A stretch of DNA of 64,000 nucleotides from Liolophura sinensis (taxonomy: Eukaryota > Mollusca > Polyplacophora > Chitonida > Chitonidae): assembly GCF_032854445.1 (NCBI RefSeq), contig NC_088304.1, positions 25,245,704 through 25,309,703 of the forward strand, read 5' to 3'. Of the stretch, positions 1 through 64,000 are shown piece after piece. Every line of letters starts with the position of its first letter. The stretch's first letter is position 1. Below the pieces are notes generated by a model that did no database searches, was not told the origin of the DNA, and worked only from the letters and a program-made list of their open reading frames with translations. The position numbers and the translations under genes were made by a program.

Positions 1-3000
1 AGATGTGATTTAAGACCTGGCGCAGAGCTGCAACAACTGGAGTCTTATTAAGGCTGTGTGAGAATGAGCAGTACCTGAGGTAAAAGCTCTCGTCTACACA
101 TAAATAGATAAATATACATTACGTTGCATGTTGTATCTGTATCGGGGCAAATTTACGTTGCATTTTGTTATGAAGGTGTGTCTCTGCTAACTTCATCGCA
201 GAACTATTATTGCAGTGCTAACCTCAACTCGCTTCAAACGATACTGAATGAACTTCAAACAAATGGGACACTTTGTAGTCAACATTTTGATTTCACTCAA
301 AATAATTATGCAGATGCTTCATACATGTACATGTATTTTACATTTCATATCATGGAAGATAACATCAGAAAGCCAGGGAAACTGTGACGAATTCAAAATC
401 ACTATATACACATTTCCAGCACTTCTAAACCCTCCACAAGTAAACAACAAATTCACATTGGCAGGATTTGAACTTCTGCTGCCACTGGCATGCCGCACAA
501 AACATACTCAACTGTAAACTCTTCTTATTATCAGGGCAGATATTAGCAGTACCTAGTAGTAAAATTCAAAATTACACTTCTCTCCCAGCTTTGTCAAAAA
601 CAGTAACGATATGAATGTGACATTTCTTAGACTGATTAAGAGACTTGAGAAAAGAGAAACTGTGTATTCCTGTTATAATTACAGGTGTACTACCTAAAGT
701 GAGTGCTTGGGTTTAACGTCGTACTACTACCTAAAGAGACTAGATTAAAGTTTTCATACAGACTTTACAGATAACAGTTCTACTGTCTATTACACATGCC
801 ATTTAAGACATCTCCAGTACACTCCTGGTATACATGTATACCCCGCGATTGATTTACAGCTGCTTTTCACTTTGACAGATTCAGCATGATGATGTACAAT
901 ACAGGATATGAATCACCACTCCTTGATTGTCCAAGAATGCTTCATCTTTACTGCTAAGCCACTGCAATGGAGCAACAGAATCTTGTTTTAAGTGCGAGTT
1001 CGCACAAAGCTGTCAACAGCATACTACAGCCCTCTACCCAAAGTTTGAGGCACTGATAGCATTAATACAGAACCTTGATGCCTGCTTGATTTTAAAGCGT
1101 AAAGAAGTTCTTAATTCATTGTTGCACTGGTAAGTGCACAAGCTTCAAATTAACCAATCAAATGTTCGGATGCACTAGTAAAGATGTAAGATGTTCGGAT
1201 ATCAAGCTGTGAGGAGATGTATTGAAAATATCCATTGAATCTTTTCTAAGAGACATGTACTAGTATGTTATCTGGCGGCAGTTAAGTCTTAAAACACTTT
1301 GACCAAAACATGTCACACAAAGTGGCTTACACGTCCATCGGTTAAGGATCACTAAACCTCCCATCAAAGCCACTGATCATTGTCACAAGTAAAACTGATT
1401 TTAATTGGTTGACAGGAGGCATTTGGAACTTTCGACCAGTCTATTGGCCTATCAGTATCACTGTTGTTTGATTAGGCCCAGACCTGGGTCTCTCTGTGTT
1501 CCAGATCCCTCAGTTATTGGGTAGAGCCGTACAGCATGTCAATTACCCTCTAATTGGGCTGTCTGGCTGCTGGCAAGGAGCTTGTACTGGAATCCTGGCT
1601 TATAGGATTCAAACAGGAACACAAAGCCATAGTGGGCAAGTGAATGAAGAAAAGCATCAATGCCATTCACCTTCAACCCCAATGCACAGCAAACCTGATC
1701 TTTGGTTGAACTGAATTAGCCTTTTTTAAAAAAATTTACCCCCTAAACCATTGGTGTAAAATCTCAGTCCACAGCTTCACCAGCTCCGAGATCTGCATTG
1801 AATCAACAAGTGAGCTTCATGTGATCATTTTGCAAAAAGGCAGTGCATGGAGAAGATGGATGATTAATTGGTTGGATGGTAGTTTAACAAGATTTTGGAG
1901 AATTTTCATTCAACTGATGGTGCTAACTGATGGTTTTATCAGTGGACTAAACCAGACTGCCCTTGGAAAACCAGCAATGTCTGCCAAGATATTAGGGAAC
2001 TTTTCCACTTGTAACATACGAATATGAATATGCATGCTCTGTAATGGGTGGAAGTCAAGTGGTCTTCAACAAGTGATAGACTGCACAAACAGCGCCCTCT
2101 ACCGCGTTTTGTCAACAAGGTCGTTGACTGAAGCCGACGAGCTCCTTATCCAAGGAACAAACGTCCATTGCCAGGTGATACATGTCAATGCATTGAAGGA
2201 GTTATTAAGGACAATAATGTCTATTTCTCTCAATGGTGCAGTCTTCATCTGGAAGGTTATGATTATTCATCTGGAATGTCTTTATTGGTTGATGGATGGC
2301 ACACGAATGTCTGTTTCCACGCATAGATTAAAACATGGTCCAACCTGTGTGATTTTAGTTTCAAAACAACCTGAGCAGGGCACATCTGCTAACATAAGAT
2401 TTTCAGCTTCAAATATTTCTGAATTATGTACAAGTTTTACTGATGTGTTCTTGCACTAAAGCAGTCTTGTGGAACTTATTTAAAATTTTAAGATCAAAGC
2501 GTTTGTGAATTTATAGGTTTTTGACCCTACATGATTTATCATTTTTTTTGCCTGTCTGTTGAACACATGACACTGCCAAGCCGGATTTTTAATGAGGAAT
2601 TCACTCGCATATGTACATGTACAGGCATACATCTACATGTACATACATATACGGGGAACATGCTTATGTTAGATGCTGGAGACTCCAAACAGCACAGCTG
2701 AGCCCAATCGCCAAATACCCATTTAAATATCGACCAGAATATTGCGTGATCGATCGTCCACAGAGATTCGAGAACGTCCGTGAGTCAGACGTACCTTGTT
2801 CGAAGACCGATGCTCCGCCATCAATCAACTCAATAAATCAATGGTGCAGCTGGGGCTTGGCTCTGCCAAAGTTAATTTTCCTGATGAAAATATATTGATC
2901 CGCACATCACAATTTCCCGAACCAATGAACTCTTAAGCCGTACCTAAAGCCACTGGTCGCTCTGGCAGAATAAAAATTCAATTACCAGAGCAACTGTTGC

Positions 3001-6000
3001 TACAGCAATATTTAAGCCTGTCTCAGTCATGATGTATTTCTTTTATCTTTACCTGCAGCACATGTAATTACAAAGAGATTACTGCATTAAAAGCATGGAA
3101 TCTGTATCATAATCTTTGTCTTGTATAATCAGTATAAAAAACAATATGCCACATATGTAATGATGACACACAATATGTAAATTGTATCTAGGTTTAACAC
3201 GGACATTATCATGTAGATAAATTTATTAATATACATACAGCACAAAACTCGTAAGAAAAAAAAAAAGCTTGATTATAGTATGTCTGATCTTGCAGAATTA
3301 AATATCAAAGGGAATACAGCGGTATTATCTCATTGCGATATAAAATGACTTCAGCTCTAATCGCAGATACTGCTAATACCAAGGCCGCATCGGTGTGGAG
3401 TCATTGCTAAAAAAAAAAAAAAAACCCTAGTATGTTAGAGAAAAGTATACTCTATCCACCAGACACGGCATATGTTATTGTATCAAAATTTTGTAGTCTT
3501 CGGAAATCCAATGATAGTTTATAGTGTTAAAAAAAAAAAAAAAAATCATATCATCTTTCGTCAGCATAATGAGCAAAAAAAAAAAAAAAAAAAAATTTTA
3601 ACAAAGGCGCTCTTTTCAATCTTTGCAGTTTATGATGATGACATTCAGAATTTCTACCTGCCTTTAATTTACCTTAATTCCTGTCATAATTGAACAGAAC
3701 ATCATTAATTCCACCCTCCAACTTTATGCCTTATCCTCTGAGTGGGCAGGTGGGTTTAAGCTGGCCGGATAAATCCATCAAGTACCGACACAGGTAAATC
3801 TTGACTTCTCATTGTCACACAGCTGTGACTTAAAAGCCAGATCCTCTCGATTAAATGCAGACAGTGTCCTTAAGGCGAGCCATTCACCCGAAAGTGACCG
3901 CTTGACCGACGAGGGGACAATAGGCTGTTTCTACAGCACCCTCATTGACCAGGTATTCTGGGGACATACATGTATATTCTCCGATGCCATGGACAATAGA
4001 TCAACAGAATCAATATCCACCACTGGATTAGACAGCCGAGAATAAATGTACCAGTTATAATAGTCTCTCCTTCTTCTTACCGTCACTCAATTCATTTTTA
4101 TATCCCTCCTCGAACTCTCAGTTGCTCAATACCCTTTTGCAGTTTGCTCCCATCTCCCACATAGACACAACACACAAAATTTTATTCTTAATATCGACCC
4201 ACTCAGATCGATAAGCACTAGTAACTAAATTTGTAGTCTCATCCATGCAAGTCTCCATTAAGAGGAAGCATACGATATTTTCCGAAGCATAGCCGGTCAA
4301 TGTAGGCTTTGTCGTTAGAACAGAATATTGATCTATATGGGTGACATGTGACGTTTAGGAGCTCCCCTTGTTCCAGGTGTACCATAAGTCTGTTGTAGCA
4401 TTAGCCTGGAATTCCCACTTCTTTGACATTAGCATTTGACACGGAGTAAGACACAGTGGCTCCTCCAAAAGCCTATCAATCAATAATCGCTGCGCAATCT
4501 AACCAGCCTTTTTAATGTACTTAAGTAGGCCTGGGTAAGTAACACAATGCGATCGTCGCAAACACGATGTAGCCTCATTGTGTCGTCGTGTCAATATGAT
4601 GTGATTTGGAAGGAAGCTCTTCATGTACTAGACATGCTGCTAGCCCTTTGAGGAGCTGGTGGGATGGAGGAAAAAAGGTACAAACTGCAGTCAGAAGATG
4701 CCCGGCTCCTGCCTTCAAGGGGGCAGTGTCTTAAAAACTGTGGGTATCAATCCATGGCTGCCAATCGATAGCCACTAATCTGATCTCGCACAAGCCCTAA
4801 TGTCTTCCCCAGGAAAACAAGGAGGATGGTTAAAAATCAATGTACGGCGAGATCAATAATGGACAGATACAAGAACATAGAGTTAGACATCCCAACAGAT
4901 TCCGACCCCCACACAATCTGAATTTCTCAAACATACAAACAGTGCGGACGACAAGCGTGCAGAAAGCTAAATCCTCACAGTACCTGGAGTTTACACAGCC
5001 TAAAGAGGTTTGCAAATAGCCAATAGCTCATGGAAATATTAAAATCGGTAACAGGACATCAGAGATATCTGTGACTTGCCGCGACTCAATAAAGACGTTC
5101 ATCTAGGCATGATTGATACAATAGACCTGTATAGCCCATGACAAAGGCAGGAAAAAGGCTAAATCTATAACAACATGATTTTTAGATTCCTCTATGCACA
5201 TGCGCGCAATTTGGCCCAACTTCGTTCAATAGCTTCTTTGTCAACATCACTAAGTAAAATAGCGACCTTTTTACTTCTCTCATCAAAATCAATATCTGTT
5301 TTTCACTGTATTGGTTTAAGTCAACTTTTCTGCTTTTCAACACAGCAGGTTTGTCAAGAATTGATATGTCCACCTTTTTATGACTAAAAAATTACATCTA
5401 TCTATCTCAGGTGGTCCAGAGAAAAAAAAAAGAACAGAAAAAAAATCTGACAAAATAGAAAAAAAAGCAGCATGTATAAAAGTTATGACCACCATTAAGA
5501 AAAATAATCGCTATGTCATACTAAGTTTTCATAACTCACTATTAGGATGCTTTTTTTTATTATTATTTTGGGTCAGGGTAGAGGAGATGGGTGGAGCAGG
5601 AATATTTCAGCTTTCTACATGTATAGTTAGCTTTCCATAAATTACACAAAAATCTAATAATGATACTAACTGGTAAAATACCATGTAAAGTTAAATACCA
5701 TGTAAAGTACAATAATAACAAGCTTCACTGATATATTTTTCATAAAATTTAATCTGACAGAGAGGGCATAGAATAAACAAAATGAGGCACTGTCTACCTA
5801 TCCCATTTCATCAGCTCATGCCATGGAAGAACGAAAAAACAATGAATTTGTGGCAAATACATTGAGCTGTAATAAACCACTCTAATTTTGCCAGCTCAAG
5901 ATTTAACATTCAACAGCTGTTGGAGTTCAAAACTGCATGATCCATCACAATTTGATGTGTGCCTGAGCTGTTCCCATAACTATTTGCAGCAATGCAGTTA

Positions 6001-6838
6001 ACTGGTGGCTAGCTACGGGTGGGGGGGGGTGGGGGGGCAACGATCTTCTCTCATATTGACTATTAAATCCAGCTAGCAAACAAACAAACATTTCACATCA
6101 CCAAGCTTTCTCAGTCAGCACACAAATAAGACACGCGAGCCTCTGTCAAAATCTAAACAATATCACTGTACCTAGCGCTGAGGCACAAGCAGTCAGTGCA
6201 ATTTCATTTCTCCCCTCTCTCTCTACACTCACAGCTCTGGCCTGTGCCACCACTAACTTACAGCTCTCTCAGTCTGACTATACATCTAGCTGTAAAAGTA
6301 ATCCTGAAGTTTTCTCGGTTTCCCCTTGCCCTGGCCTGCTTACAGGCCGTCCAGGGCACGGCTGTCTAGCTGTGAGCGCGGCCCCCTCGCCCGCTGCAGC
6401 CAGCCTGCCTGCCTCGCTCGGGATGACATCACTTAAGCTGCCGAACTAGCGGACGGGAAAATCATTGGGGTGCGCGCATCACCCGCACGCTGACCTACTC
6501 TACTCCTCGGCGCGATTGTTCGCCGCCAAATAAACATAGGAAAAACTTTCAAAACTTCACTATCGCATCCCGAAACTTTCTTCAGGCGAACTGACAAGTG
6601 CTACATAGCCATCGCAGGCCTGTCGTAGCGCGCACACACGCTGGCTGAAGCAAGCAGAACAAAGACTCGCATCCTCTGATCGCCATATTGATTATCGCTA
6701 ATATTTTATCAATCAAACGAAAGACTTTCTCGCCTTTAGAAAAACGCCACAACGTTGAAACTTTCTCACAACACGCATACACCCTTCTCTCACACAGTCA
6801 TGGTACATGTGACAAAAATTAACAAAATTCCACGTTAC
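1..6838 (-). other. Intron 1 (part) of the CUX1/CASP-like gene, no other coding exon recognised
   Basis: This stretch lies downstream of the CUX-like exon 1 donor on the minus strand and is read as the start of a large first intron. I found no translation on either strand resembling the next expected CASP exon. It holds several poly-A runs (around 3408, 3530 and 3577), a poly-G run near 6020, and a short SINE-B tail fragment near 695-725. The segment from about 6340 to 6540 is clearly GC- and CpG-richer than the rest, as expected for a region flanking a promoter. The assignment as intron is inference, because the next exon is outside the window. Confidence 0.6.
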
Positions 6839-6901
6839 CTGAAGCTCTTGTAAATCAAAGTTTTTCCAATAGTGACACATCGACTGCACACTCGCAGCCA
6901 T
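6839..6901 (-). CDS. CUX1: CUX1/CASP-like, first coding exon (partial gene)
   Basis: The minus-strand ATG at 6901-6899 opens a 21-codon exon, MAASVQSMCHYWKNFDLQEL plus Q, followed directly by a GTAACG donor. It aligns over its full length with the vertebrate CUX1/CASP first exon, which begins [20 protein letters not shown] plus Q and is also 21 codons. CUX1 encodes a cut-repeat homeodomain transcription factor. The same locus in animals yields CASP, a coiled-coil Golgi membrane protein sharing this N-terminus, so the exon cannot say which product is made. The rest of the gene runs off the left edge of the window. The gene is divergent from NUP88, with 267 bp between the two start codons. Confidence 0.8.
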
Positions 6902-7168
6902 CTTGAACGGGAGTTAGGCTCGATCGATTGATCACATGACCGACTCAGATCGAATATACTCTCAAACTGAAACGTCGACCGATCGTGTAATTCGTAAATG
7001 GGAAATGCACAGATAAAGTCATCGAAGTTAAATGCCAGACTTCAGCTAAATAAACATTATAAATCGCCAAAATCCGTATGGTTGGCTGGTTTCGTGACGC
7101 ACTCACGCAGAACGACGGGAAATGTTTTAAAGTGAGGACAACTTCGATGTATAGAGTAGCAAATCAAT
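6902..7168. promoter_or_regulatory. Shared divergent promoter region of CUX-like gene and NUP88
   Basis: Only 267 bp separate the start codon of the CUX-like exon (minus) from that of NUP88 (plus), so both 5' UTRs and core promoters must overlap unless non-coding first exons exist further out. No TATA box is evident at a sensible distance. The segment has several CGAT-containing motifs (for example GATCGATCGATTGATCAC near 6921 and CGACCGATCG near 6975), and CpG-rich DNA lies just inside the CUX intron. TATA-less, CpG-rich bidirectional promoters are common for housekeeping genes. The promoter role is inferred from gene arrangement. Confidence 0.55.
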
Positions 7169-9350
7169 ATGGCAGCCGCCAGCGATTGGAGTGATGTTCT
7201 AAATGTCCATCCGATCAGCGCGATTTTACGAGAATCAAACCAGAAAGATCCGAAAAGAAAGACACGATCGGATTCTAGAGGTCTGATCGCAGTCCAAGGA
7301 AGCGACTTGTACATTTGGGACAGCCACACGGCTAGTTGTCTATATACAAACTTGAGACAGCTTACGGCAGACGATTCTGGTGCCGGCGATTTGGCTAGGA
7401 AATCGAAACGAAGCCAGTTTCAGGTACTCGAAGGGTTAAATGACAACATTAAAAGTCAAGTCAATCGAAGTAAGGTGCCCGCCAATCTCCAGGGGCTATA
7501 TACTGAGCTGTCTGTCCATAGAATACTCACCTTTTCGACGTACTTCGATCCGCCCAAAACAAATACAACAGACAGTGCGATCACTGCCTTCACTAAGTTA
7601 CATTTAGACTCGGACAGAGTTTACTTGTAACTTAGTTTATTCATGTGGCTGCTGGCTACAGAGGTATAGTGTGCATTGACTCATCACTTATCTAGTGAAA
7701 AAGGTAAAAGAGATAACAGCTTAACTTATCTATCACTCATCAATTCTCTTTAGCGGCTGAGAAAAACACTTCCATTTACTTCATGTTGGTACACGTTCAA
7801 ATGAGCAGTGTTAGCTGAAGGACACACAAGACGAAAAAATCCTTGGGTGATATTATATTTGGACCTGAATTTACTGTTGTGTAATTTCTAATACTGATTT
7901 AGGTTCTGCAGTTGAATAATGATGTGAAACCTGTTTCTAAATGCTTGCTTTACAATAACATTAACTTTACCTTGTCTTGAGTCTGTATTTTTACTTTGAA
8001 CTGGATCAAATACAGACCAATTTTTGAATTCTACCTTAGTTTATAAATAATGAAATTTAGATCGATGTGATTAACTCTGGGATAGAATATAACTTTGCAA
8101 CGTTTAATACTTTCCTAACTTAGTTTACAAAAAATATCCTCCATCTGGAAGGTGTTGTTTTTGTACAAAATCTGACACAGTAAATTCTGTGGGGAAAAGT
8201 TAAGACACCAGAAACTCAGTTTTATAGATGAACTTTAAATATGGTTACTCAATAATGATCTCTGTTTTTAGGCAGATGTATTAAATATTTGTAAAATTTA
8301 TGAAATATTGAGATGGAAAAAGCCTTTCATTGATTGCTGGTTGTTTTAGCATCATTTTTATCATATATTACATATGTCTAATGTAATTAATTTTATGGCT
8401 TTTAATGGTGAACTGAAATGCTCGAAGACAGCATGCATCATGGCTGTCTTGTATTAAGCATCTTCCAGTATTACCTTCAGAAATCATCATAAATCAAGTT
8501 TATGTACCATTTTTCATGACTGATGTCACCTTGATGACATGTTGCAGGCAACTTTGAAAGTTGTTTAGGGTTGTTGATTACTTTGATTCATATGTCAACA
8601 AAACAAACATAAAGACACATGTATGTATGTACATGTATGTATGTTTGTATTCTTTGGGTTTTATATTGTAGTTAACAATTTTTCAGTTATTTGATGATGA
8701 GGACTCATTAGGTTTATGTACATATGGTGTTTCCTCTTGTGGCTGAGCAAATCCATGCTGCCAAAATGCTGCCGCTGGCAAAGTATCATGCCAATGACAC
8801 TATTGATGACACCCCACCTAGTCATATTATATGGAAAAGGGGTCAACCAGTCATGTTTCCTTTCTCTAATCCCTCACTGCTGAGGCAGCAACAAGTACCA
8901 TTTTTTAAAGTTTAAGGAACGACCAGGCCCAGGTTTGATCTCGGGTCTCCCGACTTCGAACACACAGAGTGAGTGAGTGCTTAGGGTTTAACGTTGTACT
9001 TAACAATTTTTCAGTCATATGACGGCGAAGGAGACCTTAGAGTGCATGTAATGTGCCTCCCTCTTGCAGGACATATTTCCACCGCTCTTTTATGTAGTGC
9101 TGCTTCACTGAGACGACTTACCGAAGGCAAATAAACCATCCCACCTGAGCCTTTACACTGACATAGGTCAACCAGTCGTTCATGCTGAACACCAGGGGAG
9201 GAAGTTACAACTTCCTCTGTTAAGATCTTAGGTGTGACTCGACCCGGGATTGACCCTGGATCTACCGCCTCCCGAAGCGGATGCTCTACCAACTGTGCTA
9301 TCGGGTTCGGTCACACATAGTGAGCACAAGAGATTAGCACTAATGAGTGA

Positions 9351-9384
<34 letters not shown>

Positions 9385-12300
9385 TTATTCATTTATTTGA
9401 TTGTTGTTAAGCTCCACAGGAGTGCACATATATACATATATTCAACTTAAGTTACAGTGAAAGGTCTGTGATATTTTGGATAAGTTAGGCCATGTAGTCA
9501 ACTGTTTTTCTTGTATGGTGGGGTTTATCTTCAGCTAAAACAGGCATTTAATATATCAGCATTTTTTTTCATGAACAGACCCACATTAAATTAGTACAAA
9601 TCACAAGAATTTTATTCCGAAATGGACGTAAAGGTGTAAAGAGATTTTATGATGTTGTGACAGACATTATTGATGCGGTGTGTAAAAACGTCCCAGGCAT
9701 GTATCTAATTTCAACTACAAGAGAGCATTTTTGGAGGCAAATAAATATCATGTCATATTACATCTGACACTTCTGAAAATTCCCATTTTCCCAGCAAGAT
9801 AATATTACTCCGCCTTTCAAACACCTCTCAAAGCACCTTTCTAAAGTCAGCAGAACTGGAACACTGAGCGACTTAGTCAGGGACGAACTTTTAGGTCATT
9901 TATGGTAATTGTATTAACTCATTGAACAGAAAAAAAATCAATAACATTTTCAGATACAGAGTTTAATGATCTTTCTACTTGTGCTTTCTTCATTTTTACA
10001 ATTTCTTTTCCATCAAATCAATGACGGTTTAATCAGAACTAACTGGAGTGTATTTATTTGTTTATTTATTTAGATTTGTACTCGGTAAAGTAGACTTGTA
10101 GGAACAAATTGTAACTGAATTAATGTGTATTTGAATACAAAATTAATACATGTTTAATCAGTCAATATGTGATTCTGATTTGGACTTGGAATTAAATTGG
10201 TTATCTGCAAAGTTGATCTTTAACCAGTCAGGATGTATAAGCTTAAAAACCCTCCCCCTGTCACCTCATCCTTATAAATGAAGTTGTACAAAAGGGTCTC
10301 TGTTTTGATAGTTTAATCTTATTCAAACCATTGGAAAAGATAATTCCCTGTGTCAAGTGGTATATGGTGTACTTTGCACACAACAACATAATCTGATAAG
10401 CAAATTCTGGCCGCACGCACCATTTTGTCCTTCTCAGGGTGACAATGCTTTGATTTCCTAAAATTCTTAATCAATCTCTCAGTTGTTCCAGTTTATCATT
10501 ATGGTCAGGTTTGGTTTGAGAATTAATTCTTATCTAAAAGTACTTTGTGCCCCTCTCCTTCCTATAATCCCCCCCCCCTCGCCCCCACCCTTAAATGCAT
10601 TTCGTATTCATAATGCTTTTAACACATATCAATATAATCTGGATGATTCAAATCAGTCAACATTAAAACTAACTTTTGGTAAATGGAAGGCTGTTATTAA
10701 CTGTAAAATACTTGTGTATCTTAACAAGCGTAGTTTTAACTTGCAGCATTTCATGAAAAAAAAAAAACGGCTATGGCTTGAGGAGAAAGAAATTTTTCTA
10801 ATGCATAATGAAGTCATGCAAGTAGTTATTAGGTACTGAACATTACATCTTGATGTTTAAAAGACGTGTTTTAAATCATTAAACCTCCAACCTCAACTGA
10901 TCAGACAAGACCATTGAGGATATAGGGTAAAATCGAGGTCTGCGTAGCTAAGACGGTATCTTTAATTTGTTGGGCGAACTGCATTGGTTTAGTTGTTTTA
11001 TTATGTCATATTACCCTATTTCTGCTAATTTTTGGTACTCCTCGCCTGCCCATTTTAGCCAATATATATGTAATTATAGCAGAAATATTCCGTTTCTTTT
11101 GTCTCACACGGTTAGACCATCTAATGAACGACATACTCATTTCTTTACTTTTCCAAAAGACTGGTAAAGAATGTAATATTCTACTTTCGTCACTGGTAAT
11201 GTCTGTTCGAAAAATTAGAATAATGAGGGTATTAGAATTGGCCAGTGGGCTGGGCTGCTCAAATGCACATTAAGAATCAACTCAGGTTTCAATGTTACAA
11301 CTCAGGTTTCAATGTTACAACTCAGGTTTCAATGTTACAAGTCAGGTTTCAATGTTACAACTCAGGTTTCAATGTTACAACTCAGGTTTCAGTGTTACAA
11401 TAATATCAATATCATCCTAATATGTAACAAGTAAAACTTGACTGTCCTCTCAAATTAATCAACCACTTTGGTGGCCTAATGGTTAGTGCGTCCACCCGGG
11501 ATCAAACTCGGGTTATGTTATACCAAATACTTTAAAAATGGTACTTTTTATTGCCTCGCTTAGCACTCAGCACTGAAAGGTTAGAGCAAGGAAACATGAC
11601 TGGTTGGCCTGGTGTCAGAATAATGTGACTGGGTGGTTTGTCATGTCTGGTGTCTTTGGCATGATACTTCAGTGGCGACAGAGCTTTGGCAGCATGGACT
11701 CACCCTGCCACATAAAGACACAGTATATATACTTACACACCTTATGACTACTCATCGTCATATGACTGAAAAATTGTTAAATGCGACATTAAACTTCATT
11801 CATTCATTTATTCAAATTTAATCTAGGACGGTTTCAGTGGTCTAATGGTTAGAGCATCTGCCTCAAAGGAGGGAGACCTAGGATCAAACCCTGGTCCGGA
11901 CATACCAAAGTCTGAAGGTTGTTGTTGCCTTACTTCGTGCTCAGCCCTGATAGGTTAGAGCAAGGAAACAGAACTGGTCATCATATGACTAAAATGTTAG
12001 GGCACAAAAGCCTAAACATCCATCTATAAGCTTTACAGACCTTAGAACAAGGCTCTGTTAGACTTGTCCCAAGGGGAACAACTCCTGTCATGTCACCCTG
12101 AGCATTGCATATGCAGGGTAAATAGGGCTTAATACAATTCGCAGAGAGATTTCTCTATTATATTATTTATAATATATTGTTTTATAATTTTATTATTATA
12201 ATTTTATCTAAATATTATTTATTGGCTTAAACACTGATTTTTAATGGTCTGTAGTATTAAGAATGAGTATTTTGGTGTATTAACAATGGGTTTAAGATAC

Positions 12301-15300
12301 CTGAGTTTACAGCATGTTGGTTGACTGTTCTGAGTATAAATTCAGTGTTATTTTACTGTTTTACTCTGTGTAATGTACATGTACTTACTAGTGGACGGCT
12401 GGGTCAAGTCATGCCAAAGACTTTAAAAATGGTACTTCTTGCTGCCTGGCTTGACGCTCAGCACTAAGAGGTTAGAGCAAGGAAACAGGGTTGGTTGGCG
12501 TGGTGTCACTACTAATGTGACTGTGTGGGGTGTCTTGTCTGGTGTCACAAGAAGGTCATGTAAAATCCCAAGCATTTATTCATTCTTTCGTGTTGTTTGA
12601 CCGGTGCAGACATTACTCTGTATTGATATCATGTTGTCATGATTGCAGACATTGCTGTGTACAAATACGCCATCCTTTGAAGTGGAGAGACTACAGTTTT
12701 CACCCAGTGGCTGTCACCTGAGCTTGGCTGGGCCTGGGGGCGTTATCGTTCTGGAGCTGCCTCAACGGTGGGGAAGATTTGCAGAGTATGAAGGAGGGAA
12801 AGATGCCGTCTTGTGCAAGTATGGGAATGCTGTTGTTGAAATAAGCTTTACAGTTTACTACAAAAGACTTGTTTGTGTGACAAACAGGAAGCCATGATAC
12901 GTAATACCATTGATGTGTAATGTTGTTCAATTAAATTTAGGTCGAAATGAAAATATTTCTGGCATCATATCAAATTAAGCCTTGTTAGTTGCCGTTGTTT
13001 TATCCAAGAAAGTATAAAAATGTTTTTGCTTTTCTTTTTTTCTTTTTTTGTATTTCAGAACTATATCAGTTGGGGAGCGGTACTTTTCAAACCGTAAACA
13101 GATGAAGTTGTTAAAGGCTGAGTGGCACCCTGGTAGTGCAAATAGTAACCACATCACACTGCTCACCTCTGATAATGTTCTCAGGTGGGTCACAGTAACC
13201 ACATTACACCGCTCACCTCCGATAATGTTCTCAGGTGTGTCACAGTAACCACATCACACTGCTCACCACAGATAATGTTCTCAGGTGGGTCACAGTAACC
13301 ACATTACACCGCTCACCTCCAATAATGTTCTCAGGTGTGTCACAGTAACCACATCAGCCTTCTAACCTCAGATAATGTCCCAGTAACCACATCACACTGC
13401 TCACTGCAGATAATGTTCTCAGGTGTGTCACAGTAACCACATTACACTGCTCACCTCCAATAATGTTCTCAGGTGTGTCACAGTAACCACATCACACTGC
13501 TCACTGCAGATAATGTTCTCATATGAGTCATAGTAACCACATCACACTGCTCACTGCAGATAATGTTCTCAGGTGTGTCACAGTAACCACATTACACTGC
13601 TCACCTCCAATAATGTTCTCAGGTGTGTCACAGTAACCACATCACACTGCTCACTGCAGATAATGTTCTCATGTGAGTCACAGTAACCACATCACACTGC
13701 TCACCTCCAATAATGTTCTCAGGTGTGTCACAGTAACCACATTACATCGCTCACCTCCAATAATGTTCTCAGGTGTGTCACAGTAACCACATCACACTGC
13801 TCACCACAGATAATGTTCTCAGGTGAGTCATAGTAACCACATCACACTGCTCACTGCAGATAATGTTCTCAGGTGTGTCACAGTAACCACATCACACTGC
13901 TCACTGCAGATAATGTTCTCAGGTGTGTCACAGTAACCACATCACACTGCTCACCTCAGATAATGTTCTCAGGTGTGTCACAGTAACCACATCACACTGC
14001 TGACCTCAGATAATGTTCTCAGGTGTGTCACAGTAACCACATCACACTGCTCACCGCAGGAAAATTTCTCAGGTGTGTCACAGTAACCACATCACAGTGC
14101 TCATTTCAGACAATGTTCTCAGGTGAGTCACAGTGACCACATCAGCCTTCTCACGTCAGATAATGTCCTCAGGTGAGCCACAGTGACCCACATTACGCTG
14201 CCCACCTCAGATAATGTCCTCAGTTGAGTCACAGTAACCACATCACGCTGCCCACCTCAGATAATGTTCTCAGGTGGGTCACAGTGACCACGTCACACCG
14301 CTGACATCAGATAACGTCCTCAGGTGTGTCACAGTAACCATCACAGTTCTGGGGCCTCCGTGGCTCAGTCGGTTAGCGCACTAGCACAGCGTAATGACCT
14401 ATGAGTCTCTCACCAATGCCGTCGCTGTGAGTTCAAGTCCAGCTCATGCTGACTTCCTCTCCGGCTGTACGTGGGAAGGTCTGTCAGCAACCTGCGGATG
14501 GTCGTGGGTTTCCCCCGGGCTGTGCCTGGTTGCCACCCACCATAATGCTGGCCGCCGTTGTATAAGTGAAATATTCTTGAGTGCGGCGTAAAACACCATT
14601 CAAATAATCAAATCAAATAACATCACAGCCCTCACCTCAGACAATGTTCTCAGGTGAGACACAGTGACCACACCACGCTGCCCACCTCAGATAATGTCCT
14701 CAGGTGAGTCACAGTAACCACATCACACTGCTCACCTTAGATAATGTTCTCAGGTGAGACACAGTGACCACATTAGCCTTCTCACCTCAGATAATGTTCT
14801 CAGGTGGGTCACAGGAACCAAATCACATTGCCTACCTCAGGTAATGTTCCAAGGTGCATCACAGTAACCACATCACACTGCCCACCTCAGAAAATACTCT
14901 CAGGTGGGTCACAGGAACCAAATCACATTTCCTCACCTCAGATAATGCTCTTAGGTGAGCCACAGTAACCACATCAGCCTACTCACCTTAGATAATGTCC
15001 TCAATGGGATCAAGGTAACTGTCTCACAACGTTCACATCAAACTGCACACCTCAGATGAAGTTCTCAGGTGTGTTACAGTAACCATATTATTCACCTCAA
15101 ATAATGTTCTCAGGTGGGTCACACTAACCACATCACGCTGCTCACCTCAGATAATGTTCTCAGGGAGGGGTCACACTAACCACCTCACACTGCTCACTGC
15201 AGATAATGTACTCAAGGGGGTCAAGGTAACTGTATCATACCGTTCACATCACACTGCTGACCTCAGATAATGTTCTCAGGGAGGGGTCACACTAACCACC

Positions 15301-18300
15301 TCACACTGCTCACTGCAGATAATGTACTCAAGGAGGTCGAGGTAACTGTATCATACCATTCACATCACACTGCTGACCTCAGATAATGTATTCAGGGAGG
15401 GGTCACACTAACGACATCACACCAATTACCTGGATTGATTAATTACAGGTCAATTATATTAGTGTTTTTAAGTATCTATGAAGAACTGAGGTACATGTAG
15501 TTAACCAAAGGTAAAATGTCTTTGTCTTCGGAATTGGAAACATTCTGATAAGCGTGAAGTGTATCGCTGAGTTGTTTTGCTTTATTTTACTCTTCAGCAC
15601 TTACAACATCATTCAGCCTGAGCAACCTATAGAAATTATCACACTTTCTGACGGCGATGCTGGGAATGTTTCGAGGTTTCAGGCTGTTCTGGGGGATGTC
15701 GCCGTCAGTTTCGATTTCGGCCAGCCAGTGGAAATGGGTAAACAGAAGCAGACGGCATGGCCAGTGTACATCCTGAGGGGGAATGGAGATGTGCTGATGG
15801 CATATTCCAACCCTATGCTCTACACCAGCAGGTAAGTATCTGTCTGTAGGCCACGAAATTAGGAGCAAATGAAATAATCGTTCACTTGTCAGTTACATGG
15901 AGTGTAATTGTGCAGACCGATAAATCTGTTACGCTGATCTGTCCCCCAGAGCTTTCCCACAAATGCAGCATTTGAACTGTGTAGCTCTGAACGGGTATAT
16001 TAGAGTTGCCCACACAAGGTTAAGGGCTATCCTCAGGGTAGGATATCATGACAGCTAACACAAAACAGAAGTCATGTCAGTTGTTAGAGCTATCTGTTGT
16101 CTGTTTTCTGTTGTCCTGGGGCAGAACACAATCGCTAATACATCTGTGAACGAAAGCTGTCATTTGGCGTAATGCTACAAAGTGTTCTGTTGAACTTGAA
16201 CTCAATGCCGGTATGTTCTAAATGGAGTCACCAGCCTTCTGTTCCGACCAAATTTTGTTGAGATCTGGGTTTTGTTTATTAATCGGGTCAGTGCGTCTCC
16301 ACTCCTGTTATTTTTGCCGTCAAGTCCAGCCTACAACCACCTATTAACTTAGCGATGGTGTATAGGCAACTCGTGAGAAGGCTTCTGTGTTAAAAAAAAA
16401 AAAAAAAACGTTTGGCTAAGAAAGCACTGTTCGACTTTCGGCTACATTTTCCCACAGTGAGCGTGCGAACTACATGTCTCCTTTGTTATGTACACAACAC
16501 GTGCTAGCTGGTGACATTTGTCAGCCATGTATTGCGCTCTTAATGATCTAGCGGTAGGTGGAGAGAGTAACAGTAGGCAGAGAAAGGTGACATTCAGTGT
16601 AAACTTTCACTAGCCAACAACTTTCCATGAGCTGGTCAGCCTTGACATTCCCTTGTGTCAGTGGTTTTATCATTTCACCCTGTGGACGAAACCATTTTAT
16701 CAGACAAGGATGGTGAGAGCTTCATGAACCAGTTGGATATTACAGACACTACACTTAGCTTACTGTAGAAGTAATTATTAATCAAATAAAGAAAATACTC
16801 AGGGATATAACGCATGCTGGTTTGGCCTTGGAGGCCACGTGATTCTCAGCGTGTATGACAGATATGTTTTATGGTGGCTTCCTGATCCACCCTGATATAT
16901 GCGGATCACCTCTCATGCCGTGGCCCCACGTGTAGCCATTGTGCTATCTGGGGATTCTCAGCGTGTATGACACATATGTTTTATAGTGGCTTCCTGATCC
17001 ACCCTGATATATGTGGATCACCTCTCATGCCGTGGCCCCACATTTAGCCATTGTGCTATCCATGGATTCTCAGCATGTATGACACATATGTTTTATAGTG
17101 GCTTCCTGATCCACCCTGATATATGCGGATCACCTGTCATGCCGTGGCCCCACGTGTAGCCATTGTGCTATCCATGGATTCTGCTGGACATGAATGATGG
17201 CGCACAGTACTGCAATACAACCAACTTCATACGCAAAATTATTATAGACTTTGCCGAAGTTACAGTAGACGAAAGGAAAAAAATCTCCAAGGAAATACTG
17301 TTCATGACTTTATTAGCCACATGTTTATGTAACCAATTTGCGCAAACAATTGGTCTCTTTTCGTGTCATGGTGAAAACTGAATCATTTATTCAAGGCTTA
17401 AAACCCGTAATCGATTTTTGGGTTACGTCAACCACCCAAATTCTGCGTCTGAAACCTTCTGGCCCAGTAAATGTGTATGGTGTCAAACAGGAATAAATCA
17501 GTAAAGGAATGTGGGATTTGTCAGGTACCTGGTGAAGAAAGGTTGATGTGCCCAGGCATACATTTGATCACCGCCATATAAGGCTAAAGTCCTTCAGTGC
17601 ATTATTTAAGTAAAAGAGCAATCAAATAAGTAAGTTAATAAGAAACAATGTTTGACTTTGCCAGCCTCAAACCAGCGAAGAATAAATTCCCGGTACAAGG
17701 CCCGCTGCGGATGTTCCCACCTGCTGAGGACAACTATGGAACAGACGCCTGCTCCATTCTGTCCCTCAACAGCGACGTCCCTATCCTGGTCATTGCCACC
17801 TGCTCAGGAACTCTACACCTGTGTGTTTTGTCACCGTCTAAAGAGGACTTTGATGATTTACAGGTAATGTAAATGGTTGACCGTTTGTATTATATTTACA
17901 GTTGCTAATGATATTTGAGGATTCACAGGTAATATATATTTTTATTTCTTTATTAGCGTGTACATTTTCAAACCTTTGTAACAGTCAACTGAATCTTTTT
18001 CTGAAATAACATGTTCTTGTTACATGTCCTGAAACATTGGTAAATTCTGTGATCTATGTTTGATTTTAGGTTTTAAGCAAATTAGGTCTTGCAAGACTTA
18101 GCTTGAATTCATGCTAATTTTATTTGAGCACAGTCAGAGTCCTATTGGCGGACACCTGACTCGTCAGTTCTGTCAGCTGATGTCCCCGAGATGACCATGT
18201 GTGTGTATGAGAGTGTGGAGATAGAGCTGTCACTGACCACCATGTCAATGCAGACAGGAGAGATCATCGATGATGACTTCAGCTGTCCAATCAGGCTGGA

Positions 18301-21300
18301 GCGAGGTGAGTGTTTGGACAGAAGCCAGACAAAATATACCAAGAAAGTTTTTAAAATACCCTAAATAACCTAAAATTAAATACAATAAAATATTTTTTTT
18401 TTTTGTGCTGGAACTTACATTTCACCAGTAGGATATTATCCTACCATCCAAACTAACCTTAAACATTTCTGTAATCAACAGATTTCTCAGAATCAGGAAA
18501 TTAGCAAGTTTGTCGTGCACTGAATGTAACGTCATTCACAGTACGTTTCAAAATGGGGTGTTGATAATCCAACTTGCTATTTATACGCTCAAATCAATCT
18601 GCCAGAATTATTCCAGATGTGTGAATCTCTAGATTCTGTATGTAAATTTCTAGATGTATATATTTGTCTTCCACTAACGTGCAGAGTGTCGTGGGTTTCC
18701 CTCGGGCTCTGCTCGGTTTCCTCCCACCATAATGCTGACTGATGTCGTATAAGTGAAGTACTCTTGAGTGCAGAGTAAAACGTCAGTCAGATAAATACAT
18801 GAATCTATGTTTTTTGGTTGGCTGAAGCCACATCAGAGTAAAGAAAATAAAGTATTTTCAGATTTATACGTGGCCTTAACTTTTCAACTCATTTGTCTTT
18901 TCAGAATGAGGTCAAATGTTGTGAATTTTTTATGGATGTACATGTATCTTGTCCCTAAATAACACGTATGTTAAGACCTGATTGAACTACAAACTGTTTC
19001 ACATACATATATACTTATATACATATTTCCAGTGGAATAAAACTACTGTAGCCGTGTTTCTGGTTTTGTAGATCCGGGCTGCTCTGACCGCTTTTACTGT
19101 ACCCACGCTGCTGGCGTCCACACCGTGGCCTTGCCGTGGATCACGAACATCATCAACTACTGCTCAGATGGTGAATACAGTCTCGTGTATATAATCTCTG
19201 ATCGTGGAAGGCTGTATTAAATAATTTTGGCTTCTTTTTTCTTTTCAGCCATAGACCAGCTTTCTATGAACAACTTCAGCTTCAAATACAGCTGAATTTA
19301 TCTAAGCTCAGTGTAGCTCTCTTTTTGTAATCTTTTTTTTTTATGTATAAAATTTTATTGATATTTTTTGATAATATGTAATCGTTTTGCACATGTTATG
19401 CTATTTGTGTTTTGTCTGTGACAGACGGTACAGACGAGGACCTATCTTCTGCCCAGGAGTGTGTTGTGGAGCATCTAGTCTGTACCAAGCCCTTAGCCAG
19501 CAGGTAATGTGGTCTATATTTAACTTTACTGTACTAGGCTGCAGTGTTTTCATTTTATACATTTTTTCATATGTTTATTTGTTTGACTTGGTCTATTTAA
19601 CGCCATGCCCAAAACTATTTTGCTTACATGATAGATTTAAAGTGTGTGAAAGACTGTGAGGAAATCAAGCCATCTCAATGTGTACCTCTCGACATAGTGC
19701 AACAGTGAACTGGAACGTACAATTTGATTGGTAAAGGGCCAAATACTTAAAATGGGGCTGACCTTCAACTTGAATCCAAGCACTAATTTAGTAAAGCAAG
19801 GATATTTAGGCACAAAGGGAGACCACTGCTGTTGAATTGTTGCAGTTCGGAAATGAAATCAGATATTTGTCTACTGGGTGTGCGATACAGTGATTATTGT
19901 TTACAGTACAACTCTGTTTTCTGCAATTTTCAGAAGCATTTGAGCTTGTAACACCAGCTTGTGTGGGCACCTTCACCATTATTGGCAGATGCGAGTTGTT
20001 CGTGTTGTCGTCCAGTTTCAAAATCTGAATTGATTGTACGAATGATAATTACATTTAATGAATGATTTTGGTATATGCTTTATTCAGTCCCTCATCACCA
20101 GTGGGCGGAGTTTGTGTAGTAAGTGACCACACCCCAGGACCCACCCTTCTTGTACTGACTAATGAGATGGAGTTTATTGCCCTGCCACTCAGGTATGGCC
20201 ACACCCTGTAACTAGTCAGGAAAAATTGATATTGGACAACAGATTGTTTTATAGATAATAATAATAAATCCACGTTCAACCGTGAGTCTTAAGTATGATA
20301 TAATAATATTATTCCTCCTTTATACGTGTGAAATGTCAGAGTCTTATGTTCAAGACATTATTTAATAATTGCGAACTCTAAAGGGTTTTCCATTTTTTCT
20401 ATCTATGATAATATACTTTAGCTGAGATCATTGTAAGAAGTCACATCCTAAGCCAGCTTGAAAACAATCTGTAAAGCTGAAGAGGGACCTCCATGGGCTA
20501 GTGCATAGCATGTTGGCGCAGCATAATGATCCAGGGCCCAGTTGTTTGAAAGTGTATTAGCTAAAACTGGTATTGAGTCGGTTTTATAATAAGGATTTTT
20601 TAGACAAATTCAGAAGCCAATAAAGCTGACCAAAGGCTAAAATCTATCAGCAGCAGGCTTGGTTCATATTTAATATACTGTTATGCAATTATTTTTGGGT
20701 AAAGTGCAAAACTGAGGACTTGGTTTAAAGTTAAATGTGATATTAAGTCTTTGAACAACCGGGCCCAGAAGTCTCTCACCAGGTCTGGCAGCAACCTTTG
20801 GGTGGTCATGTGTTTCACCCTGGCTCTGCCCGGTGTCCTGCCACTATAATTGTGGCTTTCATTGTATAAGTGAAATATTCTTGAGTAAGAGGCGAAACAC
20901 TAATGAGATGGGTGAAACAATAATGAGACTCATTAAATGAGTAATGAAACAATAATGAGACATTATTAAATAAATAATGAAACAATAGTGAGACACATTA
21001 AATGAATAATGAAACAATAATGAGACACATTAAATGAATACATATAAATACATAGAAAAAGGTGGAAATAATAATGCCTTTGTTTTGTATGTTACAGCAC
21101 AAAATACAGAAGTGCCCCCACCCCTCTGGTGTCACTGTCACCCAGTAAGACTATGAAGTCACCCCTGAGGCGATTAAGCAAAGAGCCATTTGAACAACAC
21201 ATTCGAGGATTACTCAAGAGGCAGACCTCCAACCCTCTGCTGAGGTGAGTGTCCATGTTTTCCGTTAGCAGAGAATAGGGGAGTTACAAGATTGAACTCT

Positions 21301-24300
21301 TGTTGTTATAGGTAAAAATAGTCCTTCTGTGTCATGTGACTTGTTAAAAATGTTTGGCAGTTTTTGTTGACATTGGTGCACTGATTACCCATCTTGCATT
21401 GCTCTGGATACATCAATGACACCACTTTCCTTCGGGAACTTCATACACAAACGTCCAGCATCTCAATTCTTTCCATTGTTCACATTCCATCATATCACAG
21501 GTCACATGGTACAGAAGGGTATGTTTTTTACCTTAAGCAGTAAAAGAGTGTGAACTTCAAACTCCTGTTTTGGTTGTTTTGTTCAATATTAAACTGTGAC
21601 TGAGCAGATTTACCCTTGGACAGATAGGCACAGTTTCTTGTAGACTCATTAGGAAACCTTACTATTAGAACTGGATCCAAATGTGATGTTTTGACCAAAG
21701 AAAAATTCATGTTTATTGCAAGAAATTCTTATTTCTTTATTTGACTGGAGTTTTTCGCTGCACTCAAGAACATTTCACTTATACGACATCAGCCAATGTG
21801 ATCGTGGGAGGAAACCAGGCAACAACAAGGGGAAGCCCACGACCATCTGCAGATTGCTGGATGACCCTCCCAGGGTGTTATTGTCCTTCAGTGAAGAATT
21901 CCTGGTCACCCACACACAACACAGCTTCACGTAGCTTAAGGTCTTCTCCTAATTGGACCAGGTGGTCTCCATGGCCAAGGGGGTTAGCACAGAGCAATGA
22001 CCCAGAGGCCTCCCACCAATCTAGCTTGATGTGAGTTCAAATCCAGATCATGCTGGCTTTCTCTCTGGCCTTACATGGGAAGGTGTGTCAGCAATCTGCG
22101 AATGGTCATGGGTTTCTTCTCGGCTTTGCCCGGTTTCCTCAGGCCATAATGCTGGTCATATAAGTGGAATATTCTTGAGTAAAGCGTAAAACACGAATCC
22201 AATAAATAGATAAATGATTGCATGAGTAGTTTAACCCTGTTATAAATGGACATCCAAAGGTCAGAAATATTATATAGGTAGCTAGAGGTTCATATTTAAC
22301 CTGAGTTTTATAGCCATAAAGATTTGAAGCAGTTTTCAAACAATACACATAAGCATATCTTGTACAGTATTTGTGGCTTGAATGGTATCATTGTAAAATG
22401 TTGACCTTGAGTTATTTGTGTCGTTTTTTTCTGTCAAGGTCAAGCCATGAAGCTGACCTTTCCCCACAAGAATGTTTTGAGCTTCTTACTAGAGCAACAC
22501 AAGTTTTCCGTGAAGAGTACATCCAAAAACAGGATCTGGTCAGGGAGGAAGTAGAAAAACGGTGAGGACTTTGTTTGGTTTCTAACCACTAAATCTAAAT
22601 TCTTTTTGCTCAGTATTCATTTTTATGAAATTTCAGTACATCATTCTATCCCTCTGGTCATCAATTCATCTATGTGATGTGGAAAAATCTTGAATATAGA
22701 TTTATATAAAATCTAAGAAAATCTCAGGGAGTAGGAAGCTTATTGCAAGTAAACATTGTTGCATTAAATTTAATTTTGGCTCAATTGTGAAGAAATATTA
22801 AAAATTTTGATTCAAGTCCATTTATGTTATTTTGTAAACTTGTGCATCTCAACATAACTAGGAAACGTTTTTGAAGTGAACGTTGTTTTTTACCCAATAC
22901 ATGTTTTGTAATGGCTTGTGCATTTTGTGAGGGATGTAGTGCGTTTTATTTTATATATATATATTTTTTTTTAGTCTTTATTTTTTTTTTTTTTTTTTTT
23001 CTTTTATGCTGTCTGCATTTTTATATGACCGCCATTATGTTATTGCGATTTTGTCTGTCTATCGGAGTCCGGGCTATAACTCCAACAGTTTTCTGCATAA
23101 AGTTTTAATTTTGGTGGATACATATATACACAGATGACGATGTGTTGCAACTAACATTTGTTCCTTTCCGCAGTTGTCATGGTTGCCAGATTGCCATTTC
23201 CCTATGTATACTATATGAAAAAATGTAATTTTCTGTCCGAGCTGGAACTTAAAACAGTTTTCTGCATAGAATTTTAATTTTTGGTGGATACATAGATACA
23301 CAGATGACAATGTGTTAAGACTCACATTTGTCCATTTTTGAGGTTGTCATGGTAACCAGACAGCCATTTTCCTTACATATACTATATGGATAGATATGGT
23401 TTTATCTCCAGGCTACAACTCAAACTGTTTTCCACATAAAGATTGGATTTGAGGTGGACACCTTTGTTCACTTGAGATGAAGATTCCCCTCAGGGGTTAT
23501 ACTGACTACAATGCTGCTGGAATTTTTTTCTACATTTCAAACAAATAAATTTGTTGCGGCACATGTTTTGTTCATCTGAACACTCGTTTGGGTTTGTTAT
23601 GCTACTCTTAATCGTTTAGTTTTAATTTCTTTCTCATCGCGTTTATACAGTGTGAATATCTTGAAGCGACAGAAGGAACAACAGCAGAAGGATTTGAAGA
23701 TTTTGGAGCAGACCAAAAGTAGCATGAGGAACATGGCCGAAAATCTGGCAGAGAAATATGAAGAGACCCAGGAGAAACAAGACGAGCTTCTCAAGAGGTG
23801 TGTGACTGGTGGACATAATCTTGTCAAGCCAAGGGGTAAAAAAGAAACACTACAAATGATGATTATTCATTGGCTGAACACAGCCATTATCTGCGTTGTC
23901 TGTTGCAAACATGGGCAGATTACTGCTTCATTCGATGATGGTAATGTCAACATGTATGAGTTGTGACACAACAATACACGTGTGTGTGGGGTGGGGGGGA
24001 GGGGGTAGTAGGGAGGTGGGGGGTGAAGTGGGGATGGACAATAGCCATAAAGCGTTATCTCTCCTTTTCGATTTCCTGGTTCTTTGTCCGCAAAAATAAT
24101 AATCCAGAGCTAAGTAAAAACTTATCATATTGAACAAAAGGGGGCAAAGGTGGTTAACATGCCAGAGCAGTGAAGTGACCCAGAAGCCTCTCACTAATGC
24201 GATCGCTGAGAGTTAAAATCAAGCTCTTGATGGTTTCCTCTCCAGCCGTATGTGGAAAGGTCTGCCAGCTACCTGCAGATTGCCGTGGGTTTTCTCCAGG

Positions 24301-26950
24301 CTCTTTCTGGTTTCCTCCCACCATAATGCTGGCCGCTGTCGTATGAGCGAAATATTCTTGAGTACAGCATAAAACACCAATTAAACAAACAAATAAATAA
24401 ATATCAAACAAAGAATGGAAAATCTACTTTAGTCTGTGAAAAAGCAGTAAGCTGCATCATTTACTAGTCTCGCCACTGGGGTTTTTTTTTTTTTTTGTTC
24501 TTGTCAGGAATATCTTAGAGAAGATAAGTTCAGAGGTTGCCATGGTTACCGCATTGCCATGGACCTGCAATTCTCTCTGAATGCAGATTTGTTATTGTAT
24601 GCAGTGTTAAGACGCTGTGGTTACATGCATATTGGTCATGATGTCTGGTGTCGTGGGTATTGCCATTCAGTGGAACAGCATTTTAAATATATCATCTTTG
24701 TGACCAGTCTACTATTCCATGTTTTCATAACACAGTGATTATTTCCCTTTCCCCTCTTTGACAGGAGATATCAGTTCAACTATCTAATGCTGTCGGCATT
24801 GGGAAGTACTAATGTGATGGAATTTAAACAGCCACGGTGATCAACTTGTGAAATAATCATTGCAGTGTGCCTCTGTGCAGTGCAAAACTGACAAAGTACA
24901 CAGCAATATTTTCCATTGTCTTGTATGCTTTAATACTAAACAGAAGAGCAAGACATCTGCTTTAAAGGGAGGTAAATCCTCAAAAAAGAAGTAAGTCCAA
25001 ACTAGGGAATTAGGACACACTGTCAGTTTGTAAAATTGATGGGGTTTGGAGGTGTGTGGTTATGTCCTTGGTTGTGTTTGTCTAATCATTGTGTAATTTG
25101 CTAACTATCTATCCTGCTCTGTTGTACAGGATAGACGGTGTGACAAGGAAGCTCCAGTCGCGACTTCCTGTTCTGTCTGATGCTGAGCGAGAACTTCAGA
25201 AAGATCTCAGCAAGATGAAGGACAACTTGAGACATATGGAAGCTCAACTAGAACAGGTGATCCTTGTGGGAATAAGTTGTCTTATAACAGTGTTTGGATA
25301 AAAAAGCATGATTTTCCTGACAAATAAGTTCTATTTTTTGAGCTCAAAGGGTGTGATTTGGTGAACAGCCATTTGCTTTTAGTCATAAGGATTTATTTAT
25401 TGATTTATTTGATTTGTGTTTTACGCCATACTTAAGATATTTCACTTATACGACGTCGGCGAGCATTATGGTGGGAGGAAGCAGTGCAGAGCCCGGAGGA
25501 AACCCACGACAATCCACAGCTTGCTGCAGACCTTCCCACATAGAGGAAACCAGCATGAGCTGGACTTGAACTCAACAGTGCATTGGTGAGAGGCTCCTGG
25601 GTCATTACGCTGTGCTAGCGCGCTGACCAACTGAGCCACGGAGGCTCCCATAAGGAGATAAGTGTTTGTCTTGAATTCCACTGTCGTAGTTACATTTGGT
25701 GAGTTCATACTGTAAACCATGCCATGTGAACACAGCCTTATATCTAGTGCCTTACAACACTGGCCTCATGGACATTTGGTAGGGAACTTCACCTAATTTT
25801 ATATTTTTCACAGAAAACGGTTGACAAACAATAAGTGGAATGTTATGCCGTTGGATCAAGTGTAGTTTCACACAAAGTATGGTTTTATCAGTCAACACAA
25901 ATTGATCCCTTCCTAAGATGCAAACATGCAAAAAGGTTGAACAGTTTTACATATCTCATTGTAATATTTTGTGTTTTTAATGACTTCCCTTTTTATTTGT
26001 TTCAGATTCGCATAAAGCGCCAGTATCAAGAGCGCCAAATCAACCAGTCCAGAAAGGCAGGATCATCAAGTTCCGTCCTGAATACTAACCAGTCATCGCA
26101 GATAAAAGAAGTTTTGAATCAACAGTGAGTAGAACGTTTATTCCTGAAAAGTAAAGCTAAAAGTGTGTGTAGCCAGTTGAGGCTGGATTTGAACTTGCGA
26201 CCTTGTCAGTCATAGGTTAGTGGTCCTTACCTTAATTCAACCAGACTCTTCACCATTTGTATGTGTTAATGTCTTTAGTGTGGCCTTGACCTTTTGAACA
26301 GGATCAGGATGTGACTGAGTATGTTAGTAAAGGTACACATTTCCCGAATGTGGGTACTTCATGTCTAACTGTGGCACAAGAAGATTTTTTATGTCTTTCA
26401 ACACTAATATGAACTATATTTCTGATTATAGTCCAATAAATACTCTCTAGGAAAGTAGTTTGATTTAATTTCTTAGAATTTTTTTGACGTAGTGAATTGC
26501 ATTTGAAACTTTGGATTCTTCGGTGGCCATTTTGGAACACATAGGGACCCTGCCGTCACATAGGTTTTTTGACACTTGACACGGAGACTGCTAGATATAA
26601 TGAATCGAAATGCACAAATGTACAGAAACATGAAGGCTTTCACAGAATGGACCTTGAAATGAACTATTTCATGACCTAAATACGAATGTGACGTAATCGG
26701 TATCCTTTATGTCCCAAGAGATCACAGTAGAATTGGATGTTTTCTAATCGTTTTACTTTGTTGAAAAAAATTCTTAAAAACATGAATCAAACTGTTTTTC
26801 TGGACAGTTTTGAATGGTCTTTCATCTGATACATACTTGATTTTGGTGTGTTCTTTGATTTTAAAATTTTGTATTTTTGTTTTCAGAAATGAAGACATCT
26901 GCAGCCTTATGAAGAGTGTCAGCGAGCTTAAGTTAGAAGTTGGAACATGA
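7169..26950 (+). CDS. NUP88: Nucleoporin 88 (complete, 15 coding exons)
   Basis: NUP88 is a nuclear-pore scaffold protein of the cytoplasmic face; with Nup214 it supports CRM1-dependent export. Coding exons: 7169-7423, 12649-12818, 13059-13184, 15598-15831, 17665-17863, 18134-18305, 19072-19170, 19425-19503, 20088-20192, 21098-21244, 22439-22561, 23651-23797, 25130-25256, 26006-26124, 26887-26950. Every junction is GT..AG, the phases agree, and the joined frame is 2166 nt (721 aa; human 741). Exons 1-10 give the N-terminal beta-propeller part ([38 protein letters not shown]). Exons 11-15 give the coiled-coil C-terminus ([37 protein letters not shown]). The ATG was chosen because MAAA matches the family start. 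At exon 11 a second AG six bases downstream would remove two residues. Exon 3 ends in an amplified donor array. Exon limits rest on reading and lack RNA evidence. Confidence 0.95.
8640..8950 (-). mobile_element. SINE family B copy (diverged)
   Basis: Read on the minus strand, this carries the family B body (TCAATAGTGTCATTGGCATG) and ends in the tail motif ACTGAAAAATTGTTAACTAC. The tRNA-like head is at the right end near 8925-8950 (a TCGGGAGACCCGAGATCAAA-like segment). It is diverged and has no clear target-site duplication. Confidence 0.6.
8972..9310 (-). mobile_element. SINE family C copy with tRNA-like head
   Basis: On the minus strand the element starts near 9310 with a tRNA-like head (GATAGCACAGTTGGTAGAGC as A box, then GGGTCAATCCCGG as B box). 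Its body differs from families A and B. It ends with the tail CATATGACTGAAAAATTGTT followed by AAGTACAACGTTAAACCCTA, the same tail as family B. Simple GAGT repeats follow. An autonomous tRNA gene is excluded because the head lacks a closed cloverleaf and is joined to a SINE body. Confidence 0.65.
11281..11400 (+). repeat. 20-bp tandem repeat, 6 copies
   Basis: The unit CTCAGGTTTCAATGTTACAA is repeated six times without gaps, with single-base differences in copies 4 and 6. It lies in NUP88 intron 1. The unit contains CAGGTTT, a weak donor-like string. Confidence 0.95.
11462..11820 (+). mobile_element. SINE family B copy, near full length
   Basis: The head has an A-box-like segment (GGCCTAATGGTTAGTGCGTC) and a B-box-like segment (GGATCAAACTCGG). 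The body includes GGTGTCTTTGGCATGATACT, and the tail TCATATGACTGAAAAATTGT leads into an ATTC-rich 3' end. Confidence 0.75.
11826..12005 (+). mobile_element. SINE family B copy, internally deleted
   Basis: The head is well preserved (GTGGTCTAATGGTTAGAGCA and GGATCAAACCCTGG). The body stops after the GGTTAGAGCAAGGAAACAGA block and jumps to a short tail (CATATGACTAAAATGTTAGG). Confidence 0.65.
12390..12547 (+). mobile_element. SINE family B body fragment
   Basis: The fragment carries the central part of family B (ACTTTAAAAATGGTACTTCT through GGGGTGTCTTGTCTGGTGTC), with a degraded head and no tail. It ends about 100 bp before NUP88 exon 2. Confidence 0.6.
13185..15420 (+). repeat. 50-bp minisatellite built from the NUP88 exon 3 end plus its splice donor
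   Basis: The array starts exactly at the exon 3 donor. Each 50-bp unit consists of about 43 bp matching the end of exon 3 (GTAACCACATCACACTGCTC through GATAATGTTCTCAG) plus the first intron bases (GTGGGTC or GTGTGTC). Roughly 40 units can be followed, so the CAG|GTG[TGA]GT donor is repeated about 40 times. Units near the exon are nearly identical. Beyond the SINE at 14351-14620 they decay, and from about 15150 they form a longer compound unit of roughly 105 bp. A one-unit extension of exon 3 adds 50 nt and shifts the frame. The NUP88 reading frame needs the first donor at 13185. Confidence 0.92.
14351..14620 (+). mobile_element. SINE family A, full length, inserted in the NUP88 donor array
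   Basis: A complete family A element: head GGGGCCTCCGTGGCTCAGTC with B box GAGTTCAAGTCC, body CTTCCTCTCCGGCTGTACGT and GGATGGTCGTGGGTTTCCCC, tail TAAGTGAAATATTCTTGAGT then GCGGCGTAAAACACC and an A-rich end. Flanks CATCACAGTTCT and CATCACAGCCCT look like an imperfect 12-bp target-site duplication. It interrupts the 50-bp array and so is younger than at least part of it. Confidence 0.85.
16841..17180 (+). repeat. 112-bp tandem repeat, three copies, NUP88 intron 4
   Basis: Copies begin with GATTCTCAGC at 16841, 16953 and 17065, and a fourth starts at about 17174 and breaks off. The unit contains CCTGATCCACCCTGATATAT and GCCGTGGCCCCACGTGTAGC. It includes CATTGTGCTATC, which on the minus strand resembles a SINE A-box segment, so it may descend from a SINE head. 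No coding potential is seen. Confidence 0.85.
18681..18797 (+). mobile_element. SINE family A, 5'-truncated
   Basis: Only the 3' half remains: GTCGTGGGTTTCCCTCGGGC, CCTCCCACCATAATGCTGAC and the tail TAAGTGAAGTACTCTTGAGT. It sits in NUP88 intron 6. Confidence 0.7.
20484..20902 (+). mobile_element. SINE family A split by a nested MITE
   Basis: The head (GGACCTCCATGGGCTAGTGC) lies at 20484-20534 and the body and tail resume at 20769 (AAGTCTCTCACCAGGTCTGG through TAAGTGAAATATTCTTGAGT). The two parts are separated by the 231-bp inverted-repeat element at 20535-20765. Joined, they follow the order of intact family A copies. Confidence 0.7.
20535..20765. mobile_element. MITE with GGCCC-start terminal inverted repeats, CAG target duplication
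   Basis: The left end reads GGCCCAGTTGTTTGAAAG. The right end is the inverse complement of GGCCCGGTTGTTCAAAG. The element is flanked by CAG on both sides (20532-20534 and 20766-20768), and the surrounding SINE closes neatly across it. At 231 bp with no reading frame it is a non-autonomous DNA transposon. I cannot name the superfamily from the sequence alone. Confidence 0.75.
21727..21870 (-). mobile_element. SINE family A fragment, reverse
   Basis: Tail and central body only, reading on the plus strand as GCACTCAAGAACATTTCACT, ACGACATCAGCCAATGTGAT and CCCACGACCATCTGCAGATT. It is diverged from the intact copies. Confidence 0.65.
21964..22212 (+). mobile_element. SINE family A, nearly full length, diverged
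   Basis: Head TCTCCATGGCCAAGGGGGTT, B box GAGTTCAAATCCAG, body CTGGCTTTCTCTCTGGCCTT, tail TAAGTGGAATATTCTTGAGT and an AATAAATAGATAAA end. It lies in NUP88 intron 10. Confidence 0.75.
23060..23480 (+). repeat. About 175-bp direct repeat, 2.4 copies, NUP88 intron 11
   Basis: Two long copies (about 23060-23225 and 23236-23400) and a shorter third share blocks such as CAGTTTTCTGCATAAAGTTT, TGGTGGATACATATATACAC and TTGTCATGGTTGCCAGATTG. It looks like a dispersed invertebrate intron repeat caught in tandem. No tRNA-like head or coding frame is evident. Confidence 0.7.
24142..24402 (+). mobile_element. SINE family A, nearly full length
   Basis: The head is degraded (AAAGGTGGTTAACATGCCAG). The body (GGTTTCCTCTCCAGCCGTAT, CCTCCCACCATAATGCTGGC) and tail (CGAAATATTCTTGAGTACAG, then AAATAAATAAATA) are clear. 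Located in NUP88 intron 12. Confidence 0.75.
25392..25648 (-). mobile_element. SINE family A, full length, with target-site duplication
   Basis: A full minus-strand copy from the tail (TTTGTGTTTTACGCCATACT) at the left to the tRNA-like head (complement of CTGAGCCACGGAGGCTCC) at the right. CATAAGGA flanks both ends (25384-25391 and 25649-25656), fitting an 8-bp target-site duplication. Located in NUP88 intron 13. Confidence 0.85.
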
Positions 26951-27059
26951 TGGCAGCCGTGTTTGATATCTTCATCAATGGTCTTCTTGTCGTCCTGCAG
27001 TGACACTAAACAGGATCATTTTTCCGTTTTCAGGTTCACATACAGATTTATTCTGGCAT

Positions 27060-27350
27060 AAACTAACTGACTGAAACAAAGTGCCAGTGCTGACAATCAT
27101 TGAGGTAAAAACAAGATGACATTGTGGTATATAATGAAACTAAACAAAGGGGCAGTGCTGACAGTCAGTGAGGTAAAAACAGGATGACATTGTGGTATAT
27201 AATGAAGTGAAACAAAGAGGCGGTGCTGACAGTCAGTGAGGTAAAAACAGGATGACATTGTGGTATATAATGAGGTGAAACATAGTGCCAGTGCTGACAG
27301 TCAGTGAGGTAAAAACAAGATGACATTGTGGAATATAATGATGTGAAACA
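27060..27350 (+). repeat. About 61-bp tandem repeat just after the NUP88 stop codon
   Basis: About 4.5 copies of a unit containing GTGCTGACAGTCAGTGAGGT and GATGACATTGTGGTATATAA, starting about 110 bp after the stop codon and therefore probably transcribed in the 3' UTR. Divergence rises in the last copies up to about 27400. Confidence 0.85.
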
Positions 27351-29162
27351 GAGTGGAATTGCTGAAAACTAATGAGGTGAAACCAAGAAATCTTGTTGCA
27401 AAAGGTGGCGAAATAGAGTGCCATCTTTGAAAACAAACAGGGTGTAACCAGGCCACATTGTTGAAAACTACTGAGTAGCCTTGCTGAAAGCCTAGTGTTA
27501 TGTGAATAGCCATAACAAAATGCTGCATTAATCAGCCTACTTTCCGGTCTAGGAATGTTCGTTAAATTTTGTGTCATAAAGCAAAGGTCGAAATTAACAT
27601 TGTAAGTCTGCCCCAGGTGGACATAATTTGCTAGGGACAACCACAACCAGGCGCTTTCATTAGGTTCAGTTATATATTTCTAGCACTGAGACAATGGTCG
27701 TTTTGGGGTCAGCCGGCTGGAACATCTAATTTCGATCCCTGCAAAATGTTGATATAAGTAGTTTGCCTGCAGTGTTTGTGATCAAAAAGTTTCATCAAGA
27801 TAACAGAATATTTTGTCCGCGGGTGATTATTTTCAGCACAGCCCGGTGCTAACAGGAAAACTATTTATATATACGTTCATATGTACGTTAGTGCAAGTAC
27901 TTTATGTTAAGTCTAATGACAGTTATCATGGAACCACCAGGTTGCAACTGATGTCACAAGAACATTTGTGAAAGTTCAGCGAACAACATTTTCCACAGAA
28001 TTGCCACGGACTGGCTGACAGTATATACATGATGTAGGTGAGCTTAATCATGGGTGCTACCACGGACATCTTTTGAGTTCATGTATGAATGATTGGACGT
28101 AGGATCGGCAATCCTGTCGTACATGTCAGCGAAAAAGAAACAAGTTTTTGGTAATCTTGGAACTTCCTCTGTACAAGAGAAGCAGGTCAAGAAGGACATA
28201 ATGGCGTTTCTTCCAGCTATTCGCATTATTTAAAAAGAATGGCCGTAACAATGTTATTTACAGGCTAGTTTTGTCACCTCCCTGTTGACCTGTGTCACAA
28301 TACTGTTTGGTGCAAGACCTTGTCTTCTTCCTGCTGCTTATTTTCAGCGTTAAACATGCACATATGTTACTGAAGGCAAACCCAGCTTTGTTACGCTGAG
28401 CGAGATATTCTTGTACCATACCTATCCAGAACCAGGAAACCTGTTAACATGTTACAGCTGATTGATCTCTATATTTGTGAAAACAAACCCTGGGGAACTT
28501 GTTCTGTATAAATTTGTGACAACTATATAAAATACGGTGTTGAAAACTGAATAATTGTTACACGGAATTACGTGAACCCCATCATTAATTCTCATTTTCA
28601 TCCCCTCTCATATTTATTCATGATCTATTTTGTTTGGATTAAAGAGAGCACATTTTGAACAAATAAGGAGAGATTGAGATGTTCTTTATTCAAGTTTATG
28701 GGTTAAAGGTTTGAATACGGATTTTTTTTTTCCTGCAGGAATGATGATCAGTTTTATGGTTGAAGTAAATCCATGTGTGAATGTAATGTGCATGTCTGTA
28801 TGTCACTCGTGGGAATGTTCAACAGTAGCTTGCCAAATGTGAGTGGTTTATCCCGGACACTCTGGGTTTTTGTCAGCCACAGTACTGACAGCCATCGCGT
28901 AACTGAAAGAATTCTTGATTATGACATTCATCAACAATCAATTCATCAATCATTTATAACCTACGGTAACTGACCTGAAACAACGGGCATGACTAAGTTG
29001 TACATTTTACCTAATACTGAGAATTCCATTTCTGTTACAAAGAAGTTTTCAGGTTGGTTTGGAAGGTAGAGTGATATCCTACCAGGAAAAAATGTAAATT
29101 TCAGCTCCGAATGTAATATTTTAGGACATTTTTGGGCGAAATTTTAGGTCATTTACCGTATG

Positions 29163-29405
29163 CAAGATTTATTTATTTACTGGATTGGTGTTTTACGCCG
29201 TACTCATGAAAATTTCACTTATCCGACGGTGGCCATGATCATGGTGGAAAGGAACCGGGCAGAGCCTTGGGGGAAACACACGACCATCCGTAGATTGCTG
29301 CAAGACCTTCCCACGTACCGCCGGAGAGGAAGCCAGCGTGAGTTGGACTTCAAGTCACAATGTCCGCATTGGTGAGAGGTTTCTGTGTCATTGTGCCGCG
29401 CTTGA
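29163..29405 (-). mobile_element. SINE family A, reverse, head truncated
   Basis: The tail (ATTGGTGTTTTACGCCGTAC) and body (GAGAGGAAGCCAGCGTGAGT, GCATTGGTGAGAGGTTTCTG) are clear. It ends within the head, before the A box. Confidence 0.8.
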
Positions 29406-30244
29406 ACACCAAACGTCAATTATAATGGACGACCCTGGTCAATAATGGCAAGGCCAATTTCAAAAATGACGTATAACACAAACCTACTAAAGTTAATTAG
29501 GACCGAATCTTGAAAATAGAAGCAGTTATCAGTTTGCAATGATGCCCGAAAGGCGCATACATTTGATTACTATCCGGATTGTGTACTACCCTTATTTTTA
29601 ATTTATAAATTGTCGTTAATCAATATATATTTCATTGCACCTGTTCACTGCTTTTAATGTGTCGATTTTATTCAACATGTTATGGCGTATACTGTAAATC
29701 CGGGTTAAGCGGCATTACAAAGCAGAGTGCCACGCTAGTCCATATAGATTGATTCAGTGTGCTGATTTTATAAATTCTGACATTCATCGGATGAACTGAA
29801 GTGTTACCATTGATGTCGGAATTGTGAGAACGCACATGCAGATACAATTTATTCTGACACCCAGCCACCCATCATATTTGCTCTCAAGAGAACTATGCTG
29901 ATTATAACATTTAAGAAATTTAGAGTGAAGGCTTTTGATGGAATATTATATGAATAATGATGGATGGAATAAATATAGCAGGTTGAAGGGGCGAAAAATT
30001 AAAGGTGCAACACGAGTGAAATGCTTGACATCAATAACAAACCATTATTAAGCGAGGTTATCAGGGCCCTGATTCACAAAACGCATGTAGCGCTTCGTTC
30101 ACTGCGACGTAATACATACGATACTGATCCTCATGGAAGGCTTTGTAAACGGTCCTCACGTGCTCAGTGGTTTCAGTGATTTTGATTGGTGTTTTACGCC
30201 TTACTGGTTTCAGTGAAAACTATAATTGAAAAGCAAAGGAATTA

Positions 30245-30383
30245 ATTCAACATAAATATTTTATTATACTAACAGGATATTATCTTGAATATGACACAGT
30301 ATTGTGTTATAATAATATAACACATTCTAGCATCACTCAAGCAAGAGACTTTAGGTTAAAATTAACACATTAATTTTTTAAGT
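30245..30383 (-). mobile_element. Half copy of the TAACAG-type MITE
   Basis: The inverse complement runs ACTTAAAAAATTAATGTGTT, GAGTGATGCTAGAATGTGTT, ATAATATCCTGTTAGTATAA, matching in order the left half of the complete element at 46129-46376. The second inverted repeat is missing. Confidence 0.6.
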
Positions 30384-30544
30384 GTAGTTAATTGTGATTC
30401 CCAGATATTTCTACATTGGTGCAGTGTTTATATAATCCATACCGGTACTCGGAGTTACGTCATTTCAGGTAAGTCAAGGATCTCTACTTGGTCTACATCA
30501 TTACGCTTTTCAAAACACCATTTCCCCAAAATACGCTTAGGGTC

Positions 30545-30615
30545 AGAATGTTTGCTATATGTTTATGATGCTATATGTTTATGATGCTATATGTTTATGA
30601 TGCTATATGTTTATG
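30545..30615 (+). repeat. 16-bp tandem repeat, about 4 copies
   Basis: The unit GCTATATGTTTATGAT is repeated four times with the last copy imperfect. Confidence 0.9.
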
Positions 30616-30781
30616 ATTCCACCTTACAGAAAAAAAATAGATGATTGCTGATCTTCAGGAAGGCAATGACATGGTTGGCATTTTGATGCCAAAACTTAAA
30701 GCTGTAGTAAATTAGCACGATTAGTACCACCTTAAACAAGAAAACCTGTTTTACATGTATCTTTGATCATGAAATGTCAAG

Positions 30782-30985
30782 CATAGAACTTCCAGCTCAT
30801 ACTGGCTTCCTCTCCGGCCCTGCGTGGGAAGGTCTGACGGCCACCTGCGGATAGTCGTGGGTTTCCGCCGGGCTCTGCCCGGTTTCCTCCCACCATCATG
30901 CTGGCCGCCGTCGTATGAGTGAAATATTTTTGAGTACGGCGTAAAACACCATTCAAATCAAAAAAAAAAAAAGAAAAAAAAGACA
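30782..30985 (+). mobile_element. SINE family A, 5'-truncated
   Basis: Begins at the end of the head (CCAGCTCATACTGGCTTCCT). It carries a well-preserved body and tail (TGAGTGAAATATTTTTGAGT, ACGGCGTAAAACACC) and ends in an A-run. Confidence 0.8.
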
Positions 30986-31051
30986 AGTATAGAACTCGTG
31001 GAAAAAAAACAGTCAGAAGTTACAATTCATGAATTACAATTCATCATTGTG

Positions 31052-31306
31052 TATTTATTTATTTGAATGGAGTTTTACGTCGTGCTCAAAAATATTTGAC
31101 TTATACAATGGCGACCAGCATTATGGTGGGAAGAAGCCATGTAGAGTCCGGGGAAGCTCATGTTCATCTGCCAAAATTTGCTGCCAGACATTCTCACCGG
31201 AGAGGGAATCGGCATAAGCTGGACTTGAACTCACAGCGATCGCACTGGCGAGAGGCTCCTGGATCACTGTGCTGGGCAAGCACGATTGTACTAGGTCACG
31301 GAGGCA
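31052..31306 (-). mobile_element. SINE family A, full length, diverged
   Basis: Reads from tail (GGAGTTTTACGTCGTGCTCA) to head (TACTAGGTCACGGAGGCAC) with many scattered substitutions. Confidence 0.75.
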
Positions 31307-31726
31307 CAAATATATTTACAACATACTTACCATGGCGATAGAAATTCAGTTCTGATCGTAAAAGTACACCTACTAAATCAATAACAGGGTTTTTTTTTCC
31401 CACGAGTTAGCAGGTGGGGCGAAGGGGTTATGGCAGATTGGTTTAGATTCTTTCCTGGTTTTTCAGTCGCTAGGACGCTCGGCATATTGGTTAATCCCAC
31501 TTGGTTAGGCATTTCTATTAACTGTGAAAGCAGATGCTTTCTCTGACGTCACATAGACCTTGTTTTGAATGTTTTAGCCTCGTCAGAATTCCACATTAAA
31601 AGTTGATTTATAGAGTTACCAAACACGTCACAAAAGAATTGTCATGGCCAATCACGTCCGTTTCCACACCTCTTCGAAATAAAAGTTAATATTATTCGAT
31701 ATTTGTCCTTTTATTTTGTTAGATAT

Positions 31727-31925
31727 TTTATTTATTTATTTATATAATTGGTGTTTTACGCCGTACTCAAGAATATTTCACTTATACGACGGCGGCCAGC
31801 ATTATGGTGGGTGGAAACCGGGCAGAGCCCGGGGGAAACCCACGACCATCCGCAAGTTGCTGAAGACCTTCCCACGTGCGGCCAGAGAGGAAGCCAGCAT
31901 GAGCTAGACTTAAGCTCGCTATGCC
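31727..31925 (-). mobile_element. SINE family A, reverse, head missing
   Basis: The tail (ATTGGTGTTTTACGCCGTAC) and body are close to the consensus. The copy breaks off after the region matching CCAGCATGAGCTAGACTTAA. A poor forward tail fragment follows at about 31990-32050. Confidence 0.75.
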
Positions 31926-32499
31926 GTGAAAATCTCTGCTGGTAAATGCCTTTTCCTCCTTCCCTGCACTCCCGTTTCTTCCACTTACAAACATTACCGC
32001 CGTCGTGTACAGATGAAATATTATTGAGTACATTTTTCCAAAAATAAATAACCAAAGCAAACAAAACCTTAAAAATAGTACCACTGAAAAACGAAGTCCT
32101 AAATACTGATTACACTTTCGCTGCAACAAATTCAAGAAAAGAAATGTTGAAATGTAACCGACAAATCATTTATTTTCAAATGTTTAAAGAATCCTTTGTT
32201 CAGGGCTCTTGGAGCCTTAGTAGAAAATGTAAATGGTAACCATCTAAATTTGTCAGTTTTTGAGACGAAATTCAAGATAAGTCAGAGAGTTTAAATTATT
32301 TTTGAAAAAAAGTGGCAGAAAGATGGGGAAACGAGTATTTCATATACACGGAGTTTGTTCGTGTATTTGATCTGTGTATACATCATGTTCCAGGACTTTT
32401 CCTCATGATGAATTGCTCACTTGACAGACTGGAAGAAAGAAAGATATTTGTGATTTTAACGAGATGAGTATCTATAAGTGTTAACAGTACATACTCTTG

Positions 32500-33020
32500 T
32501 GTATATACTTCAAAGAATATGGTCAACCAAATATGTGCATATACGTCACAGAATACAGTCAACCAAATGTGTGCATATATGTCACAGAATACAGTCAACC
32601 AAATCTGTGCATATACGTCACAGAATACTGTGTTCACATACGTCAGAGAATACAGTGTTCATATACGTCACAGAATGCACTCAACCAAATGTGTGCACAC
32701 GTCACAGAATACTGTCAACAAAATGTGTGCACACGTCACAGAATACAGTCCACCAAATGTGTGCACATACGTCACAGGATACAGTCAACCAAATGTGCGC
32801 ATATAGGTCACAGAATACAGTCAACCAAAATGTGTGCACATACGTCACAGAACACAGTCAACCAAATGTGTTCATACGTCACAGAATAGTCAACCAAATG
32901 TATTCATACGTCACAGAATACAGTCAACCAAAAGTGTGCATACACGTCACAGGAAAATCAACCAAATGTGTGCGTACGTTACAGAATACAGTCTGCCAAA
33001 TGTGTGCATTTCACTGGTTA
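32500..33020 (+). repeat. About 35-bp minisatellite downstream of PIPOX
   Basis: About 14 to 15 copies of a unit like ACGTCACAGAATACAGTCAA plus CCAAATGTGTGCATAT. It keeps long frames open by repetition, but these are low-complexity translations with no family resemblance. It begins about 410 bp after the PIPOX stop codon. Confidence 0.9.
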
Positions 33021-33067
33021 CAATGGTTTATTAATTTTTTTTAGAGGATTTTTATGCCAGTATTGCG

Positions 33068-33142
33068 ATGGGGGGAAACCCATGACGATCCACAGTTTGC
33101 TGAAGACCTTTCCTCGTACGACTGGAGAGGAGGCCAGCCTAT
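33068..33142 (-). mobile_element. SINE family A body fragment
   Basis: The central segment only (GGGGAAACCCATGACGATCC, GACTGGAGAGGAGGCCAGCC). Confidence 0.55.
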
Positions 33143-33430
33143 AGGTTAGAATCAATAAAGCGTTTACACATCACTGCTTATACTCAGTTAGGTGTGTACA
33201 CGCAACTGATTACAGTCGATGGACTGTGTTCACCTCACTTGCTCTGTAATCAGCTAAGTGTTTACATATCACTGGATATACTCAATCAGGTGAGGTAAAG
33301 GCCACTGATTAGGCCACTGATTGGTCAACTGATTGTGTTCATTTCACTTGTTCTGTAATCAGCTGTGTACTCCTCACATGTTGCTATCAATCGAGCACAC
33401 CTTATGGGATATAACCAATCAACTCAGTTA

Positions 33431-36400
33431 CTACAATGAGGACTTGGTGAAGAAGCGTTGTATCCGGAAAGGTGTCAGGTCGTACGAAGGTGACTTTCCC
33501 TGTGCGAGCTCTGATAGCACCTTCCCTACCACCGGGGCCAGTTTGAAACCGTGACCTGCAAACAGATTGACTGATAAATTGCATTTACTATTTTTCTTTC
33601 ATCAAAATAAAGTTGTAAAGATATTGTAGTTTATAGATGTAATTTATTTGTATCCCGGTCTTGAGGTGAAAAGTTTTATCACGATATCTTATCTGATACG
33701 CTCATTGAAAGATTGACGTTTCGTTTTTTGTTCGTTTCACTGACCTGAAAACCCCGCCCCTATCACTATGTTCTTCCAGTGTGGATGTGTGTCCAGGATG
33801 AAGTTTTCATCAGGGGTCACCTGCAAATTACAGTATATATACGGTGAAACAAAGTACTCTTAACGAAAACTTAATCTTATTGACAGGTTTGAAATATGGA
33901 TTCTGTAAGACTGCATGGAGGCACATTCTGTTGTTTACCGGAAATACACAGTAGATGTATACTTTAAGGATTCACCTATACTCAATCACTTGTGAGACCT
34001 TGGTAACAATAAAGGGTTGGTGATGCTCACACACAGGTGAACGTTTGCCCAGCCTAACGTCCATTGATCACTTGCCTTCGACCCATGTGTCGTGGGTATT
34101 TGTACCTCATGCGCGGGGAAGTTTATCAGCGATTTCCAAACGGTAGACACACGTGTACCAGACAGCTAGCTAGGATTTTGTCGTCGTCGTCGTCGTCGTC
34201 GTCGTCGTCCTCCTCCTCCTCCTCCTCCTCCTCATCACCATCATCATCTTATTTGGTGTGGTTTTTATGCCTTTTTGAAGGGTATTTCTCTTTAACGACG
34301 TTAAGCCAGCGTTAGGATGGGTTGATCCCAGGGGACATCCAGGCTAGCTAGGAGTGTAGCTTACCGCGTATAAACAAATTTCTCTGATGTCTGGCCTCTC
34401 TCCCTCCATACCAGGGAAGTGTTCCTTCATGTACGGAGTGTAGCTTACCGTGTATGTATATGTCTCCCTGATGCCGATCTCTCTTCCTCCACACCAGGAA
34501 AGTGTTCCCTCGCGTACCAGGAGTATAGCTTACCGTGTATATACAAGTCTCCCTGATACTAGGTCTATCTCCCTCCACACCAGGGAAGTGTTCCTTCACG
34601 TACGGAGTGTAGCTTACCGTGTATATACAAGTCTTCCTGAAGCTGGTCTCTCTCCCTCCACACCAGGGAAGTGTTCCTTCACGTACGGAGTGTAGCTTAC
34701 CGTGTATATACAAGTCTTCCTGAAGCTGGTCTCTCTTCCTCCACATTAGGGAAGTGCTCCTTCACGTACGGAGTGCAGCTTACCGTGTATATACAAGTCT
34801 CCCTGATGCCGGTCTCTCTCCCTCCACACCAGGGAAGTTCCCTCACGTACGGAGTGTAGCCTACTGTGTATATACAAGTCTCCTTGATACCGGGTCTCTC
34901 TTCCTCCACACCAGGGAAGTGTTCCCTCACGTACCAGTAGTATAGCTTACCGTGTAGATCCCCACGTACGGAGTGTAGCTTACTGTGTATATACAAGTCT
35001 CCTTGATACCGGGTCTCTCTTCCTCCACACCAGGGAAGTGTTCCCTTACGTACCAGTAGTGTAGCTTACCGTGTAGATACAAGTCTCCCTGATACCAGGT
35101 CTCTCTCCCTCTACACCAAGGAAGTGTTCCTTCACGTACGGAGTGTAGCTTACCGTGTATATACAAGTCTCCTTGATACCGGGTCTCTCTCTCTCCACAC
35201 CAGAGAAGTGTTCCTTCACGTACTGAGTGTAGCTTACCGTGTATATACAAGTCTCCTTGATACCGGGTCTCTCTTCCTCCACACCAGGGAAGTGTTTCCT
35301 CATGTACCAGGAGTATAGCTTACCGTGTATATACAAGTCTCCCTGATACTAGGTCTCTCTCCCTCCACACCAGGAAAGTGTTCCCTCGTGTACCAGGAGT
35401 ATAGCTTACCGTGTATGTACAAGTCTCCCTGATACTAGGTCTATCTCCCTCCACACCAGGAAAGTGTTCCCTCGTGTACGGAGTGTAGCTTACCGTGTAT
35501 ATACAAGTCTCCCTGATGCCGGTCTCTCTCCCTCCACACCAGGGAAGTGTTCCTTCACGTACGGAGTGTAGCTTACCGTGTATATACAAGTCTCCTTGAT
35601 ACCGGGTCTCTCTTCCTCCACACCAGGAAAGTGTTTCCTCATGTACCAGGAGTATAGCTTACCGTGTATATACAAGTCTCCCTGATACTAGGTCTCTCTC
35701 CCTCCACACCAGGAAAGTGTTCCCTCGTGTACCAGGAGTATAGCTTACCGTGTATGTACAAGTCTCCCTGATACTAGGTCTATCTCCCTCCACACCAGGA
35801 AAGTGTTCCTTCACGTACGGAGTGTAGCTTACCGTGTATATACAAGTCTCCTTGATACCGGGTCTCTCTTCCTCCACACCAGGAAAGTGTTTCCTCATGT
35901 ACCAGGAGTATAGCTTACCGTGTATGTACAAGTCTCCCTGATACTAGGTCTATCTCCCTCCACACCAGGAAAGTGTTCCTTCATGTACGGAGTGTAGCTT
36001 ACCGTGTATATACAAGTCTCCTTGATACCGGGTCTCTCTTCCTCCACACCAGGAAAGTGTTTCCTCATGTACCAGGAGTATAGCTTACCGTGTATGTACA
36101 AGTCTCCCTGATACTAGGTCTATCTCCCTCCACACCAGGAAAGTGTTCCCTCGCGTACGGAGTGTAGCTTACCGTGTATATACAAGTCTCCCTGATGCCG
36201 GTCTCTCTCCCTCCACACCAGGGAAGTGCTCCTTCACGTACGGAGTGTAGCTTACCGTGTATATACAAGTCTCCCTGATACCTGGTTTCTCTTCCTCCAC
36301 ACCAGGAAAGTGTTCCCTCACGTACCAGGAGTATAGCTTACCGTGTATATACAAGTCTCCCTGATACCAGGTCTCTCCCCCTCCACACCAGGGAAGTGTT

Positions 36401-39400
36401 CCTTCACGTATTTCACCATGGAGTTCAGCACCCAGGAATCATCCACCCCATCACGGAAGTCGGGGTTTATAGCTGGTCCCGTGTGTAAGACGATCTTAAA
36501 CCGAACGAGAATTTTTAATTTGCTAAATTAGAAGTTGCCGTATTTAATAAAATCCAGGTTCAGGTTACAAGGTGTGCTGGTTGTTACAGCGACATGATCT
36601 GCACTGCCAACTTTGTGTTAGAACGTTCTTCACGTATTATATTTATTTCTTTCTCTACACACACACACACATATATATATATTGGGTTATTTTGTGGTTT
36701 CTACATTACCTGTTTTGGGCTCTTCTATTATTCTATTCTTTGCGTTATGGCTCAGAAGAATGTGGAAACATATACTTCTACTTCACATGTTGTACGCTTC
36801 TGAAATATCAATGAGGCCGTATCGTTCATAGATAATAATCAAATAGAAAATAATACAATCGCAAAGATGGAAGGTGAAAACTTACAACTTTTTGACAGCC
36901 GTCTCCTATTGCCAGTGTGTAAGCTTAATTATTGTGCGTGCGCGCAAGAGGGATAATCTTTGCCTAAAAGGGAAGTTTTCCCCAGCCCCCCTACCTTCAC
37001 ATGCCCCGGATATTCCATCGCAGGTAGGCTGTACACATCTGCGCCGTGAATTGCGTTCAACTCTATCGTGCAGGGAAACCCGTTATCTGCGCTGAGGACG
37101 CCGGGTTTTCTCTCCCTCCAGTAACCCACAGTTATCCTGACCGGCTGAAATAAGAATTGGTTATTCCAATAACGAACGGAGGGAAAAATGGGAACTTAAA
37201 CCTACTTACATGCCTATATATCAACTTCGACCGAACTGTATGACAAGATGTTCTGATATTTATTCTCAGACTATGCATTAGTTCAATTAAATTAAATGTT
37301 CAGGTATACTGTCAAAGTACGTTGTGTCAGGTAAGTATCGGAAATTGTTGAAACTGATCTCAATGTTTCATTTAATTCAGATAATTATATATATTTGCAT
37401 ATACATACACATGCTCATTTCTTTTACGAATATTTGTACATACCGGTCCCGGTGTGTCTAAAGTCTTCAAATCATTTGTACATATAGCGTTCCTGGTGTG
37501 TCTGAAGTCTTCAAATCATTTGTACATACCGGTCCCGGTGTGTCTAAAGTCTACAAATCATTTGTACAGACTGGTCCCAATGTGTCTAACGTCTACAAAT
37601 CATTTGTACAGACTGGCCCCAATGTGTCTAAAGTCTTCAAATCATTTGTGCATACCCGTCCCCGTGGGTCTAAAGTCTTCAAAGCATTTGTACATACTGG
37701 TCCCGGTGTGTCTAAAGTCTTCAAATCATTTATACATGCCATTCCCGGTGGGTCTAAAGTCTTCAAAAGATTTGTACATACCGGTCCCGGTGGGTCTAAA
37801 GTCTTCAAATCATTTTTATATACCAGTCCCGATGTGTCTAAAGTCTTTTTTTTTGGTACATTTGGAACACTTTGCATATATATGTGTGTAAAATAAATTC
37901 TTATTTGCACATATGTACAAAAGATTTCCACACATGTACACACAAAAACTTGCGTTTCACTCCGCGACTCCGCGAGTGTTTTCATAACGTTGCATTCACT
38001 AGCGATGTCCATGAATTTATTTATTTATTTATTTATTTGATTGGTGTTTTACGCCGTACTCAAGAATATTTCACTTATACGACGGCGGCCAGCATTATGG
38101 TGGGTGGAAACCGGGCACAGCTCGGGGGAAACACACGACCATCTGGAGGTTGCTGCAAGACCTTCCCACGTACGGCCGGAGAGGAAGCCAGCATGAACTG
38201 GACTTGAACTCACAGCGACCGCATTGGTGAGAGACTCCTGGGTCATTACGCTGCGCTAGCGCGCTAACAAACTGAGCCACAGAGACCCCCCGATGTCCAT
38301 GAAAGTTGAACTTATTTTAATTCACTGATGCATATGGTGCGAGACGAAGCCAGATAATGGAACAATTACTGTATCCAGAAAATGCATTTTCGTCACAAAA
38401 ATTGAAATTTATGAACTGTTGGCCTTAGCAACATGCAAAAACATGTGCAACGTCTATATGGGTGCATGAAATAGCCATGAAGCAGACTGCCGGAACACAC
38501 ATTGCAAAACGCCGTGAATTGCTGATCTCTCTAATGTATACTACGGGTGGACATCCTGGATCTATGCTGCTATACTGGCTCTGTACAGTTCTAGTATGAA
38601 ATATCAATTAATTTATGACCTTCCCATGTACGACAGGAGAGAGAGAGCCAGCGTGAGGTAGACATGAACTCACAGGGACCGCATGCGTCTGTGGCTTCTG
38701 AAGTACTGTACTGCGCCAGCCCGCTAAGCACTGAACGTGGTTTGATTGATTGATTGATTGATTGATTGATGGATTGATGGATGGATGGATGGATGGATTT
38801 TTGACGTCATACTTAACAATTTTCGGTCACATGACGACCAGGAATCATTAGGTGTGCTTACATATACATGTATACTGTATCTTCCATACAGTATACCGCC
38901 AAAGTGCTGCCACTGAAATATCATGACGAAGACACCAGACATGACACCCTACCCAGTCACATTATACTCTCACCTCTCAGTGCTGAGGGTCAAACCAGGC
39001 AGCAACAAGTCCCATTTTAAAAGTCTTTGGTATTACACCCACACTCCTCGCAGCCATCCGACGGGCGAAGCGATTTTAAATAAAATCATTATCGTCATCG
39101 TTTCGTCAATTTAAACGGCTGACATATTACTAGTTCGAAACCTAGAGTGGTAGCAGCCAGTTTTCGGCACTTAAACTATGTATTTATTTGATTGGTGTTT
39201 TACGCAAGAATATTTCACATATACAACGATGGCCAGCATTATCGTGGTGAGAAACTGGGCAGGGCCGGGGAGGGGGGGGGGACCCACGACGATCCGCAAG
39301 CTGGTGGCAGATCTTCAGCTCTTGAATATGTGCCATGTCCGGAAAATGTAATCCTTTGTAACGATAAAAATTAATTTTGACTCCAGAATGTGCGACAATC

Positions 39401-42400
39401 TACTGTCGCCTACATCTTCACGGATGGCTGTCGTACTTGCAGATGATACAGTATAATGCCATGATTTCATCATCTGTGTGTACACTTTATGACAAGTCAC
39501 ATTTTTTTGTATGACGTCACATTTCCCTTGTGTTGGGCCGTGCGCAGAGCAAAATGTCTGTCTGAATTAGACGCATCGTCCATTGCCCATCCTTCATACT
39601 GGCTACAATCTAAGTCGATATTCAACAATGACATGCGCAAAACCGATGTAGAATCAAGACACACATACCTTAAGTGGTAGATGTAACCCCAAGGGCTTGA
39701 GAAGCTCAGGTGCCCAGGGACCCGCACAGATGACCACGCTGCGAGTCTTGTACGATCGTTTTGTAGTCCTCACGGTAACAATCTCTCCCGGGAACAACCC
39801 TGTCATCTTTTCTCCAGATCGGATCTCTCCGCCATTTTTCACAAACATTTCCTGTTAGTTAGGAAAATGCAGAAAATGCAGACAATCCAAGCGTATGTAT
39901 AAAATCTAAGTGTCCAATGCTATATCTCCCCCTTCCAACACCCTTTTGATTCTATAATTATTTATTCATTGGATTGGTGTTTTAAACCGTACCTATAATC
40001 AAGAATATTTCACTTATACAACCGTGGCCAACATGATGGCGGGAAGAAACAGGACAGGCCTCGAGAGAAACCAGCGACCATTAGCAGGTTGCTGGCAGAC
40101 CTTCTCAAAACCTGCCTTGTCTTGAACTCAAAGCGGTGTCATTGTTGAGAGGCTCCTGAGTCCTCAACTTTCACGTTCTAGAAAAAAGGTATATCATGCA
40201 TTGAGAAGAAGTACATACTGGTGCATGAAAAATATTAAACATATATTCACAATTATTATACAGGTCCACATTATCAAATGTTTGACTTCGCAGAAATACT
40301 ATATGATTTACATCAATATAAATCCAGTGCATGTAATATATACAACGCTCAAAGCACGTATAGGTATCCAGCTTCGGATACTGACTTCCCTCATTCGCCT
40401 AGAACACACCTCCCGTCTTTCCAAGATCATTGAAAACTGTTGACTATTCATCTCTTCGCAATAATCCGTCATAATTTCATGCTTCATATACTTTTTTTTT
40501 ACTCCTTTGATAATTTGTGTTGAATGATGATTTGGAAATTCGTTGTGGGATTACTGACCTGCATGTACAGTCCATTTTGGTTGACGGCCAGTATACGAAT
40601 GTCTACTTTGATGCCCAGGTTCTGAACATATTACTCATATTAATATAGTGACAATAAGGATTACACATGCAGAAGACCATATCATCTTATCGCGTTAGTG
40701 TATCCTGCTTTACCTGTAAAGCTGTTAGAGACTTGTCAGCGTAAAGAATACCCGCCACACCGTCGTACACCGCCCCATATTCGGTTGGGTACCTCAACAT
40801 TGGGTAAGCCATCCGGAACTCTTCCGGGGATAGTCTCTGACAATGTTCCCCGGAACTCCGAATGGCTTGCTCCAAACGTGATAAATACGGACTGCCATCT
40901 TCTCCAATCATGATAAGGCCTGTCTTCCTGTTGGGAAAAAGTCATTTTCGTTGGCAAGAAGAAGTTCAAAGCACAATTATTGTTTAATATGAAAGACTAC
41001 AGCATAGGTGGTAAAATCACAACCGTGGCTACAGAGTGATAGTTGACGAATGATCACACGCAACCAGTGAAACCCGGCCATCTGTCAGTTTACCGAAATC
41101 AGGGTTTTATTCCAACTGTTCATGTATATGCTTTATTGGTAGGAACGTTTGTGCCCCTTAGTACCATATAACTCAAGCAGAACTGGGTAAAAAAGAATGC
41201 AGGGATGTTCATTATAATTTATTAGGCGTCACTGGTCAGGAATTACCCCAAATGCAATGCTGTTATCACATTTAATATACAAGCACATGCAGTAAGCACA
41301 AAGGCGGTCATATGTTCAAGGTCACTGTTCATCGCCAAGCCGAGGCGTACTGTTCTGTTGTAAAGATGAATTTTAGTGTTTGTTTTGAAGATAGGACATT
41401 TTATTCATCATCACGGTTGAACTTATCAACGCAGTGTCTATATATATATACACTACATTATCAAGGTGGCCGTGACATGCGAGTGCATGCCGCAAAAGCT
41501 CTGCCCCAACTTGAGTATCATCCCGAAGACACCAGACATGACACTCCACCCAGTCAGATAATACTGACACCCGACCATCTAGTCCTGATTCTTCACCCTA
41601 AGCTCTCAATGCTGAGCGTCATGTGAGACATCAACAAATACCATTTTTGACCCAACCCAGGTTTGATCCCATGCAGGTCTCCCGAATTCAATGCGGACGA
41701 TCTAACCCCCCAAGCGGCCCAATATATAGCGCAGAAATACAGACCCCATATAATATGACCATAAGGCCTATACTGGTGAAAGGGACATTAAACCATGGCA
41801 AACAAAAGCAGATTTGAAGGCAGCCGTAAGTTCTTGTGGTTACTTAATGTTCTGTCGTTTTATTTGTACTTACTTGTAGACGGTAGTTCCAGTTTCCTCC
41901 TCCAGATTTGCCCAGATGTCGTAGGCCTCTCTCATCATGCGGACGTAGAAATCTTGTGGGTAAGCTTTACGTGTGATTCGGCTGTGGCCATGAGAACTTC
42001 CGCGAGTGTGAGGCAGCGGAAACTTTGAATATAGACACATGTATTACAGAGTGTTAGTACCGCATAAGCTGTGCGTATACAGGGGACCTGTTATTGAAAG
42101 TCTTTCTAAAAGCCAATCAAGTCTAAATACCAATCACATCTTAATGCAAACCAAATAACAAGTTTTGATAAGTATTAGTCCTACAACATATAATCCTGTT
42201 ATTTACCCTGGTGCCGGAATATTAAGCTTTGCCTGTGTAAATATACAATAAAGTTACGTTTTTAAATAGTTGTTTCCATATCATACTCACCAAGTATCCG
42301 TTCATAAATGTAATTTGGAGATGGTCCCTTACCTGTTCCAGCATTAAAGTAGATCGACCGGCTTTGGCGAGGTGGTAAGCTGTAGACGACCCCTCAACCC

Positions 42401-42443
42401 CCGCGCCGATGACAATGGCATCGTATGTGTCCGTAGCTGCCAT
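33431..42443 (-). CDS. PIPOX: Peroxisomal sarcosine/pipecolate oxidase (complete, 8 coding exons)
   Basis: An FAD-dependent amine oxidase (MSOX/DAO fold) that oxidises sarcosine or L-pipecolate with O2, giving H2O2, in peroxisomes. Exons in transcription order: 42443-42333, 42022-41874, 40927-40714, 39851-39669, 37144-36995, 36494-36342, 33820-33745, 33555-33431. Phases agree; the frame is 1161 nt (386 aa; human 390). Visible motifs: dinucleotide-binding [10 protein letters not shown] near residue 10; [13 protein letters not shown] (exon 2); [18 protein letters not shown] (exon 4); ETCIYT ending exon 6, whose Cys matches the covalent FAD cysteine of the family; [12 protein letters not shown] and IVIGAGFSG (exon 7); [14 protein letters not shown] (exon 8). 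The ATG at 42443 was chosen over an upstream TTG. The C-terminus is -KSSL, a non-canonical PTS1. The gene is convergent with NUP88 and divergent from the zinc-finger gene. Confidence 0.94.
34182..34245 (+). repeat. Trinucleotide tract (GTC)n(CTC)n
   Basis: About eight TCG/GTC units pass into about eight CTC units and then CATCAT units, inside PIPOX intron 6. Confidence 0.95.
34345..36341 (-). repeat. 83-87-bp minisatellite built from the PIPOX exon 6 end plus its splice donor
   Basis: On the minus strand, intron 6 opens with about 25 tandem donor copies, counting the true one at 36342/36341. Each unit is about 68 bp of the exon 6 end (starting TACGTGAAGGAACACTTCCC and ending TGTATATACACG) followed by the donor GTAAGC and about 10 more intron bases. 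Two subtypes alternate: 83 bp (TACACTCCGTACGTGAAGG) and about 86-87 bp (TATACTCCTGGTACATGAGG). The subtypes form higher-order patterns between 35320 and 36250. Each unit also carries the TGT codon of the presumed FAD-linking cysteine. Unit lengths mostly are not multiples of 3, so retention would shift the frame. Truncated or mutated copies lie at 34350-34440 and 34945-34980. Confidence 0.93.
37440..37860 (-). repeat. 43-bp minisatellite in PIPOX intron 5
   Basis: About ten copies of a unit reading, on the plus strand, AAATCATTTGTACATACCGG then TCCCGGTGTGTCTAAAGTCTTC. On the PIPOX sense strand each unit holds CCGGTATGTAC, donor-like, and GACTTTAG, acceptor-like. The array begins about 300 bp upstream (in PIPOX sense) of exon 5 and does not match any exon I can see. 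Confidence 0.88.
38016..38290 (-). mobile_element. SINE family A, full length, perfect 13-bp target-site duplication
   Basis: A complete reverse copy from an ATTT-rich tail through ATTGGTGTTTTACGCCGTAC to the head (CTGAGCCACAGAGACCC). The flanks CGATGTCCATGAA (38003-38015 and 38291-38303) are identical, pointing to a recent insertion. It lies in PIPOX intron 4. Confidence 0.92.
38741..39035 (-). mobile_element. SINE family B copy with ATTG/GATG microsatellite tail
   Basis: The left end is a (GATT)n(GATG)n microsatellite. It is followed by the tail (TTTTTGACGTCATACTTAAC, CAATTTTCGGTCACATGACG) and body (CACTGAAATATCATGACGAA) of family B in reverse. The head is lost. Confidence 0.65.
39181..39318 (-). 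mobile_element. SINE family A fragment, reverse
   Basis: Tail ATTGGTGTTTTACGCAAGAA, with a deletion, then the body to GACGATCCGCAAGCTGG. A poly-G run interrupts it. Confidence 0.7.
39957..40162 (-). mobile_element. SINE family A, reverse, diverged
   Basis: Tail GGATTGGTGTTTTAAACCGT, body ACCATTAGCAGGTTGCTGGC, ending near GTTGAGAGGCTCCTGAGTCC. It is in PIPOX intron 3. Confidence 0.7.
40559..40621 (-). CDS. Candidate in-frame cassette exon of PIPOX (63 nt)
   Basis: Inside PIPOX intron 3 the minus strand has ATGTTCAG before and GTCAGT after an open 63-nt segment. In phase 0 it reads [20 protein letters not shown] plus Q. Both flanking exons also join in phase 0, so inclusion would add 21 residues after LTALQ without breaking the frame. 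Known PIPOX proteins have no insertion here: exons 3 and 4 joined directly already align gap-free with the human protein. The pyrimidine tract is weak, and a 21-codon open stretch is not improbable by chance. It could be a cassette exon, a lineage-specific exon or a decoy. Confidence 0.3.
41385..41765 (-). mobile_element. SINE family B copy, reverse, with head
   Basis: The body (GAGTATCATCCCGAAGACAC, GACACTCCACCCAGTCAGAT) leads right to a head-like region (GGTTTGATCCCATGCAGGTC, GACGATCTAACCCCCCAAGC), the inverse complement of the family B promoter boxes. It lies between PIPOX exons 2 and 3. Confidence 0.65.
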
Positions 42444-43365
42444 CGTGGCACACAACTAACGTCTCTTATAATGAAGACGGTCTATATCTGTAGGCTGGAC
42501 GAGACACCCGTCAATACACCTGCCTCAGCTGCTGTGAATACATTATTATACCTGTACAAGATATGCCTTAATCACTTCTCTGTCACATGCCACCGTTTTA
42601 GTACAAGGTACTCGACACACATAAACTCCGCGTTTGAACAAGCTGTCTGTCACGTCAAACCCGCAGGCCAAGCTCACACAACTAGGGTAACTTCGGACAT
42701 TCGAAAATTCGGATATTCGGGTAACTTCGGACATCCGGGTAAGATCGGACAGATCATAAAATAGCTCATCGGTAAAACATTAGGCCTTATACAGTGGTTG
42801 TCTGTCTTCTACTCGTGACACAGATACGGTTTTTGATTATGCATGTAGGCCTATGTGTATACGGAGTACCCACCGCACCAGCCGTCCGACTATTTTGTTC
42901 CGCAATCGGGATTGTGTTATTTTATTTATTTGATTATGTTGGCACGGGTTTAACTGTTAGAGAATAACCTGTATATATGTCAAGGTGCGAGGAATTTAGC
43001 AGGTCATTGTCATCAGACATCGATAAATCAGGTTAGTGCGTGCTCGAATCCAGTTCTATCTGGTTCGGCTGAAACGTTACGCCAGAACTGCCGAAGGGGA
43101 ATGGTTTTCTTCGAGCTCTATCCGGTGGAGGCTACTCCATCCATAAACTCGATAGAGTTCCTGTAAGGAAGATATTCCTATGTGCATGACACCATAATTT
43201 CCATTCGTGTCATAATTTGTAATTCGCTATCCTCGGAGAATGTAATAATCTATTTTATCGACAACTTATATACTAGCATGGTACACGATTTAAATACTGA
43301 TTTCACTTATCCGCCTAGCAAATTCCTTGAGTTGTTATATGAGCAAAATAATTGCATGGTTGGCG

Positions 43366-43620
43366 GCCTTGGGAAGGTTGTTTTGTATATATTGGTTGAC
43401 AGTCTTGGTAAGGTTGTTTTGTATATATTGTTTAACAATCTTGGTAAGGTTGGTTTGTATACATTGGGTAGCAATATTGGTAAGGTTGTTTTGTATGTTT
43501 TGGTTGTCAGTTTTGGTAAGGTTGTTTTGTATATATTGGTTGGCAATTTTGGTAAGGTTATTTTGTAATATTGCGTAGGGACCTTGGTAAGGCTGTTTTA
43601 TACATTTTCGTTGACACGTA
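43366..43620 (+). repeat. 36-bp minisatellite with donor-like motif, array 1
   Basis: Seven units like GGTTGACAGTCTTGGTAAGG plus TTGTTTTGTATATATT. Each contains TTGGTAAGG, a good match to a 5' splice site. Because 36 is a multiple of 3 the array gives a 12-residue periodic translation, which I take as non-coding. Confidence 0.9.
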
Positions 43621-43788
43621 ATATTGACGTGTGGTCAGTTTGGATTCCATACTGACTATTCCACATGACTAGCCGCTCTTAATCTATTTGAAAAATTAAC
43701 TATTGCAAAGGATTAGTATCTCGCCCTTTTTGGAGAACTAACTTCTCATTTTGCATGCACTGTTGGTAGGAAGGGACCACGCAGTATC

Positions 43789-43912
43789 TATTTATTTATT
43801 TCATTGGTGTTTTACGCCGTAGTCAAGAATATTTCCCTTATACGACTGCGGCCAGCATTATGGTGAGAGGAAACCGGGCAGAGTTCGGGGGAAACTCACG
43901 ACGACCACGCGA
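43789..43912 (-). mobile_element. SINE family A 3' fragment, reverse
   Basis: TTATTTATTTCATTGGTGTT, ACGCCGTAGTCAAGAATATT and GAGAGGAAACCGGGCAGAGT, ending at CTCACGACGACCACG. It lies between the two 36-bp arrays. Confidence 0.75.
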
Positions 43913-44029
43913 TAGGAATAAGATTTAAAAGCATGCAATTCAATATCGTTACTTATGAAAAATATAAAGCATTATGTGCTGGACCGTGGCAATCCCTGTC
44001 AATGCTCTTTGGTATAAAGCTGTATTATA

Positions 44030-44460
44030 TACACTGGTTGGCCTAGCTTAGGCTGTTTTATGTACACTGGTTGGCAATCTGGGTAAGGCTGTTTTGTAGC
44101 CTATACACTGGTTGGCAATCTGGGTGAGGTTGGTTTGTATACACTGGTTGGCGAACTGGATAAGGCTGTTTTGTATGCACTGGTTGGCAATCTTGGTAAG
44201 ACTGTTTTGTACACATTGGTAGGTGATCTTAGTAAAGCTGTCTTGTATACCTGGTTGGCAAACTGGGTAAGGCTGTTTGTGCACGCTGGTTGGCAATCTG
44301 AGTATAGCTGTTTTGTATACAATCGTTTTCAATCTGGGTAGAGTGTTTTGTACACTTTGGTTGGTAATCTTGGTAACGCTGTTTTGTATACACTGGTTGG
44401 CAATCTTGGTAAGGCTGTTTTATGTACATTGGTGGGCAGTCTGTTTTATGCTGTTTTTAT
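44030..44460 (+). repeat. 36-bp minisatellite with donor-like motif, array 2
   Basis: About 12 units of the same type as array 1 (GGTTGGCAATCTTGGTAAGG plus CTGTTTTGTATACACT), more divergent in length and sequence. Many units keep GGTAAG. Confidence 0.9.
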
Positions 44461-45402
44461 GAACGCTGGTTAAGCAATCCAGGTACCGGTAAGGATTTTT
44501 TTTTTCTTAAGTCAATTTAGAGTTTGGAACATTATCGCTTTGTTGCCTCGCGTATCGCTGTGTCAACGAACTGTTTGAACTGAAACATTTAGCCTTTGGA
44601 AATACCAGAGCTGTGGTATGTATAAATATGTTACCAACATCAAATGTACATCTAGGGCTGTGTATATAAACGTTGGGTGAGCAGTAGTTTGTATTCTGTA
44701 CATCACAAGATGTAGTTACATTATTCGTTCGGCTGTTACTAGGTGACGTAAATTGGGTGCCCTGTGGTACACACGCGTTATACAGACCTGTGCGATTTTT
44801 CGAGCTTCAGCTACATGTAGATAAACTGCGCTGCCAACACATTCAGAATTTCTGTTGCTTTGATGCTGATAGACGTCATAGCTTTTTGCCATGAAAACAG
44901 CCTGATTCTTCCCTCCTGCTCAGGTAATCAAAATAGCACGACGTCGATCCCTCCGTTTCATCTACAAGTATCAAGAAACCACAGACATGGGACCCACAGA
45001 CATAGTGAGCCGTCAGGCAAGAGGACTGATTTTACAGTAGTTACAAGACTGAGTATACATCATGCACAGTCGAATCTGTAGACTCAGCAGGCCCGTTGCC
45101 AGCCACCCACAAAAGCACATCTTTAGCACATTTATTTTGCTTTAAAAATGCATGTTTTGATGTCAGTTTTTAGGGTAAATTCAATATATTAGTTTAGAAA
45201 GTTTTGTATTGTTCTTAAACTCTATGAAGGTGCAGTATGTTACACTGTGTATGTACATTTTAAGATCAGATATATTATTAATTGTGTATAAATTGTTCTC
45301 TTTGCTGCTCTGTAGGAATGCCTGTTAACCACTGATGGGAGAATATTGGGAAGTACATTGTCTCTGCTCTCAGTGTGGCCTGTCCCACCGTGATAGCAAT
45401 TC

Positions 45403-48400
45403 ATGATGGAAATTGTTTATCTTGTACCCACAGCTCTACCAGAAGAAGCATCACTCAATGTAAGTTGCGCCTCAAGGGTGAAAAATGAGTTAGTTTCTTT
45501 TAACATGTGTTATTCTTAATGGGAGAGGCTTGAGTGCAGGAGGATATCAACTTTTTGTGAAAAGTCATAGCTGTTACATGTGTAACGGGAGCAACTGAGT
45601 TGACACCCTTGGCCTACCCTGGTTCTTAGGTTAGGATTCCAAACAGAGTGAAATAAAGTACATACCAACCAGAACCTGCCGTACAGTGTGGAACTCATAC
45701 ACCAAGGTGGTAAAACTCACTGATAACTTTAATAAACAAAGTGTAAACTAAGAAACATATTATTACTCTGGTCAAGATCTAAAAGAACAGTCATGTGGCT
45801 TTCCACCTCTCAGTTCACCCAGGCATGCATGGTACCTTATGTGGCAGTCTGTCAGGTAGAAGGCAAGAGTGTGGTATTTTAAACCTCAACCTATGCTCTC
45901 CACCCGTCTCTCAGAAGCACAGCCCAAGACGGAGGTTTCATAAATCTCATAAAATAAACTACCACAAAAGTCATTACTGTCCAAACACAGCGTAGTTTGA
46001 ATTGTCTTAATACTGTGGGTTTTCTAAATGAACTTGATCATCAGCAAAATATGTCCAAAAAGGTTTACAGAAGAAAAACCCTCGCAAATTTCGCAAGTGT
46101 ATCCAAGGGAATTAACTCTTCCCTTATACACTCCAAAAAATGAATCTGTTAATAGTAACAGAAATTCTGTTGTGTGAGTGATGCTAGAATGTATTCTGTT
46201 ATAACATAATGCTCTGCATTATTCAGCATAATATCCTGTTAGTGTAATGGAATTGTTAAATTAATCGAATATGTGTGTTCAATTTAACAAAATAATCTGT
46301 TGCAGTAGCATAATACATTCTAACATCACTGAGACAACATAATTTCTGTTAAAATTAACAGATTATTTTTTTGAGTTTAGGAATTCATGTTTGTTTTCAT
46401 GTACAGGTGTAACTCAGAATACAATTTGTAATTTAACAGTAAGGCCAACTATGTTTTAGTATAAATGATTTCGCTGCATCTACTTTTGTGCTAAAATGTT
46501 ATACATATGCGTCAGGCACCGTTTTTTTTTATGTGTGTATGGGGGGGGGGGGGAGTGTTTGCGAAAGAATATTGTAATGGCTTAGTATATACTGCAGATT
46601 TCTGGGTGACATCTTTGGGTCAAGAAAGCTGTCCAGTAATGAATCAATAAGGATTACCATAACCGTATAAGCTCCAAACCAATTTAAAACGTCAAAGGGT
46701 GAAATGTAATCAAATCTTACTTATGATGACATAATTTTTCTTTTGCAGGCTGAGCATTCTGTCGAGGAGAATGACAAATCTTACTTATCATGACATTATT
46801 TTTTTTTTCACAGGCTGAACATTCTGTCAAGGAGAATGACAAATCTTACTTATCACAACATTATTTGTCTTTTGCAGGCTGAACATTCTGTCAAGGAGAA
46901 TGACAAATCTTACTTATCACAACATTATTTGTCTTTTGCAGGCTGAACATTCTGTCGAGGAGAATGACAAATCTTACTTATCATGACATTATTTTTTTTT
47001 TAGGCTGAACATTCTGTCGAGGAGAATGACAAATCTTACTTATCATGACATTATTTTTCTTTTACAGGCTGAACATTCTGTCGAGGAGATTGACAAATCT
47101 TACTTATCATAACATTAATTTTTTTTTACAGGCTGAACATTCTGTCGAGGAGATTGACAAATCTTACTTATCATAACATTAATTTTTTTTTACAGGCTGA
47201 ACATTCTGTCAAGGAGAATGACAAATTTTACTTATCTTGACATTATTTTTCTTTTACAGGCTGAACATTCTGTCAAGGAGAATGACAAATCTTACTTATC
47301 ATAACATTATTTTTCTTTTACAGGCTGAACATTCTGTCGAGGAGAATGACAAATCTTACTTATCATAACATTAATTTTTTTTTACAGGCTGAACATTCTG
47401 TCAAGGAGAATGACAAATCTTACTTATCATAACATTATTTTTCTTTTACAGGCTGAACATTCTGTCAAGGAGAATGACAAATCTTACTTATCATAACATT
47501 AATTTTTTTTTACAGGCTGAACATTCTGTCGAGGAGAATGACAAATCTTACTTATCATGACATAATTTTTCTTTTACAGACTGAACATTCTGTCGAGGAG
47601 AATGACAAATCTTACTTATCATAACATTAATTTTTTTTTACAGGCTGAACATTCTGTCGAGGAGAATGACAAATCTTACTTATCATGACATTATTTTTCT
47701 TTTACAGGCTGAACATTCTGTCAAGGAGAATGACCCAAGTTGCTATGAGACAGAACTTCAGATTTCTCCTTCTGTTCCTTTGGAAGAGACTGGAAACACT
47801 GTGTCCTTGACAACCTTTCTGTCTGCAGACAAAGAGAATGGGAACGCCATGCTTATGCCCCTGGTGGCAGATTCGGTCAGCAGTTTAACCAGTCAAGCAG
47901 ACACTCGGGCTCTCCAGTGTAACATTTGTTCCAAGAGATTTTCTCGACAGTCATACTTGAGGCTGCATCTGAGGATGCATACTGGAGAGAAACCCCTAGA
48001 GTGTGAGCAGTGTGGGAAATCTTTCTCCGATGGAAGCAGCTTGTCACGCCACAGACGAAGCCACACGGGAGAAAGACCACACAAATGCCCTAAGTGTGGA
48101 AAGGCGTTTTCTCAGTCAGCACACCTCCACACGCACGTGAGCAGTGTTCATTCGGATTCCAGGCCATTCCACTGCGAAACTTGCCAGGCCACCTTCACCA
48201 AGCTTTACTCTCTCCGCCGACACATGCTGGTGCACACAGGCGAGAAGCCGTTTACATGTGATCAGTGTGGCAAATCCTTCAGGTCCTCATCTTCCCTGAT
48301 AATTCACAACAGGACGCATACAGGGAAGAAACCTTTCACCTGTCAGGTGTGCCACAAGAGCTTTGCTGATTCCTCAGTGCTTAAAACCCATGTCATTGTT

Positions 48401-50401
48401 CATAGCGGCGAAAAACGTTTCTCATGCACGATCTGTAGCCTTAAGCTTTCTTCACGTTGGTCTTTGAAGAAGCATTTGGAGGCCAAGCATCAGGTAAAAT
48501 CTGGAACCAAGGCTTCAGGACACCCTGAGTTATTGGCAAGTCAACGGTTCCCTTTGGAAACTGCATCACATGATAGACTTGTAAAGCGTCCTGTGCCAGT
48601 TATTAGCAATGTCAAGGCACCCTATCAGTGTTCAATTTGCTCCAAAAGCTTTCCCAACGTCAGCAATTTAAAACGCCATTTTCGAATCCATAATGGAGAG
48701 AGACCGTTTGCATGTGAGGTTTGCAACAAAAGGTTCAGACAAAACACACACCTGAAAACACATGTTAAAATCCACTTGGACGATGCTGTAAAATCCAAAT
48801 GTCCTGAGTGTCATAAAGATTTTAGTGACAGCTACAGTCTCAAAAGGCACATGAAGATGCACTCTGGTGATAGAGTGTATAAGTGTTCCTTTTGTGGAGC
48901 CTCATTTCCCAACCATAGCTCCTGGAGAATTCATCAGAGGAAGCACACAGGAGAAAGGCCCTTCCAGTGTACATACTGCCATCAGAAATTCTCCTACAAC
49001 CATGTTCTGAGGAGACACATGAGAAGCCACACGGGGGAAAAACCCTACCCCTGTGAAAAGTGTGATCGTTCGTTCACTGATAGCTGGGCCAGAAAAAAAC
49101 ACATGCGAAAACACACTGCTGAGAAATTGTTGGTGTGTGCTGTTTGTAAGAAGAGCTATTCTAATGATTGCTCTCTCAGGCATCACGTGAGGAAGATGCA
49201 CTCGGGAAATAATATGTCTGAAGCCGAAAACGCATGTCCTTTTTGCCAACAATCATTTGATATGGACTGGCGCATGAAATTGCACATGGAAAGTTGCCAT
49301 GGGAATGGTACGAAACCATCTGTCGAGGAACCGGCATCAGCTTTGGGGATGGCGTTAGCGCATAGAAACCCTGGTAGTTTTGGTGAAACACCGTCGAGTG
49401 AAAGGCTGCCACCTGAAGTCTTGGACGGCATAGGAATGGTGGGTTGTGGTGAAAGGACAGCAAGTGAAAAAGACGTGTCTTTGGAAAATTGCCATGATCA
49501 GAGTAGTAGAACACCGGCGGATGCAACCACCAGAAATGTAGATGATAGCCATGGACAAAGCAGTAAAGAATCACAGGATTGTTCTGGAATGGAAAGCCAA
49601 CCACGTGGTATTGGGACTTTCCCAGTTCTTGATATCGGGAGAATAACCATCGATGATTGCACAAATCCATGTGTTGATTCCTCAACAGTTACTCATATTG
49701 AGGAAATTGGGAGTCAACATGAGGAGGGGGGTGAAATTGGAAGCAAGGAATTGGCTACCAGCTTTGGCATTGGTCAGTTCGACATATCAAATGCTTTTGG
49801 GTGTGAGACGCCTACCAGTGAAGTTATGGGAGGAGAAGTTGGTTTGGAAAAACAACTCTCGGCAAATCCTAGAGCATTGCAAGACCTTCCGAACGAAGAA
49901 CTAGTTGATATTCCCAACGTGGACTGTAGAGAACTTATTCACATCGACCTAAACGTTGTTGACACTGACCAGACTCATAGCGTTACTGAGCCAAACCCGG
50001 TACTGCCGAGAATTCCAAGTTCTAGCGTGTCAAGGATTTCTCCGCAGCGAAGTATGGATACCTTCAAACCAATAACAGAAGTGTCAGAGACTGGGTCACC
50101 CGAGAACGATCGTTTGTTGGACATCAACAGTGTAAACAGTACCGGCATTTGGAATACGGATTTAACACTTGTGGAGAAGAGTGGAGCACAGGCGTTTTTA
50201 GAACATAAAGATGCCGGTTCTCTATCAGTTCGGCAGGATTCTTCAAATCTTTTCACCAGAGCCAAGAGGAAAGCAAAATCAGATACGATCGGCGATGAAG
50301 ATTGTAGCGCGTTTAAGTGTTGTGTGTGCGATAAAATTTTTACTCTGCAGTTAATGTTGCAGCTCCATCAAGAGACTGCTGGCCATTGTCAAGGCGATTA
50401 A
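45403..50401 (+). CDS. C2H2 zinc-finger protein, 16 fingers (two coding exons)
   Basis: The proposed exon 1 (45403-45459) encodes MMEIVYLVPTALPEEASLN and ends at a strong AAT|GTAAGT donor in phase 0. Exon 2 (47708-50401) starts in phase 0 with AEHSVKENDPSCYETE; the total is about 916 residues. Exon 2 holds 16 classical C2H2 fingers: seven at about residues 88-285, eight at about 320-550, and a lone C-terminal one (FKCCVCDKIF) near 885. TGEKP-type linkers join many fingers, so sequence-specific DNA binding in the nucleus is likely. The roughly 330 residues between finger 15 and the last finger are acidic and Ser-rich. I see no KRAB, SCAN, BTB or ZAD domain. I cannot name an orthologue. Exon 2 is certain as coding; exon 1 is inference from phase, donor and position. 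Confidence 0.85.
46129..46376. mobile_element. MITE with long terminal inverted repeats (TAACAG type)
   Basis: The left end reads CACTCCAAAAAATGAATCTG then TTAATAGTAACAGAAATTCT. The right end read inversely is ACTCAAAAAAATAATCTGTT then AATTTTAACAGAAATTATGT, and the similarity continues through GAGTGATGCTAGAATGTATT. The element is about 248 bp with no coding frame; the target duplication is not clear. A half copy of the same family is at 30245-30383. It lies in the zinc-finger gene intron. Confidence 0.7.
46716..47707 (+). repeat. 64-bp minisatellite of repeated 3' splice sites before the zinc-finger exon
   Basis: Sixteen acceptor AGs, the last being the true one, place exon starts at 46749, 46814, 46878, 46942, 47004, 47068, 47132, 47196, 47260, 47324, 47388, 47452, 47516, 47580, 47644 and 47708. 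Each 64-bp unit has the first 27 nt of the exon (GCTGAACATTCTGTCAAGGA then GAATGAC), AAATCTTACTTATCATGACA or a TAACA variant, a T-rich tract and TTTTACAG. Using any upstream copy in phase 0 gives AEHSV[KE]E[NI]DKSYLS and then a stop codon (TGA or TAA). Only the last copy continues into the zinc-finger frame. Copies are nearly identical, so the array is young or being homogenised. Confidence 0.95.
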
Positions 50402-51099
50402 AAAATATATATTCATATATATTAAATGATGCGCTAATATGGTATCCAGTTCCTTGTTCTTTTCTCATCTATACAAAGATCTGCAGACGCACAGTTTACC
50501 AGTGTAGCTCTAGCTGAATTGGGTTCGGCTTGATGTCTCGCCATGGTGTGGCAGAAAAATTGCCGATGTGGCATTTTGCCATAATTATTCATTCGGTTTG
50601 ATGTCTGAAAGTGTGTGTATGAGGTAGCTATAGTGAAGTGTGGTAGTTTACAACAATCCTCGACCCATTAATCTGGCTGCGCTTTTTTGTACAGTTGCAA
50701 CATATTTATAGACGTACATTCAACATAAAGAATAACACGAGAGCAGCCACGACAGTGTCATAGCTGGCATATATGTATGTTCACACAGAACCGGCGAAAT
50801 ACGGTCTCTTGTCAATTTTCCACAGTCGGGGTTTTATTCTTAACAGTTCATGTAAACGCTTAAAACAGTAGCAACTTACATGCCACGTGGCACCAGTCGT
50901 TCCCTCCACATATGTAGACTAGTTCTCGCTACTTCAGCTTTGGTCTGATATCTGAAGGTTTTTGAGGCACCTGGAGGGTGTGGTAGTTTACTCTGGGCAC
51001 TCTGGTTTCCTCCGTGCACCCATAAACCTGAAAGCCATTTGCGTATAGTTCCAGTTCGTTTCCTCATCTGTACTAACATCTGCAGACTCACAAACTATC

Positions 51100-51765
51100 G
51101 GAACTCTGGGCACTCCGGTTTCCTCGACCCATAAACCGGACAGCTGTCAAGCATTAAGTGAATTGCTCGGTTTTGAGTACGGCGTTAAACACCAATCAAA
51201 TAACCCAGACACCCTAAAACCATATACCAGACATGCGTCACTCTACTATACTATTAGGGGGCATCTGTGACTGATTTCCACCCAACAAAATGCTGGCGAC
51301 CGTCGTATAAGTAAAATACTCTTGAGTAGGGCGTAAAACACCAATCAAACAAATCAAATAACGACTCTACTTTTAAGGAGCGGGTCATGACCGACTGGAT
51401 GAGATGCAAACGAGGTGAGGGTTCAAACCCGGGCTAAGACTGTAGATTCCCCATTTTCCCTATTTCCTCTCGCCATGACGCTGACCGCCGTCATATAAGT
51501 GTAATATTCCTGAGCATGGCGTAGAACACCAATCAAATAATAAATAAATAAATATATTCACTGCTGGTGGGGTCGGAGACGCTCCTGTGACCGCTGACAC
51601 AATCTCACGTTTGTCTTTTGGTCTTCTATAAAGTATGGTGTGCATACGGGAAAGCTTGCCAGCAGCTTGCCAAAGTGGTTCCGGTTTCCTGTCCATCATA
51701 AAACTGACCACCATCGTATAAGTGAACACATTCCCGTCGTTCTTGTCTGGCATTAAACAGCTGAT
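51100..51765 (+). mobile_element. Cluster of SINE family A 3' ends
   Basis: Four partial copies follow each other: about 51110-51205 (GCACTCCGGTTTCCTC, GAGTACGGCGTTAAACACCA), 51283-51362 (AAATGCTGGCGACCGTCGTA, GGGCGTAAAACACCAATCAA), 51440-51552 (CCTCTCGCCATGACGCTGAC) and 51675-51765 (diverged). All are forward and lack heads, suggesting repeated insertion or segmental duplication. Confidence 0.6.
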
Positions 51766-52237
51766 TTTAAACTTAATACCTGACCCATTTTAGACATGGC
51801 CCTAGGATCACACAGCGATCTTCGGCTTAAGTCAATTTCAGTCATTAAGCTTGGTATGTTCATTTCTGTTATTTTAGCTGAAATTTGTTTTACAATAATT
51901 CCCTTACCGAGAATTTACGTTAAACAAGCAATATTTTGACGTGGTTGCAAAAGAAATAACCATTTTAAAGTGGTCTAAAATTTTGACTTTAGTCCAAGGT
52001 CGCTTCGCGATCCGAGGGCATAGTGAATAAAATATTAATACTTTTTGCTTAAACAATGATGAGGAATCTTCCATAAAAATGAACCACAGCCATGAATATT
52101 ATTCAGTATGTTTAATAAGATAAACTGAGACATTTGATGAAGTACAAGATTTAGACGCGATGCAGGTAATCAGTTAAATGTATGAAAACTGAATGACAAG
52201 TTTAAACGCAGATTTCGAAATGCGCCCAGAGTCCTCC

Positions 52238-52291
52238 GTGACCGAGGGTGGGGGGTGGGGGTGGGGGGTGGGGGTGGGGGGGGGGGGGTAG
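52238..52291 (+). repeat. G-rich tract with quadruplex potential
   Basis: A run of G-tracts of 3 to 13 G separated by single T or short spacers, such as GGGTGGGGGGTGGGGGTGGG. It satisfies the four-G-tract pattern many times over. Confidence 0.9.
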
Positions 52292-53344
52292 AAAACCGCT
52301 TACCATTTATGAAACGTCAGTATATTTTAGGAAAGGACCTGAATTTGTGCACTTCTGGAACTTCTGGAAACTTTTGATCTCTTGACGGCGTGGCGGCCAT
52401 GTTACACATAGCCCAGACATACTTAAATTTTTCACCACGAGTTTCTCGGTTTAAAATTGTACACGCTCGATCTCTATTCTGTGATCAAATAACTCTTTTT
52501 TTGCCAATAATATTTACGCTGTAGAAAATTTTACTGCGAGAAATAGTCTATTTGATGTAGTTTATGACGCTGATTCCGATTTCTTGCAATTTCTGCAAAA
52601 TCGGAAGTGACATCCTGGAAGCCAAAAGTGTGTATTTCTGGGTATAAAATACTATCTCAGTTAATAAGCCAATCAGCGTCAATTTTGTGATGTTATATCT
52701 CTTTCCCCTGCGACTAATGGCGACTCAGGTCCAAGCCGAACTGATCATTCTTGTCTTGAGTGTATGAGAGTACTACGTGCGTTATAAGGCAGGAATAACA
52801 ACAGGCTGTACATATAGCTTAAGCCATGTGATTAGTTTTCGTGCCATGGGAAAGTTTCCACATTGGCTCAATGCATAATAGTGTAGCATGTAGAGGACCA
52901 AAACTTCAGTGGAACTTGTTAGGTTCAAATGAAGAATTTGTCCCTAAAAGAGGACGCTCCTGTCGCATCGGAAACTTAAGGCTACTTTGTGATTTCACAA
53001 AAATAAGATGAAAAAAATTTTCTGCAATAAAAGCGTAAGTTACAGATCGAAGTAATGGCTTTAGACGGCCCTCATAAAATAGAAATTAGCCCAAAACTTA
53101 AGCACATTGTAAATGCAAAAAAAACAACGTCAAAGATATGTCAGATAAGCACAAAACTATTCTCCATGGATTAGTTCCAAAATGAAAAGACAGTGACATG
53201 ATCAGACCTGTATGATCTCAGTGACCTAATTTGTCACCCGACCTTAAGTACATTTTGATGTCTGACTGTTGTAGGCGTTTCTGTGGACACATACAAAAAA
53301 TAGCATATGACAAATTATCGGTGTTACGGACATTGTTTTAGAGA

Positions 53345-54720
53345 TTATTATTATTATTATTTATTTCACCAGAAATGCAGCAGAGTCCAACAAAACACAT
53401 TGCATCAGATGCATACATAAATTAAGAGGACATTGGTAAAGAAAGTGTATATGTTATGATGATGTAGGCCTACCGCTCTCTGGCGGGAACAGAATATCAA
53501 AATATGAGCTAAGGGTAATATATGAGTATTTGAAACATTCCCGTATTAAATTACCCATACCCATAAAAACTGCATGCGTATCGATATGATTATATAATGA
53601 AAGATATGCATAGTTTAACTGAGGATATAGGTGATAGTAATTAAGATACTGAAGCTAAGAGTGACAGTATTTACAAAGTCAATCTACCTTAACGTATATA
53701 CATTTGAATGGAAGGATTGAAGTCTGGCTGACGGTACCGGTAAGCATAGACGGTGAGATAGGACTTTAACCTGGATTTAAAAAGAGAAACAGTCACAGTG
53801 TTTTAAGTCGGGAAGGGGGGGGGGGGGGGGAGGGGTCAACTTATTCCATTCTATGGAACCTTTTATCTTACAAGTATGAGAACTGAGATTGGTTTTATGG
53901 AAAGGCCTCTGTCAGTTGACTGACAAAGATCGTGTGGGGAAATAATGAACCGCTGATTGTTTGATAAAATAAGAACTGAAGCTGGAAGGGACAAGATCAG
54001 GACTGTGTAATCACTTCAAAAATTAACTGGTTTATTTGAAATACGTTAATAGATTCAATCGACAATAGTTTGTTTTGCTTAAACCATAGGCCAGTATGAT
54101 CATGTCTTTGGGGAAAATTTATCAGTCGAACAGCACGTTTTTGAAGGCGTATCAGAGGGAGGAGGTGGGTTTTGCAAGTATTACCCCACACTACGTTGCA
54201 ATATGTAAGTAAGGGATAAATAAGGGAATAATAAAGAATATATAACGTTTTCTTCTTCAGAAAATATCTAATATGAGGGAGAGCACCTAGATTACATGAA
54301 ATTTTCTTGCAAATTTCGCTGATATGTTTCATCCATGTCAATATATAGTTAATCGTTACTCCAAGAAAATTGAAAGATGTTACAGATTCGATTTCTTGTT
54401 GCTATACATTAATATGATGTTGGAAATGTGTGTTATTTTTTCTGCTTGGTGTTATAAATATATATTTGGTTTTCTTAATATTCAATGATAATTTGTTACT
54501 ACACAGCCATTGATAAAGCTTATCGAATTCTTCGTTTATGTTTTATATTTAACGGTACAGGATCGGAGTCAGATAAAACGGCACTCGTGTCATAGGCAAA
54601 CAGGGTAATTTCAAGGTTAGATGCAAACACGATATCGTTAATATAAATTAAAAATAGCAGAGGACCATGAATAGAACTGTGTGGAACTCCAGGAATCTGT
54701 CTATTTTGCACGAATAAATT
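53345..54720 (-). mobile_element. Degenerate non-LTR retrotransposon, reverse-transcriptase C-terminal part
   Basis: On the minus strand, 54711-54520 carries an RT-like segment (IPGVPHSS then GPLLFLIYINDI). The catalytic FADD box reads FAYD, losing an aspartate. A second open piece at 54341-53997 holds the thumb-like region (LPLIRLQKRAVRLI). Frames are interrupted between and after these pieces, and a G-run near 53812-53835 disrupts the C-terminal end. The left end has an (ATT)n tract near 53347, in keeping with a 3' tail. The 5' part is missing. The clade (jockey/CR1-like) is a guess. It is an inactive relic about 260 bp upstream of the SEC14L start codon. Confidence 0.75.
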
Positions 54721-54982
54721 TACAAAAGCCTAATTAATTTTCAATGGGTATGAAATAAAATGCCTTTTTAAAATTATGACTCTGTTCGATGTGATAGTCA
54801 TTCTGCCGGATTTGTGTTGGGTTTGGAAATTCGTCTGTCACTGAGGGTCAGGTGTCATCCGCCAACGCCGTTTTCTAAACAGACCTGTCGAATGTTACCT
54901 CAGGCTGTCATGACATAAATGTCACCTCACACGGCAAGCAAATCCACTTCAGCCTGAAAGGTCATTGATAGTGAGAGACAAG

Positions 54983-57900
54983 ATGAGCGGGAGAGTCGGG
55001 GATTTAAGCCCAAAACAGGTCGAGGCTTTGGAAAAGGTATGTTTGCAGGTCTATTTCTAGAGCTTGGCTTGGCTAAGTACGCCTAACGACATTTAACAAT
55101 CAGGCCGTGACGATTTGAAATGAATACCATAATGCATTTATTCCAGGTAACATATTTAGTTAATTTCCAACGATATGCCTGGAAAGTTATTCTCACTGAA
55201 ACAGATTATTGGCAAATTAATGATACATGTAGCTAGGTTTTATTTAGGCCTATTTATTTAATTATTTGATTGGGTTTTGGATTGATCATGAACTGTTGTA
55301 TTCTTCTGGGTTAATTATAGGCAATTGCTATTGAGGTTAAGATCCCCATATGGAGAATATTTCACTTCTACAACAGTGATCAGTGTTATGGTGGGAGGAA
55401 ACCAGGCTTTAAAAACCTGGCCGTATGTGGGAAGGTACGTCTGTCAGCAACCTGCATGAGCTGGACTTCAACTCCTGAAGCAAGGTTTTACATGTAGGGA
55501 TCATCAAGCCAGACTTGGATGGAGACCATGGTTCAGTATACAAAGTCAGATCAGATAAAGTTAGAAGCTAGTAATTGAAATAATTGGTGACACAATAAAC
55601 TGGTGTCTTTGACATGATACTTCAGTGACAGCAGCACTTTGGCGGCGTGAACTCGTCCTGCTACGAAAAGAAACAGTATACTTGAACACATTGAATGACT
55701 TCTCATTGTCATATGACTGCAAAATTATTAAGTATACGACATTAAATCCCAAGTATACATACACATATTCAAAGTTTGAAGTTCATCCCCGCACCTTTCA
55801 GTTTAGGCCTGACGTCACATTTGTGCTCCGCATGAAGCAGAAACATTGTAGAAGCTCGCTCCCCAGTCATATATTTTCTCCACACTGCTGTTGTAACTCA
55901 TGAGAAAGGAAATATCTCTCACTCACTCACTCACTTGAACAGGTCACCAGCCACCACATTGTCTCGTACACAACTCATTTCGTCTGATAGTAGATGCATA
56001 CCTTCTCGCTTTTGCTGTTTTGTTCAATATTTTGTTTCTAGTGAGTTACAGCACTGCTGCAGGGAAAATATGATCGAAAAGTGGGTTTCTCAGTGTTTCT
56101 TGCTTCATGAGGATTGCAGTTGAGGAGGATTGCAGTTCACGAGGATTGCAGTTCAAAAACTGTAAGGTGTGGGGACGAACTTTCAGCTTTGAATTGGGTA
56201 GCATTTGCAACAGTTGTACTTGATCTGAGATCTGTTTCATTCTCCCCAGCTTAGTTTTCAGAAATACAGATCTGTACTCTTCTATTTACTTACCTAGAAT
56301 TCGGTCCTTCCGCCTGTGCTGTCCTGAATATGTCAAAGCTGTATGCTACAAAAATATGTTTCCTGTAACCCTTCAGCAATTCTTACTTCATATCACTTAG
56401 TTATTCGTGAATATTAAAGACCCTAACTTAATGTGGTTAATGTGGAAGCTAAGCTTGGAATATGGCTAACCGATCTCAGAGGTACGATTTTACGTACGTT
56501 AGTTCAGTAACTGTCGTTGTTACTTCATTTATATGGACATAGCTGAATAACCCTGTTTTAATGTTTCTGGGATTGCTCAAGCGGAGAAGATCCAGTAAAG
56601 TGTTTGTTTATGTACATGTGTTTGTCAAGACTTAAAACAACCTTAAATTTCACTCCAAAAAGTGCATTTTTATAGACAAATTATGGTCATAAAATATTTC
56701 TTCTGGTGGAAGATATTATTCTACCTTTCAAATAAACCTTATTAAAAACACCTTTACGTGTAAGATTAATAGAGCACTCAGAATCAGGTAAAATGTGCAA
56801 CTTAGTGATGAATGCAATTTTCTGTCATTAACTGTACTTGAACATGTATGTGCACATAAATATGTGTACATAAATGTGTGCACATATATACAGTATGTGT
56901 ACATAAATGTGTGCACATAAATATGTGTACATAAATATGTGTACATAAATAGATTAACCTAGATATAGGCTTGGTACATGTATTAGTTATAATACATGGA
57001 GATGTGGATCTAGCAAGGAAGTAGGTACCTCATCTATGCAGGATGTACATGTAGATCTGAACACGCAGGATTCCGATGAACCAGTACATACTTGTAGTGT
57101 GTATGTGGAAATGCTATGGTTTATAACCTGGTCTACTACCCTGTATACCGTTGAATGTGTGTTTGTGTGTGTGTTTATCTGTAAGTCCCAGATGAGAAAG
57201 TTTGTCAGTAGCTTGGCAACACGTGGTGGTTTACACCATGCACTCCTGTTTCCTACGACTATAAAACTGCGGGGCCTCCATGGCCAAGGTGGTTAGCAGG
57301 CCAACGCAATGCAATGACCTAGGAGTGGTCACTGTGAGTTCAAGTCCAGCTCATGCTGGCTTCCTCTCCGGCCGAGATGTGGGAAGGGCTGTCAGCGAAT
57401 GGTCGTGGGTTTCCCCCAGGCTCTGCCGTGTTCCTCCCACCATAATGCTGCTCCCGGTCATATAAGTGAAATACTCATGAGTACAGCTTGAATACAACGA
57501 AAATCTGGCTTTTTAGTTGTCCTATCTTTAGGATTTTGTGAATTTCCTGTTTTTCAAGGCTTTCTGATTGTGTCAGTATGTCTTCAACAAGAGAAATTGC
57601 GGAGATAGTTAATATTTTCCACGAGGATTTTCAAGTTTTGTGTTTATTTCTGACATTGAAAAAAGATACGGTCTGCTCGTAAAATAACAATTTAAATTTG
57701 TGTGGCCTTGGGGAAATTTGTACTTGAGCCCAGGGTTTAACAGCAGTCAGGTAAATAAGTAAAGAAGGGAATATATAAGTAAATAAATAAATAAATCAGG
57801 GAGGCTGTTTAGTATTACGACAGAAGGGTACAGTGTATCAGATACTGTTCACATACACTCAACCACAAGCCAAAGAGTGACACCTGTCTCATTTTTCCTG

Positions 57901-60900
57901 GCTGTTACAGTCATCTTTTTGTTCACAACCTTAGAGGCATGTGTAGCTGGTTGTTCAGATCTGTCAGAAAGTTGTGCTCCCTGTCAACTGACATATTTGG
58001 GTCATGCCAAGCTTTGCTGGCCTGTTAACACACCCAAAGCAGTGGTTTGGTGGAACGGTCAGGAGGTTAGGGAGAGGGTGTCAAGGGTGGTTGCTGGCAG
58101 GAAGGTGGTGTCAGGGGTGGTGGTGTCAGAGGAGGTGGTGTTGGATGGGTGGTTTCAGGTGGGTGGTGTCAGGGGAGGTGGTGTCAGGAGTGGTGGTGTC
58201 AGGGGTGGTGGTGTCAGGGGTGGTGGTGTCTGGTGGGTGGTGTCAGGAGTGGTGGTGTCAGGGGGGGTGTCAGGAGTGGTGGTGTCAGATGGGTGGTTTC
58301 TGGTGGGTGGTGTCAGGGATGGTGGTGTCTGGTGGGTGGTGTCAGGAGTGGTGGAAATGGGTCTTGGTCTAGTATTAATCATTGTGTGATGCACATTTGT
58401 ATACTGATTATAACATAGGGCCAGGCTAGATGGTGGGAACGTGAGATGGGCAGGAAGAGGTGGTGGTCGGGAGAGTTACAGGATGGGGATAAGCTTTGCT
58501 TATCAGTGTTATGAGCTACATGTGTTGTGAAGAAGATTAAAAATTAAGGCAATATGATTTGCCTGAAAGAAGCCTTCAAGTACACCACCAAGGCTCTGTT
58601 GATGGCTTGTTTTAGGTAAATAATATTTCTCTGTGCAAAGTGTACTTTAACAGCTCTTGTTTAATTCTGCACAGATGTGGCGGATATTCTGTGAATAGTA
58701 ATTTTGGGCTATTAAAACATAATAATAAAAATTTGATCAAATTAACCCTGCTCAAAAACTCCAGTATAGTCTCTTTAAGGATAAGCCAAAGAGCGAACAA
58801 AAAACAGCCTTCCATTTATTTAATAGCACCTTATGTTAGTCACCATTGGCGCTGCCTTCAACTTTTTCTTGACTGTTTGATTTTCCAGTTAAGAGAAGCT
58901 GTGAAGGACATATTGACACCCAGTCATGATGAACACTGCTTGCTTAGGTGGCTAAGAGGTATGTACAATCTCCTTATATATTTTAAATCAGTATTTTACA
59001 CCCAGAATCGCTGGTAGCACATGTGCATGCAGTATTTTGCTGATAAAAACACTGTTTAGGTATAGCTTCATTCATACCTTGTGTCACACTGACTATCAGT
59101 TGACTTTAATCAAAAAGTACAGATCTTATAAAGACTGCTTTGTTGGCCTAGATGATAGAACATCTGGCTCGGGAGACCTGAGATCAAACCCAGGTTGGAT
59201 CATATCAAACACTTTGAAAATGGTTATTGCTGCCTCGCTTGGTGCTCAGCTTTAAGAGGCTAGAGCAGGGAAACAGGACTGGTCGTCGTGGTGTCAGTAT
59301 AATGTGACCTGGTGGGGTGTCATGCCTGGTGTCTTTGGCATGATACTTCAATGGCAGTGGCACGGACTTGGCCTGCCACAAGAAGACAAAGTACATGTAT
59401 ATATGTACACATCTAATGACTTCATATGACTGAAAACCCCCAAGCATGCATACATATACATACAAAGATTCGTTATGACAAATTGCACCATGTGATCTTG
59501 ATGGCATTGCAGATTTTGACATCTGTGTTTTTAGCATCTTCAGTTACCTTGGTCAGCATAAATATCCAGTCTTACTCAAGCATATTGTGAAGGCCTTATT
59601 TTGTGTAGACTGATAATATTAGAGTTTTTGTGAGACCCTGAGATGACTTTATCCAACTTGTGTAGTTTTATCTCACAAATGAACTAAAAAATAAGCACAT
59701 ATTGGTTGAACTTAAATACTTGACCCTGCTTCTGATATTGATATGTCCATGATGACTTTTGATGTTGCTGTTGTGGCATGTTTACTGATAAATAATTGTT
59801 ATAGTAACCTTGTAGATTGGGGGATTGGTCATGTGGGCAGAGATATGCTCTGATGTGCTGTAATATGCTGAGATATGCTGTGATATGCAGAGATACATGT
59901 ACATATATGCTATAACATGCAGAGATGTGCTGTGATATGCAGATACATGTACATATATGCTATAACATGCGGAGATATGCTGTGATATGCAGAGATACAT
60001 GTACATATATGCTATAACATGCAGAGATATGCTGTGATATGCAGAGATACATGTACATATATGCTATAACATGCAGAGATATGCTGTTATATACTGAGAT
60101 ATGCTTTTTTTGACATTTATTTTCAGCCAGAGAATTTGATGTCAAGAAAACAGAGACCATGATGCGTAATGTAAGTACAGGCTCATTCATCATTATGAAA
60201 GGATTGATATATTTACATATACTTACATAGATTTATTGGATTATTGTCAAAGGCTGCCCTGAAGAGCTTTTCACTTATATTATTAAGGGGGTCGGTTTTT
60301 TGGGTGGAGAAAAACAGGGTGCGTGAAGTAATTAAACCACTAGCCCTTTGCAAACAAGCGACTAACTTTCCTGCATATGACAAACAGATTATCAATTGTT
60401 TTGTTTGTACTCTCAGCAAGTGGTTGTAGGTTTAAGTAAAGTTGTTGTCATGTGTCATGTGTTGTCAAAATTGTTAGGTATGACGTAAAACCCCAAGCAT
60501 ACATTTTAAGTAAATCATGGTGACATTTTGATAACTTTATGTCCTTTGCCTCAGGATGTGGTGTGGAGACAGCAAGTCGGGGCAGACACGATCATTGAAG
60601 ATTGGGCGGTGCCAGAAGTGGTGGAGAAGTACTACACGGGTGGACTGTTTGGACAGGACAAGGAAGGGGCACTACTCTGGATTGACCCATTCGGACACAT
60701 TGACCTCAAAGGTTTGTGATCATGTTAAAGATGTGATTCTCTCAAAGCAAAAGGAAACAGAAAAAATGTATAACATTGTTTCTTTTTTTTTTAACATATT
60801 AAACCGTTTCTTGTACTAGATAATTTATTTACTCAAGAATATTACACTTATACGACGGCGGCCAGCATTATGGTGGGAGGAAACCGGGCAGAACCAGGGG

Positions 60901-62523
60901 GGAAACTCACGACCATCCGCAGGTTGCTTGCAGATCTTCCCACGTACAGCCAGAGAGGAAGCCAGCATGAGCTGGACTTGAACTCACAGCGACCGCATTG
61001 GTGAGAGGCTTCTCGGTCATTACGCTGCGCCAGCGCACTAACCAACTGAGCCACGGAGGCCCCTGTACTAGATAATAAAACATGCCATTGACAGGTGGCC
61101 TTTTATTCAAAACTGGGGGAGTATATGGACTATTGTAACTCCTGGAGGTAATGTCCACATAGTCTAGTCTCTTCGTAGGATTGTGGATTGGACATCCAGA
61201 AATGGCTGGTTCAAGTCCTCAGCTGGCAAAGCTGGGTTGTTCAAAATAAATTTGCAGTTGGAATGTGAATGTTACCATTGTTTATATGTTAATTGCAAAT
61301 TTCATAGTCTAATTCAAGATGGAAATAACTTATGTTATTTCATATTTCAGGAATTTGCAGATCAGTGAAAAAGCGAGATATTATTAAAAGCAAGATTCAC
61401 TTGCTGGAGACCATATACAGGAAGTTTGCACAGCTGACCAAAGAGGTATGTACTTGTAAAAAGATAGGGCTGGTGCTGCATGAAGATCTGCGCTTCAAAG
61501 TATGAAGTTGCATAGGACTGATTTAGTTTGCAACCCCACAGCCCCTACCCCGCCCCTTTCTAAAGAGGCATTTGCTTTCTAGTTTGTGACACTTCCCCGA
61601 CCTGAACTGTTTCACAGGAGAAAATGGCATCTGCTTATTTCATTTCTAACCCAAAGCCATCCTGTGCATAAAATTTTCTTTAAGATGTGAGTTTTCTGTG
61701 AAGTTGCTGACAGACACACAGAGACAGATGAATACCTGCAAGAAAGGCTAACCTTGACTGAAAGTAATATTAATTGCAAAAGATACATTTGTATTTTCAC
61801 TTGACCTTTAACTAGGTTGTCATAACTGCTGCTCAACCTTCTCCCTTGGATCTGATATTTGATTCTACGCAGAGATTGATGAGTTTCCTTCACTCAAACA
61901 CCCAAACTCTGTTTTAAAAAGAAAAGAACACTGTCAGGTCAGCCACAATGAGAAGACAGAATTCTGGGAAACCCCCTTTAGACATGGAGAAGACTCTATA
62001 ATGCAACCTCCAGACACTAAGAGCTAATTGGTGTCCAACTAACCCAACCATCCCAAGTACATGGATTTCCATCTCTACTCTGTTTAATGTTTCAATTATA
62101 CTTGCTTGCAAAAAATCACTAAAAATTGACGAAACCATAAAAATTGTAAAACATATAATTTGAGAGTTTCAGTTTCTTTTATTTATCATAATTGTGATTT
62201 GAAAATTTGATAAGCAACTACTTCTATGCAAGTAGTTCGTGAGCTAAAAAACTGAAATTCCTGACATATTTTCCTTTGCATGTTACACACCTGATAGCAA
62301 GGTAGACAAGTGGACCAAATCGTTATCGTATTTGATTTAGAAAAGTTTGGAAGAAGACATTTATGGAAACCAGGTAGGGATATAAAACGTGTGCACCCTA
62401 TTGCTGACATATTTCTTCTTTGTGTTTTACTCACACCTGGCTGGCAGCAAGGTAGACCAGTGGACCAGATCACATGCTTATTTGATTTAGAAAACTTTGG
62501 AAGAAGACATTTATGGAAACCAG
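54983..62523 (+). CDS. SEC14L2: SEC14-like lipid-transfer protein, SEC14L2 type (5' part; 3' end outside window)
   Basis: SEC14L2-type proteins are cytosolic CRAL-TRIO carriers of hydrophobic ligands (tocopherol, squalene, phosphoinositides), usually with a C-terminal GOLD domain. Exons: 54983-55036, 58889-58958, 60127-60170, 60555-60711, 61351-61445, then alternative exon 6a 62298-62373 or 6b 62448-62523. Phases agree. The start MSGRVGDLSPKQVEALEK matches the human MSGRVGDLSPRQKEALAK. Exons 2-3 give the CRAL-TRIO N part (HCLLRWLRAREFDVKKTE). Exon 4 begins the lipid-binding domain (VVEKYYTGGLFGQDKEG). Exon 6 gives FDLE[KN]FGRRHLWKP, matching YDCEGLGLKHLWKP. Intron 1 is 3.8 kb with SINEs and a G-rich minisatellite. 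No exon for the expected EAYGEF region is seen up to 64000, so the gene continues to the right. Assignment within SEC14L2/3/4 is uncertain. Confidence 0.88.
55335..55470 (-). mobile_element. SINE family A fragment, reverse
   Basis: GAGAATATTTCACTTCTACA and TGTTATGGTGGGAGGAAACC, then a rearranged body (GTACGTCTGTCAGCAACCTG). It is partly scrambled. Confidence 0.5.
55575..55790 (+). mobile_element. SINE family B 3' fragment
   Basis: Contains TGGTGTCTTTGACATGATAC, AGCACTTTGGCGGCGTGAAC and the tail CATATGACTGCAAAATTATT. The head is missing. Confidence 0.65.
56840..56950 (+). repeat. Short tandem repeat of ACATAAATATGTGT type
   Basis: About seven imperfect copies of a 12-16-bp unit such as GTGCACATAAATATGTGTAC in SEC14L intron 1. 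Confidence 0.85.
57269..57490 (+). mobile_element. SINE family A, nearly full length
   Basis: Head GCGGGGCCTCCATGGCCAAG, B box GAGTTCAAGTCCAG, body GGCTTCCTCTCCGGCCGAGA, tail TAAGTGAAATACTCATGAGT. Confidence 0.8.
58060..58370 (+). repeat. G-rich 15-bp minisatellite, SEC14L intron 1
   Basis: About 20 imperfect copies of units like GGTGGTGTCAGGGGT. The strand is strongly G over C. The frame stays open across it and gives a Gly/Val/Trp-rich translation, but there is no credible gene around it; I treat it as non-coding. Confidence 0.9.
59137..59460 (+). mobile_element. SINE family B, nearly full length
   Basis: Head TTGGCCTAGATGATAGAACA and GAGATCAAACCCAGG, body GGTGTCTTTGGCATGATACT, tail TTCATATGACTGAAAACCCC. 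It lies in SEC14L intron 2. Confidence 0.75.
59838..60110 (+). repeat. AGATATGCTGTGATATGC tandem repeats
   Basis: A complex array of 18-bp units (AGATATGCTGTGATATGC) and longer units of about 60 bp that include ATACATGTACATATATGCTA, ending about 17 bp before SEC14L exon 3. The last part flanks the acceptor but does not copy exon sequence. Confidence 0.9.
60825..61063 (-). mobile_element. SINE family A with perfect 13-bp target-site duplication
   Basis: A complete reverse head and body (ACCAACTGAGCCACGGAGGC at the right end), but the tail lacks the usual GGTGTTTTACGCC block. TGTACTAGATAAT flanks both ends (60812-60824 and 61064-61076). It is a young insertion in SEC14L intron 4. Confidence 0.9.
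62298..62373 (+). CDS. SEC14L2: SEC14L alternative exon 6a
   Basis: This 76-nt exon follows CACACCTGATAG and ends in CCAG|GTAGGG. It starts in phase 0 and leaves one base, encoding QGRQVDQIVIVFDLEKFGRR then HLWKP. It is homologous to the central CRAL-TRIO strand of SEC14L proteins. Confidence 0.85.
62448..62523 (+). CDS. SEC14L2: SEC14L alternative exon 6b (duplicate of 6a)
   Basis: An exact-length duplicate 150 bp downstream, following CTGGCTGGCAG and ending in CCAG|GTACAT, with the same phases. It encodes QGRPVDQITCLFDLENFGRR then HLWKP. It differs from 6a at five of 25 residues, three of them consecutive in the central beta-strand. The intron between the copies would be only 74 bp. Since 76 is not a multiple of 3, including both would break the frame. 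Confidence 0.85.
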
Positions 62524-64000
62524 GTACATATGAAAACTTCTGCAGAAAATATCTCAAATGTTTGTGAAATGTCCACATTTGGAGGATATACAGAAACATA
62601 TGGAATGCCTATTGTGTAGAGTGTATAGGCAGAAGACCTGGCTTCATTACTGCGATGGGAATTGTCTGAGGTTTAAAAGTTAGCAGTGTTGTTACAGTTA
62701 GATTAAGTTTGACCTGTATGGTTGTCTGGACACCATATCCTCAGCATGGCGTTCCAGTGAGGCGTCACGGTTTTATTCACCTGTATTGTAAGGAATCATT
62801 CAGTAAACTGGAACACTCAGTACAGTGTATTCACTTACGAATAAGAGTGTGTTTATCATTTTTTTTTTGCCTCTGCTACCGGAACATAAGCTAATGAAAA
62901 GGAGACCCATCGCATGTGCCCCTGTTTTGTGATATATTGGGTTTTTCATGTCATCACTGCTTGATGTGAAGTTTGTATGTTATCCATTCAGCCGTAACTG
63001 GCATATATGTGCTCCTTGAGGTTCTGAAAACACTTGTTGACCTGGTCCTCCTCTAGTACCTCGACCACAGTAAGCTGTGAAGCATTGTACATGTCAGTGA
63101 CCTACATGTATATGGATTCTTCAACATGGACAAAATGCCACTCATGTGAAAAAATAACCAGTTTCTACTGTTAAGGTTATAAAGTGTAATTCCCTAATGT
63201 TTGGCATGCAGAAATGCACTTTCTGATGATTGAGTTCTTGTGATAAGAAATTAATAAAACTTCACAAAAAAACTCTTACTTGACCCCATAAGATGAATGA
63301 ATCAATCAGAATCAAGCAAAATGTGTTTGCTTGAAAAATGCGAAATTTTAGGTAAAATACAATGTATGCAGCCTACACGTAGTCTTCTCATTCATGTGCT
63401 CTCAAGAATCTCATTGTAAATTGACTCTGTACTAACCCTTCAGCCTTTTCACCTGTCACTAATGACACGTACATCTTTTACTGCATTTGCACAAATAATC
63501 GGCGCACTTTTTTTATCAACATTTTGTTGCCCTAAAAATGCCTTACACCAGTTACATGCAGATTCCTGAATTCTCCATCTACAGTATTTCACCATAAGTT
63601 TGGTAACTGTGTAAAAATGTTCTTTCAGGAACACAAAAACACTTTAAAATGATACTTTTGATTCCACACTTAAATTTTTCTTTAAAGATATTTGGAGAGA
63701 CTTCAAAAAAATCTTGTAAGTGTCCCTACAATTTGGGTGAATCGGTGAAAATCAAGCGAAATGTGTCACTTGAAAAATGCTAAGCTTCAGGTGAAACACA
63801 TTTCAGGTATCAAGTTTTTGAACAGTGAGGGACAGATCACTGCGCAAGACAAACCAGATACATGTTGTTAGTCAAAGAAAACCATTAATAAATGGATTTT
63901 ATTTCCTGGTGAGCCCACTGTGGCCTTATGGCTTTCACACCTCGGGGCTCATTCCACTGGTGTCCAGAGATATCTCAGTCGGCACAGGGAAAGCCAAATC
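62524..64000 (+). other. SEC14L intron continuing past the window
   Basis: No exon matching the next expected segment of the lipid-binding domain is found on the plus strand. No SINE of families A to C is recognised here. Two related short segments (about 63290-63350 and 63735-63795, both with AATCAAGC[AG]AAATGTGT and CTTGAAAAATGC) form a loose direct repeat. Confidence 0.6.

Follow-up and report, generated by a model that had tools for sequence, protein, structure and literature searches.

In amphioxus, tandem repeats known as “mirages” have been reported from Adh, the globin genes BflGb6 and BflGb9, troponin C, and PGBD5 (PMC3087553; PMC3902484), and the Adh3 data and globin RT-PCR given there suggest regular splicing across them (PMC3087553). 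Arrays of this kind were found in the chiton Liolophura sinensis at three places in the analyzed window (the whole 64,000-nucleotide stretch of contig NC_088304.1) and at 19 of 552 exon borders of kinesin, myosin, and P450 genes sampled outside the window in the same genome. As in the described mirages, the unit spans the exon–intron border, AG or GT is retained in many copies in several genes, and both donors and acceptors are affected (PMC3087553; PMC3902484). The two systems differ in their host, a mollusc versus a chordate, and in copy number, which reaches about 39 in the chiton, whereas the amphioxus examples given have 6 and 3 copies (BflGb6) and up to 7 (PGBD5) (PMC3087553; PMC3902484). 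In addition, the chiton frequency was measured against null expectations on the 552 borders, from one assembly. A limited literature search found no report of mirages in a mollusc.

Two other systems are comparable in part. Internal tandem repeats at exon–intron boundaries of human segmental duplications may form novel introns, and the chiton arrays resemble them as minisatellites at such boundaries; however, the human repeats belong to recent paralogs and often also lie in an exon of another transcript (PMC2812944), whereas nearly all chiton copies would break the frame. In the Rogers model and the potato RdRp gene, as in the chiton, tandem duplication carries splice signals, and the potato duplication likewise crosses an existing intron–exon border (PMC4974935). 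The potato intron that arose from this duplication, and the same origin proposed for mirages by the authors of the amphioxus globin study (PMC3087553), would speak for the chiton arrays as intermediates of intron gain by Rogers-type tandem duplication in a broad sense. However, in the classic model it is an exonic stretch with AGGT that is duplicated, whereas the chiton units span an existing border instead of being exonic AGGT segments; the chiton arrays also have many copies. Intron sequence was present in the units of all 22 arrays, so that an exonic duplicated segment supplying AGGT was found in none of them. We regard a role of the arrays as intermediates of intron gain as improbable.

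The first-pass annotation had noted three neighboring genes with border-straddling arrays, and Tandem Repeats Finder (TRF) together with reading of the sequence confirmed all three, each with a unit that is part exon and part intron and with the splice dinucleotide retained in the majority of copies. The first array, on the plus strand, spans the donor of exon 3 (as numbered in that annotation) of a NUP88-like gene, located at 13059–13184 according to a Pfam Nup88 match, the sequence, and the reading of the border. It occupies 13144–15422, with a 50-bp unit in about 39 copies including the real one. The exon ends in GTTCTCAG and the intron begins with gtgggtcac; since the first intron base is 13185, the unit consists of 41 nt of exon (13144–13184, the last 41 nt of exon 3) and 9 nt of intron. 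Of the 38 copies beyond the real one, 29 have GT. A sequence of about 275 bp resembling, by eye, a tRNA-type SINE (14345–14618, limits approximate, strand not assigned) breaks the array and fills the gap between the TRF rows 13144–14340 and 14620–15230.

The second array (34351–36410, minus strand) spans the donor of a PIPOX-like gene, with a unit of 83–87 bp in about 26 copies. Here the exon, an open frame at 36342–36490 (5′ limit approximate) whose last 69 nt or so lie inside the unit, ends in TATACACG, followed by gtaagc, with the first intron base of the real donor at 36341; GT was present in 24 of the 25 further copies. The third array (46711–47734, plus strand) spans an acceptor and has a 64-bp unit in 16 copies by direct count (TRF, 16.0), all of which contain AG, the real one included. 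It leads into the exon of a zinc-finger gene, a C2H2 open reading frame at 47708–50401 with eight stretches matching Pfam zf-C2H2. DNA searches with the edges of the three arrays returned, in each case, the locus itself and no other; none of the units is thus a copy of a dispersed sequence, and an introner-like or transposable origin found no counterpart at other loci for the three window arrays. Two further arrays in the window (43357–43616 and 44015–44457) contain GGTAAGG and looked like a donor array but were rejected, as GT is absent from the first copy and it was not possible to name an exon.

The gene identities vary in their basis. For NUP88, all four exon pieces tested matched Pfam Nup88, one of them below the curated cut-off, and a genome-wide search gave six matches, all within the window, one of which covers exon 3 (13057–13191, contig positions 25258760–25258894). 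In the PIPOX-like gene, one of the four pieces tested, the neighboring exon piece 39654–39854, matched the FAD oxidoreductase family DAO, and the last open reading frame encodes a C2H2 protein according to Pfam. The name PIPOX, the exon numbers, and the zinc-finger acceptor are taken from the sequence alone. As the zinc-finger units contain ATG, a translation start inside the array is a possible alternative to the acceptor.

The 19 spanning arrays of the sample correspond to 3.4% of the 552 borders (95% interval, 2.1–5.3%), or about one in 30, where some borders are uncertain, as profile matches may end short of a border or cross an intron. They affect 13 donors and 6 acceptors, compared with 2 and 1 in the window, and occur in all three families: 9 of 264 and 8 of 162 borders in kinesin and myosin genes, respectively, and 2 of 126 in P450 genes. 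For the 17 kinesin and myosin cases, the intronic copies were compared with control exon ends, and in 15 of them they fitted their own exon end better than all 205–212 controls. In L073 the fit was tied by one control, L074, the opposite end of the same array (counted once), and in L061 it was equaled or exceeded by five. L124 was left out of the 19 because its array is interrupted, although its units outscore all 212 control ends. In the P450 sample, L143 carries two identical 28-bp copies over a donor, whereas the paralogous exons L142, L145, and L147 have the border once, and similar intron sequence was found in L147 only; L143 represents a newborn case of border-spanning duplication.

Inspection removed a number of other candidates. 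Arrays lay 57–60 bp within the intron (L032), 26 bp (L001) or 24 bp (L067) ahead of the acceptor, 14 and 15 bp away from both borders (L103), or 10 bp away (L121). L022 was a TA microsatellite; in L118 the TRF end reached 5 bp into the exon, yet an equal or better match was seen for 5 of 212 controls; and L185 was a 19-bp duplication entirely within a P450 exon. L106, L112, L116, L137, L141, L145, L149, and L179 were also rejected. The view that intronic arrays near borders are decayed mirages was rejected: full-rank homology to the exon end was confined to L124 and a second array of the L005 intron, with L116 borderline (8 of 212 controls).

With spanning status judged by eye and unblinded, and the observed counts entered by hand into the null scripts, the 19 arrays compare with 5.2 expected from the intron-wide density of arrays (3.7-fold; P 2e-6) and with 7.3 from a second intron-wide baseline (2.6-fold; P 2e-4). 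By either baseline, border arrays are commoner genome-wide than expected from introns at large. The expectation from the first 100 bp of the intron was 11.7 (1.6-fold; P 0.03, or 0.06 with the error of the rate), and GC correction of the 7.3 baseline gave 10.3 (P 0.009), GC by itself being a factor of 1.4. The 3.7-fold value came from the first null, after which an edge effect was noticed as well as a gradient at the border; we consider the weaker 2.6- and 1.6-fold values to be fairer. The P450 sample by itself showed no excess (2 observed vs. 0.95 expected, P 0.24). Because the observed number exceeds the intron-wide expectations of 5–7 and the near-border expectation of about 12, exon ends are permissive for arrays and perhaps mildly favored.

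The intron-wide comparisons, together with a tendency to richer array ends in the first 100 bp of the intron (27 vs. 52 in the following 300 bp, P 0.09), would also fit a true hotspot of tandem duplication at the borders or in a zone about 100 bp from exons, due, for example, to transcription, R-loops, or nucleosome edges. The small excess over the nearest 100 bp and the contribution of GC argue against it, as do the position of the splice site within the unit and the motif content of other arrays. In the 22 arrays (the 19 sampled and the three of the window), the exon share of the unit had a mean of 0.495 when read by hand and 0.483 from TRF edges, and neither departed from an even spread (KS P 0.32 and 0.38), although the power of the test is limited at this number. 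The hand-read shares and splice-site weights were set by the authors and are not tool output. The place of the splice site within the unit is apparently random. Among 74 non-spanning arrays, sense donors of at least 8 bits made up 4.1% versus 2.9% in controls, and they alone gave a low value (P 0.011) in four rank tests on splice-like motifs; apart from this small shift, the view that arrays are generally built on AGGT or splice motifs was not supported. A hotspot is thus unlikely in our estimation, and the splice site itself is not supported as the target of duplication. The proposed mutational process acting there loses ground, with the excess shrunken near the border and no fixed place in the unit.

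The first-pass annotation had also stressed that the three arrays lie within 35 kb. At the sampled rate, at least three arrays among 40–60 borders, a rough guess for the window and not a count, have a probability of 0.16–0.34, and the clustering is unremarkable. It is a fair argument that splice sites are not where ordinary minisatellites begin, but in a genome so rich in arrays, chance takes an array across about 1% of borders. The excess is therefore a claim about the genome and not about the window: since 19 of the 552 borders elsewhere carry such arrays, the three in the window represent a genome-wide feature and not a local hotspot. Repeats are difficult to assemble, and the borders were read from sequence and exon profiles, which leaves room for an assembly or annotation artefact; however, the assembly was made from PacBio HiFi reads with a mean of 8.3 kb at 14x (PMC11068029), whereas the arrays of the window do not exceed about 2.3 kb, the copies differ among themselves, and spanning arrays recur in all three sampled families. 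An artefact is extremely improbable.

A script search found an intact splice dinucleotide in 195 of 222 copies. About 193 of the 195 sites would lead to a stop or a frameshift if used, and 91 score at or above the real site. The copy-finding script overcounts a few arrays (the zinc finger by one, and probably L131 and L082) and recovers no copies in L173, because of an indel; the numbers 195, 193, and 91 are therefore approximate. The many intact dinucleotides might indicate that selection maintains the arrays as spare splice sites or for the tuning of splicing, and so might a comparison of the copies with the real site, in which the dinucleotide agreed more often than the remaining bases for 14 of the 20 arrays whose border was valid. 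The latter comparison is, however, confounded by the divergence of the real site from the copies. Among the copies themselves (18 arrays, each with three copies or more), conservation of the dinucleotide equaled that of other bases (0.923 vs. 0.923, P 0.68), being higher in 10 arrays, lower in 6, and equal in 2, as expected for neutral copies. Moreover, use of the copies would break the protein in nearly every case, and maintenance by selection appears very unlikely.

Analysis of the reading frames makes regular mRNA splicing across the chiton arrays likely. We consider it probable that these mirage-type minisatellites arise by tandem duplication with random breakpoints and survive at borders as splicing takes the exon-proximal copy. 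Such duplication is common in the chiton genome, as shown by the density of arrays and by a place of the splice site that cannot be told from random, and in some instances the first duplicated stretch would happen to include a splice border. Normal mRNA would still be made through the exon-proximal copy, so that the extra copies would end up in the intron, nearly harmless, and the array could afterwards grow via slippage or unequal exchange. Duplications within exons, of which L185 was the one case seen, would break the frame and be lost, whereas border copies would be tolerated; exon-seeded arrays would therefore survive at borders. Among donors the spliceosome would take the first and among acceptors the last, with position prevailing over strength. 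Against this mechanism, borders hold 2.6–3.7 times the arrays expected from intron-wide baselines. Selection should reduce and not increase border arrays, and plain permissiveness does not fully explain the excess. It is conceivable, although doubtful, that in chitons minisatellites arise preferentially in DNA at and close to exon ends. If so, thousands of borders would carry rows of decoy splice sites rivaling the real ones; the spliceosome would disregard these decoys solely because of their position, and intron gain could draw on this standing supply.

As a mollusc shows such arrays at 3.4% of its sampled borders, in comparison with a handful of amphioxus genes, the results suggest that mirages follow generally from a high rate of tandem duplication and are not peculiar to cephalochordates. 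In every array, the spliceosome has to select one site from near-identical ones, up to dozens of them, which amounts to a natural experiment on that choice. Taken together, the arrays offer many independent starting points within a single genome for testing whether introns are gained by tandem duplication.

The three tandem arrays that the first-pass annotation had placed across splice borders were recovered in the window (C10:25245704-25309703) with TRF, and sequence reading agreed that each of them crosses such a border. The NUP88 exon 3 donor array (13144-15422, plus strand) has a unit of 41 nt of exon and 9 nt of intron, and the donor array of a PIPOX-like exon (34351-36410, minus strand) contains approximately 69 nt of exon in a unit of 83-87 bp. 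The acceptor array of a zinc-finger exon (46711-47734, plus strand) has approximately 26 nt of exon in its 64-bp unit, with AG present in 16/16 copies. About 12 more arrays with a period of at least 20 were found by TRF elsewhere in the window. The edges of the three arrays were used as queries in a DNA search of the genome (609,464,459 bases, 632 contigs; common words skipped); the published Liolophura japonica assembly, based on PacBio HiFi reads, is described as 632 scaffolds totaling 609,495,693 (PMC11068029). All matches (17 for NUP88, 23 for the PIPOX-like gene, and 7 for the zinc-finger gene) were at the query's own locus. Thus, the units are unrelated, as had been proposed, and these three arrays represent local duplications rather than a dispersed element.

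Several further features of the window were noted. A SINE-like insert at 14345-14618, recognized by eye, splits the NUP88 array and therefore probably arrived once the array had already expanded; other stretches of the window, such as approximately 38040-38290, resemble it. Two arrays at 43357-43616 and 44015-44457 have similar 36-bp units with GGTAAGG; the gap of about 400 bp that separates them contains SINE-like sequence, and the two could be a single old array, perhaps at an unrecognized 5' exon. On the minus strand, 53997-54729 contains ORFs that, by eye, resemble the remains of a LINE reverse transcriptase.

Exons were then sampled across the genome by protein family, irrespective of repeats, from all 132 listed kinesin motor matches, all 81 myosin motor matches, and 63 internal P450 matches out of 99. 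Each sampled piece comprised the match with 450-500 bp on either side, and spanning arrays were called by TRF and inspection. They were present at 9/264 kinesin borders (pieces L002, L005, L044, L051, L056, L058, L061, L069, and L073), 8/162 myosin borders (L082, L088, L093, L096, L100, L111, L130, and L131), and 2/126 P450 borders (L143 and L173); L067, first counted among the kinesin cases, was struck out. Border-spanning arrays, at 19/552 borders or 3.4% (2.1-5.3%), are therefore a genome-wide feature, which the earlier observation, if anything, understated. Donors carried 13 of them and acceptors 6 (P = 0.17). For the 17 kinesin and myosin cases, the intronic copies were compared with their own exon end and with 205-212 others, and the own end matched better than every other in 15. 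The exceptions were L073, where it tied with a single control (L074, the far end of that array), and L061, where five controls equaled or beat it. Past the donor array of L073/L074 (C11:27412983-27414830) lies a longer copy, of about 110 nt, of the 3' part of the exon, with the same reading and donor and with array units on its flanks; it is possibly an intermediate of exon duplication. Another piece, L124 (C11:2675303), has an interrupted donor array whose units match the exon end, with 59 bp of other sequence in between.

The size of the excess over chance hinges on the yardstick chosen. One yardstick, which suffers from an edge effect, uses the 73 non-spanning arrays of these pieces: their density and unit length predict 5.2 spanning arrays vs. 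the 19 observed (P = 2e-6; 1.5e-5 with rate error). By family, this gives 9 observed vs. 2.34 expected for kinesins and 8 vs. 1.86 for myosins; the P450 sample alone (2 vs. 0.95) was not significant. When only exon-facing array ends were counted, 7.3 were predicted from the intron stretch 100-400 bp in (P = 2e-4) and 11.7 from the first 100 bp of the intron (P = 0.03; 0.06 with rate error). Since borders and non-spanning arrays (G+C of 0.418 each) are richer in G+C than introns (0.368), a correction factor of 1.4 was applied, which lifts the expectation of 7.3 to 10.3 (P = 0.009). The counts indicate that arrays do not avoid exon ends. A mild preference for borders or for exon-proximal sequence, by a factor of 1.6-2.6 over these 552 borders, is likely, but not proven.

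The mutational process acting at exon borders that was suggested in the first-pass annotation finds only partial support. The exonic fraction of the unit varies evenly between about 0.1 and 0.85 (22 arrays; KS test, P = 0.32 for shares determined by eye and 0.38 for TRF edges), and no marked excess of splice-like motifs was detected in the non-spanning arrays. A fresh duplication step is seen in L143, in which a 28-bp stretch over a P450 donor is present twice with zero mismatches; this border is single in three compared paralogous exons, one of which (L147) has similar intron sequence. Taken together, these results favor ordinary tandem duplication with random breakpoints, which would generate the arrays, over a splice-site-directed process. 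A 19-bp perfect tandem duplication in L185 (446-485; C12:13772923) was judged to fall entirely within a P450 exon, whose frame it disrupts; it illustrates the outcome when this process strikes coding sequence.

GT or AG was intact in approximately 195 of the 222 array copies found, and approximately 91 of these 195 sites scored no lower than the real site in a simple weight matrix. By approximate counts, use of a copy site would break the protein in 193/195 cases (stop, 174; frameshift, 19). If the genes work, position would therefore have to decide the choice of the exon-proximal site. Among the copies of 18 arrays, no selection was seen, the dinucleotide and the other bases agreeing equally with the majority (0.923 vs. 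0.923; P = 0.68).

The amphioxus Adh gene reportedly contains minisatellites of this kind, termed mirage (Canestro et al., 2002). In the available descriptions, the amphioxus elements, whose host genes include globins, troponin C, and PGBD5, have the same structure as the chiton arrays, which share every feature examined at the DNA level. Adh3 data and globin RT-PCR, as far as these accounts go, suggest regular splicing in amphioxus (PMC3087553; likewise PMC3902484). A potato gene is described in which tandem duplication over an intron-exon border gave a new intron (PMC4974935); by analogy, a link between the chiton arrays and intron gain would be reasonable. Among the titles listed in an open-access literature search, none reported such arrays in a mollusc or chiton; among those listed in broader searches were the human and amphioxus reports, the others being unrelated by title, and the passages on tandem, intron, and minisatellite in a chiton genome paper (PMC12005716) do not mention them. 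Border-spanning arrays are of a kind already known, the phylum is apparently new, and in the chiton their frequency is high.
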